DNA of 64,000 bases, from the IMG/VR virus record IMGVR_UViG_3300034061_005995, positions 1 to 64,000 of that record, one strand, 5' to 3'. The position numbers and the translations under genes were made by a program. The notes beneath the pieces were generated by a model. It was not told the origin of the DNA. It worked only from the letters and a program-made list of their open reading frames with translations, and made no database searches. This stretch comes from a virus. Below are positions 1-64,000 of the stretch, one piece after another (the first letter of the stretch is position 1; every line of letters starts with the position of its first letter).

Positions 1-182
1 TCAAACTTCGTTAAATCACTTTTAATAATTTTTGAGTTAAAATTATTAATATGGTATTGTATCTTATTTTCGTTTGAATTATTTTTACAGACTCCAAAAA
101 TTTGGTATTCATTTTTAGGCAAAATTTTTGATAACATTGTACCGTCTTGACCTAAAACACCAATAATTAATATTTTTTTCAT
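1..182 (-). CDS. NAD-dependent sugar epimerase/dehydratase, GDP-mannose 4,6-dehydratase-like (partial)
   Basis: The gene runs off the left edge of the window; only about 60 N-terminal residues are present. They open with a Rossmann fold beta strand followed by GVLGQDGTML, the glycine-rich NAD(P)-binding loop in the GQDG form typical of GDP-mannose 4,6-dehydratases and close extended short-chain dehydrogenases. The ATG at 182 overlaps the TGA of the upstream glycosyltransferase-like gene, so the two are probably translationally coupled. The enzyme would supply a nucleotide-sugar for the glycosyltransferases of this region. The assignment to the extended SDR family is fairly secure; the exact substrate is inferred from the loop alone. 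Confidence 0.65.
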   Translation of the reverse strand, partial: MKKILIIGVLGQDGTMLSKILPKNEYQIFGVCKNNSNENKIQYHINNFNSKIIKSDLTKF

Positions 183-940
183 AATTTTATATATTTTTCT
201 ATACCATTTAAATAATTATTATAATTCTCAGAATAATAGTAGTAGTTACTTAATAATTTCTCCTCACCAATATAAAAAATTTCATCGTACCTAAATAATT
301 CTGCAAGCCTTGGTACTCCTAATGAGTGTGCTAAAGCTAATGGTGTTGACATATTACCAATAAAAAATTTTGCAGAATTGATTATTAATGCTAAATCGGT
401 AAAAGATTCACAAAATTTTAATGTAACATTTTTATTATATGGAAACATTTCAAATTCTTTGATATCTGTTGTTACAAATACACAATTATTTTCATTTACA
501 ATTTTTTCCCATGGAAAACTATTAGTATGTCTATGTGTACTTCTATGTATTGCAATAACGTCTGAATATGAATTATTTTTTTCAAATTCTAACCAATTAC
601 CTGCCAATTGTGGGATATTATTTAATGATGATAGTAAATTAATCCAATTTACTTGACCAAATAAAAAATATCCTCGCCAGGAATTTAAATTAACATAGGT
701 ATTTAAATGTGTTTTAAGAATATTAAAACTATTGACATATTTTTGATATTCAAAAAACGGTTTTAAATCGTTAAAAGTTTTATCTATTTGGTAATGAAAA
801 TTATCACCACCATAATTTAAATTATCCGTTATAAAAATATTTGCAAGTTTATTTTCTTTTTGGCATATCTGGTTTACTACATACATATTATGCAATAAAT
901 CCCCAGTTTTACCGCCAGAAATAAAATTAATCTTTTCCAT
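179..940 (-). CDS. Glycosyltransferase family 9-like protein
   Basis: A 253-residue protein. Near residue 195-215 it has FIGNMSTPLALAHSLGVP, which matches the nucleotide-sugar binding segment of heptosyltransferases and other GT-B family 9 enzymes (usual form FIGNDSGPMHLAAALGVP). The N-terminus (ISGGKTGDLLHNMYV) resembles their G-x-GD-x-L start. It is shorter than typical GT9 enzymes (about 320-350 residues), so one Rossmann domain may be reduced. It lies in a minus-strand run with a small DUF4254-like protein and a tandem GT2 enzyme, a neighbourhood typical of LPS or surface-glycan clusters. Transfer of a sugar is inferred from the fold signature; donor and acceptor are unknown. Confidence 0.55.
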   Translation of the reverse strand: MEKINFISGGKTGDLLHNMYVVNQICQKENKLANIFITDNLNYGGDNFHYQIDKTFNDLKPFFEYQKYVNSFNILKTHLNTYVNLNSWRGYFLFGQVNWINLLSSLNNIPQLAGNWLEFEKNNSYSDVIAIHRSTHRHTNSFPWEKIVNENNCVFVTTDIKEFEMFPYNKNVTLKFCESFTDLALIINSAKFFIGNMSTPLALAHSLGVPRLAELFRYDEIFYIGEEKLLSNYYYYSENYNNYLNGIEKYIKL

Positions 941-1193
941 ACATTTTTGTAAATCCTTGTTTATACAAATTTTGAGGGTTTCCAGTTATTAAAATATTGT
1001 TAATCATTTCATCAATTTCTTGAATTAAATCATTTCTTTGTTGATTTGCAATATTTGTTATTTTAGTAGCTTTTGCAATTTCAGAATCAGTTGCTTTAAT
1101 ATTTCTTTTAATATCTTCAGCCATCCAAATTCTAAGATTTACAATTGTTAATTTATCAATTAAGTTTCCAATAGTTTCCATATTATCTTTCAA
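927..1193 (-). CDS. Small DUF4254-like protein
   Basis: An 88-residue, probably all-helical protein. The segment IGNLIDKLTIVNLRIWMAED near the N-terminus resembles the opening of DUF4254 proteins, which often sit beside heptosyltransferase-type genes in surface-polysaccharide clusters. It is much shorter than full-length DUF4254 proteins. It overlaps both neighbours by about 10-14 bases, consistent with co-translation with the GT9-like and GT2 genes. Function is unknown; the family resemblance is from memory of the motif. Confidence 0.5.
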   Translation of the reverse strand: MKDNMETIGNLIDKLTIVNLRIWMAEDIKRNIKATDSEIAKATKITNIANQQRNDLIQEIDEMINNILITGNPQNLYKQGFTKMYGKD

Positions 1194-2697
1194 TAAAAAA
1201 ATAGTTATTCATTAGTTTATTATAGTTTTTTTGAACAAAAGGTATGAGATTTTCTTTAAAATCTTTCATTTCGTTTTCTTTATTTTCGGGATTTAATTTT
1301 CGTGTTAAACTTTCATAGTGATAGGCTACAAGTGACCCATCATAATAATTTTTATACCCCATAATTTTACATTTATAATTTAATTCAACATCTTCAAAAC
1401 AATTCATATATGATTCATTAAACATGCCAACTCTTTCAAATACATTTTTCCTAATCATTAATAATGCTGCAGTGCTACCAATAACTTCACTAAAATTAAG
1501 TGAATAATTATAATAATTTGTAAAATTTCTATGCGAAATTAATAAATTACCATTTTTATTTATTACCGTTGAGATGCTATCATGTTGAACAGTATTATCT
1601 TCAAAATGAAGTCTACATCCTACAGTACCAGCATTTTTATTTTCTTTAAGAATTTTTAACATACCATAAATTACATTATTTAATAATTTAATATCATTAT
1701 TACTAAATAATAAAAATTCATATTCATCAGTTATATGATTTTTTACAACATCATTATTAATTTTTGCAAAATTATAATAATCATACTCTAATAATTTAAC
1801 ACCATTAATATTTGAAATATTTTTTCTAATGTAATCTTTTTCTTCTTCAGACGAACCTGTATCGGCAATGAAAATATTAAAATATTCACTGTTACAATGT
1901 TCATAGAATGATTTAACACATTGTTCCAATATTTCAATATTACCTTTTGTTGGAATTATTACAGCAACTTTACCAATGTTTTTTATTGGTTTTTCAATAA
2001 TGTTTGGAGCAAATGCTGAAGTTGGTTTTAAATCAATTGGTAAATGTTCTTGATATTTTTCAACAAATTTATCTTTAGATTTAAAAAACTCATCGTTTGG
2101 CATTCCAACAGATTCATGGGTAATTTCAAATGATGTTGTAACACCAATTTTAATTCCATCTAAATAATTTGGTATACAAAAACCATGGTCATAAAAATGG
2201 AAACGCCCAATACTCTCATCAAATTTATGCTTAATTTTTGTTCTATCAAACGCAATAAACAAACCATCAACAGTAACAACGGGAATTATAAATGGAAATT
2301 TAGGAGAATATTTACTTAACCATTTTTTAGAGCCAGATGGGTGGTGGTATACTTGACCAACCATAGTTTGATGCATCTTTTCCCAATATACGCCAGATTT
2401 TGGGAAATAACATGACCCAGCTTTACCTATAATAGCATAATCAGGATTTTCATTAAAATCTTTTATTAATTTTTTACCCCAACCATTTTCCAATTTAATA
2501 TCATTATGACAACATACTATAATATCATATTCAGATTCTGACAATCCTTTATTGTATATTTCAGCTAATGAATATTGGTTAAAATTTTCATATTGTAAAA
2601 GTTGAAAATCTTTAATACCAATAGTCTTTTTTAAATGCTCTTGAAAATTCAGATTATACTCTGGATTTTTATGTGTTGAATAAATTATTGTTATCAT
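1183..2697 (-). CDS. Two-domain glycosyltransferase (GT2-type C-terminal domain)
   Basis: A 504-residue protein with two GT-A-like halves. Residues 1-230 start with ITIIYSTHKNPEY and contain the acidic cluster CCHNDIKLENGW, as in DxD-type transferases lacking a strict GT2 signature. Residues 245-500 are a canonical GT2 domain: VAVIIPTKGNIEILEQCVKS, the donor-binding IADTGSSEEE, and the metal-binding LLFSNNDIKLL, followed by FEDVELNYKCKIMGY, which fits the catalytic ED region. It overlaps the dUTPase stop by four bases (ATGA). Such tandem enzymes extend O-antigen or protein-linked glycans. Substrates cannot be read from the sequence. Confidence 0.8.
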   Translation of the reverse strand: MITIIYSTHKNPEYNLNFQEHLKKTIGIKDFQLLQYENFNQYSLAEIYNKGLSESEYDIIVCCHNDIKLENGWGKKLIKDFNENPDYAIIGKAGSCYFPKSGVYWEKMHQTMVGQVYHHPSGSKKWLSKYSPKFPFIIPVVTVDGLFIAFDRTKIKHKFDESIGRFHFYDHGFCIPNYLDGIKIGVTTSFEITHESVGMPNDEFFKSKDKFVEKYQEHLPIDLKPTSAFAPNIIEKPIKNIGKVAVIIPTKGNIEILEQCVKSFYEHCNSEYFNIFIADTGSSEEEKDYIRKNISNINGVKLLEYDYYNFAKINNDVVKNHITDEYEFLLFSNNDIKLLNNVIYGMLKILKENKNAGTVGCRLHFEDNTVQHDSISTVINKNGNLLISHRNFTNYYNYSLNFSEVIGSTAALLMIRKNVFERVGMFNESYMNCFEDVELNYKCKIMGYKNYYDGSLVAYHYESLTRKLNPENKENEMKDFKENLIPFVQKNYNKLMNNYFFIER

Positions 2698-3254
2698 ATA
2701 CCTGTACTACCAAAACCGTTTTCATTACGGTCTTTTTTACTAATTTCATTAACTTCTTTTAATTCAACCCATTTTCCACATAAAACTGGTGATAATACAG
2801 CCTGGGCAATTTTCATATTTTTTTCAATTTTAACTGGATGATTATTAGTATTAAAAAGAATAACTTTGAACTCTCCAGTGTAACCAAAATCCACGGTTCC
2901 TGGAGAATTTAAAACCATTAACCCCATATTTAAAGCTAATCCGCTTTTAGACCTTACTTGAATTTCATGATTTTCTGGAATATCAAAATATAAACCAGTA
3001 CTAATTAATTTTCTACCAAATGGTTCAATAACAACTTCACAATTAGAATAAATATCAAATCCTGAATCTGATTCATAAGCATATTTTGGTGGTTTTATAT
3101 CACCATTTGTTGTTTTATATTTTAATTTCACTTTATTTATTTGATTTTCCATATCATATTCTAAATCTTCCATATTTAACCCATATGATTTCATAAGGTT
3201 AGTTAATTCATTCTCATCTGAGAACATTTCAAGTATTGATAAATCTTCACTCAT
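2694..3254 (-). CDS. dut: dUTPase (deoxyuridine 5'-triphosphate nucleotidohydrolase)
   Basis: Hydrolyses dUTP to dUMP and pyrophosphate, keeping uracil out of phage DNA and feeding dTMP synthesis. All five motifs of the trimeric family are visible: motif 1 as DSGFDIYS (usually SAGxDL), motif 2 RSKSGLALNMGL, motif 3 GTVDFGYTGE with the catalytic Asp, motif 4 KIAQAVL, and the C-terminal motif 5 RNENGFGSTG. At 186 residues it is about 35-40 longer than the core family because of an acidic N-terminal extension (residues 1-55) of unknown role. Start and stop overlap the neighbours through ATGA junctions, so it is translated with the exonuclease gene. Confidence 0.93.
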   Translation of the reverse strand: MSEDLSILEMFSDENELTNLMKSYGLNMEDLEYDMENQINKVKLKYKTTNGDIKPPKYAYESDSGFDIYSNCEVVIEPFGRKLISTGLYFDIPENHEIQVRSKSGLALNMGLMVLNSPGTVDFGYTGEFKVILFNTNNHPVKIEKNMKIAQAVLSPVLCGKWVELKEVNEISKKDRNENGFGSTGI

Positions 3255-3970
3255 GATAAACTATTTAATTTTTTAACAACTTCAATTAATGATAGAACAT
3301 CTTTTTCACAATATTGTGAAATTTCATGTAACATATCTTTTGTCCAATATGCTTCATGCACATCATCACCTTTAATTTCAGAATTTTTTGGTGATTCTAC
3401 GCCTAAAGCTGTGCACATTAAATCAAGCGAACTTATTGATGAATAAGACCCAAATTGCCATAATTCTTTAGTGTCAACAACTTTAAAGTCCCAAGGTTTA
3501 GTATCATATGATGGTAAAAGTTTTGAAGGTAAAATACCGTTTATTACCATCCTTTTTGACAACATTGGAATATCAAAATTCTTTAAATTATGACCACATA
3601 AATAAAAATCTTTTTCATTAAAATAATCTAAAAGTCTATTAGTTTCTTTTAATATATCAACTTCATCGTGTCCAATAATAATTTGTTTATGTATTTTATT
3701 ATCATTAGTTATAAATCCAAGACAAACACAAATTATTTTAGCAAATTCAGGAACTAATGCGGTTCTTTTAAAGAAAACATATTCTTTCAAAGATTCTGGT
3801 CCTAAATCTTTAATATTATCTTCAGGAAATCTTTTTAAAAACCAATCAAAATATTTGTTAAATTGATTAGCAATACTTGGATGATTTTGAACACAATCTG
3901 GGTAGTTCTTACTTAACCCAACTGTTTCAATATCAATAAATAGTAATTTAGTAATTGGAATTTTTATCAT
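3251..3970 (-). CDS. DnaQ-like / PolB-related 3'-5' exonuclease
   Basis: A 239-residue DEDD-type exonuclease. Exo I is LLFIDIETVGL near residue 9 (catalytic D and E), Exo II is CGHNLKNFDIPMLSKRM near 125, and Exo III is ISQYCEKDVLSLIEV near 220 (YxxxD, hence the DEDDy class). This matches the stand-alone family described as exonucleases related to the proofreading domain of family B polymerases, and is comparable in role to T4 DexA. It would trim single-stranded 3' ends during replication, recombination or host DNA turnover. It sits directly upstream of dUTPase with an ATGA overlap. Confidence 0.82.
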   Translation of the reverse strand: MIKIPITKLLFIDIETVGLSKNYPDCVQNHPSIANQFNKYFDWFLKRFPEDNIKDLGPESLKEYVFFKRTALVPEFAKIICVCLGFITNDNKIHKQIIIGHDEVDILKETNRLLDYFNEKDFYLCGHNLKNFDIPMLSKRMVINGILPSKLLPSYDTKPWDFKVVDTKELWQFGSYSSISSLDLMCTALGVESPKNSEIKGDDVHEAYWTKDMLHEISQYCEKDVLSLIEVVKKLNSLS

Positions 3971-3973
3971 TTC

Positions 3974-5188
3974 TTAGTTAACAATTTTTTTATAAAAATC
4001 TCTACGAGTTTTTGTTACATTATTTAAATCATATGTATCTTTTACTGTTTCATATAATCTTTCACCTAAATCTGTAACAAAATTTCTATTATCCTTTAGT
4101 TTTTTGATGAATTTAAACCAATCACTATGATTTCTGTTTTCATCGACTAATAAAGCATTACCATCAGTAAATTGTCCATTTTTCAATGCATGTTTTAAAT
4201 CGATTGTATAAGGTCCAACATTTGAAGCTATAATAGCTTTTTTATAAAAGCCAGCCTCAATAACTTTTAGTTGTGACTTAACTCTATTAAAAATATGATT
4301 TTTAATCGGTGCTAATGAAATATCAAATTTTGAATAATTTTTTGCATAAGATGTTACAGGACGAGTCCAAACTCTAACATATGGCTGATTATACATATCT
4401 GGATAATCTTCTTCTTTAAATCTATTTAAAAATTTTAGATAATCATTAGAAATTCTATGATAATTACCAGTAATTATTTTCTCATATTGTACCCAAACAG
4501 TTTCTTCTGGCCTAATATTTCTTTGTGTTTGTTCACCAGTTTGTTGATTAATTTCTGTTACTGAGCCACGTGTATCAAATCCACATAAATAAAATTGCAA
4601 ACCATCCCTATATTCATTCAATTTTTGCATAGAATCACTTAAAAGCATTAAATCATGTAAGTGTGATGAGCCGCCAAGCCATCCGATTCTTAAAAATTCA
4701 CTTTCAATTGTTGGTTCAGAAAATTGTGAATCATTTGGATTTATCGCATTTGGAAAAATTATAACATTTTTATTAAATTTACGAATTTCATCTGCAAAAA
4801 TTGATGTTGTAGTTGTAACAAATTCCGCATGACTTAAATTATTAACAATTTTTTCATTAATCTTATTAGACCTAATTAATTCATGTATAGGATGTTCTTT
4901 TGTTGGAAGCCAATAATCATCAATGTCTACAACTGCTTTTATACCCTCTTTTTTAAGCCAATCTAAAATAGATGGAGTTCTGTCATAATCTTGACCAATA
5001 TTTCGGTGAATATGTACTATTTGATATTTTTTCCAATATTCGGGATTATTAATTTGTGGGTTATAATCAATATCAACATGAAATTCTTCAGGATATTGAT
5101 TTTGTAAAAAAATGTGGGGGTCAACCGACCTGAATTTCCCAACACCACTTCTATCAGAAGGTAAAACTAAAATATTAATTTTTGACAT
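3974..5188 (-). CDS. Glycosyltransferase, GT-B fold (GT4-like)
   Basis: A 404-residue protein beginning MSKINILVLPSDRSGVGKFR, a typical GT-B nucleotide-binding start (GVGKFR loop). It contains HIHRNIGQDYDRTPSILDWL and VVDIDDYWLP in the N-terminal Rossmann domain, IGWLGGSSHLHDLMLL at the domain linker, and SQLKVIEAGFYKKAIIASNVGPY near 320-345. The last matches the E-x7-E donor-binding segment of GT4-type enzymes. It is the first gene of a minus-strand operon running to the window edge. A palindrome lies just upstream at 5210-5230. The acceptor is unknown. Confidence 0.75.
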   Translation of the reverse strand: MSKINILVLPSDRSGVGKFRSVDPHIFLQNQYPEEFHVDIDYNPQINNPEYWKKYQIVHIHRNIGQDYDRTPSILDWLKKEGIKAVVDIDDYWLPTKEHPIHELIRSNKINEKIVNNLSHAEFVTTTTSIFADEIRKFNKNVIIFPNAINPNDSQFSEPTIESEFLRIGWLGGSSHLHDLMLLSDSMQKLNEYRDGLQFYLCGFDTRGSVTEINQQTGEQTQRNIRPEETVWVQYEKIITGNYHRISNDYLKFLNRFKEEDYPDMYNQPYVRVWTRPVTSYAKNYSKFDISLAPIKNHIFNRVKSQLKVIEAGFYKKAIIASNVGPYTIDLKHALKNGQFTDGNALLVDENRNHSDWFKFIKKLKDNRNFVTDLGERLYETVKDTYDLNNVTKTRRDFYKKIVN

Positions 5189-5209
5189 TAAATAAATAAA
5201 CTATATTAA

Positions 5210-5230
5210 TTATGTGAATAAATCACATAA
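5210..5230. promoter_or_regulatory. Perfect 8-bp inverted repeat, operator candidate
   Basis: TTATGTGA and TCACATAA flank the 5-base spacer ATAAA. The palindrome lies 22 bases upstream of the start of the 404-residue glycosyltransferase gene and downstream of the 194-residue gene, both on the minus strand. No T-run follows it on the minus strand, so it does not look like an intrinsic terminator. A dimeric regulator binding site is an inference. Confidence 0.35.
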
Positions 5231-5265
5231 AAAATATAATAAAAATAACTTATTAAGTCAATTGA

Positions 5266-5850
5266 TTATTGTTTTAATTTTTTTATCTTAGATATCTTAC
5301 CTTCAAAAATATGTTGACCAACTTTAATCATCATAGTTTCATTAGCTTTTGAAGTATTTTCAAGTATTAAACCATTTTCTTTTAATACTTCATGAACAAC
5401 CTCTTTCATCATTTTTCTTAAATCTGATGTATCAACTATTGATTGATTTTTTACTTGTCTTGTTGGGACTTCCTTTTTTTGATTTCCCATAAGTTTTGAA
5501 GCTTTTTCAACCATTTCTTCAGACAATACTGATGTTGAATTTACCATAGGATTTTGTTGTTTAATTGGGTTTTGAATCATTAATTTTTTAATTTCATCAG
5601 GTAATTTAGATTTTAAAATTAATTCTTCATTAACAACAAATGTTTTAGTTGTATCTTTAGTGTTGGTTGCAACGTATTCTTCAGGAATATTATAATTTGC
5701 AACAGGGGTTGAAAAATCTTCAAGAACTGGTTTATCAAGTAATGGAGTGTTTATTGTTTCTGTTGCTTGGCCTCGGCCCATAGTATCATGTCTATCCATA
5801 ATAGCTTTTGATACTGCTAATTTTTCCATTAATGAATTTTCATTTATCAT
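5266..5850 (-). CDS. Hypothetical phage protein, probable virion-associated
   Basis: A 194-residue hydrophilic protein with no family I recognise. The middle is low in hydrophobics with several Pro/Asn/Gln-rich linkers. The C-terminal third (DTSDLRKMMKEVVHEVLKENGLI) is predicted helical, followed by a short beta-rich tail KVGQHIFEGKISKIKKLKQ. It is the last gene of a five-gene minus-strand cluster with overlapping or near-abutting ends. A structural or scaffolding role is only inferred from position. Confidence 0.6.
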   Translation of the reverse strand: MINENSLMEKLAVSKAIMDRHDTMGRGQATETINTPLLDKPVLEDFSTPVANYNIPEEYVATNTKDTTKTFVVNEELILKSKLPDEIKKLMIQNPIKQQNPMVNSTSVLSEEMVEKASKLMGNQKKEVPTRQVKNQSIVDTSDLRKMMKEVVHEVLKENGLILENTSKANETMMIKVGQHIFEGKISKIKKLKQ

Positions 5851-5851
5851 A

Positions 5852-6532
5852 TTATTTTAAATAATTATTTTTAATAGCCAATTGTATTTCAGCAATTTTA
5901 TTTGATACAATTGGTCTTAATTTATTTATATCTTTTTGTGTTAAATTTCTACCAAGATATCTTCTAATTTCTGAATATATTCTTCTATAAGCTTCAGCTG
6001 CAGATTCTAATTTCAAATCTGTTAAGAATTTTTGAAGAGACTCACGATTATTTTGATAAGGCTTAACCAATTCAGACATATATTTAGATATAACATCATT
6101 TATAATATTGTCAAGATTATTTTCAATAATATCTTTCAATGAAGTTACACCATCAAATATTGCATTAATAATTATATTAGTCATTGAATCATCACCATCA
6201 AAATTATAATCAGGTCTTGGACTATCAAAAAAATCCCCTGTCGGTTTAAATGACATTATTTTATCAATTCTGAACAATCTCCATCCTGGTAAAGGTTGTG
6301 AGCCTAAATACCCAGTATGTGATGCACCTTCATAATCCCAAGCTCTTAAAACTAAGTTATTCGCTTTACTATATCCTAAGCAAACAGGTTCAATTTCACG
6401 CAAACCAGTACCTCCAGGTTCATCACCATCATAGTAAATGATTATCACTTTACGATTTTTTATCGCATCAATGATATTTTCTCTTGTTGCTTGTTCAGTA
6501 ATTAACGATATAACAGATTTTAACAATCTCAT
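5852..6532 (-). CDS. WYL-like domain protein with N-terminal leader
   Basis: A 226-residue protein. Residues 1-19 (MRLLKSVISLITEQATREN) form a leader with hydrophobic-x-Glu-Gln like several other proteins here. Residues 20-110 resemble a WYL domain: VIIIYYDGDE, then REIEPVCLGYSKANNLVLRAWDYEG and PGWRLFRIDKIMSF, matching the usual pattern of REVEP, a W/Y-L strand and FRLDRI. WYL domains bind nucleic acids or ligands in bacterial regulators. The C-terminal half is helical with no known match. It overlaps its upstream neighbour by one base. The WYL call is by eye and moderately confident; the role in a phage particle is unknown. Confidence 0.6.
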   Translation of the reverse strand: MRLLKSVISLITEQATRENIIDAIKNRKVIIIYYDGDEPGGTGLREIEPVCLGYSKANNLVLRAWDYEGASHTGYLGSQPLPGWRLFRIDKIMSFKPTGDFFDSPRPDYNFDGDDSMTNIIINAIFDGVTSLKDIIENNLDNIINDVISKYMSELVKPYQNNRESLQKFLTDLKLESAAEAYRRIYSEIRRYLGRNLTQKDINKLRPIVSNKIAEIQLAIKNNYLK

Positions 6533-6822
6533 TAGAAATCTGGGTATGTTTTATTCTGATTATATTTATTGATTTTTATATCATCTTTTCTTTCAGTAAT
6601 GTCAAGAATAGTTCCAGCATTATTGTTGTAAACATCAAGAAAATTACCAGTACCTCTCCCTAAATCATCACCATCAGCTAATGCATCTTTATTTGTTGAT
6701 GAGTAAAGATTTTTAGTTGTATAATCATTTTTAGGAAAAAGTTTCTTTCTTTCTTGTTCAGCAACGTCAGATAATAAGTTATCTTCAGATTGTGTTAAAT
6801 CAATAGGTTCTTGTTGTGGCAT
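6532..6822 (-). CDS. Small hypothetical phage protein
   Basis: A 96-residue, acidic, Asn/Asp-rich protein starting MPQQEPIDLTQSEDNLLSDV. There are no membrane segments, cysteines or recognisable motifs. The end (NKYNQNKTYPDF) is unstructured-looking. It lies two bases from the 136-residue gene and overlaps the WYL-like gene by one base, so it belongs to the same transcript. Function unknown. Confidence 0.55.
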   Translation of the reverse strand: MPQQEPIDLTQSEDNLLSDVAEQERKKLFPKNDYTTKNLYSSTNKDALADGDDLGRGTGNFLDVYNNNAGTILDITERKDDIKINKYNQNKTYPDF

Positions 6823-6824
6823 AA

Positions 6825-7235
6825 TTATGTTTTTAAAATTATTTCGTTTATTCTTTGAAGACTTTCAACAACTTTTAACCCAGAAATTTCTGATGAATGT
6901 TGTTTAGTTGGTCTATTTAAATCATTTATATTATTTTTTTCATGTGATTGTAAATAGGCATTTTCCATACCTGTTTCCATTTTATTTCTTTTAGTTAAAT
7001 CAATACTACTTCTATCAGAATTTAATGATTGATTAACCCAAGTTAAAAATTGATTTCCACCCAATTGTTCAGTTTCACCATTTTCCATCTTGTGTTTAAT
7101 TTTTTTTAAATTTTGATATGTAACAGTTTTTCTTGATAAAATATTATCAATAATTTCATTCCCAGAATATTTTCTTAAATTATTTAAAATATTTTGAGGA
7201 ACTGTATAAATTTTATTATATAAATCTTTATTCAC
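6825..7235 (-). CDS. Hypothetical phage protein
   Basis: A 136-residue, mostly helical, hydrophilic protein with Asn/Lys/Ser-rich composition. The N-terminus (MNKDLYNKIYTVPQNILNNL) has a helical amphipathic look. The centre contains GGNQFLTWVNQSLNSDRSSI and the C-terminus SLQRINEIILKT. I do not recognise a family. It overlaps the 289-residue gene by eight bases, showing operon organisation. Confidence 0.55.
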   Translation of the reverse strand: MNKDLYNKIYTVPQNILNNLRKYSGNEIIDNILSRKTVTYQNLKKIKHKMENGETEQLGGNQFLTWVNQSLNSDRSSIDLTKRNKMETGMENAYLQSHEKNNINDLNRPTKQHSSEISGLKVVESLQRINEIILKT

Positions 7236-8097
7236 TCTTAATTAAACTAACTAATTGATTTATGGTTAACCCCTCTTTTTCAGCCATTTTTTTAATTGTT
7301 GCGATGTTTTTTTCTAAAATTTTTGAAATTTTAAAATCTGAATCGCTTACATTATAAGTACCTTTTTTTACAATATCTTTATTAGAATTTCGTTTTTTTA
7401 ATATAATTTCTATCATTTTTTGTCTTTCAACTTCAGATAACGTCATTCTATCAATAAAACCTTTAGATTTTCTAATTTCTTTAGGAGCATTTTTAGTTTT
7501 TTTACCATAAGGGTCCTTACCAAATTCTTTAGTACGCTCAAGAGCATCTTCATGTGTCATACCCATATTTTTAACCAAATATTCATAAGTTTCCGCCCCA
7601 CTCATTTCTTTAGTTTCTTCATAACCAAATGCTTCAGAATAATCAATTTCTTGAACAACTTTTTTAGATTTTTCAGCGTTTTCACCATAATATTTTCTAT
7701 ATCCTCTTGTTACAGGATTAATTACATCACGAGTTGCTGGTATTATTTGGTCAGTTGTTTTTTTAGACGCTAAACCTTTATCATAAATTGGTATAGATGA
7801 ATTTAATAGTGTACCATCAGCATCAACTAATTCATCAAGTTCACCTTCAACATTTTCGATAGATTTAAAATATTTTTTTATTTGCTCTTTATTTTTTAAT
7901 TTTTTACCTTTTAATATATTAAAAACACCTTTTTTAACAGCTTCAGCATTTTTTTTATCGAAATCGATTTTTTCCTCCGAAATTCTTGATTCTGATAATG
8001 TAAGACCTATAGAATAATATAATGAAATGGTTTCAGCATTTTCAACAATCAAAAAATAATAAGGATTTGAAAAATATTCAGTATTTAACTTAATCAT
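7228..8097 (-). CDS. Hypothetical protein with capsid-targeting-like N-terminus
   Basis: A 289-residue, Lys/Glu-rich protein. Its first 20 residues contain YYFLIVENAE, i.e. the I-x-E-N arrangement seen at the start of other proteins in this window. The remainder is charged and probably helical, with an ExxG-rich middle (ELDELVDADGTLLNSS) and a C-terminal KMAEKEGLTINQLVSLIKSE that looks like a small helix-turn-helix or SAP-like end. No family is recognised. It is the first gene of the five-gene minus-strand cluster and faces the 921-residue adhesin across a 45-bp divergent promoter region. Confidence 0.6.
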   Translation of the reverse strand: MIKLNTEYFSNPYYFLIVENAETISLYYSIGLTLSESRISEEKIDFDKKNAEAVKKGVFNILKGKKLKNKEQIKKYFKSIENVEGELDELVDADGTLLNSSIPIYDKGLASKKTTDQIIPATRDVINPVTRGYRKYYGENAEKSKKVVQEIDYSEAFGYEETKEMSGAETYEYLVKNMGMTHEDALERTKEFGKDPYGKKTKNAPKEIRKSKGFIDRMTLSEVERQKMIEIILKKRNSNKDIVKKGTYNVSDSDFKISKILEKNIATIKKMAEKEGLTINQLVSLIKSE

Positions 8098-8109
8098 ATC
8101 TTTTTTTTA

Positions 8110-8117
8110 TATAAATA
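8110..8117 (-). promoter_or_regulatory. TATTTATA motif, minus-strand member of a divergent pair
   Basis: On the minus strand the sequence reads TATTTATA followed by an A-run, 12 bases upstream of the start of the 289-residue gene. The same octamer occurs in the sense direction upstream of many genes here. Its use as a late promoter element is inferred; octamers of this composition also arise by chance in such AT-rich DNA. Confidence 0.35.
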
Positions 8118-8130
8118 CTACGATGTTAGG

Positions 8131-8138
8131 TATTTATA
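8131..8138 (+). promoter_or_regulatory. TATTTATA motif, plus-strand member of a divergent pair
   Basis: TATTTATA ends four bases before the ATG at 8143. Together with the oppositely oriented copy at 8110-8117 it makes a near-symmetrical divergent element between the two gene clusters. If it is a -10-like element, the mRNA would be leaderless or nearly so. Confidence 0.35.
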
Positions 8139-8142
8139 TAAA

Positions 8143-10908
8143 ATGATATACCAAAATATAAATCAATATAATTATCCTAAATGGTATTTGTTATTTAGAG
8201 ACAATATCATGGATTTTTGTTTAGCCTCAGATGAGAGAGATTATAATGAAGAAGTTATTTTTTCTGATAATATTATTGCATTAAATGACGGTACAAAATT
8301 ACCAATTAATTTTGATTTAAATAACCCAGAATCAAGTGAATTGTATGTACTTAGATATAATAATTATAATCCATATAATAATTTAATTTCCACAAATTAT
8401 TATAACCCTAAAAAAATTGATTTAACATGTCTTAGTTCACAAACAATATGTGATATTGGTTTAACAGGTACTGATAATGGTTTGGTAACAAATATGACAG
8501 GTGAAAGTATTACTGTTACTGAAGGTTTATTATCTAACAACGATAAATTTGATAGATTATCTTTTGATAGAAGGTTAAAATTACATCAAGTAACAGGATA
8601 TACATTATCACCAAATGTTAAATTCTCAGGATTATCTGGGGATATGTTATTCAATGTAGTTTCTGTACAGGAAGATAAGGTTGGTATATATCATGAATTG
8701 TATGGTGGATTTTACCAAGGATTTTATAAATTATTTGGATATGAGTATGAAATATTTCCAACAAGAGTGAATCGTGGTTGGACAGTTGAACTTTTATTAA
8801 AACCAAGATTAAAAAATAAATATACTCCTGCGATTGGACAAAATACCTTAAATGATATATATCCACAAAATAAAAATACGTTTTTTTATTTTGGAACAAG
8901 AGCTGAAAACAAATATTATCACCATGCTGATGGTTCGCCTGAAGAATTACCAGGATATAATCGAGTAACAAGTGGATTAACCACCTTAGAGACTTGTGCA
9001 TGTTGTAATCAAACAATTACAAATTCACGTTGTATTTACGTATACCCCCCAAAATCAAATAATGATATTCATGACCCACATTTAAATTATTCATGCAGCA
9101 GTTGTGGTGAAAAATTACAAGTTACTGAAAATAAATCATATTTACCTTGTAAATGTGGTTGTGATGACCCGTCTTATCCAAATTGTGGATGGGAATGTCG
9201 AGAACATTATTGTTTAACAGCAATTACAACAACCACAACAACTTTAAGTGGTGATTGTCAATCTTGTGATTATTGTGAAACTTGTTCAAAAAATGGTTCA
9301 ATACAATCTACTTGTGAATTAGACCCACTATTTGATTCAATGTCAAATGCTATATCTTTTAAACTATGTGGGGACCCTAAAAATCCACAAATAGGTATTA
9401 AAATTTTAAGGTTTACTGGAGATTGTGTTACTACAGGTACTTGTACAACAGGAATTACTTATGTTACTGGTTATACTATACAAGAATTATGTACACCAAA
9501 TTCAATATATGATATATGTGAAACAAAGTTTCCACCATTTATTAATAATGAGCATTGGGTGCAATTAAATTTTGTTTGGTCAAGAAATTATTACCTTGAA
9601 GAATGCGATTTATTTTATAAAGGTGGTTTAGGTTTAATTACAAGAATCGAATTTTTACAATCACTTGCAAATAATTCAATAAGTTTAATCTCACCAGAAA
9701 TTTCAAGAGGTTGTGAATCTGATGAAAAAATTGAGCTTGTAGAATTAAATGAAAAATGGTTAAATGAAAAAGATTTTAGAAATGGTACATTAAAGATTTA
9801 TGTTAATGGGAAATTATTTCACACTTTTTATAATATTGAAGAAATTATTCCAAGAGGTTTAAATACTGATAAAGAAAAACAAATTGGTGTACCTTTTAAC
9901 ATTTCTTGGGGTGGTGGTACGCAAGGATTGCATAATCATTTAATTTTTACAGGAATACCTGAAAGTATAAGTGGTATTACATACCAACAAGACCCTGAAT
10001 TATTTCCTGAAAATATTTTAAGTGCAACAACATTTTCCGCCTTAAGTACAAATATTCTTATTGAACAAAATTTTGCAGGAACTTTTGAAGGTGCAATATC
10101 ACAATTTAGAATGTATACCGAACCATTAATGGCTGATGAAATAAAACATAATTATTTAATATTAAAAGATAAATTCGATTTACTTGATTATGATTGCCCA
10201 AATTGTGAAACTGTTGTAACAACCACAACAACAACTCCAATAATTACACCAACACCAACACCAATTGTACCACAATGTTTTGCATATGTTGTTGCAGAGC
10301 CTCAAGATAGTTTGAACTCATTAACTAATTTAGGTTCTTATATGTATTATCAGGCTGATGGTATTACACCAGATGTTAATGTTGATTGGTATGGATTTGA
10401 CAATTCTGGTTCATGGGCTGACCCAAATTCTGAAAATTATTCATATATTCTATCAAAATATATTTCATATAGCGGATTTTCACAATCAATTGGAAATTTT
10501 GTATCACCCCAATTAGTTAAAGGTGCAATAAACCAAACAAATAATATAATATTTGATAAATTTGGTTGTCCAACTGCAAAACATGATTTTGAAACTATTG
10601 AGATTAATCCAAATTTATTTAATACTGATATTCAATATTTATATACAATTTGGATTCCAACAACTTGTGTTGGTGGGCCAATTAGCAACGTAACTTTAGA
10701 AATTGGTTATAATTCTACTCCATGTTCATTTGACACGTTCGCAATTCCTGACCCAGTAATATCATTAAAACCGATAACAGTTCAAGGAAATGCTGCAATA
10801 CCTGATGGTGATTATGTTGTATTGTATTGTTCAAGTACAACATTATTGCCAATATCTTTACCTTCAAATAATATAATTTATTTTAAAGGTATTAACATAA
10901 TTAATTAA
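8143..10908 (+). CDS. Large tail adhesin with Cys-rich module, LamG-like domain and duplicated C-terminal domain
   Basis: A 921-residue protein. Residues 285-385 are a Cys-rich module (CACCNQTITNSRC, CSSCGEKL, PCKCGCDDP) with zinc-ribbon-like CxxC pairs. Residues 445-680 look like a concanavalin/LamG beta sandwich, with HWVQLNFVWSRNYY, GTLKIYVNGKLFHTF and GAISQFRMYTEPLMADEIKHNY, the standard end of the fold. A Thr/Pro linker (TTTTTTPIITPTPTP) at about 695-710 joins a final ~210-residue domain that is duplicated in the next gene. Thr-rich linker, carbohydrate-binding fold and position before the fibre gene suggest receptor binding on the virion. The start follows a divergent promoter-like pair. 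Confidence 0.75.
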   Translation: MIYQNINQYNYPKWYLLFRDNIMDFCLASDERDYNEEVIFSDNIIALNDGTKLPINFDLNNPESSELYVLRYNNYNPYNNLISTNYYNPKKIDLTCLSSQTICDIGLTGTDNGLVTNMTGESITVTEGLLSNNDKFDRLSFDRRLKLHQVTGYTLSPNVKFSGLSGDMLFNVVSVQEDKVGIYHELYGGFYQGFYKLFGYEYEIFPTRVNRGWTVELLLKPRLKNKYTPAIGQNTLNDIYPQNKNTFFYFGTRAENKYYHHADGSPEELPGYNRVTSGLTTLETCACCNQTITNSRCIYVYPPKSNNDIHDPHLNYSCSSCGEKLQVTENKSYLPCKCGCDDPSYPNCGWECREHYCLTAITTTTTTLSGDCQSCDYCETCSKNGSIQSTCELDPLFDSMSNAISFKLCGDPKNPQIGIKILRFTGDCVTTGTCTTGITYVTGYTIQELCTPNSIYDICETKFPPFINNEHWVQLNFVWSRNYYLEECDLFYKGGLGLITRIEFLQSLANNSISLISPEISRGCESDEKIELVELNEKWLNEKDFRNGTLKIYVNGKLFHTFYNIEEIIPRGLNTDKEKQIGVPFNISWGGGTQGLHNHLIFTGIPESISGITYQQDPELFPENILSATTFSALSTNILIEQNFAGTFEGAISQFRMYTEPLMADEIKHNYLILKDKFDLLDYDCPNCETVVTTTTTTPIITPTPTPIVPQCFAYVVAEPQDSLNSLTNLGSYMYYQADGITPDVNVDWYGFDNSGSWADPNSENYSYILSKYISYSGFSQSIGNFVSPQLVKGAINQTNNIIFDKFGCPTAKHDFETIEINPNLFNTDIQYLYTIWIPTTCVGGPISNVTLEIGYNSTPCSFDTFAIPDPVISLKPITVQGNAAIPDGDYVVLYCSSTTLLPISLPSNNIIYFKGINIIN
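10276..10405 (+). repeat. Dispersed repeat, copy 1 (matches 11381-11510)
   Basis: About 130 bases encoding the start of the C-terminal domain (CFAYVVAEPQDSLNSL onwards) are almost identical in DNA to the same part of the next gene, with only a few substitutions. Beyond this block the two domains continue homologous but clearly diverged, as expected after recent local recombination or gene conversion. Confidence 0.8.
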
Positions 10909-10915
10909 AATTAAT

Positions 10916-12010
10916 ATGGATTTTTATATTAAAAAAAATGCGACATTACCAGTAATAAAAATGCTTATAGTAAGAGATGGTAGGAGCGATTATCATAATT
11001 TTGATAATTTATCAAACTCTGAAATATTATTTAGCATGTTTGATATTGAAAAAAAAATAATAAAAACTGCATCGAGACCTACACAAATTGTTATTCAAAA
11101 AAATTCTAAAGGTTATGATGAATATTGGGTTCAATACGCTTTCAAAGCGAGAGATACTAAAACCCCTGGAGTTTTTAAAGCACAATTTTCAATTAAAAAT
11201 TCAACAGGTGAAGTAATATTACCATTAAGTGAGGATGTATTTATATACGTACAAGATAGTTTTGTAAATCTTGAAGAATGCTGTAGAAAAATTCAAATTG
11301 TTAGTCCAACACCGACTTTAACACCAACAGCAACTCCGACACCAACACCTACGCCAACTCCGACACTTATACCATCAACATGTTTTGCATATGTTGTTGC
11401 AGAGCCTCAAGATAGTTTGAACTCATTAACTAATTTAGGTTCTTACATGTATTATGAGGCTGATGGCATTACACCAGATGTTAATGTTGATTGGTATGGA
11501 TTTGGTAACTCTGGTTCATGGGCTGACCCAACATCAATTAATTATTCATATACTTTATCGAAATATATTTCATATAGCGGATTTTCACAATCAGTTGGAA
11601 ATTTTGTATCGCCACAATTAATTAAAGGTGGGATAAATCAAAATGGGTATATTATTGATGATGCTTTTGGTTGTTCAGTAAATCAATATTCATTTGGCTC
11701 AATTGAAGTACCAATTTCATTAGTAAATCCAAATATTCAATATTTATATACAATATGGATTCCTTTAGATTGTGTAAATAATGAAATGGAAAACATGATT
11801 TTAGAAATTGGATATAATTCATCCCCTTGCTCATTTGATGCTGTTGCAACACCTGACCCAATAATATCACAAACAAATGTTACTGTAAGCAATAGTTCAA
11901 CAATACCAACTGGTGAATATAGAGTATTATATTGTTCAAATACTGCACTATTACCTATAACAATTCCAACAAATAATAATATTTATTTCAAAGGGGTTAA
12001 TAAAACATAA
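10916..12010 (+). CDS. BppU-like N-terminal domain fused to a duplicated adhesin domain
   Basis: A 364-residue protein. Residues 1-120 (FYIKKNATLPVIKMLIVRDG onward, with ILFSMFD) resemble the N-terminal domain of siphophage baseplate upper proteins (BppU_N), which docks receptor-binding parts onto the baseplate; the same domain stands alone at 29912-30271. A Thr/Pro linker (TPTLTPTATPTPTPTPTPT) spans about 128-150. Residues 155-364 repeat the C-terminal domain of the preceding protein. It looks like an adaptor carrying an exchangeable adhesin head. The BppU link is an inference from a short motif; the two paralogies are seen directly. Confidence 0.7.
   Translation: MDFYIKKNATLPVIKMLIVRDGRSDYHNFDNLSNSEILFSMFDIEKKIIKTASRPTQIVIQKNSKGYDEYWVQYAFKARDTKTPGVFKAQFSIKNSTGEVILPLSEDVFIYVQDSFVNLEECCRKIQIVSPTPTLTPTATPTPTPTPTPTLIPSTCFAYVVAEPQDSLNSLTNLGSYMYYEADGITPDVNVDWYGFGNSGSWADPTSINYSYTLSKYISYSGFSQSVGNFVSPQLIKGGINQNGYIIDDAFGCSVNQYSFGSIEVPISLVNPNIQYLYTIWIPLDCVNNEMENMILEIGYNSSPCSFDAVATPDPIISQTNVTVSNSSTIPTGEYRVLYCSNTALLPITIPTNNNIYFKGVNKT
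11381..11510 (+). repeat. Dispersed repeat, copy 2 (matches 10276-10405)
   Basis: Second copy of the near-identical DNA block at the start of the shared C-terminal domain, immediately after the Thr/Pro linker. The pair is separated by 1105 bases in direct orientation, so recombination between copies could swap or delete the intervening BppU-like module. Confidence 0.8.
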
Positions 12011-12034
12011 TACAATATAATTATATAATAAAAT

Positions 12035-15000
12035 ATGCCGTTTATTTATAAAAATCCATTAACATCAACGCAATTATCAAGTGCGTTTTCTGTACCAAGA
12101 ACTTCTGTACAGGCAACAAATTTTAGTAATTCTACCGTTGGTGGTTGGCAAGAATTTGCTAATATTAGTGATTTAGATTTATTTTTCTCAGGTACTGGTT
12201 TACAACAATGGTCAAATGTTAAATTACCTATTAATATAACAATTGGTTCTGGAGTTTTTAATCCAACGTTTATAACTTTAAATTCTGATAATTTTTCTTC
12301 AGGTAGAAGAAAAATCGGTATGGCGGTATATGTTCATGAAACAGATTCAATTTATCAATACCAAATTGATAATTATGAAACCTTATGGACTGCAGCAACT
12401 GCAAGTACTGGTACAGTAACAATAAATTCATATGATACTGTTGTTAGAAATAACTCACCTGCTGGACAAACATTTATAAATTCTTGGACCGCAAATACTA
12501 TTGAAGGTATTAATGGTGTAACACGTGAAAACGCAAGGTGGAGATTACTTGCACAAAATTGTTGCTTAACTGGCGGAACATATTTTTCAGCAACAAGTAC
12601 TTTAGAATTATATCAACAAAACGGTGAAGTAATAACGATTACTGGAATTACTGCTGGAAGCGGAGGAAGTCCACTAACTGTTGAAGATAGCCTTACAACT
12701 GTAAATAATGTTAATAAAATTATTATTAGTGGTGCTACAGTAATAAATCAAGGACCTGGTGAAGTTTTAATATTTTTTAATACAAGTGGAAATGGCACCT
12801 CTGGTACATCTGGAAGTAGTGGAATTTCAGGTTCAAGTGGAAGTTCGGGTACGTCAGGAAGTTCAGGCACATCGGGTAGTAGTGGAGTTTCTGGCTCAAG
12901 TGGAAGCTCAGGAACATCGGGTAGTAGTGGAGTTTCTGGCTCAAGTGGAAGCTCAGGAACATCGGGTAATAGTGGAACTTCAGGTTCAAGTGGAAGTTCA
13001 GGCACATCGGGTAGTAGTGGAGTTTCTGGCTCAAGTGGAAGCTCAGGAACATCGGGTAATAGTGGAACTTCAGGTTCAAGTGGAAGTTCTGGAACATCTG
13101 GAAACAGTGGAACTTCAGGTTCAAGTGGGAGTAGTGGAAGTTCAGGCACATCGGGTAGTAGTGGAGTTTCAGGTTCAAGTGGAAGTTCTGGCACATCAGG
13201 AAGTAGCGGTACTTCAGGTTCAAGTGGAAGTTCTGGCACATCAGGAAGTAGCGGTACTTCAGGTTCAAGCGGAAGCTCTGGAAGTAGCGGCTCAAATGGT
13301 AGCTCAGGGACTTCTGGAAGTAGTGGTTTAAGTGGAAGTTCAGGAACGTCTGGAAGCAGTGGAAGTTCTGGAACATCAGGAATTAGCGGAACTTCTGGTG
13401 TTAATGGTTCTTCAGGAACTTCAGGTAGTAGTGGAACATCAGGTGTTTCACCAATTTATGTTGGTAGTTCCAATAACTGTATTTCATTAAGTTCATTAAC
13501 AATTAGTTCAGCAATAACATTAACAGCAAATACTGGTTTAGCATACACTATAGGTCAAAGTATATTAGTAGCAAATAGTCCAACAAGTAATTTTAAAGGT
13601 TCTGTTAGCTCTTATAATTCAATCACTGGAGAATTGACTTTAATAGTTACTGAAATTACTGGTACTGGAACATTTTGTACTTGGCAATTAAATTTGGCTG
13701 GGGCTGTCGGTTCAAATGGTAGCTCAGGAACATCTGGAAGTAGCGGTTCAAACGGTAGCTCTGGAAGTAGTGGAAGCTCAGGAACCTCTGGAAGTAGTGG
13801 AAGTTCAGGTTCAAGCGGAAGCTCAGGAACCTCTGGAAGTAGCGGAATTTCAGGGTCAAGTGGAAGTTCGGGTTCAAGTGGAACTTCAGGAAGTAGTGGT
13901 TCAAATGGTAGCTCAGGAACATCTGGAAGTAGTGGAAGTTCAGGTTCAAGCGGAAGCTCAGGAACCTCTGGAAGTAGTGGAAGTTCAGGTTCAAGCGGAA
14001 GCTCAGGAACCTCTGGAAGTAGCGGAATTTCAGGGTCAAGTGGAAGTTCGGGTTCAAGTGGAACTTCAGGAAGTAGTGGTTCAAATGGTAGCTCAGGAAG
14101 TTCTGGCACATCAGGAAGTAGTGGAACTTCTGGAACAAGCGGTGAAAATGGCATATCTGCAGGTAGAGTATATTATTTCAATTTAAGTGAAAATAGCGAT
14201 GTCGTTGGTTATAAAATTTTATCGGAAAATCCTACAACAGCCACAACACAAACAGTATTTAAAGTAGTAAGTGGTAATACTCAAAATGTTCTAATTGAAC
14301 AATTTATTACCGATGAATTGGGCTTTAACATCATTCCAGCTGGTGTTCAGAGATTCTTTTTATATTATTTAAAAGAGTCTCAAAACACAAATATGCAAGC
14401 ATATTTGACATTAGAATTAGCTAATAGTGGTGGAACAAGTTATGGTGTTGTATTAACAGCTAATACCGAAACAATTGGTTGGAATTTTGGAAATCCTGCG
14501 GAAACTGTTATTGAAATAGTATTTTCAACAACAAATATTAATCCTACTGATAGGTTGATATGCAAATTATATGTTAATAATTTAGATAGTACTGATAGAG
14601 ATACAACATTTTATACCGAAAATGGTACATATTCTTTTGTAATCACTTCTGTTGGTCAAGTTGCTGGAACATCTGGAAGTAGCGGAAGTTCTGGAACATC
14701 TGGAAACAGTGGAACTTCAGGTTCAAGTGGGAGTAGTGGAAGTTCAGGCACATCGGGTAGTAGTGGAGTTTCAGGTTCAAGTGGAAGTTCTGGCACATCA
14801 GGAAGTAGCGGTACTTCAGGTTCAAGCGGAAGTTCTGGCACATCAGGAAGTAGCGGTACTTCAGGTTCAAGCGGAAGCTCTGGTATATCAGGAAGTAGCG
14901 GTACTTCAGGTTCAAGCGGAAGCTCTGGTATATCAATAACTGGTGGTACTTACAATATACCAACAGCATCATTAACATTATTTAGTTCAGATAACTCACA

Positions 15001-15907
15001 ATTTAGTATTTCTGCAGTTACTGGTGTATATTTAACAGGTGGAACATATTTTAGTGCAACATCCCAATTAGAATTATATAATTCTACTGGTGGTACTTTA
15101 ATAATTACAGGTATTACTGCTGGTACTGGTGGTGGTGGTTCAGGAACATCTGGAACTTCAGGTAGTTCGGGCTCAAGTGGTAGTAGTGGCACAAGCGGAA
15201 CAAGTCCAATTGGAACATCATCATTAGTGCTATATACAAATTCTGGGGTTACAATTACAAATTCTGCAGCAGAAATTACAATAATTAGTGAAATAATACC
15301 GCCGAATACTTTAAATAATAATGGTGAGAGTATAGATTTGGTTGCGGCTGATACATACTTAAACAGAACTGGAAGCAACCAAAGCTATACATTAAGATTT
15401 AAATTTAATGGTACTACAATCTATGCCGACACAACAGGAACCATAGCAACAAATACGGTCGGTAGAGCGGTTGGTATGTTCGGTAAATTAGTTAGAAGTT
15501 CTGAAACATCTTGTGACTTAATTGTTCAAGTGACTATTGATAACGCAGGCACGGCAACAACAGGTAATGGAGATTTAGGCGCAACATCGATTAGAAATGT
15601 TGTAATACAAGGTACATCTGGGTTTTCATTTAATTGGTCAACTGGTGCAACATTTGAATGTTCAATTCAATTATCTGCAGCAAATACAGGATATACATAT
15701 ACTCACCTTTGGCATACGCTAACAACTGGTGGCCCACAAGGTTCAAGTGGAAGCTCAGGAACTTCAGGTAGTAGTGGAATTTCTGGCTCAAGTGGTAGTT
15801 CTGGAACTTCAGGTAGTAGTGGTACAAGTAGTGTCAATATAACATATGGTACAGCAGCACCAACTGGTGGAAATGATGGTGATGTATATTTACAATATAC
15901 ACCTTAA
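12035..15907 (+). CDS. Collagen-like (Gly-Ser-Ser/Gly-Thr-Ser) tail fibre
   Basis: A 1290-residue fibre. Residues 1-250 are a globular N-terminal part, probably for attachment. Five blocks of uninterrupted G-X-Y triplets follow (about 250-472, 559-707, 879-968, 1035-1057, 1236-1266), in which X and Y are almost only Ser and Thr with some Asn, Val and Ile, and no Pro. Between them lie beta-rich globular inserts (for example 473-558 and 708-878). The last residues, TYGTAAPTGGNDGDVYLQYTP, form the short end domain common in phage fibres. Proline-free collagen-like triplets with such Ser/Thr density suggest stabilisation or decoration by O-glycans. Glycosyltransferases follow closely downstream. 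Function as a receptor-binding fibre is inferred. Confidence 0.82.
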   Translation: MPFIYKNPLTSTQLSSAFSVPRTSVQATNFSNSTVGGWQEFANISDLDLFFSGTGLQQWSNVKLPINITIGSGVFNPTFITLNSDNFSSGRRKIGMAVYVHETDSIYQYQIDNYETLWTAATASTGTVTINSYDTVVRNNSPAGQTFINSWTANTIEGINGVTRENARWRLLAQNCCLTGGTYFSATSTLELYQQNGEVITITGITAGSGGSPLTVEDSLTTVNNVNKIIISGATVINQGPGEVLIFFNTSGNGTSGTSGSSGISGSSGSSGTSGSSGTSGSSGVSGSSGSSGTSGSSGVSGSSGSSGTSGNSGTSGSSGSSGTSGSSGVSGSSGSSGTSGNSGTSGSSGSSGTSGNSGTSGSSGSSGSSGTSGSSGVSGSSGSSGTSGSSGTSGSSGSSGTSGSSGTSGSSGSSGSSGSNGSSGTSGSSGLSGSSGTSGSSGSSGTSGISGTSGVNGSSGTSGSSGTSGVSPIYVGSSNNCISLSSLTISSAITLTANTGLAYTIGQSILVANSPTSNFKGSVSSYNSITGELTLIVTEITGTGTFCTWQLNLAGAVGSNGSSGTSGSSGSNGSSGSSGSSGTSGSSGSSGSSGSSGTSGSSGISGSSGSSGSSGTSGSSGSNGSSGTSGSSGSSGSSGSSGTSGSSGSSGSSGSSGTSGSSGISGSSGSSGSSGTSGSSGSNGSSGSSGTSGSSGTSGTSGENGISAGRVYYFNLSENSDVVGYKILSENPTTATTQTVFKVVSGNTQNVLIEQFITDELGFNIIPAGVQRFFLYYLKESQNTNMQAYLTLELANSGGTSYGVVLTANTETIGWNFGNPAETVIEIVFSTTNINPTDRLICKLYVNNLDSTDRDTTFYTENGTYSFVITSVGQVAGTSGSSGSSGTSGNSGTSGSSGSSGSSGTSGSSGVSGSSGSSGTSGSSGTSGSSGSSGTSGSSGTSGSSGSSGISGSSGTSGSSGSSGISITGGTYNIPTASLTLFSSDNSQFSISAVTGVYLTGGTYFSATSQLELYNSTGGTLIITGITAGTGGGGSGTSGTSGSSGSSGSSGTSGTSPIGTSSLVLYTNSGVTITNSAAEITIISEIIPPNTLNNNGESIDLVAADTYLNRTGSNQSYTLRFKFNGTTIYADTTGTIATNTVGRAVGMFGKLVRSSETSCDLIVQVTIDNAGTATTGNGDLGATSIRNVVIQGTSGFSFNWSTGATFECSIQLSAANTGYTYTHLWHTLTTGGPQGSSGSSGTSGSSGISGSSGSSGTSGSSGTSSVNITYGTAAPTGGNDGDVYLQYTP
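12784..13449 (+). repeat. Collagen-like Gly-X-Y coding repeat, block 1
   Basis: A 9-base-periodic repeat encodes about 220 residues of GSS/GTS/GVS/GNS triplets. Codon choice within the block is variable (AGT, TCA, TCT, AGC, TCG), yet long sub-blocks recur almost exactly, indicating growth by recombination or slippage rather than selection on protein only. Confidence 0.9.
13082..13281 (+). repeat. 200-bp near-identical duplication, copy 1
   Basis: Matches 14684-14883 over 200 bases, with a single difference that I can see (T at 13225 against C at 14827). The offset is 1602 bases, an exact multiple of three, so the exchange keeps the reading frame and joins collagen block 1 to block 3. Confidence 0.85.
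13772..13918 (+). repeat. 147-bp exact tandem duplication, copy 1
   Basis: Identical to 13952-14098 as far as can be read, offset 180 bases (60 residues). This in-frame tandem copy lengthens collagen block 2. Confidence 0.87.
13952..14098 (+). repeat. 147-bp exact tandem duplication, copy 2
   Basis: Second copy of the 180-base period unit in collagen block 2. Sequence identity implies a recent event or ongoing homogenisation. Confidence 0.87.
14684..14883 (+). repeat. 200-bp near-identical duplication, copy 2
   Basis: Partner of 13082-13281, forming most of collagen block 3, between two globular inserts of the fibre. Confidence 0.85.
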
Positions 15908-15925
15908 TGATATATATTATATAAT

Positions 15926-16792
15926 ATGGCAGCAATTACAGATTTAAATGATTTAATACAAATAAGTTCAGCATCAGCTGGAACTGAAAATATAATATGG
16001 ACAATTGGTACAACTTTGTCAGGAACAACAACACCCATAGTTAACCCATCCGTTGGTTTTAGTAAATGGTTATTTGATGGGGCTCCAGGAAGAGGTCAAG
16101 TTCCAACAACTGCAGCAACAATTTGTACAAATACTACTGCAGGTGGATTAATGCAATCAACAACATCATCGGGTAAAGAAAAATATTTAATTCAACATGG
16201 AGTATATGGAACAAATTCAGCTTCAATCGGAACATGGATGTTATATGATAGATTGGTTCATGCTGGAGGTTATGATGCAAATATAACATCTGTTCAAAAT
16301 ATTAATACCCCAGCATTAACCAGATATAGTGGAAGTTCAAGTGTTGGTAATAGAATAATGGTTGAAATTTATTCAGAAGTTGGTGGCATAGGACGAGTAT
16401 TACAAATAAATTATACAAACCAAGATGGCGTATCAGGTAGAACCTCATTTTCAAGAATTGGTGTAAGTGCTTCAATTAAAAATGCTGGTAATGCTTATAT
16501 ATGTACACTATATAGTGGAGATACTGGAGTTAGAAGTATTGAAAGTGTACAGATATTGGTAGGTGGTACAGGTGTTGCTGGAAATTTTGGTGTTAGTATT
16601 ATTAGACCATTATCAGCAGTCCAAGTATTACCATCAATGTCAGCAGGTATTAAAGACTTTGCAACAGGGCAACCTGGAATTCCAAAAATTGAAAGTGATG
16701 CATGTTTAACTTATATATATTATTCAGCAGTATCATCAGCAGCATCAAACTTTGAAGATGCATTTGGAGTTTTATCACTAATTGAGAAATAA
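15926..16792 (+). CDS. Tail/fibre-associated protein, paralogue family A, copy 1
   Basis: A 288-residue beta-rich protein starting MAAITDLNDLIQISS. It shares with the next two proteins the core MLYDRLVHAGGYDANITSVQ, then YTNQDGVSGRTSFSRIG and SGDTGVRSIESVQ. The family is common in T4-like and other large marine and freshwater phages as predicted virion proteins, but I cannot name a function. The three genes lie head to tail right behind the fibre gene, suggesting that they form a hetero-oligomer on the fibre or baseplate. One Cys only; no signal peptide or membrane segment. Confidence 0.7.
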   Translation: MAAITDLNDLIQISSASAGTENIIWTIGTTLSGTTTPIVNPSVGFSKWLFDGAPGRGQVPTTAATICTNTTAGGLMQSTTSSGKEKYLIQHGVYGTNSASIGTWMLYDRLVHAGGYDANITSVQNINTPALTRYSGSSSVGNRIMVEIYSEVGGIGRVLQINYTNQDGVSGRTSFSRIGVSASIKNAGNAYICTLYSGDTGVRSIESVQILVGGTGVAGNFGVSIIRPLSAVQVLPSMSAGIKDFATGQPGIPKIESDACLTYIYYSAVSSAASNFEDAFGVLSLIEK

Positions 16793-16793
16793 T

Positions 16794-17654
16794 ATGGCAC
16801 AATTAACAGATTTATCAGATATAATTAATAGATTAACTGGTGGAAATTCAGGTTCACCACAAACATTTTTTTTTATTAAACAACCATTTATAAATGGTGT
16901 TTCAATTTCAAATGCTGCAACTGCAAATAGATGGCAAAGTCTTTGGTTAATAGATGGTGCACCAAGTGGCGGTAATATTCCAGTAAGTGCTGAAACTTGC
17001 ACAAATACCACAATTGGTGGATTAAAACAACTTAATCCAAACTCAGACCAACAACAATGGATGACCAATTTTAACGCAACAATATCACAAAATAATGGAA
17101 TTATAATGTTATATGATAGATTGGTACATTCTGGAGGTTATGTAGCAAATACCACTTCAGTTCAAACTGTTAATACACCCACATTAACAAGATATAGTGG
17201 AACTTCAAGTGTCGGTAATCAAATATTAGTTGAGATTTATTCAAATATTGGTACAACTGCGAGGATTTTAACAATAACATATACAAATCAAGACGGTGTA
17301 TCAGGTAAAACAACAACTGTTGAAATTGGCTCAACCACTGGCAATACCCAATCTGCAGCGTGGTTACCAATTTTAGCATCTGGTGATACTGGAGTTAGAA
17401 GTATTGAAAGTGTTCAATTAAATGGTTCAACAACAACAGCTGGTAATTTTGGTGTTAGTATTATAAGGCCAATAATTATGAGCGATAGTATGTTAAATTT
17501 AGGTTCAAATCAATATTTAACAACAGGTATTCCATCAATACCTGAAATAAAATCTGGTGCTTGTTTAGCATTTTTAATTAATCTAACCAACGCATCAACA
17601 GGTGCCGATTATGTTAATAGTTTTAATGGCCATATACAATTAATAAATAAATAA
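16794..17654 (+). CDS. Tail/fibre-associated protein, paralogue family A, copy 2
   Basis: A 286-residue protein; the ATG at 16794 is chosen because MAQLTDLSDIINRL aligns with the start of copy 1, whereas an upstream TTG would lie inside the previous gene. It has the family core (MLYDRLVHSGGYVANTTSVQ, YTNQDGVSGKT, SGDTGVRSIESVQ). Copies 1 and 2 are clearly closer to each other than to copy 3. The start is two bases after the TAA of copy 1. Function unknown; structural role inferred from its place in the fibre module. Confidence 0.7.
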   Translation: MAQLTDLSDIINRLTGGNSGSPQTFFFIKQPFINGVSISNAATANRWQSLWLIDGAPSGGNIPVSAETCTNTTIGGLKQLNPNSDQQQWMTNFNATISQNNGIIMLYDRLVHSGGYVANTTSVQTVNTPTLTRYSGTSSVGNQILVEIYSNIGTTARILTITYTNQDGVSGKTTTVEIGSTTGNTQSAAWLPILASGDTGVRSIESVQLNGSTTTAGNFGVSIIRPIIMSDSMLNLGSNQYLTTGIPSIPEIKSGACLAFLINLTNASTGADYVNSFNGHIQLINK

Positions 17655-17655
17655 T

Positions 17656-18510
17656 ATGCTTAGATTAAGTTCATATACAGAATATTATAATACATTATCA
17701 GATTATAATACATTTAATACATATTCATCTCGAACAGGTCAAATTGGTAACAGAATGATTGATGGTTTTTATTCACAAACATATCCAAGTGGAACAGCAC
17801 CTACGGTTTATAATTCAATAACTCCAAGAACAATGACAAAAAATGATGTTGGAGCAATACCACTACCTTTAATTTCTAACGGTGGATTTTTGAATATTTT
17901 AGGATATCAAAATTCAACAACCGCAATATCAAATGTCCATATTGTATTTGATAGGTTAGTTGAAGTTGGTGCTATTAGCGCAAATAGTACTTCATTACAG
18001 ACTTTTAGCACTGGTACATTACCAAGATATCAAAATGATAAAAATATTGTTTGTATTGTTGAACCTGGAACAAATTTAGCTTCTGGGACTCAACAAAGAG
18101 CAACACTTACGTATACAAACCAAGATGGTGTATCAGGTAGAACTGGATTTTGTTCAATAGGTGGTGGTGACTTTGGAACAACACATAGTGCAAGATTTCT
18201 TAGATTGCAAGCAGGAGATAGTGGAGTTAGGTCTGTTGAAAGTTTACAACTTGATGGTACAATTTTAGCAACTGCAAATAGAATTAATATTGTATTAGCA
18301 AAATGTCATGGAATGTTTGTTAGTTCAGGTGTATTAATGAATAATACATCAGCATTTGCAAATTTAATAAATGGCAATATGGTTGGTGGATTAACTAATA
18401 TTCATAGCGATGCCTGTTTATTTTTTGTTAGAGCGATATTTAACGTAACTGGTTTTAATGACGGTACAATCATGGGTAATGTTATAATTAAAGAAAATTA
18501 TGAGATATAA
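17656..18510 (+). CDS. Tail/fibre-associated protein, paralogue family A, copy 3
   Basis: A 284-residue divergent member: a different N-terminus (MLRLSSYTEYYNTLSDYNTF) but the same core with FDRLVEVGAISANSTSLQ, YTNQDGVSGRTGFCSIG and AGDSGVRSVESLQLDG. It starts two bases after the TAA of copy 2. The series of three non-identical, equally long paralogues suggests an old duplication with subunit specialisation. Function unknown. Confidence 0.68.
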   Translation: MLRLSSYTEYYNTLSDYNTFNTYSSRTGQIGNRMIDGFYSQTYPSGTAPTVYNSITPRTMTKNDVGAIPLPLISNGGFLNILGYQNSTTAISNVHIVFDRLVEVGAISANSTSLQTFSTGTLPRYQNDKNIVCIVEPGTNLASGTQQRATLTYTNQDGVSGRTGFCSIGGGDFGTTHSARFLRLQAGDSGVRSVESLQLDGTILATANRINIVLAKCHGMFVSSGVLMNNTSAFANLINGNMVGGLTNIHSDACLFFVRAIFNVTGFNDGTIMGNVIIKENYEI

Positions 18511-18697
18511 TAGATTTTTTACAAGTGATATTGCAATAGAAGTTAAAACTATCCCAATTGAAGCTCCCGCAACAACGGGTAATAAATTTTGGGTCAAAAT
18601 TAGTGGTGTTTGGAAAGAAGCTATAACTTGGGTTAATGTTATGGGTACTTGGAAAATTGCAACACCATTTTATAAAATTGGAGGTATTTGGAAATGA
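18500..18697 (+). CDS. Small Trp-rich tail protein
   Basis: A 65-residue protein with two or three repeats of the short pattern W-V-K-x-x-G-x-W-K (FWVKISGVWKEA, TWVNVMGTWKIA, YKIGGIWK). This repeat occurs at the ends of many predicted phage tail proteins. It overlaps the stop of the preceding gene by 11 bases and the start of the next gene by four (ATGA). Too short for an enzyme; probably a minor structural component of the fibre complex. Confidence 0.6.
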   Translation: MRYNRFFTSDIAIEVKTIPIEAPATTGNKFWVKISGVWKEAITWVNVMGTWKIATPFYKIGGIWK

Positions 18698-18978
18698 AAA
18701 TTGAGAATTATATAACTGATAATGGAAAATTAGCTAATAGACTTGAGTTAGAAACTTCTTTTTATTATTTAAGTCAATGGTTTAATATTATTGCATATTT
18801 CTATAATGATGAGGTATTGGTATCTGTAAAAGAAATTGATATAACACCAAAAGAGGTTGATGTTTGGATGGATATGGCCAAACAATACCCTGAAAAAGCA
18901 ACATTTTTAAATTTTAGTTTAATTACTCAATGGTTTTGTGAAACATATAATGTCACTATTATTGATTTAGAGATTTAA
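18694..18978 (+). CDS. Small hypothetical phage protein
   Basis: A 94-residue protein starting MKIENYITDNGKLANRLELE, rich in Trp, Phe and Tyr, probably a compact alpha/beta domain. The ATG at 18694 overlaps the TGA of the Trp-rich gene; a GGAGG run about 11 bases upstream is one of few Shine-Dalgarno-like sequences in the window. Its 3' end overlaps the convergent glycosyltransferase gene by 20 bases, with no terminator between them. No family recognised. Confidence 0.6.
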   Translation: MKIENYITDNGKLANRLELETSFYYLSQWFNIIAYFYNDEVLVSVKEIDITPKEVDVWMDMAKQYPEKATFLNFSLITQWFCETYNVTIIDLEI

Positions 18979-21247
18979 TTATTTCATTAAATACTTGAAT
19001 GGGTTGTATTGATTTTTGGCAAATATGTTGTTTATTTGTACCTTTATAAATTGGGCACCAATCCCAATCACCAGCATCAAAAACAAAAGTTTCGTGATTC
19101 CAGCAAAATATACAATTATCATTATAAATTTTTGTAATATTTGTACTAAATTCATGACCATCTTTAGAAAAACCATTAATCATATATGTATGTTTATTTA
19201 AGGCCCAATTAAGCCAAGATAATCCAGAACCAAGGCCAACAAATCCTGAAGCGTTTTGTAAAATATTTGCAACATAATTTAAAGATTTACCCCAAATATT
19301 TTTTGTGTTTGGTATATTAAATTTATTTTTAGTTATGCTAATAACATCATAACCAATTTCATTCAATAATTTAGCTAAAATTGGCCAATACTCATACGGC
19401 CATTCTTTACAACCAGCTGTGGAATTTGGTGCAAATACAAAATATGGTTTATTAAAAGATATATTTTCATTTTTAACATTTATTCCATAATTAAGTTCAT
19501 AAAAATCTAACCCTAAAACATCTGTTGCAGTTTGTTGTAAAGGTATTAAATTAACTTGGTTTTTATTTCTATCAGTATCATCCCATTTACCATCTTTTTT
19601 AAACCAACCAATTTTATAAACAGTTTTACAGTTAACTGTACTACCTGGGGTTACAAATTTAACATCATTATATTCTGGTAAACCTTCAAAAAAACTATTA
19701 TAAAATGTTGATAAAATCACATTACAATTATGTTTTTTCCCAAAATCTACAGCGTATGGTACCCAAGCAATATTATCACCTAAAGATTTTGACTCAATAG
19801 ATATTAAAACATTTTGATTTTCTAAAGAAAATTCATCATAAATCTGATTATTTATTTTTATTTGCCATGGTACATAATATTTTATACCACAAGCTATCCA
19901 CATATTATTATGTATAACTCCTGAGTAAAAAATGTGTCCTGTTGATTTATCAATAAATTCTACATAATATTCGGTATTATAATCTCCAATAATTTCAACT
20001 CTTGGACCATCAATATACGAGATATAAATTTTATTATCATCATTTTTTTTATTATTTTGATTTTTAATCAAAAAATCTTGTATTTCTAAAATAGCATTTT
20101 TAGCAACTCTATCCCAATTAAAGTTTTCAGCAATTATTATTGATTCATTTAATGCTTTATTCTTATAATATTCAAAATTCTGATATGATTCTCGTATTTT
20201 ATCTTTTAAATCTTCAAAATCTGGTTCATAATAATTACCAACAATTTTATTAAAATGATTATAATAACTATTTGATGCTGGTAATTCACCAATAATTTTC
20301 ACTGGTAATCCTAACCCTTCAGCAAATTCTAATTGACCTGAACAATTAGAATATATTGAAGGTATACCACAAGCCATAGCTTCAATTAATGGTAAATTCC
20401 AACCTTCAGAACGGGCACAAGATAAAAATACATTACAAGATTTTAAAATTGATATATATTCTTCTTTAGAAGGAAAATTTAAAATTTTAATTCTGCTATC
20501 ATTTAAACCATAAAAGTCTAATCTTTCTTTAGTATTTTTTAACCCATCATTTGAAAATGGGTTATCAATTGATACTATTAAATCAACAGGTTCACTTTTA
20601 TCAAATGACTCTAAAAAAGCCTTTATAATTTCAAGAGTTGATTTACGATAATCCCACCTACCCACTAAAAAAAATTTAAATCTACCGTCAGATGTTAAAT
20701 TATGTTTAACATTTTCAGGAAAAAACAAATCAATATTAACACCTTCAGGAACAACTCGAATTTTATCTTCAGGGTATCCTTGTTTAATAGTAACTTCTTT
20801 TTGCCATTTTGATGGAACCCATAGTTCATCAAATTCTTTTAATTTATTAAAAAAATCTTCTGGTTGTAATGTAGATTCCCAAACGTTATATGCAATTTTA
20901 GGTCCAACATATTTATCATAAAAAACGTGATGATAAGTCTCGCATAAAACAATATTTAAATCTTGATGAAAATTTTTAAATTCTTCAGGATATATTACAT
21001 AATCACTTCTTGAGTCATCTTTATTAAATAAAATTTGTTGATATAGAATTTTTTTATCGACATCATTAATATATGGCTCATTATTATGGGGTTCTAAATT
21101 ATAACCTGACCAACTATTTCCAACTGAAAAATTTCTAAATTTAACATTTGCGTAATTGGATAAGGCTCTAAAAAATTCTCTTGTATGTTCGTTATAACCA
21201 GTTGTTCCTATATATGAACCATGGCCAAAAATATTAATTTTACGCAT
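18959..21247 (-). CDS. GT4 glycosyltransferase fused to autotransporter-heptosyltransferase-like domain
   Basis: A 762-residue two-enzyme protein. Residues 1-395 are a GT4 enzyme: INIFGHGSYIGTTGYNEHTR at the start, FFLVGRWDYRKSTLEIIKAF, and the donor-binding SCARSEGWNLPLIEAMACGIP. Residues about 470-762 resemble the bacterial autotransporter heptosyltransferase family (TibC/Aah): SLGDNIAWVPYAVDF, FAPNSTAGCKEWPYEYW, GSGLSWLNWAL, and a C-terminal finger with four cysteines (C712, C715, C731, C743) around FDAGDWDWCP and KGTNKQHIC. That family attaches heptose to Ser residues of surface repeat proteins and binds a metal through such a finger. Phage target is unknown; the Ser-rich fibre is an obvious candidate. 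It is convergent with the fibre operon. Confidence 0.75.
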   Translation of the reverse strand: MRKINIFGHGSYIGTTGYNEHTREFFRALSNYANVKFRNFSVGNSWSGYNLEPHNNEPYINDVDKKILYQQILFNKDDSRSDYVIYPEEFKNFHQDLNIVLCETYHHVFYDKYVGPKIAYNVWESTLQPEDFFNKLKEFDELWVPSKWQKEVTIKQGYPEDKIRVVPEGVNIDLFFPENVKHNLTSDGRFKFFLVGRWDYRKSTLEIIKAFLESFDKSEPVDLIVSIDNPFSNDGLKNTKERLDFYGLNDSRIKILNFPSKEEYISILKSCNVFLSCARSEGWNLPLIEAMACGIPSIYSNCSGQLEFAEGLGLPVKIIGELPASNSYYNHFNKIVGNYYEPDFEDLKDKIRESYQNFEYYKNKALNESIIIAENFNWDRVAKNAILEIQDFLIKNQNNKKNDDNKIYISYIDGPRVEIIGDYNTEYYVEFIDKSTGHIFYSGVIHNNMWIACGIKYYVPWQIKINNQIYDEFSLENQNVLISIESKSLGDNIAWVPYAVDFGKKHNCNVILSTFYNSFFEGLPEYNDVKFVTPGSTVNCKTVYKIGWFKKDGKWDDTDRNKNQVNLIPLQQTATDVLGLDFYELNYGINVKNENISFNKPYFVFAPNSTAGCKEWPYEYWPILAKLLNEIGYDVISITKNKFNIPNTKNIWGKSLNYVANILQNASGFVGLGSGLSWLNWALNKHTYMINGFSKDGHEFSTNITKIYNDNCIFCWNHETFVFDAGDWDWCPIYKGTNKQHICQKSIQPIQVFNEIIKSLNQ

Positions 21248-21286
21248 ATACTAAATATACATTTACTTTTTCATAAAATCAACTAA

Positions 21287-22219
21287 ATGGAGATTATGAG
21301 AAAATTGGCATTAATTTCTTCATTTTGTGATACACAATTAAAAAAAGAAATTTTGTTAAAAAACTTGAGTATTCTTAAATCTTTAGGTGTTGATACTTTA
21401 TTAATAAGTCCTTTAACATTAGATGAATCAATTATAAATAATTGTGATTTTTATTTTAATACTAAAGAGAATCCTATACTTACATGGCCTCAAAGAATTT
21501 ATGACCATTGGCTAATAACTAAAGATGATTCAGGTAAAAATATAAAATTACATAGAGGGTTACCAGATTATGGCTGGGCGGCAATGTATCAATTAAAAAA
21601 ATTGATACAGATTGGGTTAAGTTTCGAATATGATTTATATTACCCGATGATATATGATTTAAATATAAATGATTTTGTAGTCAATGAAATTAATTCAAAC
21701 ACCCAAGATATATTTTATAGAAGAGTTGACCCAAAAAATAATACAAATTTTTGGTCAGCAACTTTACATTTCATGTCATTAACAAGGAATAAATTAGAAA
21801 TAATTGAAAAATTAATAACTTTAGATAGTTACTTGCAAAAAAGCGATTTTCCTGAAAAACATGCAGAAACTTGGGCTAAAAATTTAAATATAACATTATC
21901 TGAAAATGCTGTATCTGACAGCATATTTTATTGGGAAAACATTAATTTTTTTAACTATTCAGTAGATAATGATTACTGTTTATTTTTTAATAAAAACGAT
22001 GATATTTTTAATAAGTTATGTTTATTTGTATATAATGTAAATAAAAATTGTGATATTAAAATATCAATAAATAATAAAATATATAATTATTCAAATTTTA
22101 TACAGACTGATTACAATTTTAATGATGTTAATAATTTTGAAATTATAAAAAATAACATTTCAATAAACTATACAAAAGAATATCAAAATTCAATAAGAAA
22201 TTTAATATATTATGAATGA
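21287..22219 (+). CDS. Uncharacterised protein of glycosyltransferase island
   Basis: A 310-residue protein. The start KLALISSFCDTQLKKEILLKN and VDTLLISPLTLDESIINNCDF look like the first Rossmann strands of a glycosyltransferase, followed by KENPILTWPQRIYDHW, but I see no clear DxD or donor site. The C-terminal 80 residues are Asn-rich beta strands. A second ATG at 21296 has GGAG five bases upstream and gives MRKLALISS; it may be the true start. It overlaps the next gene by eight bases. A sugar-related role is inferred mainly from context. Confidence 0.55.
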   Translation: MEIMRKLALISSFCDTQLKKEILLKNLSILKSLGVDTLLISPLTLDESIINNCDFYFNTKENPILTWPQRIYDHWLITKDDSGKNIKLHRGLPDYGWAAMYQLKKLIQIGLSFEYDLYYPMIYDLNINDFVVNEINSNTQDIFYRRVDPKNNTNFWSATLHFMSLTRNKLEIIEKLITLDSYLQKSDFPEKHAETWAKNLNITLSENAVSDSIFYWENINFFNYSVDNDYCLFFNKNDDIFNKLCLFVYNVNKNCDIKISINNKIYNYSNFIQTDYNFNDVNNFEIIKNNISINYTKEYQNSIRNLIYYE

Positions 22220-23189
22220 TTTAATCTTTGTAACCGCACAACCAGATGTTGAATATTTTCACTGGCAATGTGAAATATACGGATATAATTTTACAAAAAT
22301 GGGTATTAAAAAAAATAATATTCATATGATTTTTGCATTAGTTAATGGCGCAACTGAACCTTCTGAAGGTGTAAAATATTTAAAAAACATTGGTTATAAT
22401 GTACATTATTATATTGATAATAGAGATTCTAAACATTACATTCCAAGTATAAAACCTTATTTAATATCAAAATGGTTGGAAGAATTTCCAGAATATGGTA
22501 AATTGTTTTTTTTACACGATGCTGATATCATATTTAGAGTACTACCTGATTTAAGCAAATATCTTAAAGATGATATTTGTTATATGTCCGATACCAGAAG
22601 TTATATCGGATACAATTATATTTCAGATTGTTGTGGTAGATATGAAGCACAACACCCAACATCTGAAAAATTACAATTACTAAATGAAATGTGTAATGTT
22701 ATTGGATTAGATATTGATTGCGTTAGAAATAACCAAGATAATTCTGGTGGTGGGCAATATATCATTAAAAAAACATCTGCAGAGGATTGGAATAAAATAT
22801 ATAGAGATTCTAATACTTTATATAATACAATGTTGGATTATCAAAATAGATTTCCAATAAATCCTGGACAAATACAATTTTGGACTGCAGAAATGTGGTC
22901 TCTTCTATGGAATTTATGGTGTTTTGGTAAAGATACAAAATTAATTAGCGAATTAGATTTTTCATGGGCAACTGATAATATTGAAACTTATGAAAAAAAA
23001 CCAATATTACATATGGCTGGAGTTACTGATAATTTGAAAGGTGTTAAATTTTATAAAGGTGATTTTATCGCAACGAATCCCATTAAAAAGTTAGAAGAAG
23101 ATATTAACTATTTTAACTATATTGATATAAATAGTTCAACAACAAAATATATTGAAATTATGAAAGAAATTTTATTATCTAAAAATTAA
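22212..23189 (+). CDS. GT-A-type glycosyltransferase, possibly peptidyl-Ser/Hyp transferase-like
   Basis: A 325-residue protein. DIIFVTAQPD-like start with EYFHWQCEIYGYNF, a metal-binding DxD at residues 103-105 (FLHDADIIF), and PGQIQFWTAEMWSLLWNLW near 218-236. The combination of an aromatic W-Q segment near residue 18, a central DAD and a Trp-rich EM segment recalls eukaryotic peptidyl-serine galactosyltransferases and hydroxyproline arabinosyltransferases. This is a weak, by-eye resemblance. A GT-A fold is likely; substrate is not. Located in the plus-strand glycosyltransferase island just before a Thr/Pro-rich adhesin. Confidence 0.55.
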   Translation: MNDLIFVTAQPDVEYFHWQCEIYGYNFTKMGIKKNNIHMIFALVNGATEPSEGVKYLKNIGYNVHYYIDNRDSKHYIPSIKPYLISKWLEEFPEYGKLFFLHDADIIFRVLPDLSKYLKDDICYMSDTRSYIGYNYISDCCGRYEAQHPTSEKLQLLNEMCNVIGLDIDCVRNNQDNSGGGQYIIKKTSAEDWNKIYRDSNTLYNTMLDYQNRFPINPGQIQFWTAEMWSLLWNLWCFGKDTKLISELDFSWATDNIETYEKKPILHMAGVTDNLKGVKFYKGDFIATNPIKKLEEDINYFNYIDINSSTTKYIEIMKEILLSKN

Positions 23190-23197
23190 GAATAGAA

Positions 23198-23205
23198 TAT
23201 TTATA
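23198..23205 (+). promoter_or_regulatory. TATTTATA motif upstream of LamG adhesin
   Basis: TATTTATA followed by TTAAAT, ending seven bases before the ATG at 23213. Same octamer and orientation as at other transcription-unit starts. Promoter function inferred. Confidence 0.35.
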
Positions 23206-23212
23206 TTAAATT

Positions 23213-25678
23213 ATGGCGTGTTATAGTGGCTTAACCAATGCACCAAATTGGTATTATCAAGATTGTAATGGAAGTATTAGAAGTGGTAGTACTGTAGGTC
23301 TAACAGTATGTTATGATGATACAACAATAGTACCTGTTAATATTACAACATCTATGGTATCATGTCTTAGTAACGAATATAGTTTTAGTGCATGCTGTTA
23401 TCCATATGATGTTTTTGGAATAATTAATATTCCAACAAGTTTAAATATTGGTGATACATATTATGTTGAAGTTGATGGATTTTCGGGTTGTACAATTGTT
23501 GGAAATGATGTATATATTGTTCAATATTCTGAATCATCAATTACAGGGCCTTTTACAGATTGTGAAGATTGTGCAACAAGCATTCCATATCCATGTGCAA
23601 CGCCAACTCCTACACCAACACCAACATTGACACCAACTCCTACACCAACTCCTACTGTAACCCCTACACAAACGCCAACTCCTACGCCAACTCCTACGGG
23701 ATTTTGTGGAATTTTAGATTATTGTTTGGATACTGATGGAATATCTGTATATGACGGTAATTATACTTATGCTGGTACATATAATTCATTAAATTATTAT
23801 ACTGGTGGAACTTCACCTATAGGATATATTTTTAATGATGGTACAAAATGGTGTTTATCAAATTCTTTAGGCGGGTCTTGTATTTTATTTGGTAAAACCC
23901 CATGTTATAATGTTTGTCCAGATATTTGTGATGAATTAATACCTGGAGTATGTGTAACTTCAACTACAACAACTTCAATATGTGATACTGTAAATTTTGA
24001 AGCTTTATTTAATTGTAATGTTACACCAACTCCAACAACTACACCAACTCCAACTCCAACATCATCAGTTGGAACATGTTTTTCAGCAATTACTGACACT
24101 CCTAATTGGAGTTATTATGATTGTTGCGGCAATTTAATAACTGGTACAACAATAGGTTTAGATATTTGTTATAATAGTTCATTACCATTTTCTGGTATTG
24201 CAACATATCCAGATGTTTGTGTTGTTAATTGCCCAACTCCAACACCAACACCAACTCCAACAAGTATTTGCACATTATCGTCAATATCTTTAAGCGCAAC
24301 AACATTACCAACATCTACTCCAACAGCAACACCAACTCCTACACCAACAGTTGTTAGAAATCAATGTTTTTCTGGTGATGTTGCATTTGTATTATTTGAA
24401 GAAGCATTTTCATGCCCTGAAACTAAAAAATTAATTAGTTGTTCAAATAATGAAATTTACTATGTTAATGAACCTTTAATATTGGGCTCAGAAGTTGTTC
24501 AGATTAATCAAACATTCTTAGGTTTAATTAATGAACAATTTGATTGTTATAGATATTTAGGATTAGAAAAAATATCAAGTAATGGTATTCTATTAAATAT
24601 TTATGATATTTTTGGATATGACTGTAATACATGTATTTTAACTACAACAACAACATTACCCCCACCAACAGCTACACCAACGGTAACGCCAACAGCTACA
24701 CCAACGGTAACGCCAACAGCTACACCAACAGCTACACCAACAGCTACACCAACGGCAACGCCAACAGCTACACCAACAGCTACACCAACAGCTACACCAA
24801 CGGCAACGCCAACAGCTACACCAACAGCTACACCAACGGCAACGCCTACGCCAACAGCAACAGTTTCATGTTTACCTGCAGCATCTTTAGTTAGTGATGG
24901 CCTTAGAGCTTATTTAGACCCAGCAATATGTAGCGGTTTTACTTTAGCGACATATACTCTTGAAGATGCTACAGGAAACTTTAGCGGTAACACTTTTGAT
25001 GTTAGTCCACAATTTAAAACAACAACTGGAAACCAATCATATAGTGCATATACAAGCGGTGGAACCTATAGTACTATAGGTAGTGGTTCGATAACAATTG
25101 AACCATCTAAATTATATTTTTATGGTAGAAGCGGCTCAGGTGTTAATTTCTCGGCAACATCTTTCTCAATTTGGTTCTATCCATTTAGTGCAGTTACTTC
25201 AGGAACATCAGCCCAAAGTCTTATTCAACCAAGATTATCTTATGATACAAATGGAATAAACTATTTAGGTATCGGTGCTGCTGTTGGGGCACTTAATAAT
25301 GAGATTTTAGGTTTAATTTCAACAGTTGCAAATACTAATAGACGTACAGCAGTAGATTCATCAGGATTTACCCAATTTAGTGCCAACACTTGGTATAATA
25401 TCACATGTAACTGGAATTCTGGCGATTCAAGGTATGATATTTATATAAATAACGTTCAACAAAATGTTTTTGCTCCAGCGGCTGGTCACATACCAGTAAT
25501 TGAAGGTAATGCGTTAATCTTAGGTGCGGTTGTCGGATATGCTGGTGACGTAAACGCTCAACAAGCAAGAGCATTCTTTAATGGTAATATTGGTGAATTG
25601 CATATTTATACAAGAGCATTGACACCGACAGAATTAACAGATAACTACAATGCTTTAAAATCGAGATACGGTTATTAA
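23213..25678 (+). CDS. Thr/Pro-rich modular adhesin with C-terminal LamG domain
   Basis: An 821-residue protein built of small Cys-containing modules joined by Thr/Pro linkers (TPTPTPTLTPTPTPTPTVTP near 133-160 and others). Modules CYSGLTNAPNWYYQDCNG (residue 3) and CFSAITDTPNWSYYDCCG (about 288) are internal duplicates. A long ATPT minisatellite linker covers about 487-550. Residues 555-821 form a concanavalin/LamG-type domain: FSIWFYPFSA, NTWYNITCNWNSGDSRYDIYINNVQ, and GNIGELHIYTRALTPTELTDNYNAL. Probably a surface-exposed receptor-binding or host-glycan-binding protein, with linkers suited to O-glycosylation. Confidence 0.75.
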   Translation: MACYSGLTNAPNWYYQDCNGSIRSGSTVGLTVCYDDTTIVPVNITTSMVSCLSNEYSFSACCYPYDVFGIINIPTSLNIGDTYYVEVDGFSGCTIVGNDVYIVQYSESSITGPFTDCEDCATSIPYPCATPTPTPTPTLTPTPTPTPTVTPTQTPTPTPTPTGFCGILDYCLDTDGISVYDGNYTYAGTYNSLNYYTGGTSPIGYIFNDGTKWCLSNSLGGSCILFGKTPCYNVCPDICDELIPGVCVTSTTTTSICDTVNFEALFNCNVTPTPTTTPTPTPTSSVGTCFSAITDTPNWSYYDCCGNLITGTTIGLDICYNSSLPFSGIATYPDVCVVNCPTPTPTPTPTSICTLSSISLSATTLPTSTPTATPTPTPTVVRNQCFSGDVAFVLFEEAFSCPETKKLISCSNNEIYYVNEPLILGSEVVQINQTFLGLINEQFDCYRYLGLEKISSNGILLNIYDIFGYDCNTCILTTTTTLPPPTATPTVTPTATPTVTPTATPTATPTATPTATPTATPTATPTATPTATPTATPTATPTATPTPTATVSCLPAASLVSDGLRAYLDPAICSGFTLATYTLEDATGNFSGNTFDVSPQFKTTTGNQSYSAYTSGGTYSTIGSGSITIEPSKLYFYGRSGSGVNFSATSFSIWFYPFSAVTSGTSAQSLIQPRLSYDTNGINYLGIGAAVGALNNEILGLISTVANTNRRTAVDSSGFTQFSANTWYNITCNWNSGDSRYDIYINNVQQNVFAPAAGHIPVIEGNALILGAVVGYAGDVNAQQARAFFNGNIGELHIYTRALTPTELTDNYNALKSRYGY
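24667..24861 (+). repeat. Ala-Thr-Pro-Thr minisatellite
   Basis: About 195 bases of 12-base units (GCTACACCAACA and GCAACGCCAACG variants) encode (Ala-Thr-Pro-Thr)n. Variant units appear in an ordered, repeated pattern, which points to expansion by slippage or unequal exchange. It forms the stalk before the LamG domain. Confidence 0.88.
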
Positions 25679-25720
25679 AATATTTATTTAATTTTTTTTT
25701 TCATTATTTTAATAGTAATA

Positions 25721-26971
25721 ATGAAAATTTTTATCCAAATTGCCAGTTATCGTGACCCTCAATTATTACAAACAATTAAAAGTTGTTTAGAAAATTCAAG
25801 ATACCCTGAGAATTTAGTATTTTCAATTGCAAGGCAATATCATAATGATGATACCTTTGACGATTTATCAGAATATTATAATGATGATAGATTCAAAATA
25901 TTGAACATCCCGCATGAAGAATCTCTTGGTGTTTGTTGGGCAAGAAATCTAACACAACAATTATATAATGGTGAAGAATATACATTACAAATTGATTCAC
26001 ATATGAGATTTTCCAAAGATTGGGATATCACATTAATTGAAATGATTCAACAATTAAAAAATAATGGGTATTTAAAACCATTATTGACAGGATATATGCC
26101 ATCATTTGACCCAGATAATGACCCAAATAGTCGTATTCAAACACCCTGGAGAATGGTTTTTGACAGATTTATCCCTGAAGGTGCGGTATTTTTTTTACCT
26201 GAAGTAATTCCAGGATATTTAAATTTAACTGAACCTATACATTCAAGATTTTATTCTGCACATTTTTGTTTTACAATTGGAGATTTTGTTAAAGAAGTTC
26301 AACATGACCCATTAATGTATTTTCATGGTGAAGAAATATCAATTGCTGCAAGAGCTTACACACATGGTTATGATTTATTTCATCCACATAAAGTTGTATT
26401 ATGGCACGAATATACAAGAAAAAATCGTGTTAAACAATGGGACGATGACCCAAAATGGACGGAAAAGAATGATAAATCACATTTAAGGAATAGAAAACTC
26501 TTTAGCATGGATGGTGAAATGTATAATCCTGCCGAATTTGGAATTTATGGATTTGGAAATATAAGAACTTTACGAGATTACGAGATATATAGTGGAATAC
26601 ATTTTGGTAAACGAGCTGTTCAACAATATACTTTAGATAAAAAATATCCACCCAATCCTTATAACTTTAAAAACGTATCTGAATGGGAAGATTCATTCTC
26701 AAGAATTTTTAAACACTGTATAGATTTACATAAAGATTTTGTAAATTTTGATGATTATGAATTTTGGGTTGTAGCATATCATGATGAGCAAGATAATACA
26801 ATATTTAGACAAGATTGTGGTATTAGTGAAATTAAACAATTAAAATCCTCAAATGAAGAATACTATAAAATTTGGAGAGAATTTCAAACTACTAAACAAC
26901 CAAGAAAATGGGTTGTTTGGCCATATTCAAAATCTAAAGGGTGGTGTGATAAAATAGAAAAAATCTTATGA
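25721..26971 (+). CDS. Skp1-type N-acetylglucosaminyltransferase family protein (GlcNAc, PF11397-like)
   Basis: A 416-residue protein with the hallmarks of the family typified by Dictyostelium Gnt1, which adds GlcNAc to a hydroxyproline of Skp1: IFIQIASYRDPQLLQTIKSC at the start, SLGVCWARNLTQQLYNGEEYTLQIDSHMRF around 70-100 (metal-binding DSH in place of DxD), WDITLIEMIQQL, and a later HGEEISIAARAYTHGYDLFHPHK. Family membership is strong by eye. In the cytoplasm of an infected cell it would transfer GlcNAc from UDP-GlcNAc to an acceptor, plausibly a Thr/Pro-rich phage protein. No prolyl hydroxylase is visible in the window. Starts a run of five overlapping genes. Confidence 0.82.
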   Translation: MKIFIQIASYRDPQLLQTIKSCLENSRYPENLVFSIARQYHNDDTFDDLSEYYNDDRFKILNIPHEESLGVCWARNLTQQLYNGEEYTLQIDSHMRFSKDWDITLIEMIQQLKNNGYLKPLLTGYMPSFDPDNDPNSRIQTPWRMVFDRFIPEGAVFFLPEVIPGYLNLTEPIHSRFYSAHFCFTIGDFVKEVQHDPLMYFHGEEISIAARAYTHGYDLFHPHKVVLWHEYTRKNRVKQWDDDPKWTEKNDKSHLRNRKLFSMDGEMYNPAEFGIYGFGNIRTLRDYEIYSGIHFGKRAVQQYTLDKKYPPNPYNFKNVSEWEDSFSRIFKHCIDLHKDFVNFDDYEFWVVAYHDEQDNTIFRQDCGISEIKQLKSSNEEYYKIWREFQTTKQPRKWVVWPYSKSKGWCDKIEKIL

Positions 26972-27540
26972 AGTTAATCGTTGTTATTTGTCATTATCGT
27001 GAAAATTTAAATTGGCTTAAAGATTTAAAACACCCTTATATTGTATATAATAAAAATCCAAATAATAATCATTTATTTGAGAATAATTTACCAAATGTTG
27101 GTTTTGATACTGTTGTTTATTTAAAATATATTATTGATAACTATAATAATTTACCTGATTATATTTGTTTCTCTCAAGATAACCCATTTTATCATTGTTC
27201 AACAATAATTGATAAAATTAACAATTTTAACTTTGATTCAGATTTTGTACCTTTAGGTATTTCATATGTTAGGGACCAAAAAGATATTTTAGAGAAAACT
27301 ATTAAATATGCTGAAGAAAATGGTATTAAATTAAATATTCCAATTAAATTTATAAATTCTGCACAATGTATTGTATCAAAAAAACTAATACTTAAGAATA
27401 CTAAAGAGTTTTACGAAAAAATAAAAGAAACTCTACCAAAAAATGAAATAATAAACCAAACTAATTATATAGTCGAATATTTATGGCCAACAATTTTAGG
27501 CTTTAATGAAGAATTAAAAATTAGTTTTTATAATTGTTAA
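26968..27540 (+). CDS. DUF3431-like protein
   Basis: A 190-residue protein overlapping the preceding gene by four bases (ATGA). LIVVICHYRENLNWLKDL, YIVYNKN, and LPNVGFDTVVYLKYIIDNYNNLPDYICFSQDNPF match the pattern of DUF3431, a family found next to glycosyltransferases and thought to be GT-like. The end (VEYLWPTILGF) also fits. It likely acts in the same glycan pathway as its neighbours; the reaction is unknown. Confidence 0.65.
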   Translation: MKLIVVICHYRENLNWLKDLKHPYIVYNKNPNNNHLFENNLPNVGFDTVVYLKYIIDNYNNLPDYICFSQDNPFYHCSTIIDKINNFNFDSDFVPLGISYVRDQKDILEKTIKYAEENGIKLNIPIKFINSAQCIVSKKLILKNTKEFYEKIKETLPKNEIINQTNYIVEYLWPTILGFNEELKISFYNC

Positions 27541-28355
27541 TGATGAAAAAAGCTCTAATAGGATTATCCAATAATATTTTGACTAATATTAATAAAATTA
27601 AAGTATGGTCAAAAAGTTTTAAACAATATTCAGATGGTGACATAATATTATTATGTGCAAATACTAATAAATTAGAAATGGATTTATGTAAGTCTCTTGG
27701 AATAATTACAGTTCCAGTTTTAGTTAACGATATAAATTATATTAATCATAAAAGATTATTAATTACCAAAGAAGTATTAGAAACTTATAAGTATGACGTA
27801 TGTATAATAACTGATGTTTTTGATGTTGTATTTCAATCGGACCCATTTAAAAAATTAGATTTTGAAAATTTTGATATTTTTGTTAGCGGTGAGGGCGTAA
27901 ATGTTAATCAAGAACCTTGGAATTCAGATAATATTAATAAACTTTTTCCACAACATTTTAATGCTTGTGTAAATACTGAAATTATTAATTCTGGAGTAAT
28001 TGCTGGTAAACGCTTATCACTAATTAAATTACTTGATATGATGTATAATTTATGTCAAGAAAGTAATAATAATCATAATATTAAAGACCAAGCCGCATTA
28101 ATTGTTTTAGTATCATTAAACTTAATACCCAATTTAAAAATATTTAATTTGGATGATGGATGGGCAATGCATTGTGCTGTTGCAGGTCCAACACAATTTT
28201 TTGATGCTTGGGGATTTAGAAATAATTTGAAATATGGAATACCCCAATTAATTAATAAAACTATATGTACTAAAACTGGCGATGTTTTTGACATTGTTCA
28301 TCAATTTAATCGTATAGATAAATGGAATGAAATTTTAACAAATGAATACATTTAA
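27540..28355 (+). CDS. Putative GT-A glycosyltransferase
   Basis: A 271-residue protein. After KKALIGLSNNILTNINKIKVW it shows the donor-site segment YDVCIITDVFDVVFQSDPF (acidic D-x-x-D like DxD) around residue 87-105 and IINSGVIAGKRLSLIKLLDMM, which is typical of GT8/GT77-like or DUF-type nucleotide-diphospho-sugar transferases, plus a final DIVHQFNR. The ATG at 27540 overlaps the TAA of the preceding gene by one base; a second ATG follows at once. Enzymatic role inferred from fold motifs. Confidence 0.6.
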   Translation: MMKKALIGLSNNILTNINKIKVWSKSFKQYSDGDIILLCANTNKLEMDLCKSLGIITVPVLVNDINYINHKRLLITKEVLETYKYDVCIITDVFDVVFQSDPFKKLDFENFDIFVSGEGVNVNQEPWNSDNINKLFPQHFNACVNTEIINSGVIAGKRLSLIKLLDMMYNLCQESNNNHNIKDQAALIVLVSLNLIPNLKIFNLDDGWAMHCAVAGPTQFFDAWGFRNNLKYGIPQLINKTICTKTGDVFDIVHQFNRIDKWNEILTNEYI

Positions 28356-29106
28356 AACTTGTAAAGTTATTTGTTTTACACCACAAACATATAACTCATA
28401 TTTTGGGTGGTGGAAATCATTATTAAATACTTCAAATACATTTTTAATTGTTGATAACAGCTCAAATGCAAAAATTGATTATTCTGGGTTTATATATAAT
28501 GAAGATGATATTCGAAAAAATTTTAATTTTAAAGAAACCGTTAATAGAAATCATTATTGGAATGCACAAGGAAATAAAAATATAATTTGGTTTTATGCCT
28601 ATTTAAGAATGTTAAATTATTATATAAATAATAACAAATATGATTATTATTGGTTTTTTGATGATGATGTTTATTGTAACAATTGGGAACATTTCTTAAA
28701 TTCTTTTGAAGACGATGATTCAGACTTTTTATCATATTTTTTATTTAAGAATTTAAATGTAGAATCTTATCCTGAAATCCCAAAAGTTGATAATAAAATG
28801 TTTTCTGGAAATTTATGGTTTCAAAGATTTCCATCACATGGTGATAAGCTTGAACCTAACACTAATGATTTATTTGGTTCTTTTTTTCCAATTGTAAGAT
28901 TTTCTAAGAGAGCGTTAGAAAAATTAAAAGAACTAACATTAAACGATTTTCATGGATATGGTGAAGGGTTTGTTCCAACAACGTTAGCCAAATATGGTTA
29001 TAAAATTAATACAATATTCAATAACGAAAATAAATCAAAGTATTTCGATACTAATAAAATTAATATTACACATAAAAATATAAAAATTAATTGGGAATGG
29101 CTTTAA
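28342..29106 (+). CDS. Putative GT-A glycosyltransferase with DDD motif
   Basis: A 254-residue protein, overlapping the previous gene by 14 bases. The strand YYWFFDDDVYCNNWEHFL (about 109-126) is a clear metal-binding acidic motif after a GT-A beta strand, and YGEGFVPTTLAKYGYKI at about 213-230 resembles a catalytic-loop region following the acceptor site. Many Asn/Phe/Tyr residues reflect the low GC content. The family is not identified; a glycosyltransferase role is likely. Confidence 0.6.
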   Translation: MNTFKTCKVICFTPQTYNSYFGWWKSLLNTSNTFLIVDNSSNAKIDYSGFIYNEDDIRKNFNFKETVNRNHYWNAQGNKNIIWFYAYLRMLNYYINNNKYDYYWFFDDDVYCNNWEHFLNSFEDDDSDFLSYFLFKNLNVESYPEIPKVDNKMFSGNLWFQRFPSHGDKLEPNTNDLFGSFFPIVRFSKRALEKLKELTLNDFHGYGEGFVPTTLAKYGYKINTIFNNENKSKYFDTNKINITHKNIKINWEWL

Positions 29107-29894
29107 ATAATCCTGTAATAGTAACTGCTCTATTTGATATTGGTAGAGAAACTTGGAATAATTATACAATGTCATATCATACATATTGTTGGTGGGCAAG
29201 AAACACTTTATCATTAGACTCAAACATTGTTGTATATACTGAAGAAAAATTCTTAACTGAGCTTAAGAATTATAGACGCGAATTTGACCCGAATTTAGAA
29301 AAGACAATTTTTATTACAAAAAAAATAACAGAATTAGATTGTTATACAATTTATTATGAAAAATTAAAAACATTAATGGAATCTGAAAAATTTATTAATA
29401 AAATAAGTTTTAAGAATGTTCCAGAAATGTGTCAACCACTATATAACATTATTATGTTTAACAAAGTATTCTTTTTAAAAGATACTATTGATAATAAATA
29501 TTTTAATAATGATGTTGTAATATGGGCCGATGCTGGAGGATTAAGGGATGATATTAATGTATATAAAAATACTACTTGGCCAAAAATTACAAAATTAAAT
29601 CTATTAGATAAAAATGTTGTAACAGTATTTTCACACAACCTTGATGTAAATATTACAGATTTTGAATATCATGCATTATCACAAATTAGAAATATCCAGG
29701 GTACTTGTTTTTTTGTTCCGTCTCATTTGATTGATATTTTAATAACTGTTTTAAATCAAACTATTAATGACGCAATAAATAATTCATATATCGGAAGTGA
29801 TGAAAAAATATTTGATATTTGCTATACCAAGCATAAGTCATTGTTTAATTTAATAAAAAGTAATTGGAGAGAATATTTTAATTATTTTAAATAA
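29097..29894 (+). CDS. HtrL/YibB-like protein
   Basis: A 265-residue protein. PVIVTALFDIGRETWNNYTM, the SLDSNIVVYTEE strand, and the later NDVVIWADAGGLRDD fit the HtrL_YibB family, which in enterobacteria lies in the LPS core locus and is predicted to be a GT-A-like transferase. The ATG at 29097 is used; an upstream TTG is unlikely. The start overlaps the previous gene by 10 bases. Last gene of the glycosyltransferase island; a TATTTAT motif and a BppU-like gene follow. Confidence 0.65.
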   Translation: MALNNPVIVTALFDIGRETWNNYTMSYHTYCWWARNTLSLDSNIVVYTEEKFLTELKNYRREFDPNLEKTIFITKKITELDCYTIYYEKLKTLMESEKFINKISFKNVPEMCQPLYNIIMFNKVFFLKDTIDNKYFNNDVVIWADAGGLRDDINVYKNTTWPKITKLNLLDKNVVTVFSHNLDVNITDFEYHALSQIRNIQGTCFFVPSHLIDILITVLNQTINDAINNSYIGSDEKIFDICYTKHKSLFNLIKSNWREYFNYFK

Positions 29895-29911
29895 TTAGAT
29901 ATTTATCTTAA

Positions 29912-30271
29912 ATGGAGTTTTTTATTCAAAAAGGTGCAACATTACCATTATTAAAAATGCAAATAGTTAAAGATGGTAGAACTGATTATTCAGGTATAAC
30001 TTCTTTTATTGAAACATCAAGTATTACTTTTTCAATGATTGATGTTAGTACAGGAATTCCAAAAATAGTTTCAAATGGTGCAGGATTTGTTTCAAAAACA
30101 TTCATTGACCCAATACATACACCTGAATATTATATCTATTATAGATTTTCACAAAAAGATACAAATAAAGTTGGAAGATATGAAGGCCAGTTTTTATTAA
30201 AGAATGACATTGGTGATTTAATTGTCCCAATTAGAGAACCATTATTTATAAATGTCGTAGATTTCATTTGA
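29912..30271 (+). CDS. Stand-alone BppU-like N-terminal domain
   Basis: A 119-residue protein homologous to the first 120 residues of the protein at 10916-12010: FFIQKGATLPLLKMQIVKDGRTDY, ITFSMID, and an ending REPLFINVVDF. It lacks linker and adhesin head. It might be a free docking subunit or the remnant of a longer protein, but its end is clean and there is no degenerate continuation. A TATTTAT motif ends five bases before the ATG. Confidence 0.7.
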   Translation: MEFFIQKGATLPLLKMQIVKDGRTDYSGITSFIETSSITFSMIDVSTGIPKIVSNGAGFVSKTFIDPIHTPEYYIYYRFSQKDTNKVGRYEGQFLLKNDIGDLIVPIREPLFINVVDFI

Positions 30272-30301
30272 CAAAAATATAATTTTTAGTTATCATTTTT
30301 G
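30268..30301 (+). promoter_or_regulatory. Bacteroidota-type promoter candidate for DNA polymerase
   Basis: TTG(ACA) at 30268-30273 and CATTTTTG at 30294-30301 are 23 bases apart. This matches the Bacteroidota vegetative pattern (-33 TTG, -7 TAnnTTTG) with one mismatch in the -7 box. It overlaps the stop of the preceding gene and lies 60 bases upstream of the polymerase ATG. It differs from the TATTTAT motif near structural genes, consistent with early versus late control. Inference. Confidence 0.35.
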
Positions 30302-30303
30302 AA

Positions 30304-30321
30304 GTTAAGGTTAATGTTAAC
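30304..30321 (+). repeat. Three tandem GTTAAN hexamers upstream of DNA polymerase
   Basis: GTTAAG, GTTAAT and GTTAAC follow each other directly just after the promoter candidate, and GTTTAAC occurs a few bases later. Repeats of this kind can be protein binding sites; nothing more can be supported. Confidence 0.5.
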
Positions 30322-30362
30322 GTAGTTTAACAGCAAATTTACCACTTTAAAAATTAAAATTT

Positions 30363-33152
30363 ATGATATCACAAGATGAAATTAGGACCTTTTTGGAAGG
30401 TTCTGACCCTGAGAAATATATCGTATCAGTTGAATATGATTATATTTCTGACAGTATTTACAAAATTAAACAATTACCAGATAAAGGTTTAGTTTTAGAA
30501 TCTGAAAGCTTTACCCCATTTGCATGGGTTAGCGATTTTACAAGCATTAAATTTTATAATTCTGATGTTGAATTACAAAAAGCTGCTAAAACTAAATATA
30601 AAATTGTCATTGAAAAATTAAGAACTGATGATAATTTTAGATTGAAAAATGGTTTAAAATATTTAGTTAAATCCTTAGATGGTTATAGAAGTTTAATATC
30701 TTTTTTTAGAGATGGTGGAATAGACCCTTGGGGTGAACAGTTTAAAAATGATATTTTAATATTATCCCCAGTTGAGCAATTTTTAATCCAAAAAGAAAAG
30801 AGATTATTTAAAGGATTTGATGAATATAATGATATTAATAGGTTAGTATTTGACTTAGAGACAACATCATTAGACCCAAAAACTGGAAGAATATTCATGA
30901 TTGGTATAAAAGATAATCGTGGATATAGAAAGGTTTTAGAGTGTTCAGATGACCAAACAGAAAAAGAAGCAATAGTTGAATTCTTTAACATTCTTAACGA
31001 ATTGAAACCATCAATTATTGCTGGGTATAATTCGGCAAACTTCGACTGGAACTTTTTATTTGAAAGATGTAAAATATTAAAAATTAATATTAAAGATGTT
31101 GCTAAAACATTACATTCAAAATATAAAATAAAAACTAAAGATGCTATATTAAAACTTGGTAATGAAGTTGAACCATATACTCAAGTTGATATGTGGGGAT
31201 TTAGTATAATTGATATTATTCATTCCGTTAGGAGAGCACAAGCTATTAACTCAGATATTAAATCTGCAGGTCTTAAATATATAACAAAATATTTACAACT
31301 TGAAGCTAAAGACCGTGTTTATATTGAACATAAAAGTATTTCTAATTTATATTACGACACTAATGATTATTGGTTAAATACATTAAATGGTAATTACAAA
31401 AAAGTTGGTGTAGATTCTAAAATTGATTCAATATGTGAAAAAAAGAATGAAATTTATACTAAGGTAAAAGGTTCTCAACTTGTTGAAATGTATCTTGATG
31501 ATGACTTAGAAGAAACTTTAAAGGTTGATGAGGAGTTTAATCAAGGGTCATTCTTACTTGCGGGATTGGTTCCAACAACATATTTAAGAATTTGTACTAT
31601 GGGTACTGCATCATTATGGAAAATGTTGATGCTTGCTTGGAGCTATAAAAATGGGTTAGCAATACCTAAAAAAGATACTCAAAGAGATTTTGTTGGTGGA
31701 TTATCAAGATTGTTAAAAGTTGGATACTCAAAAAACGTATTAAAACTCGACTTTAGTTCATTGTATCCATCAATTCAACTTGTACATGACATATTTCCAG
31801 ATTGTGATATTACTGGAGTAATGAAAAGCTTATTGAAATATTTTAGGGATACAAGGATATCATATAAGAATTTAGCTGAACAATTATATGAAACAGATAA
31901 TAAAAAATCGTTATCTTATGGTAGAAAACAATTACCTATTAAAATATTTATTAACTCAATGTTTGGCGCATTGTCAGCCCCAAATGTATTTCCATGGGCC
32001 GATATGAATAAAGGTGAGCAAATAACATGTACTGGAAGGCAATACTTAAGACAAATGATTAATTTTTTCATCGAAAAAGGTTATACACCACTTGTGATGG
32101 ATACTGATGGTGTTAACTTTTCAAAACCTGATGGATATGAATCCAGAGTATATATTGGTAAAGGTTTAAATTGGAAAGTTAAACTTGGAAAGGAATATTA
32201 CGGTGATAATGCTGATGTTGCAGAATTTAATGATAAATTCATGAGAGGTGAAATGGCTTTAGATACTGACGGTACCTGGCCAGCTTGTATAAATTTATCA
32301 AGAAAAAATTACGCAGTAATTGATGCTAAAGGTAAAGTTAAATTAACAGGTGCAACAATTAAAAGTAAAAAACTACCGATATATATTGAAGAATTTTTAG
32401 ACAAAGGTATTAAATTATTATTAAATGGTTCAGGATATGAATTTATTGAATGGTATTATGAATACATAGAATTAATTTATAATCAACAGATTCCTTTAAG
32501 AAAAATTGCACAAAGAGCAAAAGTTAAATTAACAATTGATGAATATATTCAAAGATTAAAAACTAAAACAAAAGCTGGTCATGGAATGTCCAGAATGGCT
32601 CATATGGAATTAGTAATTAAAGAAAATTTAAAAGTTAACTTAGGTGATGAGATATTATATATAAATAATGGTAAAAAAGTTTCTACTGGGGATGTTCAAA
32701 AAATTAAAAAACCTAAAAAAGGATGGTCCGAAGAACAAATTGAACAATACTACTCAGTATATGGTAAAAATCCAAATGAGGCATCTGACCATGAAATATT
32801 CCTAAATTGTTATATTCTAAATCATCAAGATGTTGAAAATAATCCAAACATGATTGGTGAATATAATTTTAAAAGGTCTATTGCAATTTTTAATAAAAGA
32901 ATTGAACCTTTGTTAGTATGTTTTCATCCTGATATCAGAGACTCAATATTAGTTGATTCACCAGATAAAAGAGAATTCTTTACAAAAGAACAATGTACAC
33001 TTGTAAATGGATATCCTTTTGAAGCTCATGACCAAGATGATTTAAATGATGATGTTATGCTAATGGAAAATAGAGAAAATATTTTTTGGGAAAATATTGG
33101 TGTTAATCCAAATTATATTTATACCTTTGCTGAAGAAAACGTAGTAAACTAA
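30363..33152 (+). CDS. 43: DNA polymerase, family B (gp43-like)
   Basis: A complete 929-residue replicative polymerase. Proofreading domain: Exo I VFDLETTSLDP near residue 161, Exo II AGYNSANFDWNFLFERC near 220. Polymerase domain: motif A LDFSSLYPSI near 461, motif B KIFINSMFGALSAPNVF near 527, and motif C VMDTDGVNF near 578, where the usual DTDS is DTDG while both catalytic Asp remain. Length is close to T4 gp43 (898 residues). No intron or intein interrupts the motifs. It copies the phage genome with a presumed clamp that lies outside the window. It is followed 11 bases later by a small gene. Confidence 0.95.
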   Translation: MISQDEIRTFLEGSDPEKYIVSVEYDYISDSIYKIKQLPDKGLVLESESFTPFAWVSDFTSIKFYNSDVELQKAAKTKYKIVIEKLRTDDNFRLKNGLKYLVKSLDGYRSLISFFRDGGIDPWGEQFKNDILILSPVEQFLIQKEKRLFKGFDEYNDINRLVFDLETTSLDPKTGRIFMIGIKDNRGYRKVLECSDDQTEKEAIVEFFNILNELKPSIIAGYNSANFDWNFLFERCKILKINIKDVAKTLHSKYKIKTKDAILKLGNEVEPYTQVDMWGFSIIDIIHSVRRAQAINSDIKSAGLKYITKYLQLEAKDRVYIEHKSISNLYYDTNDYWLNTLNGNYKKVGVDSKIDSICEKKNEIYTKVKGSQLVEMYLDDDLEETLKVDEEFNQGSFLLAGLVPTTYLRICTMGTASLWKMLMLAWSYKNGLAIPKKDTQRDFVGGLSRLLKVGYSKNVLKLDFSSLYPSIQLVHDIFPDCDITGVMKSLLKYFRDTRISYKNLAEQLYETDNKKSLSYGRKQLPIKIFINSMFGALSAPNVFPWADMNKGEQITCTGRQYLRQMINFFIEKGYTPLVMDTDGVNFSKPDGYESRVYIGKGLNWKVKLGKEYYGDNADVAEFNDKFMRGEMALDTDGTWPACINLSRKNYAVIDAKGKVKLTGATIKSKKLPIYIEEFLDKGIKLLLNGSGYEFIEWYYEYIELIYNQQIPLRKIAQRAKVKLTIDEYIQRLKTKTKAGHGMSRMAHMELVIKENLKVNLGDEILYINNGKKVSTGDVQKIKKPKKGWSEEQIEQYYSVYGKNPNEASDHEIFLNCYILNHQDVENNPNMIGEYNFKRSIAIFNKRIEPLLVCFHPDIRDSILVDSPDKREFFTKEQCTLVNGYPFEAHDQDDLNDDVMLMENRENIFWENIGVNPNYIYTFAEENVVN

Positions 33153-33163
33153 TATTTACAAAT

Positions 33164-33445
33164 ATGAAACTTAAAGACTTATGCGTATTTTCAACAGAGT
33201 TTCCAGACGCTGATTTCTGGATTGTAAATAAAGGCACTGAAGAAGAAATTGGTTCACCAACAAAAACATTTGACCCCGAATATATCGGGGTCAAAGTTAC
33301 AAGGACTGATATTTTAGTTCCTGGGTATCTATATTATGCATTTATGTATTTAAAGCAAAATGGTGTTTTATCTAATTTGGCTAAAGAAGTAAATGGAAAA
33401 ATGATAATTAAAATTTCAGATATTAAAGAAATTCCTATTGGGTAA
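33164..33445 (+). CDS. Small protein resembling a type I restriction specificity (HsdS) half-domain
   Basis: A 93-residue protein: DADFWIVNKGTEEEIGSP, then DILVPGYLYYAFMYLKQNG and IKISDIKEIPIG. The order of a short recognition part, a YLYY helix and a final I-x-D-I-K-x-I-P-I resembles the end of HsdS target-recognition domains. It is far shorter than HsdS (about 400 residues) and no HsdM/HsdR lies nearby. Its middle contains a perfect GC-rich inverted repeat. It could be an inhibitor-like mimic or an unrelated fold; low confidence on function. Confidence 0.55.
   Translation: MKLKDLCVFSTEFPDADFWIVNKGTEEEIGSPTKTFDPEYIGVKVTRTDILVPGYLYYAFMYLKQNGVLSNLAKEVNGKMIIKISDIKEIPIG
33269..33295. repeat. 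Perfect 11-bp GC-rich inverted repeat inside a gene
   Basis: TTTGACCCCGA and TCGGGGTCAAA flank the loop ATATA. In a genome this AT-rich, a hairpin with seven G-C pairs is striking. It lies inside coding sequence (residues FDPEYIGVK) and has no T-run after it, so a normal terminator is unlikely. Confidence 0.85.
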
Positions 33446-33773
33446 TTTTTTTACCATCACTGGATACAATATACCAATTATTGTTTACCAAAATAAATTC
33501 AATACTAACACCCTTACTAATTGCAATTTCATCATATTCTTCATCAATTAGACCAATACTTGGAAGTATTAAAACATTAGTTAATGCTTTTATTATAATA
33601 TGGTCTGTTGTTGACGCATCTAAAGTTATTTTGCAATTATCAACAGATTTAACAATAACCAAAAATTCACCTCTTGTTCTAAAATTAGAATCTGAAACAA
33701 TAACATGTTCAGAAGATTTTATAACATTACCATGAATAATTCTTTCTGAAGGTCTACTTCTAAATATTGCCAT
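33435..33773 (-). CDS. Hypothetical beta-rich phage protein
   Basis: A 112-residue protein rich in Val, Ile, Thr and Ser, predicted as beta strands throughout (FLVIVKSVDNCKITLDAST, FILVNNNWYIVSSDGKKI). Its composition resembles small spike-tip, decoration or fibre-shaft domains of phages, but no family is recognised. It is convergent with the HsdS-like gene, overlapping it by 11 bases. Upstream reads TATATTTAG then ATATG. Confidence 0.55.
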   Translation of the reverse strand: MAIFRSRPSERIIHGNVIKSSEHVIVSDSNFRTRGEFLVIVKSVDNCKITLDASTTDHIIIKALTNVLILPSIGLIDEEYDEIAISKGVSIEFILVNNNWYIVSSDGKKITQ

Positions 33774-33803
33774 ATCTAAATATAAGATTTTTTAAATTAA
33801 AAA

Positions 33804-34916
33804 TCAAATTACGTAAATCTGTCTTGGAAACGCTCTGAATTTCATCGCTTTATTTAATTGTTCAGCGGTCATAGCTTCTTTTTCCATCATTTTTTCAGGT
33901 CTTAATCTTTCTAATCTTAATTTAAGTTCTTCTTCAAGTTTACTTCTTTCATCACGACTTTCAGTTTGTAATGATTGGTAATCCATTGTTATTTCAGTAT
34001 CTGGAGTTTTTAAGTTGCCGCTATATTTACCTCTAACCCTTGCAAGAGTCTCTTTAGATAATGCAATAAACCAGCGTCTCACCCATTGTTGCGCAGGATT
34101 ATTTAAATCTTCCCAAGCTAATTCATCAATTGGCACGTCAGAAGGTAATCTAATAATATCAGGATTCTTTTTCAAACAATCATCTCTGTCGGGCCCATCA
34201 ACATCATAATACCAATACCAAACTTTACCATTATAGAAATTAGCATTTCCAAAATCAAATTTACCACCTGGAGTGTTCATTAAATGAATCATTTTTTTAC
34301 CATCAGGCAGTGCTGTAACACGATATGTTAATTCTGAAGCTAATATTCTTCTTTGAATATTGATTTCTTGCATTCTTAATAACATATCAAAAGCTGGCAT
34401 TAAGAAATATGAGCCCGAATAACCAATTTGTGAATACCCCCCTGGACCACCAAGACCTGGACCACCCATAACGCCAAAAGACCATGGGTCAAATAAAACA
34501 TTTGTTAAACTTGATGGTGTAAACCACAAAAGCTCATTTAATTCACGACCTGCAGGAATTTCATATAATTGTTGATTTCGTTGTAATTGTATAAAATCTT
34601 TTTTAAGTACCCAAGGACCATTTGTTTGTAAACCAACAATTTTAGAATATGCATAACTATATCTTGTTTCATAGTCTAATGAACGAGTAATAAATGCTTT
34701 TGTTAAAGACTGTTCATCTAAATTAAGATTTTGTAAAGATGACCATTGAGATTCAATTAACCAATCTTGAATATATTGTGAATAATCCCCAATAGCAAGT
34801 TCAAGTAACGAATCAAGCATTTCGTCTTCAAGTTCTACGCTTCTGAGAGGTGCCCCAAGTAAATGGCGCACTCTTGTAAATAATTTTGTTCTATGTGGTT
34901 CAGCAATTACACTCAT
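33804..34916 (-). CDS. Putative neck / head-completion protein
   Basis: A 370-residue protein. MSVIAEPHRTKLFTRVRHLLGAPLRSVELEDEMLDSLLELAIGDY opens with the helical pattern of phage connector/adaptor proteins (short helix, L-G-x-P loop, acidic helix). The middle has a Gly/Pro-rich loop (GVMGGPGLGGPGGYSQIG, residues about 150-167), and the end is a charged helix rich in Arg/Glu. This arrangement recalls the gp13-like neck protein of distant T4-like phages; the assignment is inference. The ATG at 34916 follows a TATTTATT motif by three bases; an alternative ATG at 34931 overlaps the SOD stop. Confidence 0.55.
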   Translation of the reverse strand: MSVIAEPHRTKLFTRVRHLLGAPLRSVELEDEMLDSLLELAIGDYSQYIQDWLIESQWSSLQNLNLDEQSLTKAFITRSLDYETRYSYAYSKIVGLQTNGPWVLKKDFIQLQRNQQLYEIPAGRELNELLWFTPSSLTNVLFDPWSFGVMGGPGLGGPGGYSQIGYSGSYFLMPAFDMLLRMQEINIQRRILASELTYRVTALPDGKKMIHLMNTPGGKFDFGNANFYNGKVWYWYYDVDGPDRDDCLKKNPDIIRLPSDVPIDELAWEDLNNPAQQWVRRWFIALSKETLARVRGKYSGNLKTPDTEITMDYQSLQTESRDERSKLEEELKLRLERLRPEKMMEKEAMTAEQLNKAMKFRAFPRQIYVI

Positions 34917-34927
34917 ATAAATAAATA

Positions 34928-35689
34928 TCAAGAATTATATATTTTTTTCAAAGCTTTCATTTCATTTATAGATTTTTGTGTTTTCATTTTATATAATTTT
35001 TCAACAAAATCCCAATTTACAGCTGACCAAAATTTTTTAATATAAATATCACGTTTATTTTGATATTTTAAATAATAAGCATGTTCCCATAAATCCAACC
35101 CTAAAAGTGGATATCCACCACCTTCAATGTCATTCATTAATGGATTATCTTGATTAGGTGTTGACATAACTTTTAATCTATTATTTTTTGTTAAAACTAA
35201 CCATACCCAACCTGAACCAAATCTTTCTTTGGCAACTTCTTCAAATTCTTTTTTAAAGTTTGCCAATGAACCAAACTCTCTTTCAATTTTATTTAAAACT
35301 GTACCTTTAGGTTTTTGAATTGTTGGCGATAACATTTTCCAAAATATTGCATGATTATATGCGCCACCAGCATTATCTCTGATAGTTTTATTAAACTTAG
35401 ATATTGTTGATACTATATTTTCTAATTCAACATCGCCAAAATTTCTTTTATTTAATGCTAAATTAAGTTTCTCGACATAACCTTTATAATGTTTTGTATA
35501 ATGAACTTCCATAGTTTCTGGGTCAATAAATCTTTTTAAGGCCCCATATGAATATGGTAATTTTTCAATACCAATTTTTTTCATTTCGTTTAAGAAAAAT
35601 TTTTTAGATTCTTCTTTTTCATTTTTGATAATCTCACGCTCAATTAGGTGTAACCTATTAACTAAATTTTTCATAACTTTCAAGAACAA
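34928..35689 (-). CDS. Superoxide dismutase, Mn/Fe family (Mn-type features)
   Basis: Converts superoxide to oxygen and hydrogen peroxide. All metal ligands are present: H63 (EVHYTKHY), H113 (AYNHAIFW), D199 and H203 (GLDLWEHAYY). Q180 in the segment STPNQDNPLM and the GG before AYNHAIFW point to the manganese-specific or cambialistic group. The C-terminus KYQNKRDIYIKKFWSAVNWD is standard. At 253 residues it exceeds the usual ~200 because of a charged helical N-terminal extension of ~43 residues, not a signal peptide. A second ATG lies five codons downstream. Located between a neck protein candidate and a helicase gene in a phage, it is an auxiliary metabolic gene. Confidence 0.93.
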   Translation of the reverse strand: MFLKVMKNLVNRLHLIEREIIKNEKEESKKFFLNEMKKIGIEKLPYSYGALKRFIDPETMEVHYTKHYKGYVEKLNLALNKRNFGDVELENIVSTISKFNKTIRDNAGGAYNHAIFWKMLSPTIQKPKGTVLNKIEREFGSLANFKKEFEEVAKERFGSGWVWLVLTKNNRLKVMSTPNQDNPLMNDIEGGGYPLLGLDLWEHAYYLKYQNKRDIYIKKFWSAVNWDFVEKLYKMKTQKSINEMKALKKIYNS

Positions 35690-35699
35690 TTGGTATTAC

Positions 35700-35737
35700 A
35701 TTACGTAATAATTTGATGTTTATTTTTTAAATAAATA
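35700..35737 (-). promoter_or_regulatory. Upstream region of superoxide dismutase
   Basis: On the minus strand, TATTTATT (35737-35730) followed by an A-rich stretch lies 40 bases upstream of the SOD start. A 10-bp palindrome ATTACGTAAT (35700-35709) sits between it and the gene. Together they may form a promoter and operator; inferred from position and symmetry only. Confidence 0.3.
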
Positions 35738-35740
35738 TCA

Positions 35741-37501
35741 TCATTCTTTACTTATTGATTTTAAAATTTGATTAAAAATATCAGGTTCATTAATATTATC
35801 ACCCATAACGGTATCAATCACAACTTTTTTATTTTGTAAAATATCATATATAATACCTTCAATAGTATTTTCAAATATTGGGTAGAATATTGAAACAGAA
35901 TTTTTCTGACCAATACGATATGCCCTATCTTCAGCCTGACTATGGTCAGATGGTACAAATGATAAATCATTCATTATAACAGCCTCTGCAGCAGTTAATG
36001 TAATACCTGCACCTGCAGCTTTTAAGTTACCGATAAATACTTTTATTTTATCGTTATTTTGAAATTCATCAACAGCATTTTGTCTTTTATTTTGATTACA
36101 ACTACCATCAATGTAAACGCATTTCTTACCAAAATGGTTAACAAAATTTTGTAAAGTTGCTGTAAAATTTGTAAAAATAATAACTTTTTTATCTTGTTCT
36201 AAAATATTTTCAGAAATTTCTATTGTATGTTTTATTTTTTCCTCAGCAATTACTTGTCGTACTTTTGCAAGCATTGACAATTTAATACTTAATGATGCAT
36301 TTTCATTTTCTGATTTATTATACCATTCATAATATTCACCCATTAAATTTTCATATAAATAAGATTTTAATCTCAAGTATACAGGTGTAATAATTTTTTC
36401 TGGCAAATCTAAAACTTCAGTTTTAAGTCTTCTTAAGAATTGGTTTGATGTTCTTTCTCGTAATTCATCAAGATTTGATGCCCCATTTAAATTCCAAATT
36501 TTTCTATTTGAGTTTTTTATTTTGAACTGATAACCATCACAATATCTAATAACATAAGCTTTCCAATTTTGTGCAACAGGTGAATCAATTAAATTCAATA
36601 AATTATAATAATTTATTGGCCTTGAGGTCATTGGTGTACCTGTTAATACCCATAGATATTTTGATTTTTTAGCAAATGAATTTACAAGTTTTGTTCTATT
36701 TGCTTGCACATTTTGCAGTGCATGTGCTTCATCTAATATAATTAAATCAAAATTACTTTTTAGTATTAAAGATTCTTCTTCATTATTTGGGTCATAAAAA
36801 TTTTTAACTATGTCATAGTTCATAATTACAAAATCAGCATCTTCATATTTTTTACCTTCACAAACATAAATTGATTTATCGGTATATATTTCAATTTCCT
36901 TTTTCCAATTTAATTTTAATGATGCTGTACAAACAATTAATACTTTTTTAGCATTAATCTCTAAAGCTGAAATGATTGCGGTACTTGTTTTTGCTAACCC
37001 CATATCATCAGCCAAAATAAATTTTCTACAACCAACCAATTTTTCAATAGCTTCTTTTTGGTGTTCCATTGGTGGTCTGCGATTATATTTACTATAATCA
37101 ATTTCAACCTTTTCAACTTTATGTACTTTTATAATAGCAGTTTTTGGTAACCAGAAATCATATAATGTTTCACCACTAAACATTTTTCCCCATATATGAT
37201 AAGCCTTATCTTTTTCTACCAATAATTTTTCAACCCAAATTTCTGTTGGAACTTTAGTTGATAATTTATCTTCAGATAATTTTGTTGCAAAGTATGGGTC
37301 AATATCAACCCATTTTTTAGCAACTTTAGGCTTAACATTCCAATAATTTATTATATATTCTGATTGAGATTTAGTAGGATAAAATTTTTTATTTAATTCT
37401 TGTCTACGTTTAAGATATAGTATATAGTTATTAGAACCTGAATAGGTTTCTAAAATGTTTAATGCTTTTTTTTCAATTATTTCAAAATTTTCCTCTTGCA
37501 T
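35741..37501 (-). CDS. SNF2-family DNA helicase/translocase
   Basis: A 586-residue superfamily 2 ATPase. Q-motif region PPMEHQKEAIEKLV; motif I DDMGLAKT near 165-172; DEAH near 256; LTGTP near 286; second RecA domain with KVIIFTNFTATLQNF, YIDGSCNQNKR, and motif VI QAEDRAYRIGQ near 520. The order and the RIGQ ending place it with SNF2/SMARCAL1-type remodellers, which move on duplex or branched DNA. In phages such proteins act in recombination or replication-fork handling, comparable to T4 UvsW. Walker A has Ala in place of the usual Gly (GLAKT for GLGKT). No nuclease domain is fused. Confidence 0.9.
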   Translation of the reverse strand: MQEENFEIIEKKALNILETYSGSNNYILYLKRRQELNKKFYPTKSQSEYIINYWNVKPKVAKKWVDIDPYFATKLSEDKLSTKVPTEIWVEKLLVEKDKAYHIWGKMFSGETLYDFWLPKTAIIKVHKVEKVEIDYSKYNRRPPMEHQKEAIEKLVGCRKFILADDMGLAKTSTAIISALEINAKKVLIVCTASLKLNWKKEIEIYTDKSIYVCEGKKYEDADFVIMNYDIVKNFYDPNNEEESLILKSNFDLIILDEAHALQNVQANRTKLVNSFAKKSKYLWVLTGTPMTSRPINYYNLLNLIDSPVAQNWKAYVIRYCDGYQFKIKNSNRKIWNLNGASNLDELRERTSNQFLRRLKTEVLDLPEKIITPVYLRLKSYLYENLMGEYYEWYNKSENENASLSIKLSMLAKVRQVIAEEKIKHTIEISENILEQDKKVIIFTNFTATLQNFVNHFGKKCVYIDGSCNQNKRQNAVDEFQNNDKIKVFIGNLKAAGAGITLTAAEAVIMNDLSFVPSDHSQAEDRAYRIGQKNSVSIFYPIFENTIEGIIYDILQNKKVVIDTVMGDNINEPDIFNQILKSISKE

Positions 37502-37550
37502 AAGAATTTTATAAAAAAAATAATAAAAATTAAAAATAAATCAATTATGA

Positions 37551-37558
37551 TATTTATA
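37551..37558 (+). promoter_or_regulatory. TATTTATA motif ahead of the tail module
   Basis: TATTTATA ends four bases before the ATG at 37563, the first gene of the plus-strand tail module. Same motif, orientation and spacing as at 8131 and 43773. Confidence 0.35.
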
Positions 37559-37562
37559 ATGT

Positions 37563-38075
37563 ATGAATAATAAAATACCAATAACAAGATTAGGTAAATT
37601 CTTTGCAGCTGAAGATTTTAATTTAGAAATTGAAATGGGTAAAGAATGGTTACATGGTGATATGAATTTTACTTTAGTTTTATATCGAATTGATAGATAC
37701 AAAACTAAAAATGATGATGTTTACGGTGAAACTTCATCGGATGGTATTAAATTTTTACCTCCTGTAGAATTTAAAGGATTAGTTCAAATAAGTATGCCTG
37801 AAAACAAATATTTAGGTAATAGTAAATTAGAACAAATGGAACCTGGAAATTTGAAAGTATCGGTTTATCAATCTTATTTAGATGCTTTAAATATAGATAT
37901 TTCTTATGGCGATTATATTGGTTATTATGAAACTCAAACAAGAATTAGATATTATGTTGTCAATAACGATGGACGAGTAACTTCTGACAATAAACATACA
38001 TATGGTGGTACAATACCATTTTATAGAACAATTATAGCATCTGCTGTAAATGATAATGAATTTAGAGGTTTATGA
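37563..38075 (+). CDS. Putative head-tail connector/neck protein
   Basis: A 170-residue protein: LGKFFAAEDFNLEIEMGKEWLHGDMNFTLVLYRIDRYKT, then LPPVEFKGLVQIS and YYETQTRIRYYVVNNDGRVTSDNKHTYGG. Alternating strands and its place two to four genes ahead of the tail sheath suggest a neck or tail-completion component (gp14/gp15 neighbourhood in T4), but no motif proves this. It overlaps the metallopeptidase gene by four bases (ATGA). Confidence 0.5.
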   Translation: MNNKIPITRLGKFFAAEDFNLEIEMGKEWLHGDMNFTLVLYRIDRYKTKNDDVYGETSSDGIKFLPPVEFKGLVQISMPENKYLGNSKLEQMEPGNLKVSVYQSYLDALNIDISYGDYIGYYETQTRIRYYVVNNDGRVTSDNKHTYGGTIPFYRTIIASAVNDNEFRGL

Positions 38076-38671
38076 AAATTTTATTAAAAGAACATCAGTA
38101 TAATTTTTTATTAGAACAAATAGTCGGGTTAAATTCTTTTTTACTTATGTTTGGTATGAGATATAACTTAACAGGTAAAAATATTAAAGATTTAGAATTA
38201 CTAATTAAAAATTCTGGGTGTAAAAATATTCAAGTATTAGATATAAAAGGTCCTTTAGGCTATACTTTACATGATAAATTAGTAATTTCTAAAAAATTAT
38301 TAGATAGTGGTAATTTATCATTAGTTTTATTTGTTTTATTTCACGAATTAGCACATTCATTTCAATTTAAAAAGTATGGTGATAATGTTATGTATAAAAT
38401 ATATGATGAAAATTTTGATTTAGATAATGCTGTAAATTTTTTAGTAAATACCGAAATTACAGCTAATAGATTTGCAAGAAAAAAACTTGCACAATTTAAT
38501 TCAAAAAATAAAATTGCGAGCTTTGAAGGTTTAAACCCACATATTGATAAAAATCAGTTAAAACATCAAATAATAAGTTTTAGAAATTATATTAAAGAAA
38601 ATAATATAAAAAATGACAAAAAAATTTCTGAAATGGTATATAATTACATAAAAATGCTTACTGCTTACTAA
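38072..38671 (+). CDS. Putative zinc metallopeptidase (HExxH) with capsid-targeting-like leader
   Basis: A 199-residue protein. The segment VLFHELAHSFQFKKYG near 86-101 has the HExxH zinc signature (HELAH), with a possible third ligand Glu in NTEITANRFARKKL about 35 residues later, as in gluzincins. The N-terminus MKILLKEHQYNFLLEQIV matches the leader pattern hydrophobic-x-Glu-Gln shared by other proteins here. There is no signal peptide. It sits between two structural-module genes, overlapping the first. It may be a virion-packaged protease acting in the host or during assembly; substrate unknown. Confidence 0.7.
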   Translation: MKILLKEHQYNFLLEQIVGLNSFLLMFGMRYNLTGKNIKDLELLIKNSGCKNIQVLDIKGPLGYTLHDKLVISKKLLDSGNLSLVLFVLFHELAHSFQFKKYGDNVMYKIYDENFDLDNAVNFLVNTEITANRFARKKLAQFNSKNKIASFEGLNPHIDKNQLKHQIISFRNYIKENNIKNDKKISEMVYNYIKMLTAY

Positions 38672-38672
38672 T

Positions 38673-39194
38673 ATGATAATCGTTATAAATAACAAACAAT
38701 ATACACTAATTAAAGAAAATATTGATGCAAGCGAAGCACATTCTGAAATTGGGTCAATACAAACAGTAATTGATGGTAAAAGAAATGTTGGGATTTTAAC
38801 TTTTAAAAATAAATCTGATAAGATGTATAAATATATTAAAAAAAGTGATTTAAATACTTTAGAATATTTTAGAGAAGATGGTGATTTAGTTTGTATATTT
38901 TATAATGATGGATTTAAAGATGATGCTGTTGAATTAATGAATATTTCATTAAAGTATAATGGATATTTAAGTGTATATGCTACTGAAGAAGATTCTATTA
39001 GAATTGGTCAAATTTTAGGCTATACAGATAAATCAATAAGTGAATATATTTTAAGAAATAGATATATTAGAAATAATCAAATAACATGCGTGAAATGTGG
39101 ATGGAATTGGATGGCTAATGAGGCTGGTGATGATAAATTTACATGTCATAAATGCGGAACAGATAGTAGTTATATATATAATGGCATTTCCTAA
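38673..39194 (+). CDS. Zinc-ribbon protein with capsid-targeting-like leader
   Basis: A 173-residue protein. Residues 1-20 (MIIVINNKQYTLIKENIDAS) contain the leader pattern I-x-E-N. The middle (20-130) is an alpha/beta domain of unknown type with ATEEDSIRIGQILGYT. The C-terminus is a zinc ribbon: CVKCGWNWMANEAGDDKF then CHKCG (CxxC-x18-CxxC). The preceding gene stops one base before the start, and the following ATG lies inside its last codons. It may bind nucleic acid or protein partners after ejection, or act in assembly; unknown. Confidence 0.6.
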   Translation: MIIVINNKQYTLIKENIDASEAHSEIGSIQTVIDGKRNVGILTFKNKSDKMYKYIKKSDLNTLEYFREDGDLVCIFYNDGFKDDAVELMNISLKYNGYLSVYATEEDSIRIGQILGYTDKSISEYILRNRYIRNNQITCVKCGWNWMANEAGDDKFTCHKCGTDSSYIYNGIS

Positions 39195-40221
39195 AAAAAT
39201 AAAAAAAACCTTTGAATTATCAAATAAAAGAACTTTATATCCAAGAAGAGTTCAATTATTTGATAAAATAAATGAAAAAGGTACATTCTTACCTAAATCA
39301 ATATTACATGCCGATTTAGATAGAGGATTTTTAGATTTTACAAAAAATGAGCTTGAAATAACTACTGATGGTAAAAAAATACCTGTTGTTGATGTAATAA
39401 TAACAACACAAAATTGGTCTCAATTTGTTGAAACAAAAAATTTTCAAGATTTAGATAAAAATATCACACCTCCATTTTTAAGCGTGGTTAGAAATCCTGA
39501 AGTAAAATATGGAACTAATCCTGCATTATTATATACTATACCTGTAAGAAAACAATTTTATTATGTTTCAGTACCAAGTTTTGATGGTAATAGACTAAAT
39601 ACTGATTTATATAAAATACCACAACCAGTACCTGTAGATATCGTATATTCTATTAAAATTGTTTGTAACAGAATGAGAGAACTAAACACTCTTAATAAAA
39701 AAATTTTACAAACATTTTCATCGAGACAAGCATATTGTGTAATTAAAGGTCACTATATACCAATAATTTTAAATAATATTACTGATGAATCCGTAATGGA
39801 TATTGAAAAACGAAAGTATTATATTCAAAGTTATGAATTCATAATGTTAGGGTTTCTAATTGATGAAGAAGAATTTGAAATTGTTCCAACAGTTGAAAGA
39901 GTTTTTCAGATTTTTGAAACTGAAGATAGGGAAAGAAAAGCAACATTACCTTATAAATTAGAAAACCCAGATACATATCCTGTTAATATAGAATTTATTG
40001 ATGAAAATACAACAGTAATAAGAAGATTTTATGAGACTGTTGATTTAAAACTTGTATCAACAAATAATATTTCAACATTTGATGTTTATATTAATGGTCT
40101 ATACTATGGAACAAATATTACCAAAATACAAGTTAATGGTGGGGAATTATTAAAATTTGAAGTTGTAAAAATTAATCAAAATCAGACATCGAATATTTTA
40201 TTTGATTCGGTTTTAGTTTGA
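39181..40221 (+). CDS. Putative tail terminator/completion protein
   Basis: A 346-residue protein; the ATG at 39181 (MAFPKKIKKTFELSNKRTLY) is preferred over an upstream in-frame start inside the previous gene. The region VPVDIVYSIKIVCNRMRELNTLNKKILQTF, then QAYCVIKGHYIPIIL and YYIQSYEFIMLGFLIDEEEFE, looks like the core of tail-terminator-type proteins, which cap the tail tube. It directly precedes the sheath gene, as gp15 and neighbours do near gp18 in T4. The C-terminal 80 residues are a beta-sandwich-like extension. Inference from pattern and position. Confidence 0.55.
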   Translation: MAFPKKIKKTFELSNKRTLYPRRVQLFDKINEKGTFLPKSILHADLDRGFLDFTKNELEITTDGKKIPVVDVIITTQNWSQFVETKNFQDLDKNITPPFLSVVRNPEVKYGTNPALLYTIPVRKQFYYVSVPSFDGNRLNTDLYKIPQPVPVDIVYSIKIVCNRMRELNTLNKKILQTFSSRQAYCVIKGHYIPIILNNITDESVMDIEKRKYYIQSYEFIMLGFLIDEEEFEIVPTVERVFQIFETEDRERKATLPYKLENPDTYPVNIEFIDENTTVIRRFYETVDLKLVSTNNISTFDVYINGLYYGTNITKIQVNGGELLKFEVVKINQNQTSNILFDSVLV

Positions 40222-40276
40222 ACCTTTTAAAATAAAAATTTATTTTAATAAGTAAAGTTTTTTGAATTTATTCTAA

Positions 40277-40298
40277 TATTTATATTAGAGTATTTATA
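40277..40298 (+). promoter_or_regulatory. Paired TATTTATA motifs upstream of the tail sheath gene
   Basis: Two copies, 40277-40284 and 40291-40298, 14 bases apart and about 77-97 bases ahead of the sheath ATG. The sheath is among the most abundant tail proteins, so a doubled strong late promoter would make sense. The 153-base gap otherwise holds only AT-rich DNA. Confidence 0.4.
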
Positions 40299-40374
40299 AT
40301 CTTAATTATTAAATACGATAAAATAAATAATAATGTTTAAATAACTAACATAAAATAATAAATTTAAAAAACTA

Positions 40375-43300
40375 ATGGCAACTAACAGTAAAATTTTCGT
40401 TTCACCAGGTGTTTATACTTCTGAAAGAGATTTAAGTTTTGTTACTCAAAGTGTTGGTGTTACAACATTGGGCATTGTTGGAGAAACCTTAAAAGGTCCA
40501 GCATTTGAACCAATATTCATCAGCAATTTCGACGAATTTGAAACTTATTTCGGTGGTACTAATCCTGAAAAATTCATTAACACACAAATTCCTAAATATG
40601 AAGCAGCATATATTGCTAAATCATATTTACAACAATCAAATCAATTATTTGTAACCAGAGTTCTTGGATTGTCTGGTTACGATGCTGGACCTTCTTGGTC
40701 AATAACAACAATCGCTAACGTGGATAGTTCAACTGTAGGATTTGACCAAATTTGTACATCTGTACCTAATTATACAGCAAGTACTTGTGATTTACTATGT
40801 ACGGCTCAAACATTATCATTTAATGTTACATTTACAGGTTGTTCAAATTCTGATGGTAGTATAACTTTTACAACATCGTTCCCAGATGAAATTCAAAACA
40901 TTTTGAATTCCCAATATACACAATTTGATGGTAATATTTCAACGTTATCTTCAGATATTAAAAACCAGTTATTATCAATATTTGCACAACCAAGTTTAAG
41001 TGCAAGTTCAATATCTTATTGGGGAACAATTTCAGAAACTGATTATAATATATTAAATCCTGTATTTACATCTTCAACAAATGTATTTGGAGTATCTAAT
41101 GTAAATTATGCGGAAGCTGATTTAGCATCATCATTAAATGATTCTTGGTATTATGCATTATTTAATAATTATAATGCAAACAGTTATTCAGGATTTTCAT
41201 TTTGGACAGTTGTTAACGCATTGACTATGTTACCAAAAACAGCAGTAACTACGACAACAACTACAGTTCCAGTAACAACAACAACGACAACAAATCCTTG
41301 TTCTACAACAACTACTACATTACCTGTAACAACAACTACTACAACAGAACCTGATTGTTTTTCAGGAAGTGTTCATGGTAAAATATATTATTATACTGGT
41401 ACATCGTATAGTAATTTTAATAATATTGTTGTTGCAACATTAAGGTCAAGAGGTGTATCAAATTTTGATTCATCAACCAATGGGCCAGTTTATGAAATTT
41501 CAAATTTAAATTCTGTAAATTTAGATTTTAGTGGTTCATATTCTGCAGTATTAAATAATCCTTTTGCACCATTTGCAATAAATGTTACTAATGATACTGG
41601 TAAAAACTTTATTTTCAAAACATCATTACAACCTTCTGATTCAAATTATATTTCAAAAGTATTTGGATTATCAAATTTTGGTAAATCAAAAAATGAAGTT
41701 CCACTTTTCTTAGAAGAAAGATTCCAATCAATGCTTTTATGGGCTTGGAGAAAAGGTTACATTAGAGGTCTTCGTCCAGAGTTAGTTGCACTTAATAGTG
41801 CAAGAAGTGAAGACCCTTCATCAATAGCATATTATGCTGAAAAATATCAAACACCAGAAACTCCATGGTTAGTATCAGAATTACGTGGTAATAATGTTTA
41901 TAAATTATTTAAATTTATATCAATTGCTGATGGTAATAGTGCAAATAATCAAATAAAAATTTCAATTGGTAATATTTCATTTTCAAATAGAACTTTTGAT
42001 GTTTTTATTAGAGATTTTTACGATACTGATGATGCACCACAAATTTTAGAGAAATTTACTAATTGTGGTATGGACCCGTCACAAAATAATTTTATTGGTG
42101 TTAAAATTGGTACAAGTGATGGTGAATACTCATTAAATTCTAAATTTGTAATGGTTGAATTAAATGAGGATTCTCCAGTTGATGCATTACCTTGTGGTTT
42201 CGAAGGATATAAGTTTAGATTATATGATAATGTAAACTCACCATTCCCAATTTATAAAACTAAATATAATTTTCCTGGTGAAGTTGTTTATAATCCACCG
42301 TTTGGTAATGTAAATGGTTCAGATAATGTTATTAGAAGTTCTGGTGATAATATTAGAAGAACTTATCTTGGCTTATCAAATACTGTTGGTTACGATTTAG
42401 ATATGTTCCAATATTTTGGTAAACAAAATATTGGAACCATGTGTTCACCATCACTACAAGATTGGGCATATTTATCTAAAGGTTTCCATATGGATTCTGG
42501 TGCAACTGTTGTTACAATTCCTGATGGTTATACAACATCTGGAACTACAGCTTTTGAAGTAGGTTCTGCTGAATTTAGAAGTGAACCACAAAATCAAACA
42601 AATCCTTACTATCGTTTATTTGCAAGAAAATACACATTATTTGTTGCTGGAGGATTTGATGGCTGGGATGTATATCGTGAATATAGAACAAATGGCGATA
42701 GATTTCAATTAGGAGCTTCAGGTTATCTTGCAGGAGCTTGTGCCGATGATAGATATCCTAATGCAACGGGAGATGGTTTATTTGCAAGAATAACTGTTGG
42801 TGATAATACTCAAGATTGGGCAAATACAGATTACTATGCATATCTATTAGGACAAAAAACTTTTGCAAATCCTGAAGCTGTAAATATTAACGTGTTTACA
42901 ACGCCAGGTATTGATTATGTAAATAACAGTAACTTGGTTGAAGCAGCTATAGATATGATTGAAAATGATAGAGCCGATTCTTTATATATTTGTACAACAC
43001 CAGATTTTAACATGTTTACACCAAATACTACAAATGAAAGTGATTTTATATATCCACAAGAAGCTGTTGACAATTTGGAAACAACTGGTATTGACTCAAA
43101 CTATACAGCAACATATTATCCTTGGGTTTTAACAAGAGATACTGTAAATAATACACAAATTTACATTCCTGCAACTGCTGAAGTTAGTAGAAACTTAGCA
43201 TTAACAGATAATATTGCCTTTCCATGGTTTGCTTCAGCAGGTTATACAAGAGGCTTAGTTAATTCTGTTAAGGCAAGAAGAAAACTTACTCAAGAAGATA

Positions 43301-43716
43301 GAGATACATTATATGAAGGTAGAATAAATCCTATTGCAACATTCTCAGATGTTGGTACAGTAATTTGGGGTAATAAAACTCTTCAAATTCGTGAGTCAGC
43401 TTTAGATAGAATTAATGTTAGAAGATTATTATTACAAGCTCGTAAATTAATATCTGCAGTTGCTGTTAGATTATTGTTTGAACAAAATGATGATATTGTT
43501 AGAACTCAATTCTTAGATACTGTGAATCCTATTTTAGAAGCCATTAGACGTGATAGAGGCTTATATGATTTTAGAGTTACTGTTTCATCAGCTACTGAAG
43601 ATTTAGATAGAAATCAAATGACAGGTAAAATTTATATCAAACCAACAAAAGCTTTAGAGTTTATTGATATTGAATTTTTAATTACACCGACTGGTGCTTC
43701 ATTTGAAAACATATGA
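40375..43716 (+). CDS. 18: Contractile tail sheath protein (gp18-like) with large insertion
   Basis: A 1113-residue sheath. The N-terminus KIFVSPGVYTSERDLSFVTQSVGVTTLGIVGETLKGPAF and the C-terminal ALDRINVRRLLLQARKLISAVAVRLLFEQNDD, RTQFLDTVNPILEAIRRDRGLYDFRV, and IKPTKALEFIDIEFLITPTG are the conserved gp18 ends that form the sheath handshake lattice. T4 gp18 has 659 residues; the excess is in the middle. There, Thr-rich linkers (TTTTTVPVTTTTTTNP and LPVTTTTTTEPDC, residues about 289-330) flank inserted domains likely to sit on the outer tail surface. A terminator follows directly. Confidence 0.93.
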   Translation: MATNSKIFVSPGVYTSERDLSFVTQSVGVTTLGIVGETLKGPAFEPIFISNFDEFETYFGGTNPEKFINTQIPKYEAAYIAKSYLQQSNQLFVTRVLGLSGYDAGPSWSITTIANVDSSTVGFDQICTSVPNYTASTCDLLCTAQTLSFNVTFTGCSNSDGSITFTTSFPDEIQNILNSQYTQFDGNISTLSSDIKNQLLSIFAQPSLSASSISYWGTISETDYNILNPVFTSSTNVFGVSNVNYAEADLASSLNDSWYYALFNNYNANSYSGFSFWTVVNALTMLPKTAVTTTTTTVPVTTTTTTNPCSTTTTTLPVTTTTTTEPDCFSGSVHGKIYYYTGTSYSNFNNIVVATLRSRGVSNFDSSTNGPVYEISNLNSVNLDFSGSYSAVLNNPFAPFAINVTNDTGKNFIFKTSLQPSDSNYISKVFGLSNFGKSKNEVPLFLEERFQSMLLWAWRKGYIRGLRPELVALNSARSEDPSSIAYYAEKYQTPETPWLVSELRGNNVYKLFKFISIADGNSANNQIKISIGNISFSNRTFDVFIRDFYDTDDAPQILEKFTNCGMDPSQNNFIGVKIGTSDGEYSLNSKFVMVELNEDSPVDALPCGFEGYKFRLYDNVNSPFPIYKTKYNFPGEVVYNPPFGNVNGSDNVIRSSGDNIRRTYLGLSNTVGYDLDMFQYFGKQNIGTMCSPSLQDWAYLSKGFHMDSGATVVTIPDGYTTSGTTAFEVGSAEFRSEPQNQTNPYYRLFARKYTLFVAGGFDGWDVYREYRTNGDRFQLGASGYLAGACADDRYPNATGDGLFARITVGDNTQDWANTDYYAYLLGQKTFANPEAVNINVFTTPGIDYVNNSNLVEAAIDMIENDRADSLYICTTPDFNMFTPNTTNESDFIYPQEAVDNLETTGIDSNYTATYYPWVLTRDTVNNTQIYIPATAEVSRNLALTDNIAFPWFASAGYTRGLVNSVKARRKLTQEDRDTLYEGRINPIATFSDVGTVIWGNKTLQIRESALDRINVRRLLLQARKLISAVAVRLLFEQNDDIVRTQFLDTVNPILEAIRRDRGLYDFRVTVSSATEDLDRNQMTGKIYIKPTKALEFIDIEFLITPTGASFENI

Positions 43717-43732
43717 TTTATCATAAATAAAC

Positions 43733-43762
43733 AAAAAAACCCGAAATTTGTCGGGTTTTTTT
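43733..43762 (+). terminator. Intrinsic terminator after the sheath gene (possibly bidirectional)
   Basis: Stem ACCCGA/TCGGGT with loop AATTTG (43745-43750), extended by A7 before and T7 after, giving 12 consecutive pairs and a U-run in either direction. It ends sheath transcription 17 bases after its stop codon and insulates the LRR array, which has its own upstream motif. Confidence 0.9.
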
Positions 43763-43772
43763 GTTTATAAAT

Positions 43773-43780
43773 TATTTATA
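43773..43780 (+). promoter_or_regulatory. TATTTATA motif upstream of the LRR array
   Basis: TATTTATA ends three bases before the ATG at 43784 and follows the terminator by ten bases, as expected if the six-gene LRR array has its own promoter. Confidence 0.35.
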
Positions 43781-43783
43781 AAT

Positions 43784-44197
43784 ATGAAAACTTTAATCAG
43801 AAAAATATTGCAAGAACAAGAAGAAATAATAACACTTCCACCATTTCATTATTTTGATAATGATTGGAATCTGGTATTGGAATTAAGTGAAGGAAAACCA
43901 TTTAAGATTATGGGTAATGTTGATTTAAGTGATAATCAAAAAATAACAACTCTTGGCAATTGTTATGCTGTTGGTGGTAATTTGGATTTATATTTTTGCG
44001 AAAATCTTGAATCACTTGGAAATTTAACTGAAGTTGGTGGTGATTTGAATTTATTTGGGAGCAAAAATCTCCAATCACTTGGAAATTTAACCAAAGTTGG
44101 TGGTTGGTTGGATTTACAAAATACACCAATAGCACATACAATGACAGAAGATGGAATAAGACAACAAGTTAATGTTGATGATGATATTTATATATAA
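43784..44197 (+). CDS. LRR-like repeat protein, tandem paralogue 1 (3 repeats)
   Basis: A 137-residue protein; the ATG at 43784 gives the start MKTLIRKILQEQEEIITLPP, shared by all copies, so an upstream in-frame start is rejected. After a ~45-residue N-terminal domain (HYFDNDWNLVLELSEGKPFK) come three ~21-residue units of the form SLGNLTEVGGDLNL plus a Cys/Asn turn, resembling leucine-rich or right-handed-helix repeats. It ends with a conserved tail PIAHTMTEDGIRQQVNV. The leader contains L-Q-E-Q. Its TAA overlaps the next ATG by one base. Function unknown; possibly a packaged effector or binding protein. Confidence 0.75.
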   Translation: MKTLIRKILQEQEEIITLPPFHYFDNDWNLVLELSEGKPFKIMGNVDLSDNQKITTLGNCYAVGGNLDLYFCENLESLGNLTEVGGDLNLFGSKNLQSLGNLTKVGGWLDLQNTPIAHTMTEDGIRQQVNVDDDIYI

Positions 44198-44733
44198 TGA
44201 AAACTTTAATCAGAAAAATATTGCAAGAACAAGAAGAAATAATAACACTTCCACCATTTTATTATTTCGATAATGATTGGAATTTAGTGTTAAAATTAAG
44301 TAATGGAAAACCATTTAGAATACAAGGTAATGTAATTTTAAGTAATAATAAAGAAATAACAACTCTTGGCAATTGTTATGCTGTTGGAGGTAAATTAAGT
44401 TTATTTAAATGTATAAATCTCGAATCCCTTGGAAATTTAACAGAAGTTGGTGGTGATTTAAATTTATTTAAATGTGTAAATTTACAATCACTTAGTAATT
44501 TAACTTCAGTTAGCGGTAATTTAGATTTAAGAAGTACTAAAATAAATTCACTTGGAAATTTAACCAAAGTTGGTGGAGATTTATACTTATACAATTGCAC
44601 AAATCTCCAATCATTTGGAAATTTAACCAAGGTTGGTGGTTATTTGGGATTGAGTTATACACCAATAGCTGATACAATGACAGAAGATGAAATAAGACAA
44701 CAAGTTAATGTTCGTGGTAAAATTTATTTATAA
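44197..44733 (+). CDS. LRR-like repeat protein, tandem paralogue 2 (5 repeats)
   Basis: A 178-residue member. Same leader (MKTLIRKILQEQEE) and N-terminal domain, here with substitutions (YYFDNDWNLVLKLSNGKPFR), then five repeats including a degenerate one (SLSNLTSVSGNLDLRSTKIN). The tail reads PIADTMTEDEIRQQVNV. The most diverged N-terminal domain of the set. Overlaps its neighbours by one base at each end. Confidence 0.75.
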   Translation: MKTLIRKILQEQEEIITLPPFYYFDNDWNLVLKLSNGKPFRIQGNVILSNNKEITTLGNCYAVGGKLSLFKCINLESLGNLTEVGGDLNLFKCVNLQSLSNLTSVSGNLDLRSTKINSLGNLTKVGGDLYLYNCTNLQSFGNLTKVGGYLGLSYTPIADTMTEDEIRQQVNVRGKIYL

Positions 44734-45149
44734 TGAAAAAATTAATTAGAAAAATATTAAAAGAACAAGAAGAAATAATAACTCTTCCACCATTTCATTA
44801 TTTTGATAATGATTGGAATCTGGTATTGGAATTAAGTGAAGGAAAACCATTTAAGATTATGGGTGATGTAGATTTAAGTTATAATCAAGAAATAACAACT
44901 CTTGGCAATTGTTATGCTGTTGGTGGTAAATTAAGTTTATTTAAATGTATAAATCTCGAATCACTTGGAAATTTAACTGAAGTTGGTGGTTATTTGGATT
45001 TATTTGGGTGCAAAAATCTCCAATCAATTGGAAATTTAACCGAAGTTGGTGGTTATTTGTATTTAGCAAAAACACCAATAGCTAATACCATGACTGAAGA
45101 TGAAATAAGACAACAAGTTAATGTTGGTGGTAATATTTATATGCTATGA
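44733..45149 (+). CDS. LRR-like repeat protein, tandem paralogue 3 (3 repeats)
   Basis: A 138-residue member with leader MKKLIRKILKEQEE (I-L-K-E-Q), three repeats and tail PIANTMTEDEIRQQVNVGGNIYML. DNA of its N-terminal part is nearly identical to paralogues 1, 5 and 6. Ends in an ATGA overlap with paralogue 4, unlike the TAATG junctions before it. Confidence 0.75.
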   Translation: MKKLIRKILKEQEEIITLPPFHYFDNDWNLVLELSEGKPFKIMGDVDLSYNQEITTLGNCYAVGGKLSLFKCINLESLGNLTEVGGYLDLFGCKNLQSIGNLTEVGGYLYLAKTPIANTMTEDEIRQQVNVGGNIYML

Positions 45150-45622
45150 AAACTTTAATTAGAAAACTATTAAAAGAACAAGAAGAAATAATAACTCTTC
45201 CACCATTTGAATATTTCGAATACGATTGGAATCTGGTATTGGAATTAAGTGAAGGGAAACCATTTAAAATTTTGGGTAATGTTAATTTAACTAATAATCA
45301 AGAAATAACAACTCTTGGCAATTGTTATGCTGTTGGTGGTTGGTTGGATTTATATAAGTGCAAAAATCTCCAATCCCTTGGAAATTTAACAGAAGTTGGT
45401 GGTGATTTGGATTTATTTGGGTGTGAAAATATCCAATCACTTGGGGATTTAACAGAAGTTGGTGGTGCTTTAAGTTTATATAATTGCGAAAATCTTGAAT
45501 CCCTTGGAAATTTAACCGAAGTTGGTGGTGATTTGGGATTGAGTTGTACACCAATAGCTGATACAATGACAGAATATGAAATAAGAAAACAAGTTAATGT
45601 TGGTGGTAATATTTATTTATAA
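45146..45622 (+). CDS. LRR-like repeat protein, tandem paralogue 4 (4 repeats)
   Basis: A 158-residue member with leader MKTLIRKLLKEQEE and a variant N-terminal domain (FEYFEYDWNLVLELSEGKPF). Four repeats, with turns KCKNLQ, GCENIQ and NCENLE showing the Cys at the same ladder position. Tail PIADTMTEYEIRKQVNV. TAA overlaps the next ATG by one base. Confidence 0.75.
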   Translation: MKTLIRKLLKEQEEIITLPPFEYFEYDWNLVLELSEGKPFKILGNVNLTNNQEITTLGNCYAVGGWLDLYKCKNLQSLGNLTEVGGDLDLFGCENIQSLGDLTEVGGALSLYNCENLESLGNLTEVGGDLGLSCTPIADTMTEYEIRKQVNVGGNIYL

Positions 45623-46038
45623 TGAAAAAATTAATCAGAAAACTATTAAAAGAACAAGAAGAAATAATAACTCTTCCACCATTTCATTATTTTGATAATG
45701 ATTGGAATCTGGTATTGGAATTAAGTGAAGGGAAACCATTTAAAATTTTGGGTAATGTAGATTTAAGTTATAATCAAAAAATAACAACTCTTGGCAATTG
45801 TTATGCTGTTGGTGGTAATTTGGATTTATATTTTTGCGAAAATCTTGAATCACTTGGAAATTTAACTGAAGTTGGTGGTTATTTGGATTTATTTGGGTGC
45901 AAAAATCTCCAATCAATTGGAAATTTAACAGAAGTTGGTGGTGATTTGTATTTACAAAATACACCAATAGCACATACCATGACAGAAAATAAAATAAGAC
46001 AACAAGTTAATGTTGGTGGTAAAATTTATATGCTATGA
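45622..46038 (+). CDS. LRR-like repeat protein, tandem paralogue 5 (3 repeats)
   Basis: A 138-residue member, leader MKKLIRKLLKEQEE, three repeats. It is almost a mosaic of paralogues 1 (first repeat NLDLYFCENLE) and 3 (second repeat YLDLFGCKNLQ), suggesting recombination within the array. Ends with an ATGA overlap. Confidence 0.75.
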   Translation: MKKLIRKLLKEQEEIITLPPFHYFDNDWNLVLELSEGKPFKILGNVDLSYNQKITTLGNCYAVGGNLDLYFCENLESLGNLTEVGGYLDLFGCKNLQSIGNLTEVGGDLYLQNTPIAHTMTENKIRQQVNVGGKIYML

Positions 46039-46574
46039 AAACTTTAATCAGAAAACTATTAAAAGAACAAGAAGAAATAATAACTCTTCCACCATTTCAT
46101 TATTTTGATAATGATTGGAATCTGGTATTGGAATTAAGTGAAGGAAAACCATTTAAGATTTTGGGAGATGTTGATTTAAGTAATAATCAAGAAATAACAA
46201 CTCTTGGCAATTGTTATGCTGTTGGTGGTTGGTTGAGTTTATTTAATTGCGAAAATCTCCAATCACTTGAAAGTTTAACTGTTGTTGGTGGAGATTTATA
46301 CTTATACAATTGCACAAATCTCCAATCACTTGGAAATTTAACCAAAGTTGGTGGTAGTTTGAATTTAAGATATTGTACAAATCTCCAATCCCTTGGAAAT
46401 TTAACTGAAGTTGGTGGTGATTTAGATTTAAGAGAGACAAATATCCAATCACTTGAAAGTTTAACTGTTGTTGGTGGTTATTTGGGATTGAGTTGTACAC
46501 CAATAGCTAAGACAATGACAGAAGATGAAATAAGACAACAAGTTAATGTTGGTGGTAATATTTATTGGTGGTAA
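46035..46574 (+). CDS. LRR-like repeat protein, tandem paralogue 6 (5 repeats)
   Basis: A 179-residue member, leader MKTLIRKLLKEQEE. Five repeats, including two SLESLTVVGG variants that frame three standard ones and look like a duplicated unit. The tail ends GGNIYWW. It closes the array and is followed by 241 bases of very AT-rich non-coding DNA before the tube gene. Confidence 0.75.
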   Translation: MKTLIRKLLKEQEEIITLPPFHYFDNDWNLVLELSEGKPFKILGDVDLSNNQEITTLGNCYAVGGWLSLFNCENLQSLESLTVVGGDLYLYNCTNLQSLGNLTKVGGSLNLRYCTNLQSLGNLTEVGGDLDLRETNIQSLESLTVVGGYLGLSCTPIAKTMTEDEIRQQVNVGGNIYWW

Positions 46575-46815
46575 AATTTTTTTTAATTAAAAAAGTAATA
46601 TTAATAATTATTAATATTAATAATAATATTATATTAATAATAATTTATATATATATATATATAAATAAAATAAAAAAAATAATTAAAAAAGTCAATAGTT
46701 TTTTGAAAAAAAATCATAACACTAATATTTATATTAAAAGGTATCATAAACACCTTTGTTAATATAATTAACACAAATGTTTATATAAAAAAATAGATAT
46801 AAAAGAAAAAATATA
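46575..46815. other. AT-rich leader region of the tail tube gene
   Basis: Nearly pure A/T over the first 110 bases, with an (AT)n tract at about 46648-46664. No convincing gene: the open frame here encodes only Ile/Lys/Asn low-complexity. It holds a TATTTATA motif at 46726 and TGTTTATATAAAA near 46777. Confidence 0.6.
46726..46733 (+). promoter_or_regulatory. TATTTATA motif upstream of tail tube gene
   Basis: TATTTATA followed by TTAAAAG, 82 bases ahead of the tube ATG, similar in distance to the sheath gene's paired motifs. Consistent with a late promoter giving a long leader on abundant tail mRNAs; inference. Confidence 0.35.
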
Positions 46816-47304
46816 ATGGCTGATTTATTAATGAAAATGCCCATACCTTATGAACCTAAAAGACAAAATAGGTTTATTTTAAGGTTTCCATCCACATTAG
46901 GAATAAATGAATGGTTTGTTGAAACTGCAGCAAGACCAAGTTATAAAGTAAATGCTACAGAAATTCAATTTTTGAATACTTCAACATATGTTGCTGGTAG
47001 ATTTAATTGGAACCCTATTACTGTTAAATTTAGAGACCCTATAGGTCCATCAGCGTCTCAAGCTATTATGGAATGGGTTAGACTTTGTACTGAATCTGTT
47101 ACAGGTAGAATGGGGTATGCTGCAGGGTATAAGAAAAATGTTGATTTAGAGATGTTAGACCCAACTGGTGTTGTTGTTGAAAAATGGATACTTGAAGGTA
47201 CTTTCTTAGAATCCGTTAACTTTGATTCATTATCATATTCTCAGGATAGTATAGCAAGTATTACAGCAAGTCTTAGAATGGACCGTTGTATTCTTGTTTA
47301 TTAA
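46816..47304 (+). CDS. 19: Tail tube protein (gp19-like)
   Basis: A 162-residue protein, matching the length of T4 gp19 (163). MADLLMKMPIPYEPKRQNRFILRFPSTLGI, then VETAARPSYKVNATEIQFLNTSTYVAGRFNWNPITVKFRDPIGPSASQAIMEWVRL and SVTGRMGYAAGYKKNVDLEMLDPTGVVVEKWILEG are characteristic. It polymerises as hexameric rings inside the sheath. Normally adjacent to gp18 in T4-like phages; here separated by the LRR array. Followed 57 bases later by a homing endonuclease. Confidence 0.92.
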   Translation: MADLLMKMPIPYEPKRQNRFILRFPSTLGINEWFVETAARPSYKVNATEIQFLNTSTYVAGRFNWNPITVKFRDPIGPSASQAIMEWVRLCTESVTGRMGYAAGYKKNVDLEMLDPTGVVVEKWILEGTFLESVNFDSLSYSQDSIASITASLRMDRCILVY

Positions 47305-47361
47305 TTTATTTTTCTAAACCCTTTACAACCAAAATTTAAATTCATATATTTATATATATAT

Positions 47362-48939
47362 ATGGATTTAAATTTTTTTTTATTAAATAACAAATCAGGA
47401 TTTAAAACTAAGGAAGCTTGGTTTAAAAAGAATTATCCTGATGAATATTTAGATATTTTAGACTATTCAAAAAACATTGATTGTTCATTTAAAGAAAGAA
47501 TTTGGTTTTATTTTAATAAAACCATTGAACGACCTAAATGCTTCAATTGTAAAAATGAATTAAAATTCAACGAAAGATTCGATAATCCATATTCAGAATT
47601 CTGCTCAATACAATGCTTTAACTCAAATAAAGAAGAAATGATTAAAAGGCAAGTTAAAACATTTAATGAAAAATATGGTGTAGATTTTTACCCCAAATGT
47701 AGTGATTTTATTAAAAAACAAAAAATAACAAAACATCAAAGATATGGGAATGAAAATTATGTTAATGTTGATAAAATAAAGGAAACTAAGAAAAAAAGAT
47801 ATGGTAATGAAAATTATACTAATATTGAAAAATATAAAATAACTTGTATATCGAAATATAATACTGATAATTATTCAAAGTCTAATCATTATAAAGAAAT
47901 AATTAATAAAAAATATTCAGAATTATATCCTAATATAAATTTTATAGAAATTAATAAAAGTTTTGTAAAAATTCATTGCCATAAGTGTAATTCTAATTAT
48001 GAAATATCAAAACAATTAATATATGAAAGAAATTTAAGAAATTATGAAATATGTATAAATTGTAATCCTATTGATGTTTCTAAAAGAAGTGGTTATGAAG
48101 ATGAAATTATACAATTCTTAATTAAAAATAATATTGAAATTATCAAAAATTATAAATTTAATAATTCAAAAAAAGAGATAGACATATTTTTACCAAAATA
48201 TAATTTAGGTATTGAATTTAATGGGTTATATTGGCACTCAGAACTATTTAAGAGTTCAACATATCATCTTGATAAAACGGTTTTAAGTAAAAATGAAAAT
48301 ATTGATTTACTACACATTTTTGAAGATGAATGGATTTATAAAAAAGAAATTGTTAAATCAATAATTTTAAATAAATTAGGTATTTTAACTGAAAAAATAA
48401 ATGCTCGAAATTGTGTAATTAAAGAAGTTTCATATAATGATTCAAAAGATTTTTTAGAAAAAAATCATATACAAGGAAATGTTAAATCAAGTATTAGATT
48501 AGGATTATATTTTGAAAATGAATTAGTTTCATTAATAACATTTTCAAAAGGTCGTATAATTATGGGTGGTAAAAGTGATGAATTTGAACTAAATAGGTTT
48601 TGTAATAAACTTAATACAATTGTTGTTGGTGGATTTTCTAAACTTTTTAAATTTTTTACTAAAAATTATAAATTTAATAAAATTATTTCATATTCAGATA
48701 TAAGATATTTTAATGGTGGAATATATCTTAAAAATGGTTTTAAATTTATACATCAAACAAATCCAAACTATTGGTATATTGTTGGCGACTTAAGAATGCA
48801 TAGATTTAATTTTAATAAGAGAAAATTAATTTCTATGGGTTACGATTCAAATAAAACTGAAAAAGAAATAATGATTGAAAGAAAAATATATAGAATATAT
48901 GATTGTGGAAATATTAGATGGGAATATGATTTACAATAA
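47362..48939 (+). CDS. Free-standing homing endonuclease, EDxHD/Vsr-like
   Basis: A 525-residue protein. N-terminal zinc-finger-like segment CFNCKNELKF plus FCSIQC (about 53-93), then repeats of KKRYGNENYTNIEKYK type (DUF723/NUMOD-like DNA-binding helices, about 120-185), a second CHKCNSNY and CINCN pair, and the nuclease core KNYKFNNSKKEIDIFLPKYNLGIEFNGLYWHSE with YHLDKT and LLHIFEDEW, the Vsr-like fold of phage mobile endonucleases. A ~190-residue C-terminal domain follows (ARNCVIKEVSYNDSKDFLEKNHIQG). It would cut a sequence lacking its own insertion and spread by repair. TATTTATA ends seven bases before the ATG. No group I intron is evident around it. Confidence 0.85.
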   Translation: MDLNFFLLNNKSGFKTKEAWFKKNYPDEYLDILDYSKNIDCSFKERIWFYFNKTIERPKCFNCKNELKFNERFDNPYSEFCSIQCFNSNKEEMIKRQVKTFNEKYGVDFYPKCSDFIKKQKITKHQRYGNENYVNVDKIKETKKKRYGNENYTNIEKYKITCISKYNTDNYSKSNHYKEIINKKYSELYPNINFIEINKSFVKIHCHKCNSNYEISKQLIYERNLRNYEICINCNPIDVSKRSGYEDEIIQFLIKNNIEIIKNYKFNNSKKEIDIFLPKYNLGIEFNGLYWHSELFKSSTYHLDKTVLSKNENIDLLHIFEDEWIYKKEIVKSIILNKLGILTEKINARNCVIKEVSYNDSKDFLEKNHIQGNVKSSIRLGLYFENELVSLITFSKGRIIMGGKSDEFELNRFCNKLNTIVVGGFSKLFKFFTKNYKFNKIISYSDIRYFNGGIYLKNGFKFIHQTNPNYWYIVGDLRMHRFNFNKRKLISMGYDSNKTEKEIMIERKIYRIYDCGNIRWEYDLQ

Positions 48940-48966
48940 ACTAAATTTTATTATATTATAAATAAT

Positions 48967-49710
48967 ATGAACGAACAATTTCAAAATAATATTACTCTAC
49001 CCCATGATATTGTAAAATTATCATCTGGCGGAATTTTTTATAAAAATAATAAGAAAAGTGTAAAAGTTGGATATTTAAGTGCTTCAGATGAAAATTTAAT
49101 GTTAGCTGTTGGCAGTATTAAAGATTCATTTGTTTTAAGGCTTATTCGAGAAAAATTATATGAAATTGATATTAAGCCTGAAGAATTATTACAGGGAGAT
49201 ATTCAATCAATATTATTATTTTTACGCAATACATCATTTGGTCCTGAATATACAACAACAGTTATTGACCCAATGACTAATAAACCATTTGAAGTTACAG
49301 TATTATTAGATGAGGTTAATTTTATAAAACCTAAAGTTAAGATTAATGAAGATTTAACATTTTCAACAATTTTACCTAAGAGTAATAAATCAATTAAATT
49401 AAGACCATTAACATATGGTGAAATTGAGGAAATTAATATTGCGGCTGATAGGTATCCTGATGGAATGATTGCGCCAGTAAATACTTGGAAACTTAATAAA
49501 ATGGTTGTTGAATTAGATGGTAATAATGATTTAAGTTATGTTTCAGAAACTATTTCAAAATTACCAATAGCTGATGCGAAATATATTCGTAAATTCATGC
49601 TTGAAAATGAACCAGGATTAGATTTAACAAAAGAAGTTACAGCCCCATCAGGAGTAAAAGTTCAAGTAAAACCGAACTTTGGGGTTGACTTTTTTCGTCC
49701 TTTCTTCTAA
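48967..49710 (+). CDS. 26: Tail assembly chaperone, gp26-like (G-type product)
   Basis: A 247-residue protein: ITLPHDIVKLSSGGIFYKNNKKSVKVGYLSASDENLML, then DIKPEELLQGDIQSILLFLRNTSFGPEY and KPLTYGEIEEIN-like strands match the T4 gp26 baseplate-hub assembly family. It precedes the tape-measure candidate, the usual place of the tail chaperone. Near its 3' end GAC TTT TTT CGT (49687-49698) is followed by a short run to the TAA at 49708, while the +1 frame stays open to 49852. This suggests that a fraction of ribosomes read on into a T-type extension. Confidence 0.8.
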   Translation: MNEQFQNNITLPHDIVKLSSGGIFYKNNKKSVKVGYLSASDENLMLAVGSIKDSFVLRLIREKLYEIDIKPEELLQGDIQSILLFLRNTSFGPEYTTTVIDPMTNKPFEVTVLLDEVNFIKPKVKINEDLTFSTILPKSNKSIKLRPLTYGEIEEINIAADRYPDGMIAPVNTWKLNKMVVELDGNNDLSYVSETISKLPIADAKYIRKFMLENEPGLDLTKEVTAPSGVKVQVKPNFGVDFFRPFF

Positions 49711-49852
49711 TTATCGTGAGCTTCAATCTTGGGAATATTATATTTGTACAAGATATTTGAATGTTTCTTATACAGATTATTTAATAATGCCAATATATTT
49801 GCGTAAATTTTTAATAGAACAATATATTGAGTCTAAGACACCTAAAACTTAA
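49697..49852 (+). CDS. Predicted +1 frameshift extension of the tail chaperone (T-like, gp51 position)
   Basis: This frame has no credible start of its own: it is open from 49670 to the TAA at 49850-49852, and its first ATG lies 90 bases in. It encodes about 51 residues with SWEYYICTRYLNVSYTDYLIMPIYLRKFLIEQ, a helical segment like those following gp26-type chaperones (aromatic YY, then MP and R-K-x-x-I-E). A P-site tRNA-Phe could slip from TTT (49693-49695) to TTC (49694-49696), giving join(48967..49695,49697..49852), 294 residues. It fills what would otherwise be a 171-base gap. Frameshifting is inferred. Confidence 0.7.
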   Translation, partial: VLSSNYRELQSWEYYICTRYLNVSYTDYLIMPIYLRKFLIEQYIESKTPKT

Positions 49853-49881
49853 AAATGGGTATTTATTATTAAATAATAGAT

Positions 49882-51738
49882 ATGGCGGAACAGAATAATA
49901 GTTATATACCATCTGAAGATTTTAATGTAAATAAATTAATACCTTCTTTAGCTGCAGCTATAAAGAATGAGTTTTATGCTTCATTAATAGGTGATGTGAC
50001 AGATACTTTTCAAAGTATTGAAAATTCAATAATAAATATCACTAAGCAATTTGGTGGTGGACGTGAAATGTCTAAAGCTATTGAAAGAAATTTTGCAGAT
50101 GCTACAATTCAAGTAGGTCAATTAGGTGGTACATTAAAAGATATTGAAGCAATACAAGTTAGTGTAATTAAAGCAACTAATACACAAACAATATTAAATG
50201 GCGAAGCATATGCATCACTTTATGCAACATCTAAATTAATTGGCGATAATACCAAAGATGCAAGTCAAGTTGTCGGTGAAATGATTCAAAATATTACAAA
50301 AGTTGGTTATGGTTTATATGATACTACAAAGCAATTATCAACAGTAATTGATTTAGCAAGACAATATGGATTATCAACTACATCAATATATTCACAATTA
50401 AAAGATAATATTTCTGCAGTTAATTTATACAATTTTGATAATGGTGTTCAAGGATTATCAAAAATGTCAGCACAAGCTGCAATGGTTAAAGGTAATATTA
50501 GTGACACTTTAAAATTTGCTGAAAAAGTTTTTTCACCAGAAAAAGCTATAGAAACTGCAGCATCATTTCAAAGACTTGGGGTTCAAGTTTCTGAATTACT
50601 TGACCCATATTCATTAATGGATATGGCAAGAAACAGACCTGAAGATTTACAAAAATCGATTATTGAAGCAACCAAAGAGTTAACATATTTTGATGAAAAA
50701 AATAATAGGATTTCAATATTACCTGGTTCACAAGAAAGATTAAGAGAACTTGCACCAGTTCTTGATATGAGTGCAGATAAGCTTGCAGAATTAGCAATTA
50801 ATTCAGCTAATTTAGAAAGAAAACTTAAAACAATTCAGTTTAAAGATTTCATGAATGAAGATGATAAAACATTAATTGCTAATTTAGCACAAATGAAAGA
50901 TGGTAAATACGTAATTGATGTACAAGGTGTTGAAAAAGATGTTGTTACTTTAGATGAAAAAGATATTGAAGCCTTGAAAGTTGACCCTGATAAGTCAGCC
51001 ATTCAATTACAAAGAGAATCAAATGGTAGTTTATTAAATATACAAAATGATGTTGCAGCGATTAAAACAGCAACAGCTGTTAGATTTTCAACAAATGAAG
51101 AATTAAAACAAGTTGTTAAAACTTTAAGTGAAAAAGCTTTTATAGCTACAGAAACTATAGCCACGGGTGTTGGGTTTAAAAGGCAAATATCTGGAGAAGG
51201 TGAAGGATTATACAGTGATATTGATGTTAAAAATTTCATTAATGATAAATTAGGTGGAACTATTAGAGAATTTTATGCAACTTTTACTGGTGAAAGGTCG
51301 CCTATGGAAGTTCTTGAGAATTTAAAAACTGCACTTACAGGAACTTTTGAATCAATAACAGGTTTTATCAATGATATTCCTAAAAATTATGAAGAAGCTA
51401 AAAAAAATATGCGAGAAATTGACCCAGAATATGGTAAATTTCCAAATGATTTTGAAAAATCAACTAAAGAATTAAAAGAAAAAATATTGGGTTCAAATGT
51501 TTCAGAATCAACAAACAATACAAACAGTAATAATTCAACTGCAAAAACTTTAACTGAACCTACACAAATAAATTTAGTTCATACGCATAATATAAATATC
51601 AATGGACAAAATTTACCACAATTGGTTGCAAATATTCTAAATAGTTCTGAAATGATTAGTACATTAGATTTGAATATGAGTAAATATAAGGAAGAAGTTA
51701 ATAATTTAATTGGTAAAAATATAGAAATGACTGGTTAA
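49882..51738 (+). CDS. Tail tape-measure protein candidate (gp29-like)
   Basis: A 618-residue, predominantly helical protein (T4 gp29 has 590). Long heptad-like stretches occur at 40-330 (ITKQFGGGREMSKAIERNFADATIQVGQLGG onward), with an ASLYATSKLIGD repeat-rich core. The C-terminus is Asn/Ser-rich followed by a helix (NILNSSEMISTLDLNMSKYKEEVNNLIG). Position right behind the chaperone and before the baseplate genes is the standard site for the tape measure. No transmembrane or peptidase segment was seen. Assignment from position, length and composition. Confidence 0.6.
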   Translation: MAEQNNSYIPSEDFNVNKLIPSLAAAIKNEFYASLIGDVTDTFQSIENSIINITKQFGGGREMSKAIERNFADATIQVGQLGGTLKDIEAIQVSVIKATNTQTILNGEAYASLYATSKLIGDNTKDASQVVGEMIQNITKVGYGLYDTTKQLSTVIDLARQYGLSTTSIYSQLKDNISAVNLYNFDNGVQGLSKMSAQAAMVKGNISDTLKFAEKVFSPEKAIETAASFQRLGVQVSELLDPYSLMDMARNRPEDLQKSIIEATKELTYFDEKNNRISILPGSQERLRELAPVLDMSADKLAELAINSANLERKLKTIQFKDFMNEDDKTLIANLAQMKDGKYVIDVQGVEKDVVTLDEKDIEALKVDPDKSAIQLQRESNGSLLNIQNDVAAIKTATAVRFSTNEELKQVVKTLSEKAFIATETIATGVGFKRQISGEGEGLYSDIDVKNFINDKLGGTIREFYATFTGERSPMEVLENLKTALTGTFESITGFINDIPKNYEEAKKNMREIDPEYGKFPNDFEKSTKELKEKILGSNVSESTNNTNSNNSTAKTLTEPTQINLVHTHNININGQNLPQLVANILNSSEMISTLDLNMSKYKEEVNNLIGKNIEMTG

Positions 51739-51779
51739 AATTAAAATTGAACTATTTATTTAAAAAATAATAAAGATAA

Positions 51780-54700
51780 ATGCCAAGTCCTTTAGATTTT
51801 CCATCAACAGCAAGTTTTAGAAATGCTTTAATAGTAAGGAATTTAAGTCCATATTCAGTTCCTGGAGTATATTCACCACCAAGTGGACCAAGAATATATG
51901 AAGTAATTCAAAGAGATTTACCAGTTATTGATTCTGATGATAATTTAATTTTAAATGACCCTTTTGCGGATATCTTATATCCATTAAATGCTTATGGACC
52001 ATCTGGCGGTTACAATAAAAATATTAATGCAGGTAATTTAGCAAATACAAAAACTAATTTAGGTGAATATGATTATTCAGATGCGAATTTATTAATTAAT
52101 AGTGAACAATTTACTAAAGACTCATTTAATAATAATATATTTAATCCGTCACCAAATACTTCAACATTTACTGTTGGTAATACTATTCAGCCAAGAACTG
52201 GTCCAACTGTTCAATTTTATACTAATTATGGCGTTCCAACTTCTTTTGTTCCATCATCATATTCACCATATCAACTTTTATTACAAGATAATCCTCAAGG
52301 TACTAATGGAAGATTATCACAAGATTCATATTTAGCGAGACTTGGTGCAACAACATTAAGAAACGAATTTAGAGAAAGAATTGCAAGAGAATTAACACAA
52401 AATACAATAGGTAGAGTTAATTTACCTAATGCTGTTTCAGACCCTATTGAAGCTTTACAAATTTTACAAGGTAAAAGACCACTTATAGAAAGAGATTGGG
52501 TAATTACAAGACCTTCAAATTTAGCATTAAGAGGCATAGATTTTACAGCAAGACTATCTGGGGCTTATTATCCATCATCACCAATTCCTGGTGAATATTT
52601 TCAATTTAGTGAACAGAATTTAAGTCTTTTTGGTCAGATATCTGCAGCGTTTAATAATGGTAAAACGCCATCTGGTGGTATTTTGGGTAAAGTTATGGGT
52701 TTACTTTCAAAAGAAAAAAATCCATCGCAATTATTTTTGGATAATACTGGTGATGGTCAAAAATCACAATTATTTTATCTTCTTGATTATAACAAATATA
52801 CGCCAACATATGAGCGTAGTAATTTGGGGCTTGTTAATACTGTAAGAGACTTTTTTAGAAGCTTATTGGATAAACCTTCTGAAGGTGGTTATTATGTTGG
52901 TAGTAAACAATCTGAGCCATCATTAATAAACTCACCAAGTGGAGACTTGCCATTAAATTCTTTTGGTCAAGAAGTTCAGTCACCAGTATATGGTCCTGAA
53001 GTTTTAAGTAATTTATTTGAAGGGGACCAAAGATTAAAATTTGGATTTAATGGTAAAAGTTTAACAGATGGTGGTGGTATTGACGGTGGTTTTGTTTGGA
53101 CTTCACAAAAGTACAATAATCCAGGATTTAAAGCGACTGTTGGTGGAGACCAAGGTCCTGAAGATTCTGAATTCAATTTGATTAAATCACAAATTGATTC
53201 ATCAATATCTCAAAATTATAACTTTAAACAAGGTTCTATCTTAGATATTACACAAAGATTAGTTGATTCTACGCCAAATGGTTCTAAAAGATTATCTCAC
53301 GTTGGTAATGCTATTAATCAATTAAGTAAGGTGTTTAATGATGGATATAAAGAAATAACTAAAGGGTCTAAAGTAATTGGATATACTAATCCATCTAAAG
53401 GCCAGTACGTTTCGTCAAATATTTATTGCAGAGTATTCACCAAAGATACGCCATATTATACATATGCAGATTTACAAAAAACTGATGGTAATATTCGAAA
53501 ATTTACATATTCAATATTAGATAATACATATAATTTAAATATTGCACCATTAAAAAATCCTGGTTCAACAAATATTGTAGATAATAAAGTTAAAAAATAT
53601 ATGTTCTCACTTGAAAATCTTGCATGGAGAACATCAAATAGACCAGGATTTACATACGATGATTTACCAGTTTGTGAACGAGGCCCCAATGGTGGTAGAA
53701 TAATGTGGTTTCCTCCGTATGATTTACAATTTAATGAGTCGGCAACACCATCATTTCAAGATAATGATTTTCTTGGAAGACCTGAACCAATATACACATA
53801 TAAAAACACTAAAAGAACTGGTAGTGTTAGTTGGAAGATAATTGTTGACCATCCAAGCATATTAAATACCATTGTTAATAATGAATTAAGAAAAGAGACA
53901 AATACTGAAAATATTAATGCAATTGTTGATTCATTTTTTGCAGGATGTTTAAAATATGATATATATGAGCTTGCAAAACGTTGGAATACATTATCACCTA
54001 ATGAATTATTTGAAATTCAAAAAATAATTACTGATGTTAATTTAAAAGGTGAAGATTTAGACAATTTGAAAAAAAATGCTCAGAGTGTTAATTTACAAAA
54101 TTCTGAACCAAATGGTGATAGTGGGGTAAATCCAGATATTTCATCAAACAATATTAATATAATTAATTTTAGTAATTATGAAAATTTAGGATTTTATTTT
54201 GATAATGATTATCCAGACCCCAAAACTGAAAGGACAACGGCAACTGCTAATTTTCAAACTTGGTATAATACATATACATCGCCAAAAGATATTAAAAGAT
54301 ATCAAGATAACGCTAAAAACAAACAATCTGTTGATACATTTTTTGAAAAAGTAATAATTAATAATTACAATTATATTAATTCTGAATTATTAAATGCTAT
54401 TCAAGAGTATTTTGAAAGTTTTATTAATGTAAATAATGATGGTGTAAAGCCAAATTTAAAAATATTTCTTAAAGGTTCAGCATCATCACCAAATACAAAA
54501 AATTATAACATTAATTTATCTAAACGTAGAATAGATTCTGTAAAAAAATATTTTGAAACTATTCGTGATGGGTTTTTTAAACCATATGTTGATAACAAAA
54601 ATTTAGAAATTTCTGAATCAGCTCTTGGTGAAGAAACAACTGTTACGCCACGTACAGTACCTTCAGATATTACTTATAATTCTTATAATTGTACGGATGC

Positions 54701-56711
54701 GGATACAAACAATGTAAATTATGATAAGATATATTCTGTAGATGCTATGGCGTGTCGTAGAGTTGTTATTGATAAAATTGTAGCTTACTATCCACCACCA
54801 GTAAACATTAATACGCAAAATACGACACAAAATAATGACCCTAATGAAGTTATTATAACACCGCCAAGGCCAACAGTAACAATTCAGCAAAAATTAAGAG
54901 ATGGTATATCTAAAAAGATTTTAAGAAGATTATTATCTGAATGTGATTATTTTGAATTAATTAAAGAATCTAATCCGATGTTTTATGATTCAGTTAAAGA
55001 AAAACTTAAATATTTTTCTCCAGCATTTCATTCAATTACACCTGAAGGATTAAATTCTCGATTAACATTTTTACAACAATGTACAAGACCTGGTGACACA
55101 ATACCAGTAATTGGTACAGATGGTAAACCAAAATATGATAATGCAACAAATACTAATTTTGGTGCACCACCTGTTTTAGTTCTTAGAATTGGTGATTTTT
55201 TTCATACGAAAATTGTTCCAACGGGTTTACAAATTGGTTATGACCCATTAGTTCTTGATATTAATCCTGAAGGTATTGGTGTTCAACCAATGATTGCTAA
55301 AGTTACATTAAATTTTAATTTTGTTGGTGGGCAAGGTCTAAAAGAACCGATTAATAAATTACAAAATGCCTTAAGTTTTAATTATTATGCGAATACTGAA
55401 ATGTTTGACGAAAGAGCTGACGCTACTGATGATTCGTATAAAGTATTTGATGAGGATTTAAAAAATGATATATTGTCCCAAAGTCAACCAGTATTACCTG
55501 TTAATAATAATATTGAAAATGCTGGTGGTCAAACAATTGGTACAATATTAACACAACAAAGTTTAGAAAATGGTATTTCAGGTACAACTTCATATCAAAA
55601 AATAATGGGAGCATTATTAACAGATGGTCAAACATATATTGACTCAGTGTATAATAAATTTAATCAGATTATTACAAATTATAATTTACCATTGGTTAAT
55701 TTGCTTACACAATCTGTTAAGTATAATACGGGTAATATTTTACAATACAGTGCGGAACCAAAGTCATTAAAAATTATTGGCAAATCTGATTCATATGAGT
55801 CATTAATAATTAGTTTAACTAATAAAATAATTGATGAAATTGAAAAAGTTAATAGTAAAAATGATGATGGTTATGGTTTAATTAAAGAATTATATAATAA
55901 TAATTGTAAAAAAACTTACATTAAACAATTTAAATTAAATTTAATTAATTATTTACTTAGATTACAAGAAAATGTTATATTAAATTTAACAGAGATTAAT
56001 AATGAATTTGTATCTGTTCAACAAAAATTAATTACAGATTTTTCAAAAATCGATTTTGTTGCAACATTAAGTGATGGTTATATTAATTCGAATCAAGATG
56101 CAATAGTATATAATCTATTATCAACAACTGGCGTTACACCAAATAGTAAATATGCTAATACATTAGATGAGTTAGTTGGTGACTATAAATTAAGTAGTGA
56201 TAAATTAAATAGTTATTATCAATTATATAATCAATATAATTTAGTTAATAAAGATATTACTATTAATAATCTTAGTATAGTAAACGAAATTGAAAATTTT
56301 AAATTCTTAGCAAATACTGATAAATTAGTATATGTTTTAATGTCAAATATTATTTTAAATAGTGAAGAGTTTAATAAATTTACTGATGCTGTTTTAAAAG
56401 ATATTAAAATTGATATTAATTTAAGTACAACAAATGTAAAAACAGTTTTTAATAACTATTTTAAGAATAAGGAACCAATATATCGAGGACAATATAATAG
56501 TGATTTAACATATTTTAAAGGAATTACCTCAGAATATAATTTATTATATAAAAAATGGAGTCCATTTGATAACACGTCTAATAGAGTTTTTAATTTTAAC
56601 AATTTTACACCAGCAACTGATGAACAAAAAACGAGGATTCAAAATATATATAAAAACGGTAATTCAAATGAAGATACCAAAGTGTTTAATGGAAAAAATA
56701 AATTAAATTGA
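51780..56711 (+). CDS. Giant baseplate/tail-hub protein with OmpA-like domain
   Basis: A 1643-residue protein. Residues 1-600 are unknown, with many Pro/Gly loops. Around 625-700, WRTSNRPGFTYDDLPVCERGPNGG and FLGRPEPIYTYKNTKRTGSVSWKIIVDHP resemble baseplate and tube-initiator proteins of distant T4-like phages. Near 895-935, KPNLKIFLKGSASSPNTKNY and NLSKRRIDSVKKYF match an OmpA/MotB C-terminal peptidoglycan-binding domain (usual GHTDSxG...N..LSxxRA). Near 1155-1220, GYDPLVLDINPEGIGVQPMIAKVTLNFNFVGGQGL again looks like a tube-initiator fold. The last 400 residues are helical. Ends in a TGATG junction with the LysM gene. Confidence 0.65.
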   Translation: MPSPLDFPSTASFRNALIVRNLSPYSVPGVYSPPSGPRIYEVIQRDLPVIDSDDNLILNDPFADILYPLNAYGPSGGYNKNINAGNLANTKTNLGEYDYSDANLLINSEQFTKDSFNNNIFNPSPNTSTFTVGNTIQPRTGPTVQFYTNYGVPTSFVPSSYSPYQLLLQDNPQGTNGRLSQDSYLARLGATTLRNEFRERIARELTQNTIGRVNLPNAVSDPIEALQILQGKRPLIERDWVITRPSNLALRGIDFTARLSGAYYPSSPIPGEYFQFSEQNLSLFGQISAAFNNGKTPSGGILGKVMGLLSKEKNPSQLFLDNTGDGQKSQLFYLLDYNKYTPTYERSNLGLVNTVRDFFRSLLDKPSEGGYYVGSKQSEPSLINSPSGDLPLNSFGQEVQSPVYGPEVLSNLFEGDQRLKFGFNGKSLTDGGGIDGGFVWTSQKYNNPGFKATVGGDQGPEDSEFNLIKSQIDSSISQNYNFKQGSILDITQRLVDSTPNGSKRLSHVGNAINQLSKVFNDGYKEITKGSKVIGYTNPSKGQYVSSNIYCRVFTKDTPYYTYADLQKTDGNIRKFTYSILDNTYNLNIAPLKNPGSTNIVDNKVKKYMFSLENLAWRTSNRPGFTYDDLPVCERGPNGGRIMWFPPYDLQFNESATPSFQDNDFLGRPEPIYTYKNTKRTGSVSWKIIVDHPSILNTIVNNELRKETNTENINAIVDSFFAGCLKYDIYELAKRWNTLSPNELFEIQKIITDVNLKGEDLDNLKKNAQSVNLQNSEPNGDSGVNPDISSNNINIINFSNYENLGFYFDNDYPDPKTERTTATANFQTWYNTYTSPKDIKRYQDNAKNKQSVDTFFEKVIINNYNYINSELLNAIQEYFESFINVNNDGVKPNLKIFLKGSASSPNTKNYNINLSKRRIDSVKKYFETIRDGFFKPYVDNKNLEISESALGEETTVTPRTVPSDITYNSYNCTDADTNNVNYDKIYSVDAMACRRVVIDKIVAYYPPPVNINTQNTTQNNDPNEVIITPPRPTVTIQQKLRDGISKKILRRLLSECDYFELIKESNPMFYDSVKEKLKYFSPAFHSITPEGLNSRLTFLQQCTRPGDTIPVIGTDGKPKYDNATNTNFGAPPVLVLRIGDFFHTKIVPTGLQIGYDPLVLDINPEGIGVQPMIAKVTLNFNFVGGQGLKEPINKLQNALSFNYYANTEMFDERADATDDSYKVFDEDLKNDILSQSQPVLPVNNNIENAGGQTIGTILTQQSLENGISGTTSYQKIMGALLTDGQTYIDSVYNKFNQIITNYNLPLVNLLTQSVKYNTGNILQYSAEPKSLKIIGKSDSYESLIISLTNKIIDEIEKVNSKNDDGYGLIKELYNNNCKKTYIKQFKLNLINYLLRLQENVILNLTEINNEFVSVQQKLITDFSKIDFVATLSDGYINSNQDAIVYNLLSTTGVTPNSKYANTLDELVGDYKLSSDKLNSYYQLYNQYNLVNKDITINNLSIVNEIENFKFLANTDKLVYVLMSNIILNSEEFNKFTDAVLKDIKIDINLSTTNVKTVFNNYFKNKEPIYRGQYNSDLTYFKGITSEYNLLYKKWSPFDNTSNRVFNFNNFTPATDEQKTRIQNIYKNGNSNEDTKVFNGKNKLN

Positions 56712-57034
56712 TGTCAACATTATATTATAATAGATACAATAATTTTTTAATTAATGGCCAACAAACCGTTGTACCATTTGTGAAGATTCCTTCAAAATCT
56801 ACAGATAAACAATTTATTTATCGTCAAGGTATTAGTAGATTAGATAAAATATCTCAAGAGTATTATCAGAGTCCTGTATTTGGTTGGTTAATTATGCTTG
56901 CTAATCCACAGTATGGTGGGCTTGAATGGAATATACCTGATGGTTCTATATTGACAATTCCATTTCCTTTAATATCTTCTATTCAGGATTATGAATCTCA
57001 ATTAAATAATTATTTCTTTTATTATGGTAGGTAA
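56711..57034 (+). CDS. 53: Baseplate wedge protein, gp53-like (LysM-type)
   Basis: A 107-residue protein; the ATG at 56711 overlaps the preceding TGA and is preferred to a TTG three bases earlier. FVKIPSKSTDKQFIYRQGISRLDKISQEYYQSPVFGWLIMLANPQYGGLEWNIPDGSILTIPFPL is the LysM-like segment of T4 gp53 and related wedge proteins (D-x-I-S-x-x-Y-Y, W-L-I-x-x-A-N-P, I-P-x-G-x-x-L-x-I-P). It helps assemble the baseplate wedge. Overlaps the next gene by 11 bases. Confidence 0.8.
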   Translation: MSTLYYNRYNNFLINGQQTVVPFVKIPSKSTDKQFIYRQGISRLDKISQEYYQSPVFGWLIMLANPQYGGLEWNIPDGSILTIPFPLISSIQDYESQLNNYFFYYGR

Positions 57035-60000
57035 TGAAAATATTCTTGTCGATTTTGACTGTCAAAACTTAATTTTAGTTAACCCAAATAAAGTTGTTAA
57101 TGATTTTGGTGAAGTTAATGACAGATTAATTAATCATGAAAATTTAGTTTTTTATGCTAATTTAGAGTGCTCATTATTTCCAAGAACAAGACTTGCTGTA
57201 GGTTCAAATGGTAATTATAACAATGAAACAATATCAATTGCTAAAGTAAATTTTTTAAAACCTGGTAATAAAACAAATTTAACAAATGAATATTTAGATG
57301 AGATTACTGGTTTAGATACTGTTAAAGGTAAAGGTGTCAATCAAATCATTGAAAAAACTAATAATCAATCCTCTGAAAAATATATTACGCAAACTGTAGA
57401 AAATAATATTGATACAGAATTATTAGGAATTACTCAAATTGAGATTAATTCCAATTTAAGTTTTATGCCAGAAGTAACAATTCAAATGGAAGATATCCGT
57501 GGCAGAGCTTTATTTGAGAAAGGTGAAAATTCCCCATATTCAGTATTTTTCAATTATCCATATCCACTTTTTTATTTAACAGTAAAAGGCTATTTAGGCC
57601 AAGCAATTAAATATCAATTAGCATTAAGAACATTCTCAGCCAGATTTGATACTGAAAGTGGAAATTTTAAAATAACTGTTAAATTTTATACATATAAGTA
57701 TAATATTCTTACAATGTTACCTATGAAGACAATAATGAATGTGCCTTATATGTATCGAAAAAAATATCAAATTTCTCCAACAAATAATGCTAATTTACAG
57801 TCTTCAGCTAATCAGTTAAACCAAAATCGGAAACCAGTATCAGTAATAACTTCATCAAAAGGATATGAAAAAGTTAGAGAAGTTTATTCAGATTATAAAT
57901 CTAAAGGGTTAATACCTGACAATTTTCCTGAAATAACAATTCAGGATTTATTAATTAGATTAGAAAATCTTGAGACATACATTTTGAATACTTTTACACA
58001 AGCTGATTTAATACCGTTAACAGATGCTAAAAATTATAGAACAACATTAAATAAATTTGAGGGTGAAGTTATATTATATAATCAAGTATCTTGGGTTAAT
58101 AAGTATTTGAACACTAAAGATTTTTATAGTTATAATAATAATAGAATATATACGTTTAAAAAAGAAATTGTTGAAAATGGATTAATTTCAAGAGCTTTAG
58201 TTGAATTAAAGGAAATAACCAATAAATACAATGAAGAATTAAAAGAAAATAAAACATATGGATTAAATGGTAATTACACAATTAACAATAAAACAATTAA
58301 TTCAAGTGTATATCAAAAAATAAAGGTTAATAAAATTAATCCTTTATTAAATAATAAAGATTATGAAGAGTCTTACAAATTAAGATTTAATAAAAATCCA
58401 TTAACAAATACTGAAGATTTTAATAGGTTTGTTAATGAAAGTAAGGTATTATTTTTATCATTACCAAATAATACATTTAATAGTACAATGTGGTTTTCAT
58501 TTGATGGTAATGGTGAGTTTACTAAACAAATTCAGTTAATGAATAATCGTTTAGATGAAAAACAACAATTAATTCAAAAAGAACTTACTGAGATTTTATC
58601 AACACGTCTTTCAAGTAGTGATGGTGGATTAGGTTTCAAACCAAGTATACGTAATATTCTTGCTGTAATATTAGCAAATACTGAAGCATTTATTAGACTT
58701 ATGTGTGATGTTCATGAATCAGCTTGGGAACAGCGTCAAAATAAATATAGACTTGAATCTATTATTGGTACAAATTCTACAGTATTATCTTCAGATTCTA
58801 AAGATAGAGTACAAATTGAAGGTGAAGAATTAAATCCAGTATATCCATGGCCTCAATATTTTAGAGAGACTAATGATGATAATGGTGAAAAGTATGAGTT
58901 AATGTATCCTGGGGACGCAACAGTTATCTCTAAAACTAAAGGATATTTATATGATGTATGGCCTGAAATTGAATTTATTGAAGAATTTTTAAAAGCTGAT
59001 GTTTTAACAAAAGATGGTGGAAGTTTATCTGAAATAACACCTTATACAAATGCCCAATATGTTGTTAACAGAGTATCTTTAAATAGTATTGATTTTCCGA
59101 CAAGTAATACAATATTTTCAAATAAACAAGAAAGTAAATTTCTTTATGAAATATGGGAAAGACTGTATTTAGCATCTTTTTATCAGAGATTTAACAAAAG
59201 GGGTGCTAAAAATAGAATAGCTGATGTAATTTCAGAATCTGAATTTATTAATATCCAAAAATCTCTTGGTGCAACATCACCAAGTTTAACTCAAAAATTA
59301 AAAAATTATGGATTTAATTCTACAAATTATGAATCAGTATTATATAATATTTCAAATAACGGTTTAGGAGAAAGTTGGCAAAAGTACATTAGAGGGGATT
59401 TTGCAACATCATATATTCAACAAGAAATTGAAAATAGTTTTGCAATATTTGATAAAGAATTATTAGATAATAACTCAAATGTTATCGAGCCAGAACCTAC
59501 ACAAATATCTAAATTACAAGATTATTTATTAAGTACTGAATCCAATAATTTTGAGTTTTTAGATACTGTTCCATATAATAACGATACATGGTATGTTAAA
59601 AATTTAGCAAATTCAAAAACTACAAGTATAGCGCAAACTTTCAATACTACACAAACATTATTTTATAATGTAAACAAAAAAATGATTTCAAATTTTACTC
59701 CAGAAATGTCAACTAATGAAGTTAGACCTGTTGTAAATTTTAATATATATAAAATTTTTAATATTGACCCTACGCCAACCCAAAATAGGCTATCAACATT
59801 TTATTCTGAAAAAACAAACGCTAAAATGTATCCTACTGAAGGTTTTATTAATTATAGTGGAAATGTTTTACAAACCACATCAATATTAAATACTCCATAT
59901 TTTATTAATTCAATTCAGGAGGGTGTAAACAACTGGCTTAATGGTGATAAAAATCCATATAAAGCTGCAGCATATCTTTTCTTGAATAGTTTACCATTAT

Positions 60001-63000
60001 CAACATTAAGAGAAAAATATAAAACATATACATCAAATGAAACAACAAATGATTTAGATTATATTTTTGCAACATTTAAAAAATATGGAGCCTTACACAA
60101 GGTACCATATGCTTTTATATTGAAGTACGGTTCTATATGGCATAGATATAAAAATTATGTAGAAAATGGTGTTGATATATTACAAAATGTTTTTACAAAT
60201 TTTAGTGCACAAACAAATTATGACCCAATCGGTAATAGTTTATCAAAAGAGTATAATTTAATTATTAATGGTACTCCTAAAAAAATTGTAGCACAAAATA
60301 CAACGACTGTTGGAGCAACAAGTTTAACAGAAATTAATGTAGGATTTTATCCAAAATTAATAAATGATTTTAGCGTATTTTTAAGGGGATATCAAATTTT
60401 TGATACATATTCAGATTCTGATATCCAATCACAATTAAATGTTACAAATGGTTTTAATTTGGTTTTTGGTGATAGTTCATCATTTAATTTAGATGTTGGT
60501 TATGACCCATTAAATATAAACGATAGATTAAGATTCAAAACTTGGTCAGTATCTTTACAAGATTCATTATTAAATAAAACATATATTTTACCATCTTTTG
60601 GTACAAATATTAATCAAGTTTTAAATGAATGTATTGTTGATAATAAATTAAAGCAACCAATAAAAAATAACCCATCTATATTTAATGGTTCAGTAAGAAC
60701 TTTTTGGTCTTTACCTAATTACGGTTATTTCAATAATTCGAATATCGTAATTGCAACACCTGAGCAGTATTTAAAACAAATTTTAACAGGCGAAAGCGAA
60801 CAGCAAACATTTATTTTAAATAATTCAGATAATTACACAAACATTGAAGAAATTTTTTCAATTTTTGACAGGTCGGCTTTAGACATTATGGAAACTGAAT
60901 TTTTAAATTTTGCTAAATCTGAATATGATTTTGAAGTTCAGGGTGTATCAACATCATCAAGTGGAACAACTATTAATAAAATTATTATAGATTCTTTACC
61001 TAATAATACTGAAACAACATATAAAAACTTTCAATTATTAATAAAAGAATTATTATCCGTTAATCAAGTATCTTATACAAATTCTGAAAATTTTATTAAT
61101 TCTAATAAACAAAGCCAATTAAATAATGCTAATTTAATAATTCAGAAATTTATTGAATATGATGTAGTAATTAAAAATGGTAATCCTGCAAATTATAATC
61201 GTAAAGTGTTTGAAAGTTTTAGACAAAACACTAACATTATTGATACCTTAACATATGAACCATATATTGAAAATAGTTTACCAACTATCGGTGGTACAAC
61301 TACATTAGCACAATCTGTATTAGCATATCCTTCAGCTTGGAAAGCATTAAGAACTTATGTCGGATTTTCATCAATAGATGGTTTAAAATATTCTGATAAT
61401 GGTAGTTTTTACACTGATTTCTTTGTTGATATGAATATTGAGTTTAGTGAAAAATCTGTTAAAGAGTTGGCTCCACTAATTAAAGTGTATGCAACACAAA
61501 AAACAAAAAATAATGTTATAAATAGAAATCAATTTGTTCAGCTTATTGAGAATTATTTAAATTCAGAACAAGAATTTTCAAATTTATTATTAAATAGTTT
61601 ATTTCAAAAGGTAAATAAAAATTTACCAAATGTTTCCGAAGCAAGTATTTCTGAAAAAACTACAGCTATAGATTCTGAAGTTACTAAATTACAATTATGG
61701 GAAAAATTTAAATCAATAAATGATTCTTGGATTTCAGGATATGATTATAAGCAAACAACATTCTTAGAAGATGTTTTAATATTAGATAGAGCAAATCGTG
61801 ATATTGGCAATGATATTTTAATTGACCCATATAAAGTTAGAATATTGTTAACAGATATGAATGAAAGTGCTTCAGTATTCGCATATATTAACTCAATAAT
61901 GACCAAGCATGACTTTGTTACAATGATGAGTCCAGGTTATGTTAATTTTTATAATGTTCAAGAAGTTCAGCGCAATTCAGTACCAAAAATTGAAGGTACA
62001 CTCGAATTTGCTAATAATCTTTTTGGTACATTTTTAAATGTTGATACCAGAAAAGCATCACCAAAGTTAATTTGCACATACATTGCAAAACCGAGTGAAT
62101 ACCCTAATATGGATAAAAATCAAACTTTCAGATTTAAAAATGATGCATTTAAATTTGGTTGTGGTGGTGATAACCCATTACTTGATAAATTAAAAGATAA
62201 GCAAAATTGGGGATTAACTAACCGAGTTGTAGGATTTAATGTTGATATTGGGTTAAGAAATCAAAATATATTTTATAGATTTAATGTTAGCCAGGATTTA
62301 GGTAAACAAACTTTGGAATCCATGGAACAAGTTAATAGAATGATTAATCAAGCTAACGGTAAAAAAGTTGCGACACAAAACGTTTCTTTATGGAATTTTT
62401 ACACAACAAGGTCTTATGAATGTGAAGTTGAATCGTTAGGTAATGCATTAATTCAACCAACTATGTATTTTAATTTACAATATGTTCCAATGTTTAATGG
62501 TCCTTATCATATAAATGAAGTACGACATGTAATTACACCAAGTTCATTTAGAACAACATTTAAAGGTATTAGACAACAAATTTTCGCATTACCTAAAATA
62601 AGTAATTATATTCAAAGTTTAACTAATCAAATATTTAATGATTTAGTTAAGACAACAACGCAAAGCGTAAGTACAAATCCAACAAATAGTAATACTGGAA
62701 CAACTCAAAATTCCCCAAGTAACCCAATAAAAAGAAATACTTTTAAAATTGATAATAATTCGAGTAATTGTTTAAGAATTATTAATAAAAAATTTACTAA
62801 TTATATTTCTGTAGAAGAATCTGGAAGTAAACTTAATATTACAGATGTTATTAATAAAATAAAAGAGCAGGTTACTATAGGGGGTAATTTAACAAATTCA
62901 AGAGTTTTAACATTTGTAACAATTTATTTAGCAACATATAATGATAATGTATTTACTACTTGGAATAATAATTTTTGTGGAGCAAGATTAGATGTAAATT

Positions 63001-63326
63001 GGAGGGGTAATTTGCAATTTTTCTTTAATAAAGAATTTATTTGTCAAATAGGTTCAGATGGTGTTTCTTATCCTTATGCAGTTTTTGATGATTTAAATAT
63101 AATGCTTAAATTTATGGAGGCTTTTTGGCAAAATGTTTCAGGCACATTTTCAACAATAGACGCTCAAACAATTTTTGCAAAATGGAAAAGTAATTTCAAT
63201 ACATCTAATACTTTATCAGCTGGGGCCTTGGTTGATTATATAAATAAGAATCAGGAAGAATATAATTATTATTTAAAAGAAATTGAAAAAGCTCTTAAAT
63301 TGGCAAAAGATAATTCATTGTATTAA
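57024..63326 (+). CDS. Giant baseplate/tail protein
   Basis: A 2100-residue protein, the largest in the window. The N-terminus (ENILVDFDCQNLILVNPNKVVNDFGEVNDRLINHENLVFYANLECSLFPRTRLAVG) and a beta-rich region around 120-240 (FMPEVTIQMEDIRGRALFEKGENSPYSVFFNYPYPLFYLTVKGYLGQAIKYQLALR) resemble structural proteins next to gp53 in distant T4-like phages. Around 1640-1850 there is a further conserved-looking core (VAYINSIMTKHDFVTMMSPGY, RFKNDAFKFGCGGDNPLLD, PMFNGPYHINEVRHVI). A Ser/Thr/Asn linker near 1880 separates a C-terminal ~200-residue domain of unknown fold. Baseplate role by position; enzymatic activity not seen. Confidence 0.6.
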   Translation: MVGNENILVDFDCQNLILVNPNKVVNDFGEVNDRLINHENLVFYANLECSLFPRTRLAVGSNGNYNNETISIAKVNFLKPGNKTNLTNEYLDEITGLDTVKGKGVNQIIEKTNNQSSEKYITQTVENNIDTELLGITQIEINSNLSFMPEVTIQMEDIRGRALFEKGENSPYSVFFNYPYPLFYLTVKGYLGQAIKYQLALRTFSARFDTESGNFKITVKFYTYKYNILTMLPMKTIMNVPYMYRKKYQISPTNNANLQSSANQLNQNRKPVSVITSSKGYEKVREVYSDYKSKGLIPDNFPEITIQDLLIRLENLETYILNTFTQADLIPLTDAKNYRTTLNKFEGEVILYNQVSWVNKYLNTKDFYSYNNNRIYTFKKEIVENGLISRALVELKEITNKYNEELKENKTYGLNGNYTINNKTINSSVYQKIKVNKINPLLNNKDYEESYKLRFNKNPLTNTEDFNRFVNESKVLFLSLPNNTFNSTMWFSFDGNGEFTKQIQLMNNRLDEKQQLIQKELTEILSTRLSSSDGGLGFKPSIRNILAVILANTEAFIRLMCDVHESAWEQRQNKYRLESIIGTNSTVLSSDSKDRVQIEGEELNPVYPWPQYFRETNDDNGEKYELMYPGDATVISKTKGYLYDVWPEIEFIEEFLKADVLTKDGGSLSEITPYTNAQYVVNRVSLNSIDFPTSNTIFSNKQESKFLYEIWERLYLASFYQRFNKRGAKNRIADVISESEFINIQKSLGATSPSLTQKLKNYGFNSTNYESVLYNISNNGLGESWQKYIRGDFATSYIQQEIENSFAIFDKELLDNNSNVIEPEPTQISKLQDYLLSTESNNFEFLDTVPYNNDTWYVKNLANSKTTSIAQTFNTTQTLFYNVNKKMISNFTPEMSTNEVRPVVNFNIYKIFNIDPTPTQNRLSTFYSEKTNAKMYPTEGFINYSGNVLQTTSILNTPYFINSIQEGVNNWLNGDKNPYKAAAYLFLNSLPLSTLREKYKTYTSNETTNDLDYIFATFKKYGALHKVPYAFILKYGSIWHRYKNYVENGVDILQNVFTNFSAQTNYDPIGNSLSKEYNLIINGTPKKIVAQNTTTVGATSLTEINVGFYPKLINDFSVFLRGYQIFDTYSDSDIQSQLNVTNGFNLVFGDSSSFNLDVGYDPLNINDRLRFKTWSVSLQDSLLNKTYILPSFGTNINQVLNECIVDNKLKQPIKNNPSIFNGSVRTFWSLPNYGYFNNSNIVIATPEQYLKQILTGESEQQTFILNNSDNYTNIEEIFSIFDRSALDIMETEFLNFAKSEYDFEVQGVSTSSSGTTINKIIIDSLPNNTETTYKNFQLLIKELLSVNQVSYTNSENFINSNKQSQLNNANLIIQKFIEYDVVIKNGNPANYNRKVFESFRQNTNIIDTLTYEPYIENSLPTIGGTTTLAQSVLAYPSAWKALRTYVGFSSIDGLKYSDNGSFYTDFFVDMNIEFSEKSVKELAPLIKVYATQKTKNNVINRNQFVQLIENYLNSEQEFSNLLLNSLFQKVNKNLPNVSEASISEKTTAIDSEVTKLQLWEKFKSINDSWISGYDYKQTTFLEDVLILDRANRDIGNDILIDPYKVRILLTDMNESASVFAYINSIMTKHDFVTMMSPGYVNFYNVQEVQRNSVPKIEGTLEFANNLFGTFLNVDTRKASPKLICTYIAKPSEYPNMDKNQTFRFKNDAFKFGCGGDNPLLDKLKDKQNWGLTNRVVGFNVDIGLRNQNIFYRFNVSQDLGKQTLESMEQVNRMINQANGKKVATQNVSLWNFYTTRSYECEVESLGNALIQPTMYFNLQYVPMFNGPYHINEVRHVITPSSFRTTFKGIRQQIFALPKISNYIQSLTNQIFNDLVKTTTQSVSTNPTNSNTGTTQNSPSNPIKRNTFKIDNNSSNCLRIINKKFTNYISVEESGSKLNITDVINKIKEQVTIGGNLTNSRVLTFVTIYLATYNDNVFTTWNNNFCGARLDVNWRGNLQFFFNKEFICQIGSDGVSYPYAVFDDLNIMLKFMEAFWQNVSGTFSTIDAQTIFAKWKSNFNTSNTLSAGALVDYINKNQEEYNYYLKEIEKALKLAKDNSLY

Positions 63327-63344
63327 TTTTTTTATTATATATGA

Positions 63345-63352
63345 TATTTATA
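63345..63352 (+). promoter_or_regulatory. TATTTATA motif upstream of 74-residue gene
   Basis: GATATTTATAAATAAAA, with TATTTATA ending 11 bases before the ATG at 63364, after the giant baseplate gene has ended. Same motif family as other unit starts. Confidence 0.35.
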
Positions 63353-63363
63353 AATAAAATATT

Positions 63364-63588
63364 ATGGATATTCAAAATAAATTGGACAGTTACTTAAATA
63401 AAACAGGTAGATATACTGAAAAAACTACAGAAAATGGATTTAAAGAGGTTTGTGATTTAGACTCTGGGAATTGTTATACTATTAGAATGAAAGACGGATT
63501 AATTGAAAGAGTTGATAATACAATTAATCAAAATAAAAAAATTCAAGTAGAAACATCAACAGGTATGAAACAACTATTAATTGGATAA
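63364..63588 (+). CDS. Small hypothetical phage protein
   Basis: A 74-residue protein: MDIQNKLDSYLNKTGRYTEKTTENGFKEVCDLDSGNCYTI with two Cys that could pair, then a beta strand and KIQVETSTGMKQLLIG. No family recognised. It precedes the truncated gene by four bases and may share its transcript. Confidence 0.55.
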   Translation: MDIQNKLDSYLNKTGRYTEKTTENGFKEVCDLDSGNCYTIRMKDGLIERVDNTINQNKKIQVETSTGMKQLLIG

Positions 63589-63592
63589 TGCT

Positions 63593-64000
63593 ATGTTAAA
63601 AATTGATGAAAGAATTTTAGAAGAATTAAAGAGATATAATCAAATTAACAATTATATTTTTGAACAAGACACTGCAGCATTACCAGATGCTGAAGTTGAT
63701 GCACCCTTAGATATTGCCGCACCAACTGATGCTACACAATCAGCACCAATTGATACAACTCAACCAACACCACCTGCAGATGTTGTACAACCAACACCAA
63801 TTGATGTTGAATCAGACCCTGAAGTTGAAAAAGTTGATAATCAAGGAAATCCAGAAGGTTCTGAGGCGACAAGTGAAGATGGTACTGAAGAATTAGAAAT
63901 TACAGATTTAGTAAATTCTCAAAATTCAATAATTGAAAAACAAGATAATTATTTTAATCAATTGTTTAATCAATTATCAAATTTAGAAACTAAATTAGGT
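63593..64000 (+). CDS. Acidic Pro/Thr-rich protein with capsid-targeting-like leader (partial)
   Basis: Open from the ATG at 63593 to the window edge (136 codons, no stop). The leader MLKIDERILEELKRYNQINNYIFEQ ends in I-F-E-Q, the same hydrophobic-x-Glu-Gln pattern as other leaders here. Then comes an Asp/Glu/Pro/Thr-rich disordered stretch (about 28-90) and the start of a coiled coil (NSIIEKQDNYFNQLFNQLSNLETKLG). A disordered acidic linker plus coiled coil suits a scaffold, head core or internal protein. Function is unknown. Confidence 0.65.
   Translation, partial: MLKIDERILEELKRYNQINNYIFEQDTAALPDAEVDAPLDIAAPTDATQSAPIDTTQPTPPADVVQPTPIDVESDPEVEKVDNQGNPEGSEATSEDGTEELEITDLVNSQNSIIEKQDNYFNQLFNQLSNLETKLG

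Follow-up and report, generated by a model that had tools for sequence, protein, structure and literature searches.

TibC is a proven protein O-heptosyltransferase. With AAH it belongs to TIGR04414, and its acceptors are autotransporter stalks. In mycobacteriophages, capsid and tail-tube subunits are reportedly glycosylated at their C-termini and the transferases are phage-encoded, as Freeman et al. are said to have described in 2023. In Mimivirus, collagen-like proteins are encoded with hydroxylase and glycosyltransferase enzymes (L230, R699, R655; PMC9546862, in part). The transferases of large phages are usually read as anti-restriction tools or as tools that change host LPS. Among the matches listed for the open literature, there was nothing on a phage TibC, and none that joined phage transferases to glycosylated collagen-like tail fibres.

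The window is the whole 64,000-nucleotide stretch analysed, positions 1 to 64,000 of IMG/VR virus record IMGVR_UViG_3300034061_005995. Every open reading frame (ORF) named in an earlier note on this DNA was found at its coordinates. That note counted about eleven transferase-type genes, eight of them in 19-30 kb. Both counts hold for candidates (starting at 179, 1183, 3974, 18959, 21287, 22212, 25721, 26968, 27534, 28342 and 29091), with transferase identity unproven for some. The block 21287-29894 is tightly packed on the + strand, its neighbouring genes being -16 to +42 bases apart, and has the 23213 adhesin inside it. The island itself is real. A nucleotide search of it against 50,697 phage records gave no match, and when the 57024 tail protein was used to look for core relatives, only the same population (L060) was recovered. 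The features are as follows:

179-5188, - strand: second glycosyltransferase (GT) cluster, with 179-940 weakly GT9-like, 1183-2697 carrying two GT2 and 3974-5188 weakly GT4
8143-10908, + strand: conserved adhesin with short T6/TP linkers only; left boundary of the module, with 10916-12010
10916-12010, + strand: linker protein, at the left boundary with the adhesin
12035-15907, + strand: proline-free collagen-like fibre, 1290 aa, (Gly-X-Ser/Thr)n; PF01391, tail-fibre PHROGs
15926-16792, 16782-17654 and 17656-18510, + strand: three paralogous proteins downstream of the fibre, tail-type by position
18688-18978, + strand: small ORF conserved with the block; homologue in record G098 (8e-10)
18959-21247, - strand: GT4-TibC fusion, 762 aa; PF00534, PF01075, TIGR04414, PDB 4rap
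21287-22219, + strand: predicted GT-A glycosyltransferase with a C-terminal beta domain; AF2 model, Foldseek
22212-23189, + strand: predicted GT-A (GT8-like) transferase, phrog_4417; AF2 model, D103/D105
23213-25678, + strand: Thr/Pro-rich adhesin with a concanavalin-like domain; TP runs, Laminin_G_3 (1.3e-9)
25721-26971, + strand: PF11397 (GlcNAc/Skp1 Gnt1-type) transferase; 7.8e-67, over cut-off
26968-27540, + strand: DUF3431 protein, putative transferase only; PF11913 (2.2e-15)
27534-28355, + strand: putative GT, weakly like the lysyl-hydroxylase GT domain; PF25342 (0.0085, under cut-off)
28342-29106, + strand: putative GT, unproven; no family over cut-off
29091-29894, + strand: HtrL_YibB-family protein, putative transferase only; PF09612 (1.3e-22)
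29912-30271, + strand: small domain, paralogous to the N-terminus of 10916-12010; right boundary of the module

The fibre 12035-15907 has 159 G-X-[ST] triplets, including nine runs of at least four, all proline-free. Where it is densest, over 60 residues, Ser+Thr make up 65%; the median is 20% over 53 selected ORFs of at least 100 aa in the whole 67,868-base record. The fibre matches the Pfam Collagen model (PF01391, 9.2e-64) and tail-fibre PHROGs. The adhesin 23213-25678 carries (TP)n linkers and reaches a Ser+Thr maximum of 52%. The Thr-linker sheath (40375-43716) also reaches 52%, owing to TTTTTT linkers. Of the three fibre or adhesin genes that had been called dense in Ser/Thr or Thr/Pro, 12035 and 23213 are so; the adhesin 8143-10908, with two T6 runs, one TPTPTP and a maximum of 28%, is not. 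Homologues of this last adhesin are found in G018, G019, G050 and G080.

The fusion protein 18959-21247 matches the GT4 and GT9 models of Pfam over cut-off (PF00534, 4.6e-14; PF01075, 2e-8). Against TIGR04414 it scores 191 bits (3e-56), below the NCBIfam cut-off of 200, which is passed in 14/25 and 10/18 other repeat records. The match to TibC in the PDB (4rap/4rb4) has an E of 9.5e-35. In the 4rap alignment, with residue positions counted by hand, the catalytic Asp110 and the sugar-binding Thr226, Lys230 and Trp305 of TibC (roles from PMC4358343, in part) are all kept, as are the four iron-finger Cys. The catalytic Asp and C313, C316, C332 and C344 are invariant across 16 phage proteins. In place of Arg286, an adenine contact that TibC needs, the window protein has Val, and the position varies by eye among other phage members. 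Given this change, ADP-heptose may not be the donor; Pro300 is changed as well, and the donor may thus differ from that of TibC. We propose that 18959-21247 is a protein O-glycosyltransferase for Gly-X-Ser/Thr repeats, with 12035-15907 as its candidate acceptor. Since the repeats of the window are proline-free and rich in Ser/Thr, O-linkage to Ser/Thr would be the expected chemistry.

TibC-type genes are present in 25/43 phage records with such repeats versus 0/29 controls. In the first set, TIGR04414 is found in 14/25 repeat records versus 0/25 controls matched roughly by length, not by lineage (Fisher 9.5e-6; this and the other p-values are optimistic because the repeat records are partly related rather than independent, with 12/16 in one loose cluster at 20% shared genes). 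The additional set gives 11/18 versus 0/4. GT4 is found in 17/25 repeat records versus 1/25 controls. Neither GT2 (PF00535; 8/25 versus 2/25, p 0.074) nor PF11397 (2/25 versus 0/25, p 0.49) differs significantly. None of the four transferase models searched is found in 7/25 repeat records. By eye, the arrays of G032, G038 and G047, which may be fragments, have no transferase among the neighbouring genes. In the reverse test, on the best 80 of at least 583 viral TibC loci, arrays are present in 13/80 stretches and absent from 67/80, compared with presence in 1/66 shorter control stretches (p 0.0033); high Ser/Thr figures from antisense frames were left out of this comparison.

Bacterial TibC loci show the same association. 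Among 80 loci kept, a Gly-X-Ser/Thr protein is nearby in 12/21 first-listed loci versus 0/59 others, a split drawn after the list was seen, and 3 of the 12 were counted without individual inspection. All three bacterial Gly-X-Ser/Thr proteins tested match PF01391, one of them just under cut-off. In the group of 59, 3/4 large neighbours tested are AIDA autotransporter stalks.

A different enzyme accompanies the Thr/Pro linkers. No family was matched in the Pfam scan of 21287 and 22212, and for both proteins the structure prediction that the note had called for gives a GT-A fold. The model of 22212-23189 (AF2 pLDDT 94.0) matches glycogenin (Z 15.7 over 227 residues), LgtC (Z 14.2), the Skp1 galactosyltransferase (14.1) and GlyE (13.8), and D103 and D105 of its DXD motif are invariant. 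It is thus predicted to be a GT-A/GT8-like transferase. Its sole PDB sequence match (E 0.0077) was taken as chance. For 21287-22219 (AF2 pLDDT 92.7), the top Foldseek match is LH3 (7.8e-4), and the comparison with VIA gives Z 14.1 over 172 residues. Homologues of 21287 are found in 24/80 viral TibC loci (best 80 of at least 583). An apparent relative at the same position in G098 (331 aa) has 17% identity and no phmmer match and was therefore not counted.

The adhesin 23213-25678 starts 23 bases past 22212-23189, and the pair is also present in G037. In 29 of 45 non-redundant loci, a T5- or TP-rich gene directly follows the 22212-type transferase, and in 38 such a gene is found among the two that follow. 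The baseline is 218/916 ORFs of those loci and 1/516 control ORFs. Four further records of 22212-type phages carry TIGR04414 in two cases and not in the other two. On this linkage, 22212-23189 is proposed to be the partner of the Thr/Pro adhesin, which would be its acceptor.

The remaining candidates are of mixed standing. The match of 25721-26971 to PF11397 is strong (226.6 bits versus a cut-off of 21), with a homologue in G098 (1e-197) and no relative in the PDB sequence search. In eukaryotes, the acceptor of this enzyme type is a hydroxyproline of Skp1. PF11397 was rejected as a marker of Gly-X-Ser/Thr arrays, as 0/53 PF11397 stretches have one; outside these stretches, G033, G035 and G098 have both. 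The proteins 29091 (HtrL_YibB) and 26968 (DUF3431) are over the cut-offs of Pfam families whose function is labelled unknown, and homologues of 29091 lie near PF11397 genes in G010, G011, G017, G033 and G098. The PLOD-GT match of 27534 is sub-threshold, and its homologues are in L020 and G043. For 28342, the sole Pfam signal is a sub-threshold RecT match, and a homologue is found in L020 with the order conserved. In the outer cluster, 1183 is over the cut-off for GT2, and 179 and 3974 have weak family matches.

The block is partly conserved. In G098, 9/15 block genes recur, eight of them in window order and orientation; the three paralogues 15926-18510, which match no family in the Pfam scan, have homologues there in identical order, and the 23213 homologues are elsewhere in the block. 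Four window proteins, all from this module, are shared with G037 (E 1e-5) in mirror-image order. G050 was left unscored, its record ending just inside the island. In G030, the TibC gene and a fibre gene (5293 aa) share 8 bases at the start of the latter. The cultured Microcystis phage Mel-JY01 has, consecutively, a repeat fibre, a structural gene, a short ORF and a GT4-TibC fusion. Collagen-type enzymes occur in related modules: 2OG-Fe oxygenases are found between fibre and TibC in G033, G037 and G043, and G043 also encodes a GT4-GT25-lysyl-hydroxylase-like fusion. Relatives that keep transferases and lack a Ser/Thr-rich fibre, the contrary case named in the earlier note, do occur for some of the enzymes: the fragments G005 and G017 have PF11397 and no Ser/Thr-dense ORF, and in G018, which has no such fibre, 3974 and 1183 have relatives. 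One matched set of eleven transferases is therefore not supported.

The best explanation of the island, and a probable one, is that it modifies the fibres. The same pairing of enzyme and fibre in other phages and in some bacteria suggests that such viruses decorate their own fibres with sugars. The core of the original proposal, that island enzymes act on repeat fibres of the phage itself, is supported; the single eleven-enzyme set and the dense 8143 substrate are not. The gene identities, the conserved catalytic residues, the recurrent pairing and the partly conserved block are observed; the sugar transfer itself, with its acceptor residue, sugar, order of steps and reason, is inferred. The sugars may serve one of the benefits offered in the earlier note, namely stiffening, masking or lectin binding. 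In the infected cell, the Gly-X-Ser/Thr fibre and the Thr/Pro adhesin would be made along with dedicated transferases. Of the two halves of 18959-21247, the TibC-like one would place the first sugar on Ser/Thr of the repeats, in the way that TibC modifies the repeats of TibA, and the GT4 half would extend it. Likewise, 22212-23189 may glycosylate the Thr/Pro linkers encoded directly downstream, and 21287, the PF11397 protein, 27534, YibB and others may build or cap the glycan.

GT2 and GT4 families are common in envelope synthesis, and G018, as noted, keeps two outer GT genes without repeat fibres. The transferases could alter the LPS O-chain or capsule of the host during infection, blocking superinfection or changing the receptor, and their place beside the fibres would reflect a shared part in host recognition. 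The pelagimyophage glycosyltransferases that lie in a tail-fibre hypervariable region are read in this way (PMC7029224, in part), and for those of freshwater actinophages it is among the two roles proposed (PMC10202952, in part). However, this explanation is unlikely: the twenty Pfam-scanned proteins (island genes of at least 119 aa, the sheath and the three GT genes of the outer cluster) include no flippase or GtrA-type membrane partner, the hydropathy maxima of the eleven candidates are low (0.48-1.71), the key enzyme has its homologues in a family with protein acceptors, and its first-listed bacterial relatives are often near collagen-like proteins.

Fibres and transferases might instead share a recombination hotspot, their linkage being positional and not functional. 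In G018, the gene content of the homologous region is quite different, TibC was not found in 18/43 repeat records (which may be fragments), and the records are partly related. Proximity of TibC and array within records was rejected as support for the pairing, as in 14 records the two are not significantly closer than random positions (combined p 0.28). Hitchhiking, however, does not predict the same-repeat pairing in bacterial contigs, the link of each of two different enzymes to a separate kind of repeat, or the conserved order in G098 and G037, and we regard it as quite unlikely. T4-type glucosylation of phage DNA is a role often assigned to phage transferases (PMC12619734, in part), and the phage encodes a dUTPase. 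This role is very improbable here, with a thymidylate synthase/hydroxymethylase homologue in 0/6 records of the phage and its relatives, which may be fragments. To our knowledge, no DNA glucosyltransferases belong to the TibC, PF11397 or GT8-like fold families.

Beyond fibre modification in this phage, a general system of collagen-type fibre glycosylation is quite possible, and we put it forward tentatively. In phages and some bacteria, TibC-clade enzymes would run along the Gly-Ser/Thr-Ser arrays, and Thr/Pro linkers would have a GT8-like enzyme of their own; in some cases 2OG-Fe hydroxylases, lysyl hydroxylase, GT25 and sulfotransferases would take part. Sugars would replace proline or hydroxyproline as the stabiliser of proline-free collagen-like rods. 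Should the transferases act on fibres, a large number of phage enzymes that now lack an assignment would gain a substrate, and glycosylated virions would be common among aquatic phages. There would be consequences for the cohesion of proline-free collagen-like rods, for host range and adsorption, and for the encounters of phages with antibodies and proteases. For the TibC-type enzymes of bacteria, another class of acceptor is also suggested. The cultured Mel-JY01 makes the claim testable now.

Compared with known systems, the island genes scanned differ from prophage gtr serotype-conversion clusters in having no membrane flippase or membrane transferase families. Large aquatic pelagimyophages likewise have transferases among tail-fibre genes, but these are read as LPS modification, and PMC7029224, in the part available, describes no enzyme-repeat pairing. 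Mimivirus resembles the repeat-fibre phages in encoding collagen-like proteins with modifying enzymes, and the G043 fusion matches lysyl hydroxylase, an enzyme not found among the window proteins scanned; the window repeats also differ from that system in their lack of proline and richness in Ser/Thr. As in mycobacteriophages, the transferases are phage-encoded; virion proteins are reportedly glycosylated there, whereas here glycosylation is proposed from the genes, with long repeat fibres as candidate acceptors and TibC-type and GT-A enzymes. TibC/AAH shares with the window protein a homologous catalytic domain, the catalytic Asp, three of four sugar-binding residues, the four-Cys iron finger and, as proposed here, a repetitive surface protein as acceptor. 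The Pfam-scanned island genes have a collagen-like fibre instead of an autotransporter domain. Unlike TibC/AAH with its autotransporter stalks, the window enzyme is phage-encoded, fused to a GT4 and accompanied by collagen-like Gly-X-Ser/Thr arrays.

The full IMG/VR virus record is 67,868 bases long and encodes a contractile sheath. A second phage record, G020 (91,523 bases), belongs to the same population as the window (99.8% over 19 kb) and reaches further right. The island is composed of the following features.

8143-10908: conserved adhesin, left bound of the island
12035-15907: collagen-like fibre without proline, inside the island
After 12035-15907: three paralogous proteins, inside the island
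18959-21247: minus strand, GT4-TibC fusion
Plus strand: packed block of seven transferase-type genes, enclosing the Thr/Pro-rich adhesin (23213-25678)
29912-30271: small conserved domain, right bound, ahead of DNA polymerase

The earlier note claimed dense repeats for three genes; the composition of the window ORFs agrees for 12035 and 23213 but not for 8143. Outside the island, the window encodes an iron/manganese superoxide dismutase (34928-35689; Sod_Fe_C, 1.9e-40). An endonuclease-like ORF amid the tail genes (47362-48939; sub-threshold match to REase_MTES_1575) is perhaps a mobile insertion. Six leucine-rich-repeat-like ORFs are tandem paralogues (43748-46574), and an array of the same type lies at both ends of G020, at assembly breaks; this array is possibly a recombining cassette.

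The gene 18959-21247 has family matches to GT4 and GT9. It matches TIGR04414 (hepto_Aah_TibC), the TibC protein O-heptosyltransferase family, at 3e-56 and 191 bits, slightly below the cut-off of 200, and aligns to the sequence of the TibC crystal structure at 9.5e-35. Residues of importance in TibC include Asp110, Thr226, Lys230, Trp305, Arg286 and the iron-finger cysteines, according to PMC4358343. With residue positions assigned by manual counting along this alignment, the window protein retains Asp110, Thr226, Lys230, Trp305 and the four iron-finger cysteines, and has Val in place of Arg286. Across the 16 phage proteins aligned, this Asp and these four Cys never vary.

Comparative sequence evidence argues strongly for a pairing of this enzyme with the Gly-X-Ser/Thr triplets of the fibre. 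The repeat DNA pattern occurs in at least 120 stretches of viral contigs, 80 of them among the matches listed. From these, 43 listed repeat contigs were compared with 29 control contigs drawn by two arbitrary 16-mers, all of at least 30 kb. Among 25 pairs of roughly matched length, TIGR04414 was found in 14 repeat records vs no control (p = 9.5e-6; p-values overstate the pairing because the phage records are mutually related, 12 of 16 falling in one loose cluster). The remaining records gave 11/18 vs 0/4. In the same 25 pairs, GT4 was present in 17 repeat records vs 1 control, GT2 in 8 vs 2, and PF11397 in 2 vs 0; seven repeat records matched none of these four models. One control, G070, bears the repeat itself and has no TibC, with a GT25 gene two genes behind the array gene. 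The array proteins of three records (G032, G038 and G047) are very large (1803-3767 aa), and no transferase was seen by eye among the neighbouring genes.

The reverse search used the best 80 of at least 583 viral TibC loci. Arrays of at least eight triplets were present in 13/80 stretches, probably too low a figure since arrays are frequently at contig ends, vs 1/66 shorter control stretches and 0/53 PF11397 stretches. Across 14 records, the median TibC-to-array distance was 6.8 kb vs 18.9 kb for random positions, a proximity that was not significant in the combined test (p = 0.28).

Individual phages carry related modules. In G030, a repeat fibre gene (5293 aa) begins within the TibC gene, the two sharing 8 bases. 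The cultured Microcystis phage Mel-JY01 has the TibC-fibre pair; its fibre lies at 635-3052 (+) within PP395634.1 1-3052 (L337), but the annotation covers most of it with two hypothetical proteins on the minus strand and puts a short plus-strand one at the end. A 735-kb uncultured phage has a GT4-TibC gene 3.7 kb from an array fibre, and a 636-kb one has no array fibre within 15 kb. A single block in G043 contains TibC, a 2OG-Fe oxygenase (1e-13), a GT4-GT25 fusion, and GPQ-type and Gly-Ser-Ser fibres. The fusion (G043:C1:99299-102309, L540/L541) joins GT4 and GT25 to a domain resembling procollagen lysyl hydroxylase; C-terminally it is similar to human LH3 (1.1e-26) and to a second procollagen lysyl hydroxylase (1.3e-25). 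A 2OG-Fe oxygenase also sits between fibre and TibC in G033 and G037. Sulfotransferase-like genes lie in or beside the fibre region (G018:C1:14265-18298, G018:C1:39722-40537, G046:C1:27659-29188), assigned by Pfam for G018 39722 and both G046 genes and by eye otherwise.

The block recurs in part elsewhere. G098 (190,552 bases) has homologues of 12035, 15926, 16782, 17656, 18688, 18959, 25721 and 29091 (HtrL_YibB family) in the order and orientation of the window, with 23213 homologues at both ends of its block. Of the fifteen window genes between 12035 and 29894, nine are thus represented. Its block has no recognisable 18500, 21287, 22212, 26968, 27534 or 28342. It adjoins structural genes that resemble, by eye, genes of the window phage's right arm in G020, so the block is probably at another site. 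G037 shares four proteins with the window, all of the module and in mirror order, and the locus L020 has relatives of PF11397, 27534, 28342 and 29091 ordered as in the window. Among close core relatives, G080 has both repeat fibre and TibC, neither was seen in G018 or G019, and G050 is cut off. Of the best 80 viral TibC loci (of at least 583), 24 encode a homologue of 21287; elsewhere among the 668 loci searched, only L418 does.

Bacterial loci and the second pair, 22212-23189 with adhesin 23213-25678, provide lines partly separate from the phage records. In the best 80 of 441 bacterial TibC loci, a Gly-X-Ser/Thr ORF of at least six triplets was present in 12 of the first 21, those of highest similarity, vs 0 of the other 59 (p = 4.9e-9, descriptive because the split was drawn after the list was seen). 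At eight or more triplets, nine of these 80 loci are array-positive, all within the first 21. One array-positive locus, L418, resembles a phage contig in a MAG. Eight bacterial loci looked at in detail (L425, L428, L429, L431, L433, L436, L437 and L438) are mainly from Gammaproteobacteria and Burkholderiales MAGs. In these, the distance between the TibC ORF and the nearest array ORF ranges from 105 to 985 bp, and several array proteins have, by eye, a lipoprotein-like start and an acidic tail. Three bacterial array proteins tested matched the Collagen model, one slightly under the cut-off. The Gly-Ser/Thr-Ser proteins of the eight loci are possibly a new surface-glycoprotein family. In the other 59, AIDA stalks were found in three of four large neighbours tested, of nine listed. 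A quickly built tree of 176 domains, which carries long-branch warnings, places the array-positive bacteria in scattered positions, with 9 changes over 12 rows.

For the second pair, the best 80 of 284 viral relatives of 22212-23189 were used. A Thr-Pro-rich ORF was present in 74/80 stretches vs 0/66 shorter control stretches, and an ORF with a Thr run (T5) in 77/80 vs 1/66. At 90% identity these form 45 clusters, taken with one member apiece. The gene right after the transferase is of either kind in 29/45, and one of the next two is in 38/45; the background in those loci is 218 of 916 ORFs.

The main rival is that the transferases act on the host envelope instead. The outer glycosyltransferase genes (179, 1183 and 3974) and PF11397, to which Pfam assigns 25721-26971, have no tie to Gly-X-Ser/Thr arrays. 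The transferase 22212-23189 matches no Pfam family; its predicted structure (pLDDT 94.0) has a GT-A fold near glycogenin, LgtC, UGGT, Skp1 galactosyltransferase and GlyE. The model of 21287-22219 is likewise GT-A (pLDDT 92.7), with LH3 as top Foldseek match (7.8e-4) and Z 14.1 against mannosylglycerate synthase. Such a common predicted fold does not demonstrate the acceptor of either enzyme. A role in DNA modification is unlikely, as thymidylate synthase was matched in none of six records searched.

Among the matches listed from an open literature library, none described a TibC-type enzyme in a phage or linked such enzymes to collagen-like fibres. Related systems have been described: glycosylated virions are known from mycobacteriophages (Freeman 2023, as cited in PMC12619734), moraphages have four core groups of glycosyltransferase (PMC12619734), pelagimyophages carry glycosyltransferases in tail-fibre islands (PMC7029224), and Mimivirus modifies its own collagens (PMC9546862).

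Follow-up and report, generated by a model that had tools for sequence, protein, structure and literature searches.

Why would a phage encode a glycosyltransferase (GT) of the GT4 family fused to a relative of the bacterial enzymes that modify adhesins, and which protein would such an enzyme act on? This question is raised by one open reading frame (ORF) in the 64,000-nucleotide stretch of DNA analysed here, hereafter the window. The source record is a linear virus of 67.9 kb with 28% G+C and contractile-tail genes. An initial annotation, made from the sequence alone, had read the product as a GT4 enzyme joined to an autotransporter-heptosyltransferase-like domain with a four-cysteine finger. 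Our analysis confirmed that observation and supported its interpretation in part.

A complete GT4 domain fused to a TibC-type domain

The extent of the ORF, its minus-strand orientation and its ATG start were as first described (Table 1). Judged by the residues it keeps, the product is predicted to be a catalytically complete GT4 enzyme joined to a full TibC-type domain. The GT4 half matched PF00534 (Glycos_transf_1) at 52.7 bits against a cut-off of 26.4, and residues 51–386 matched the phage GT family phrog_2170. R197, K202 and the E281-x7-E289 pair are invariant among its relatives; its catalytic residues are thus kept, in line with the GT4 domain having been called complete. An AlphaFold model of the fusion protein, built with 47 sequences in the alignment, had a mean pLDDT of 89.6 and a pTM of 0.58, with the placement of the two halves relative to each other uncertain. 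Retaining GT4 enzymes ranked after TibC among the PDB fold matches of this model, and the matches included SdgB (PDB 7vfm), a GT4 enzyme whose structure was determined together with an SD-repeat peptide.

Table 1 Features of the fusion gene and its surroundings in the window.
Feature	Position	Strand	Basis
GT4–TibC-like fusion protein, 762 aa	18959..21247	−	ORF with ATG start; full-length relatives in 11 viral contigs, 48–69% identity
GT4 domain, residues 1–386 (~1–390)	20090..21247	−	PF00534 4.6e-14; phrog_2170 1.2e-32; residue conservation
TibC-like (BAHT-like) domain, residues 403–756, ~354 aa	18980..20041	−	TIGR04414; PDB 4rap; TM 0.83 to TibC
TibC-like N-terminal β-barrel, residues 406–472	19832..20032	−	PF21129 TibC_1st 17.8 bits, below cut-off; strands in model
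D491, counterpart of TibC catalytic base Asp110	19775..19777	−	alignment; conserved 68/68
Site of missing β-hairpin thumb, residues 637–654, 9 residues shorter than TibC	19286..19339	−	alignment
Four-Cys finger, residues 712–743, spacing as in TibC iron finger	19019..19114	−	alignment
Proposed acceptor: collagen-like fibre, 1290 aa	12035..15907	+	PF01391 9.2e-64; phage fibre families; composition
Neighbouring cassette with further GT-like genes	21287..29894	+	family matches
PF11397 GlcNAc-type GT	25721–26971	+	
phrog_1579 glycosyltransferase	27534–28355	+	
HtrL_YibB	29091–29894	+	
Pro/Thr-repeat protein ending in concanavalin-like LamG domain	23213–25678	+	
Pro/Thr-repeat protein	10916–12010		

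The C-terminal part, first put at about 290 residues, is in fact longer and includes the TibC-like N-terminal β-barrel. It matched TIGR04414 (hepto_Aah_TibC) with E = 3e-56 and 191 bits, under the curated cut-off of 200 bits; a close relative, L005, reached 220 bits. In the PDB, its sequence matched TibC (E = 9.5e-35). Consistently, TibC was the top PDB fold match of the model (TM 0.83 normalised by TibC, rmsd 2.4 Å over 382 columns, approximately the whole of TibC). Assignment to the plain GT9 family (WaaC/WaaF type) was rejected, since PF01075 (Glyco_transf_9) gave 34.3 bits and TIGR02193 28.6 bits against the 191 bits of TIGR04414, and TibC was the best fold match. The profile scores support the earlier reading of this half as TibC/Aah-like rather than plain GT9.

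Retained and missing elements of the TibC-like half

Residue conservation was counted over an alignment of 68 phage TibC-like domains from the wide scan. C712, C715, C731 and C743, located where they had been reported, align with C339/C342/C358/C370 of TibC with the same spacing (C-x2-C-x15-C-x11-C), and all four are kept in 68/68 domains. In TibC, these cysteines are the ferric-iron ligands, and mutation of any one of them abolished iron binding and activity (PMC4358343). By alignment, the phage cysteines correspond to these iron-finger ligands, with putative metal binding; model confidence in the finger region is moderate (block pLDDT about 60–85). Asp110, Thr226, Lys230 and Trp305 of TibC correspond to D491, T610, K614 and W678, which are likewise kept in every one of the 68 domains.

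Two elements described as conserved across TibC's family (PMC4358343), the thumb and Arg286, are absent. The window protein has lost the β-hairpin thumb, as have 65/68 phage domains, the three exceptions being second, tandem genes. The thumb residues F265 and V266 build the dodecamer ring of TibC, and the mutations F265D and V266D broke both ring and activity (PMC4358343). F368, the third dodecamer-contact residue of TibC, is His in the window protein and in 63 of the 68 domains. Arg286 contacts the adenine of ADP in TibC, and R286A abolished or largely lowered activity (PMC4358343); its position is occupied by V659 in the window protein and carries Arg in 0/68 phage domains. Since TibC needs both the thumb and Arg286, the phage enzyme must assemble differently, a TibC-type dodecameric ring not being expected without a thumb, and it may use another donor. 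The heptosyltransferase-like label thus holds for fold and key residues, but the domain is not of the classical autotransporter type.

Fusions of this kind are not rare in phages and form their own clade

A first scan returned 11 viral relatives that span nearly the whole fusion protein, and a profile scan, environmental relatives included, found at least 589 related viral loci. Among the best 80 of these at least 589 loci, nearly all encode GT4–BAHT fusions where the contig permits a view; the search for further phage fusions proposed in the initial annotation thus showed that they are not rare. An assembly error or one-off event as the origin of the fusion was ruled out, as the fusion is kept in dozens of contigs. 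Fusions in archaeal or deltaproteobacterial bins (L023, L030, L033) were rejected as cellular and are read as viral because their contigs hold virion proteins.

The phage fusions group in one clade of the tree (support 100/100), with the basal branching order not settled. TibC, the E. coli AIDA-linked enzymes and the Pandoraea and Schwartzia proteins form a separate clade (support 100/99), and the window protein falls outside this autotransporter clade. In two E. coli plasmids, the gene for the classical enzyme is directly followed by that for the AIDA-I adhesin. No autotransporter lies beside the enzyme in the window, where it is flanked directly by small paralogues and GT-like genes.

Several variants were seen. 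Two loci (L062:6135-9083 and L013:4750-8430) encode three-part fusions with an FkbM methyltransferase between the GT4 and TibC-like halves; L013 is from the Microcystis phage Mel-JY01, whose annotation shows this arrangement and which also has Gly-Ser/Thr repeats. In L007:7442-8881, a PIG-L deacetylase follows the TibC-like half. A second TibC-like gene stands right behind the fusion in four contigs (L002:8301-9185, L036:9071-9967, L038:9086-9970, L055:9056-9952); these second genes lack the N-terminal barrel, have a thumb-like insertion and form their own long-branched clade. TibC-like enzymes also occur in the phages L014 (LR756501.1, 735 kb) and L015 (LR756504.1, 636 kb). The 735-kb record contains more than 1100 matches to the strict Gly-Ser/Thr pattern, and the GT4 part of its fusion has diverged too far to be matched by the GT4 model made for this analysis.

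Standalone cellular relatives lie near Gly-Ser/Thr repeat proteins

The cellular set comprised the 11 genomes of the profile scan in which a standalone thumb-less relative lies on a contig read as cellular (L017, L019, L021, L022, L024, L025, L027, L028, L029, L031, L032). Each of the 11 encodes a Gly-[Ser/Thr]-Ser repeat protein within 5.1 kb of the enzyme, and 10 do so within 1 kb; L022 satisfies a looser repeat rule only. This locus is from Methylobacter G007, whose long GTS run lies on a contig other than the enzyme's and which is counted only through the looser repeat. Judged by eye, most partners either carry a signal peptide or are small lipoproteins in which a lipobox is followed by a Gly-rich spacer, the repeat and an acidic tail.

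When a strict DNA pattern of six triplets was applied, 12/19 relative-bearing genomes matched, mostly beside the enzyme; the G007 match among them is the one on a different contig, and the match in G001 is counted without mapping to the enzyme's contig. Because reversing the pattern does not give a neutral control for DNA encoding Gly-Ser/Thr, other genomes of one class served as controls. A genuine Gly-Ser/Thr repeat was present in 2/273 of these, against the 12/19 (p = 7e-15, the genomes not being independent); seven other control matches do not encode Gly-Ser/Thr and were discounted. No relative of comparable score was found in the two repeat-positive control genomes.

The cellular relatives fall mainly in a methanotroph-type and a lipoprotein-type clade, plus L017, and their partner architectures differ. 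Five of these thumb-less enzymes score well above the TIGR04414 cut-off and carry the NCBIfam autotransporter name. No sibling of the fusion's GT4 was present in the loci of the cellular standalone enzymes. In three gammaproteobacterial units (L024, L025, L032), the standalone TibC-like gene is accompanied by a DUF6502 gene and by one or two genes for Gly-Ser/Thr lipoproteins, with DUF6502 homologues in common at 55% identity. In the methanotroph-type loci L021, L029 and L031, a subtilase (S8) and a Gcw_chp gene lie near the TibC-like gene and a secreted Gly-Thr/Ser protein. In L029, from Methylomicrobium, the repeat protein and the standalone enzyme make up a two-gene unit.

The window fibre and repeat partners in other phages

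The Ser-repeat fibre that the initial annotation placed next to the gene is real, though not adjacent: 3 kb separate the two, with three paralogous ORFs (15926–18510) and one small ORF between them. The three tandem paralogues share 33–46% identity and have no family match. The fibre contains 172 Gly-X-Y triplets in runs of at least five, with Ser at Y in 163 and Ser or Thr at X in 149; these triplets hold a single Pro and neither Lys nor Arg. Ser-rich triplets with almost no Pro should form a weak triple helix. Beyond the genes listed in Table 1, the region 25721–28355 encodes a DUF3431 protein and contains a weak, below-cut-off match to the GT domain of the collagen-lysine enzyme PLOD.

Many other phage loci also encode a Gly-Ser/Thr repeat within a few kb of the fusion. 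The strict repeat occurred in 16/21 fusion-bearing phage records of at least 30 kb versus 7/22 polymerase-related records without the enzyme (p = 0.006); a few of the records nearly duplicate one another, and any of them may be incomplete, including the five without a strict repeat. When only polymerase-related phages were compared, no association was seen (3/6 with the enzyme versus 7/22 without, p = 0.63). Gly-Ser/Thr fibres are common in these phages anyway, so the phage evidence by itself is only suggestive and the link between enzyme and fibre drawn from phages alone is weak. Taken with the cellular loci, comparative genomics backs the earlier proposal of a Ser-rich repeat surface protein as partner, but the partners carry Gly-Ser/Thr triplet repeats and are not β-helical autotransporters.

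Proposed function and alternatives

With moderate confidence, we favour a bifunctional glycosyltransferase that O-glycosylates Ser/Thr in the Gly-[Ser/Thr]-Ser triplets of the collagen-like fibre encoded by the phage itself, the TibC-like half starting the glycan and the GT4 half extending it. Counting against this view are the loss of the thumb and Arg286, the lack of association within polymerase-related phages, the fusion-bearing records without a strict repeat, and the Pro/Thr-repeat proteins of the window as other conceivable targets. The fibre would be decorated inside the infected cell, ahead of virion assembly. The thumb-less TibC-like half would bind the repetitive protein through its iron-finger-like module and transfer the first sugar with D491 as base, after which the tethered GT4 half would add a second sugar onto the first; the largest TibC-like assembly expected would be a back-to-back dimer. 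We infer the acceptor, the sugar, the order of the steps and the oligomer. The role of facing the protein and initiating the glycan most likely falls to the TibC-like half, because its cellular counterparts stand beside a repeat protein without a GT4 sibling; the GT4 half would then most likely be the extender, as this family often adds to existing glycans. The further GT-like genes of the cassette fit a longer glycan, and glycans on the Pro-poor, Ser-rich triplets could stiffen or shield the fibre.

An alternative is that the enzyme alters LPS or another surface glycan of the host while the infection proceeds, for instance to keep other phages out. GTs in the fibre regions of pelagimyophages have been published as modifiers of host LPS (PMC7029224), and LPS is commonly built by GT4 and GT9-like enzymes. 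We nonetheless consider this role unlikely, since the characterised members of the TibC-like half's family modify proteins, the iron finger, with which TibC binds its protein acceptor, is kept, and the standalone thumb-less relatives adjoin repeat proteins rather than LPS genes.

The same chemistry might instead be directed at another virion protein. The gene is flanked by two Pro/Thr-repeat proteins, which are possible alternative acceptors, and the paralogues between fibre and enzyme are further candidates. The strict Gly-Ser/Thr repeat is missing from some phages with the fusion, and the passage of PMC12619734 that cites Freeman 2023 has the capsid and tail tube of mycobacteriophages glycosylated. 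No Pro/Thr repeats turned up when the other loci were screened for them, whereas repeats of the Gly-Ser/Thr type are recurrent in both bacteria and phages, which makes such an acceptor distinctly improbable.

It is very improbable that the TibC-like half merely binds the repeat and delivers a GT4 half that does the chemistry; the fold match to SdgB and the lost Arg286 would suit such a module, but a mere binder would not need the D110, T226, K230 and W305 equivalents kept in 68/68 domains. Least credible of all is a classical dodecameric heptosyltransferase acting on a β-helical strand-loop-strand protein as the NCBIfam name implies, because despite the TIGR04414 match, the iron finger and the catalytic Asp, the protein scores below the curated cut-off, lacks thumb, F368 and Arg286, and falls outside the autotransporter clade.

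Returning to fibre glycosylation, a broader reading has, in our estimate, just short of an even chance: TibC-like enzymes outside the autotransporter branch may constitute a system devoted to the O-glycosylation of Gly-[Ser/Thr]-Ser collagen-like proteins, common to bacterial lipoproteins or secreted proteins and phage fibres, from which phages would have made a two-enzyme fusion with no need for a dodecamer and, with Arg286 lost, perhaps with a donor other than ADP-heptose. A possible clue to the donor was discarded: matches to TIGR02199 (heptose-phosphate adenylyltransferase-like) in 6/23 fusion-bearing IMG records versus 1/28 controls were below cut-off, the model matches many unrelated genomes, and the window's record had none.

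If these readings are correct, a common type of repeat fibre in aquatic phages would be glycosylated by an enzyme that the phage itself encodes and that is related to one modifying bacterial adhesins; this would put a known enzyme family to a new use. Hundreds of phage GTs now guessed to alter host LPS would gain a function, and glycosylation would suggest itself as a means of stabilising or shielding collagen-like repeats that are poor in Pro. The NCBI name 'autotransporter strand-loop-strand O-heptosyltransferase' would then mislead for a large thumb-less branch.

Comparison with known systems

Phage sequences of the TibC-like kind are not new, as one phage entry in a viral structure library has already been named Glycosyltransferase Aah/TibC automatically. 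The thumb-less branch appears to be new, as does its association with Gly-Ser/Thr repeats; no paper in the literature searched joined heptosyltransferase, collagen-like and glycosyltransferase. We know of no TibC-like enzyme in the virion glycosylation of mycobacteriophages. That system is similar in that phage-encoded GTs decorate virion proteins, and differs in its targets, given as capsid and tail tube where PMC12619734 cites Freeman 2023.

Among cellular enzymes, the thumb-less TIGR04414 members that stand alone in methanotrophs and other bacteria share the thumb-less BAHT-like domain and the nearby Gly-Ser/Thr repeat partner; they differ in having no GT4, in a partner that belongs to the cell and is in most cases a lipoprotein or secreted, and in that some keep Arg286. 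SdgB, a GT4 fold acting on a Ser-repeat protein, has no TibC-like partner domain and a different repeat. The closest characterised likeness is to TibC/AAH (BAHT; TIGR04414; PDB 4rap, 4rb4; PMC4358343), which shares with the phage protein the fold, the four-Cys spacing, the catalytic Asp, the donor-site Thr, Lys and Trp, and the N-terminal barrel. Unlike TibC/AAH, the phage protein is fused to a GT4 domain, lacks the thumb, F368 and Arg286, and belongs to a separate clade, and the partners of the thumb-less relatives are Gly-Ser/Thr triplet repeats rather than SLS autotransporters.
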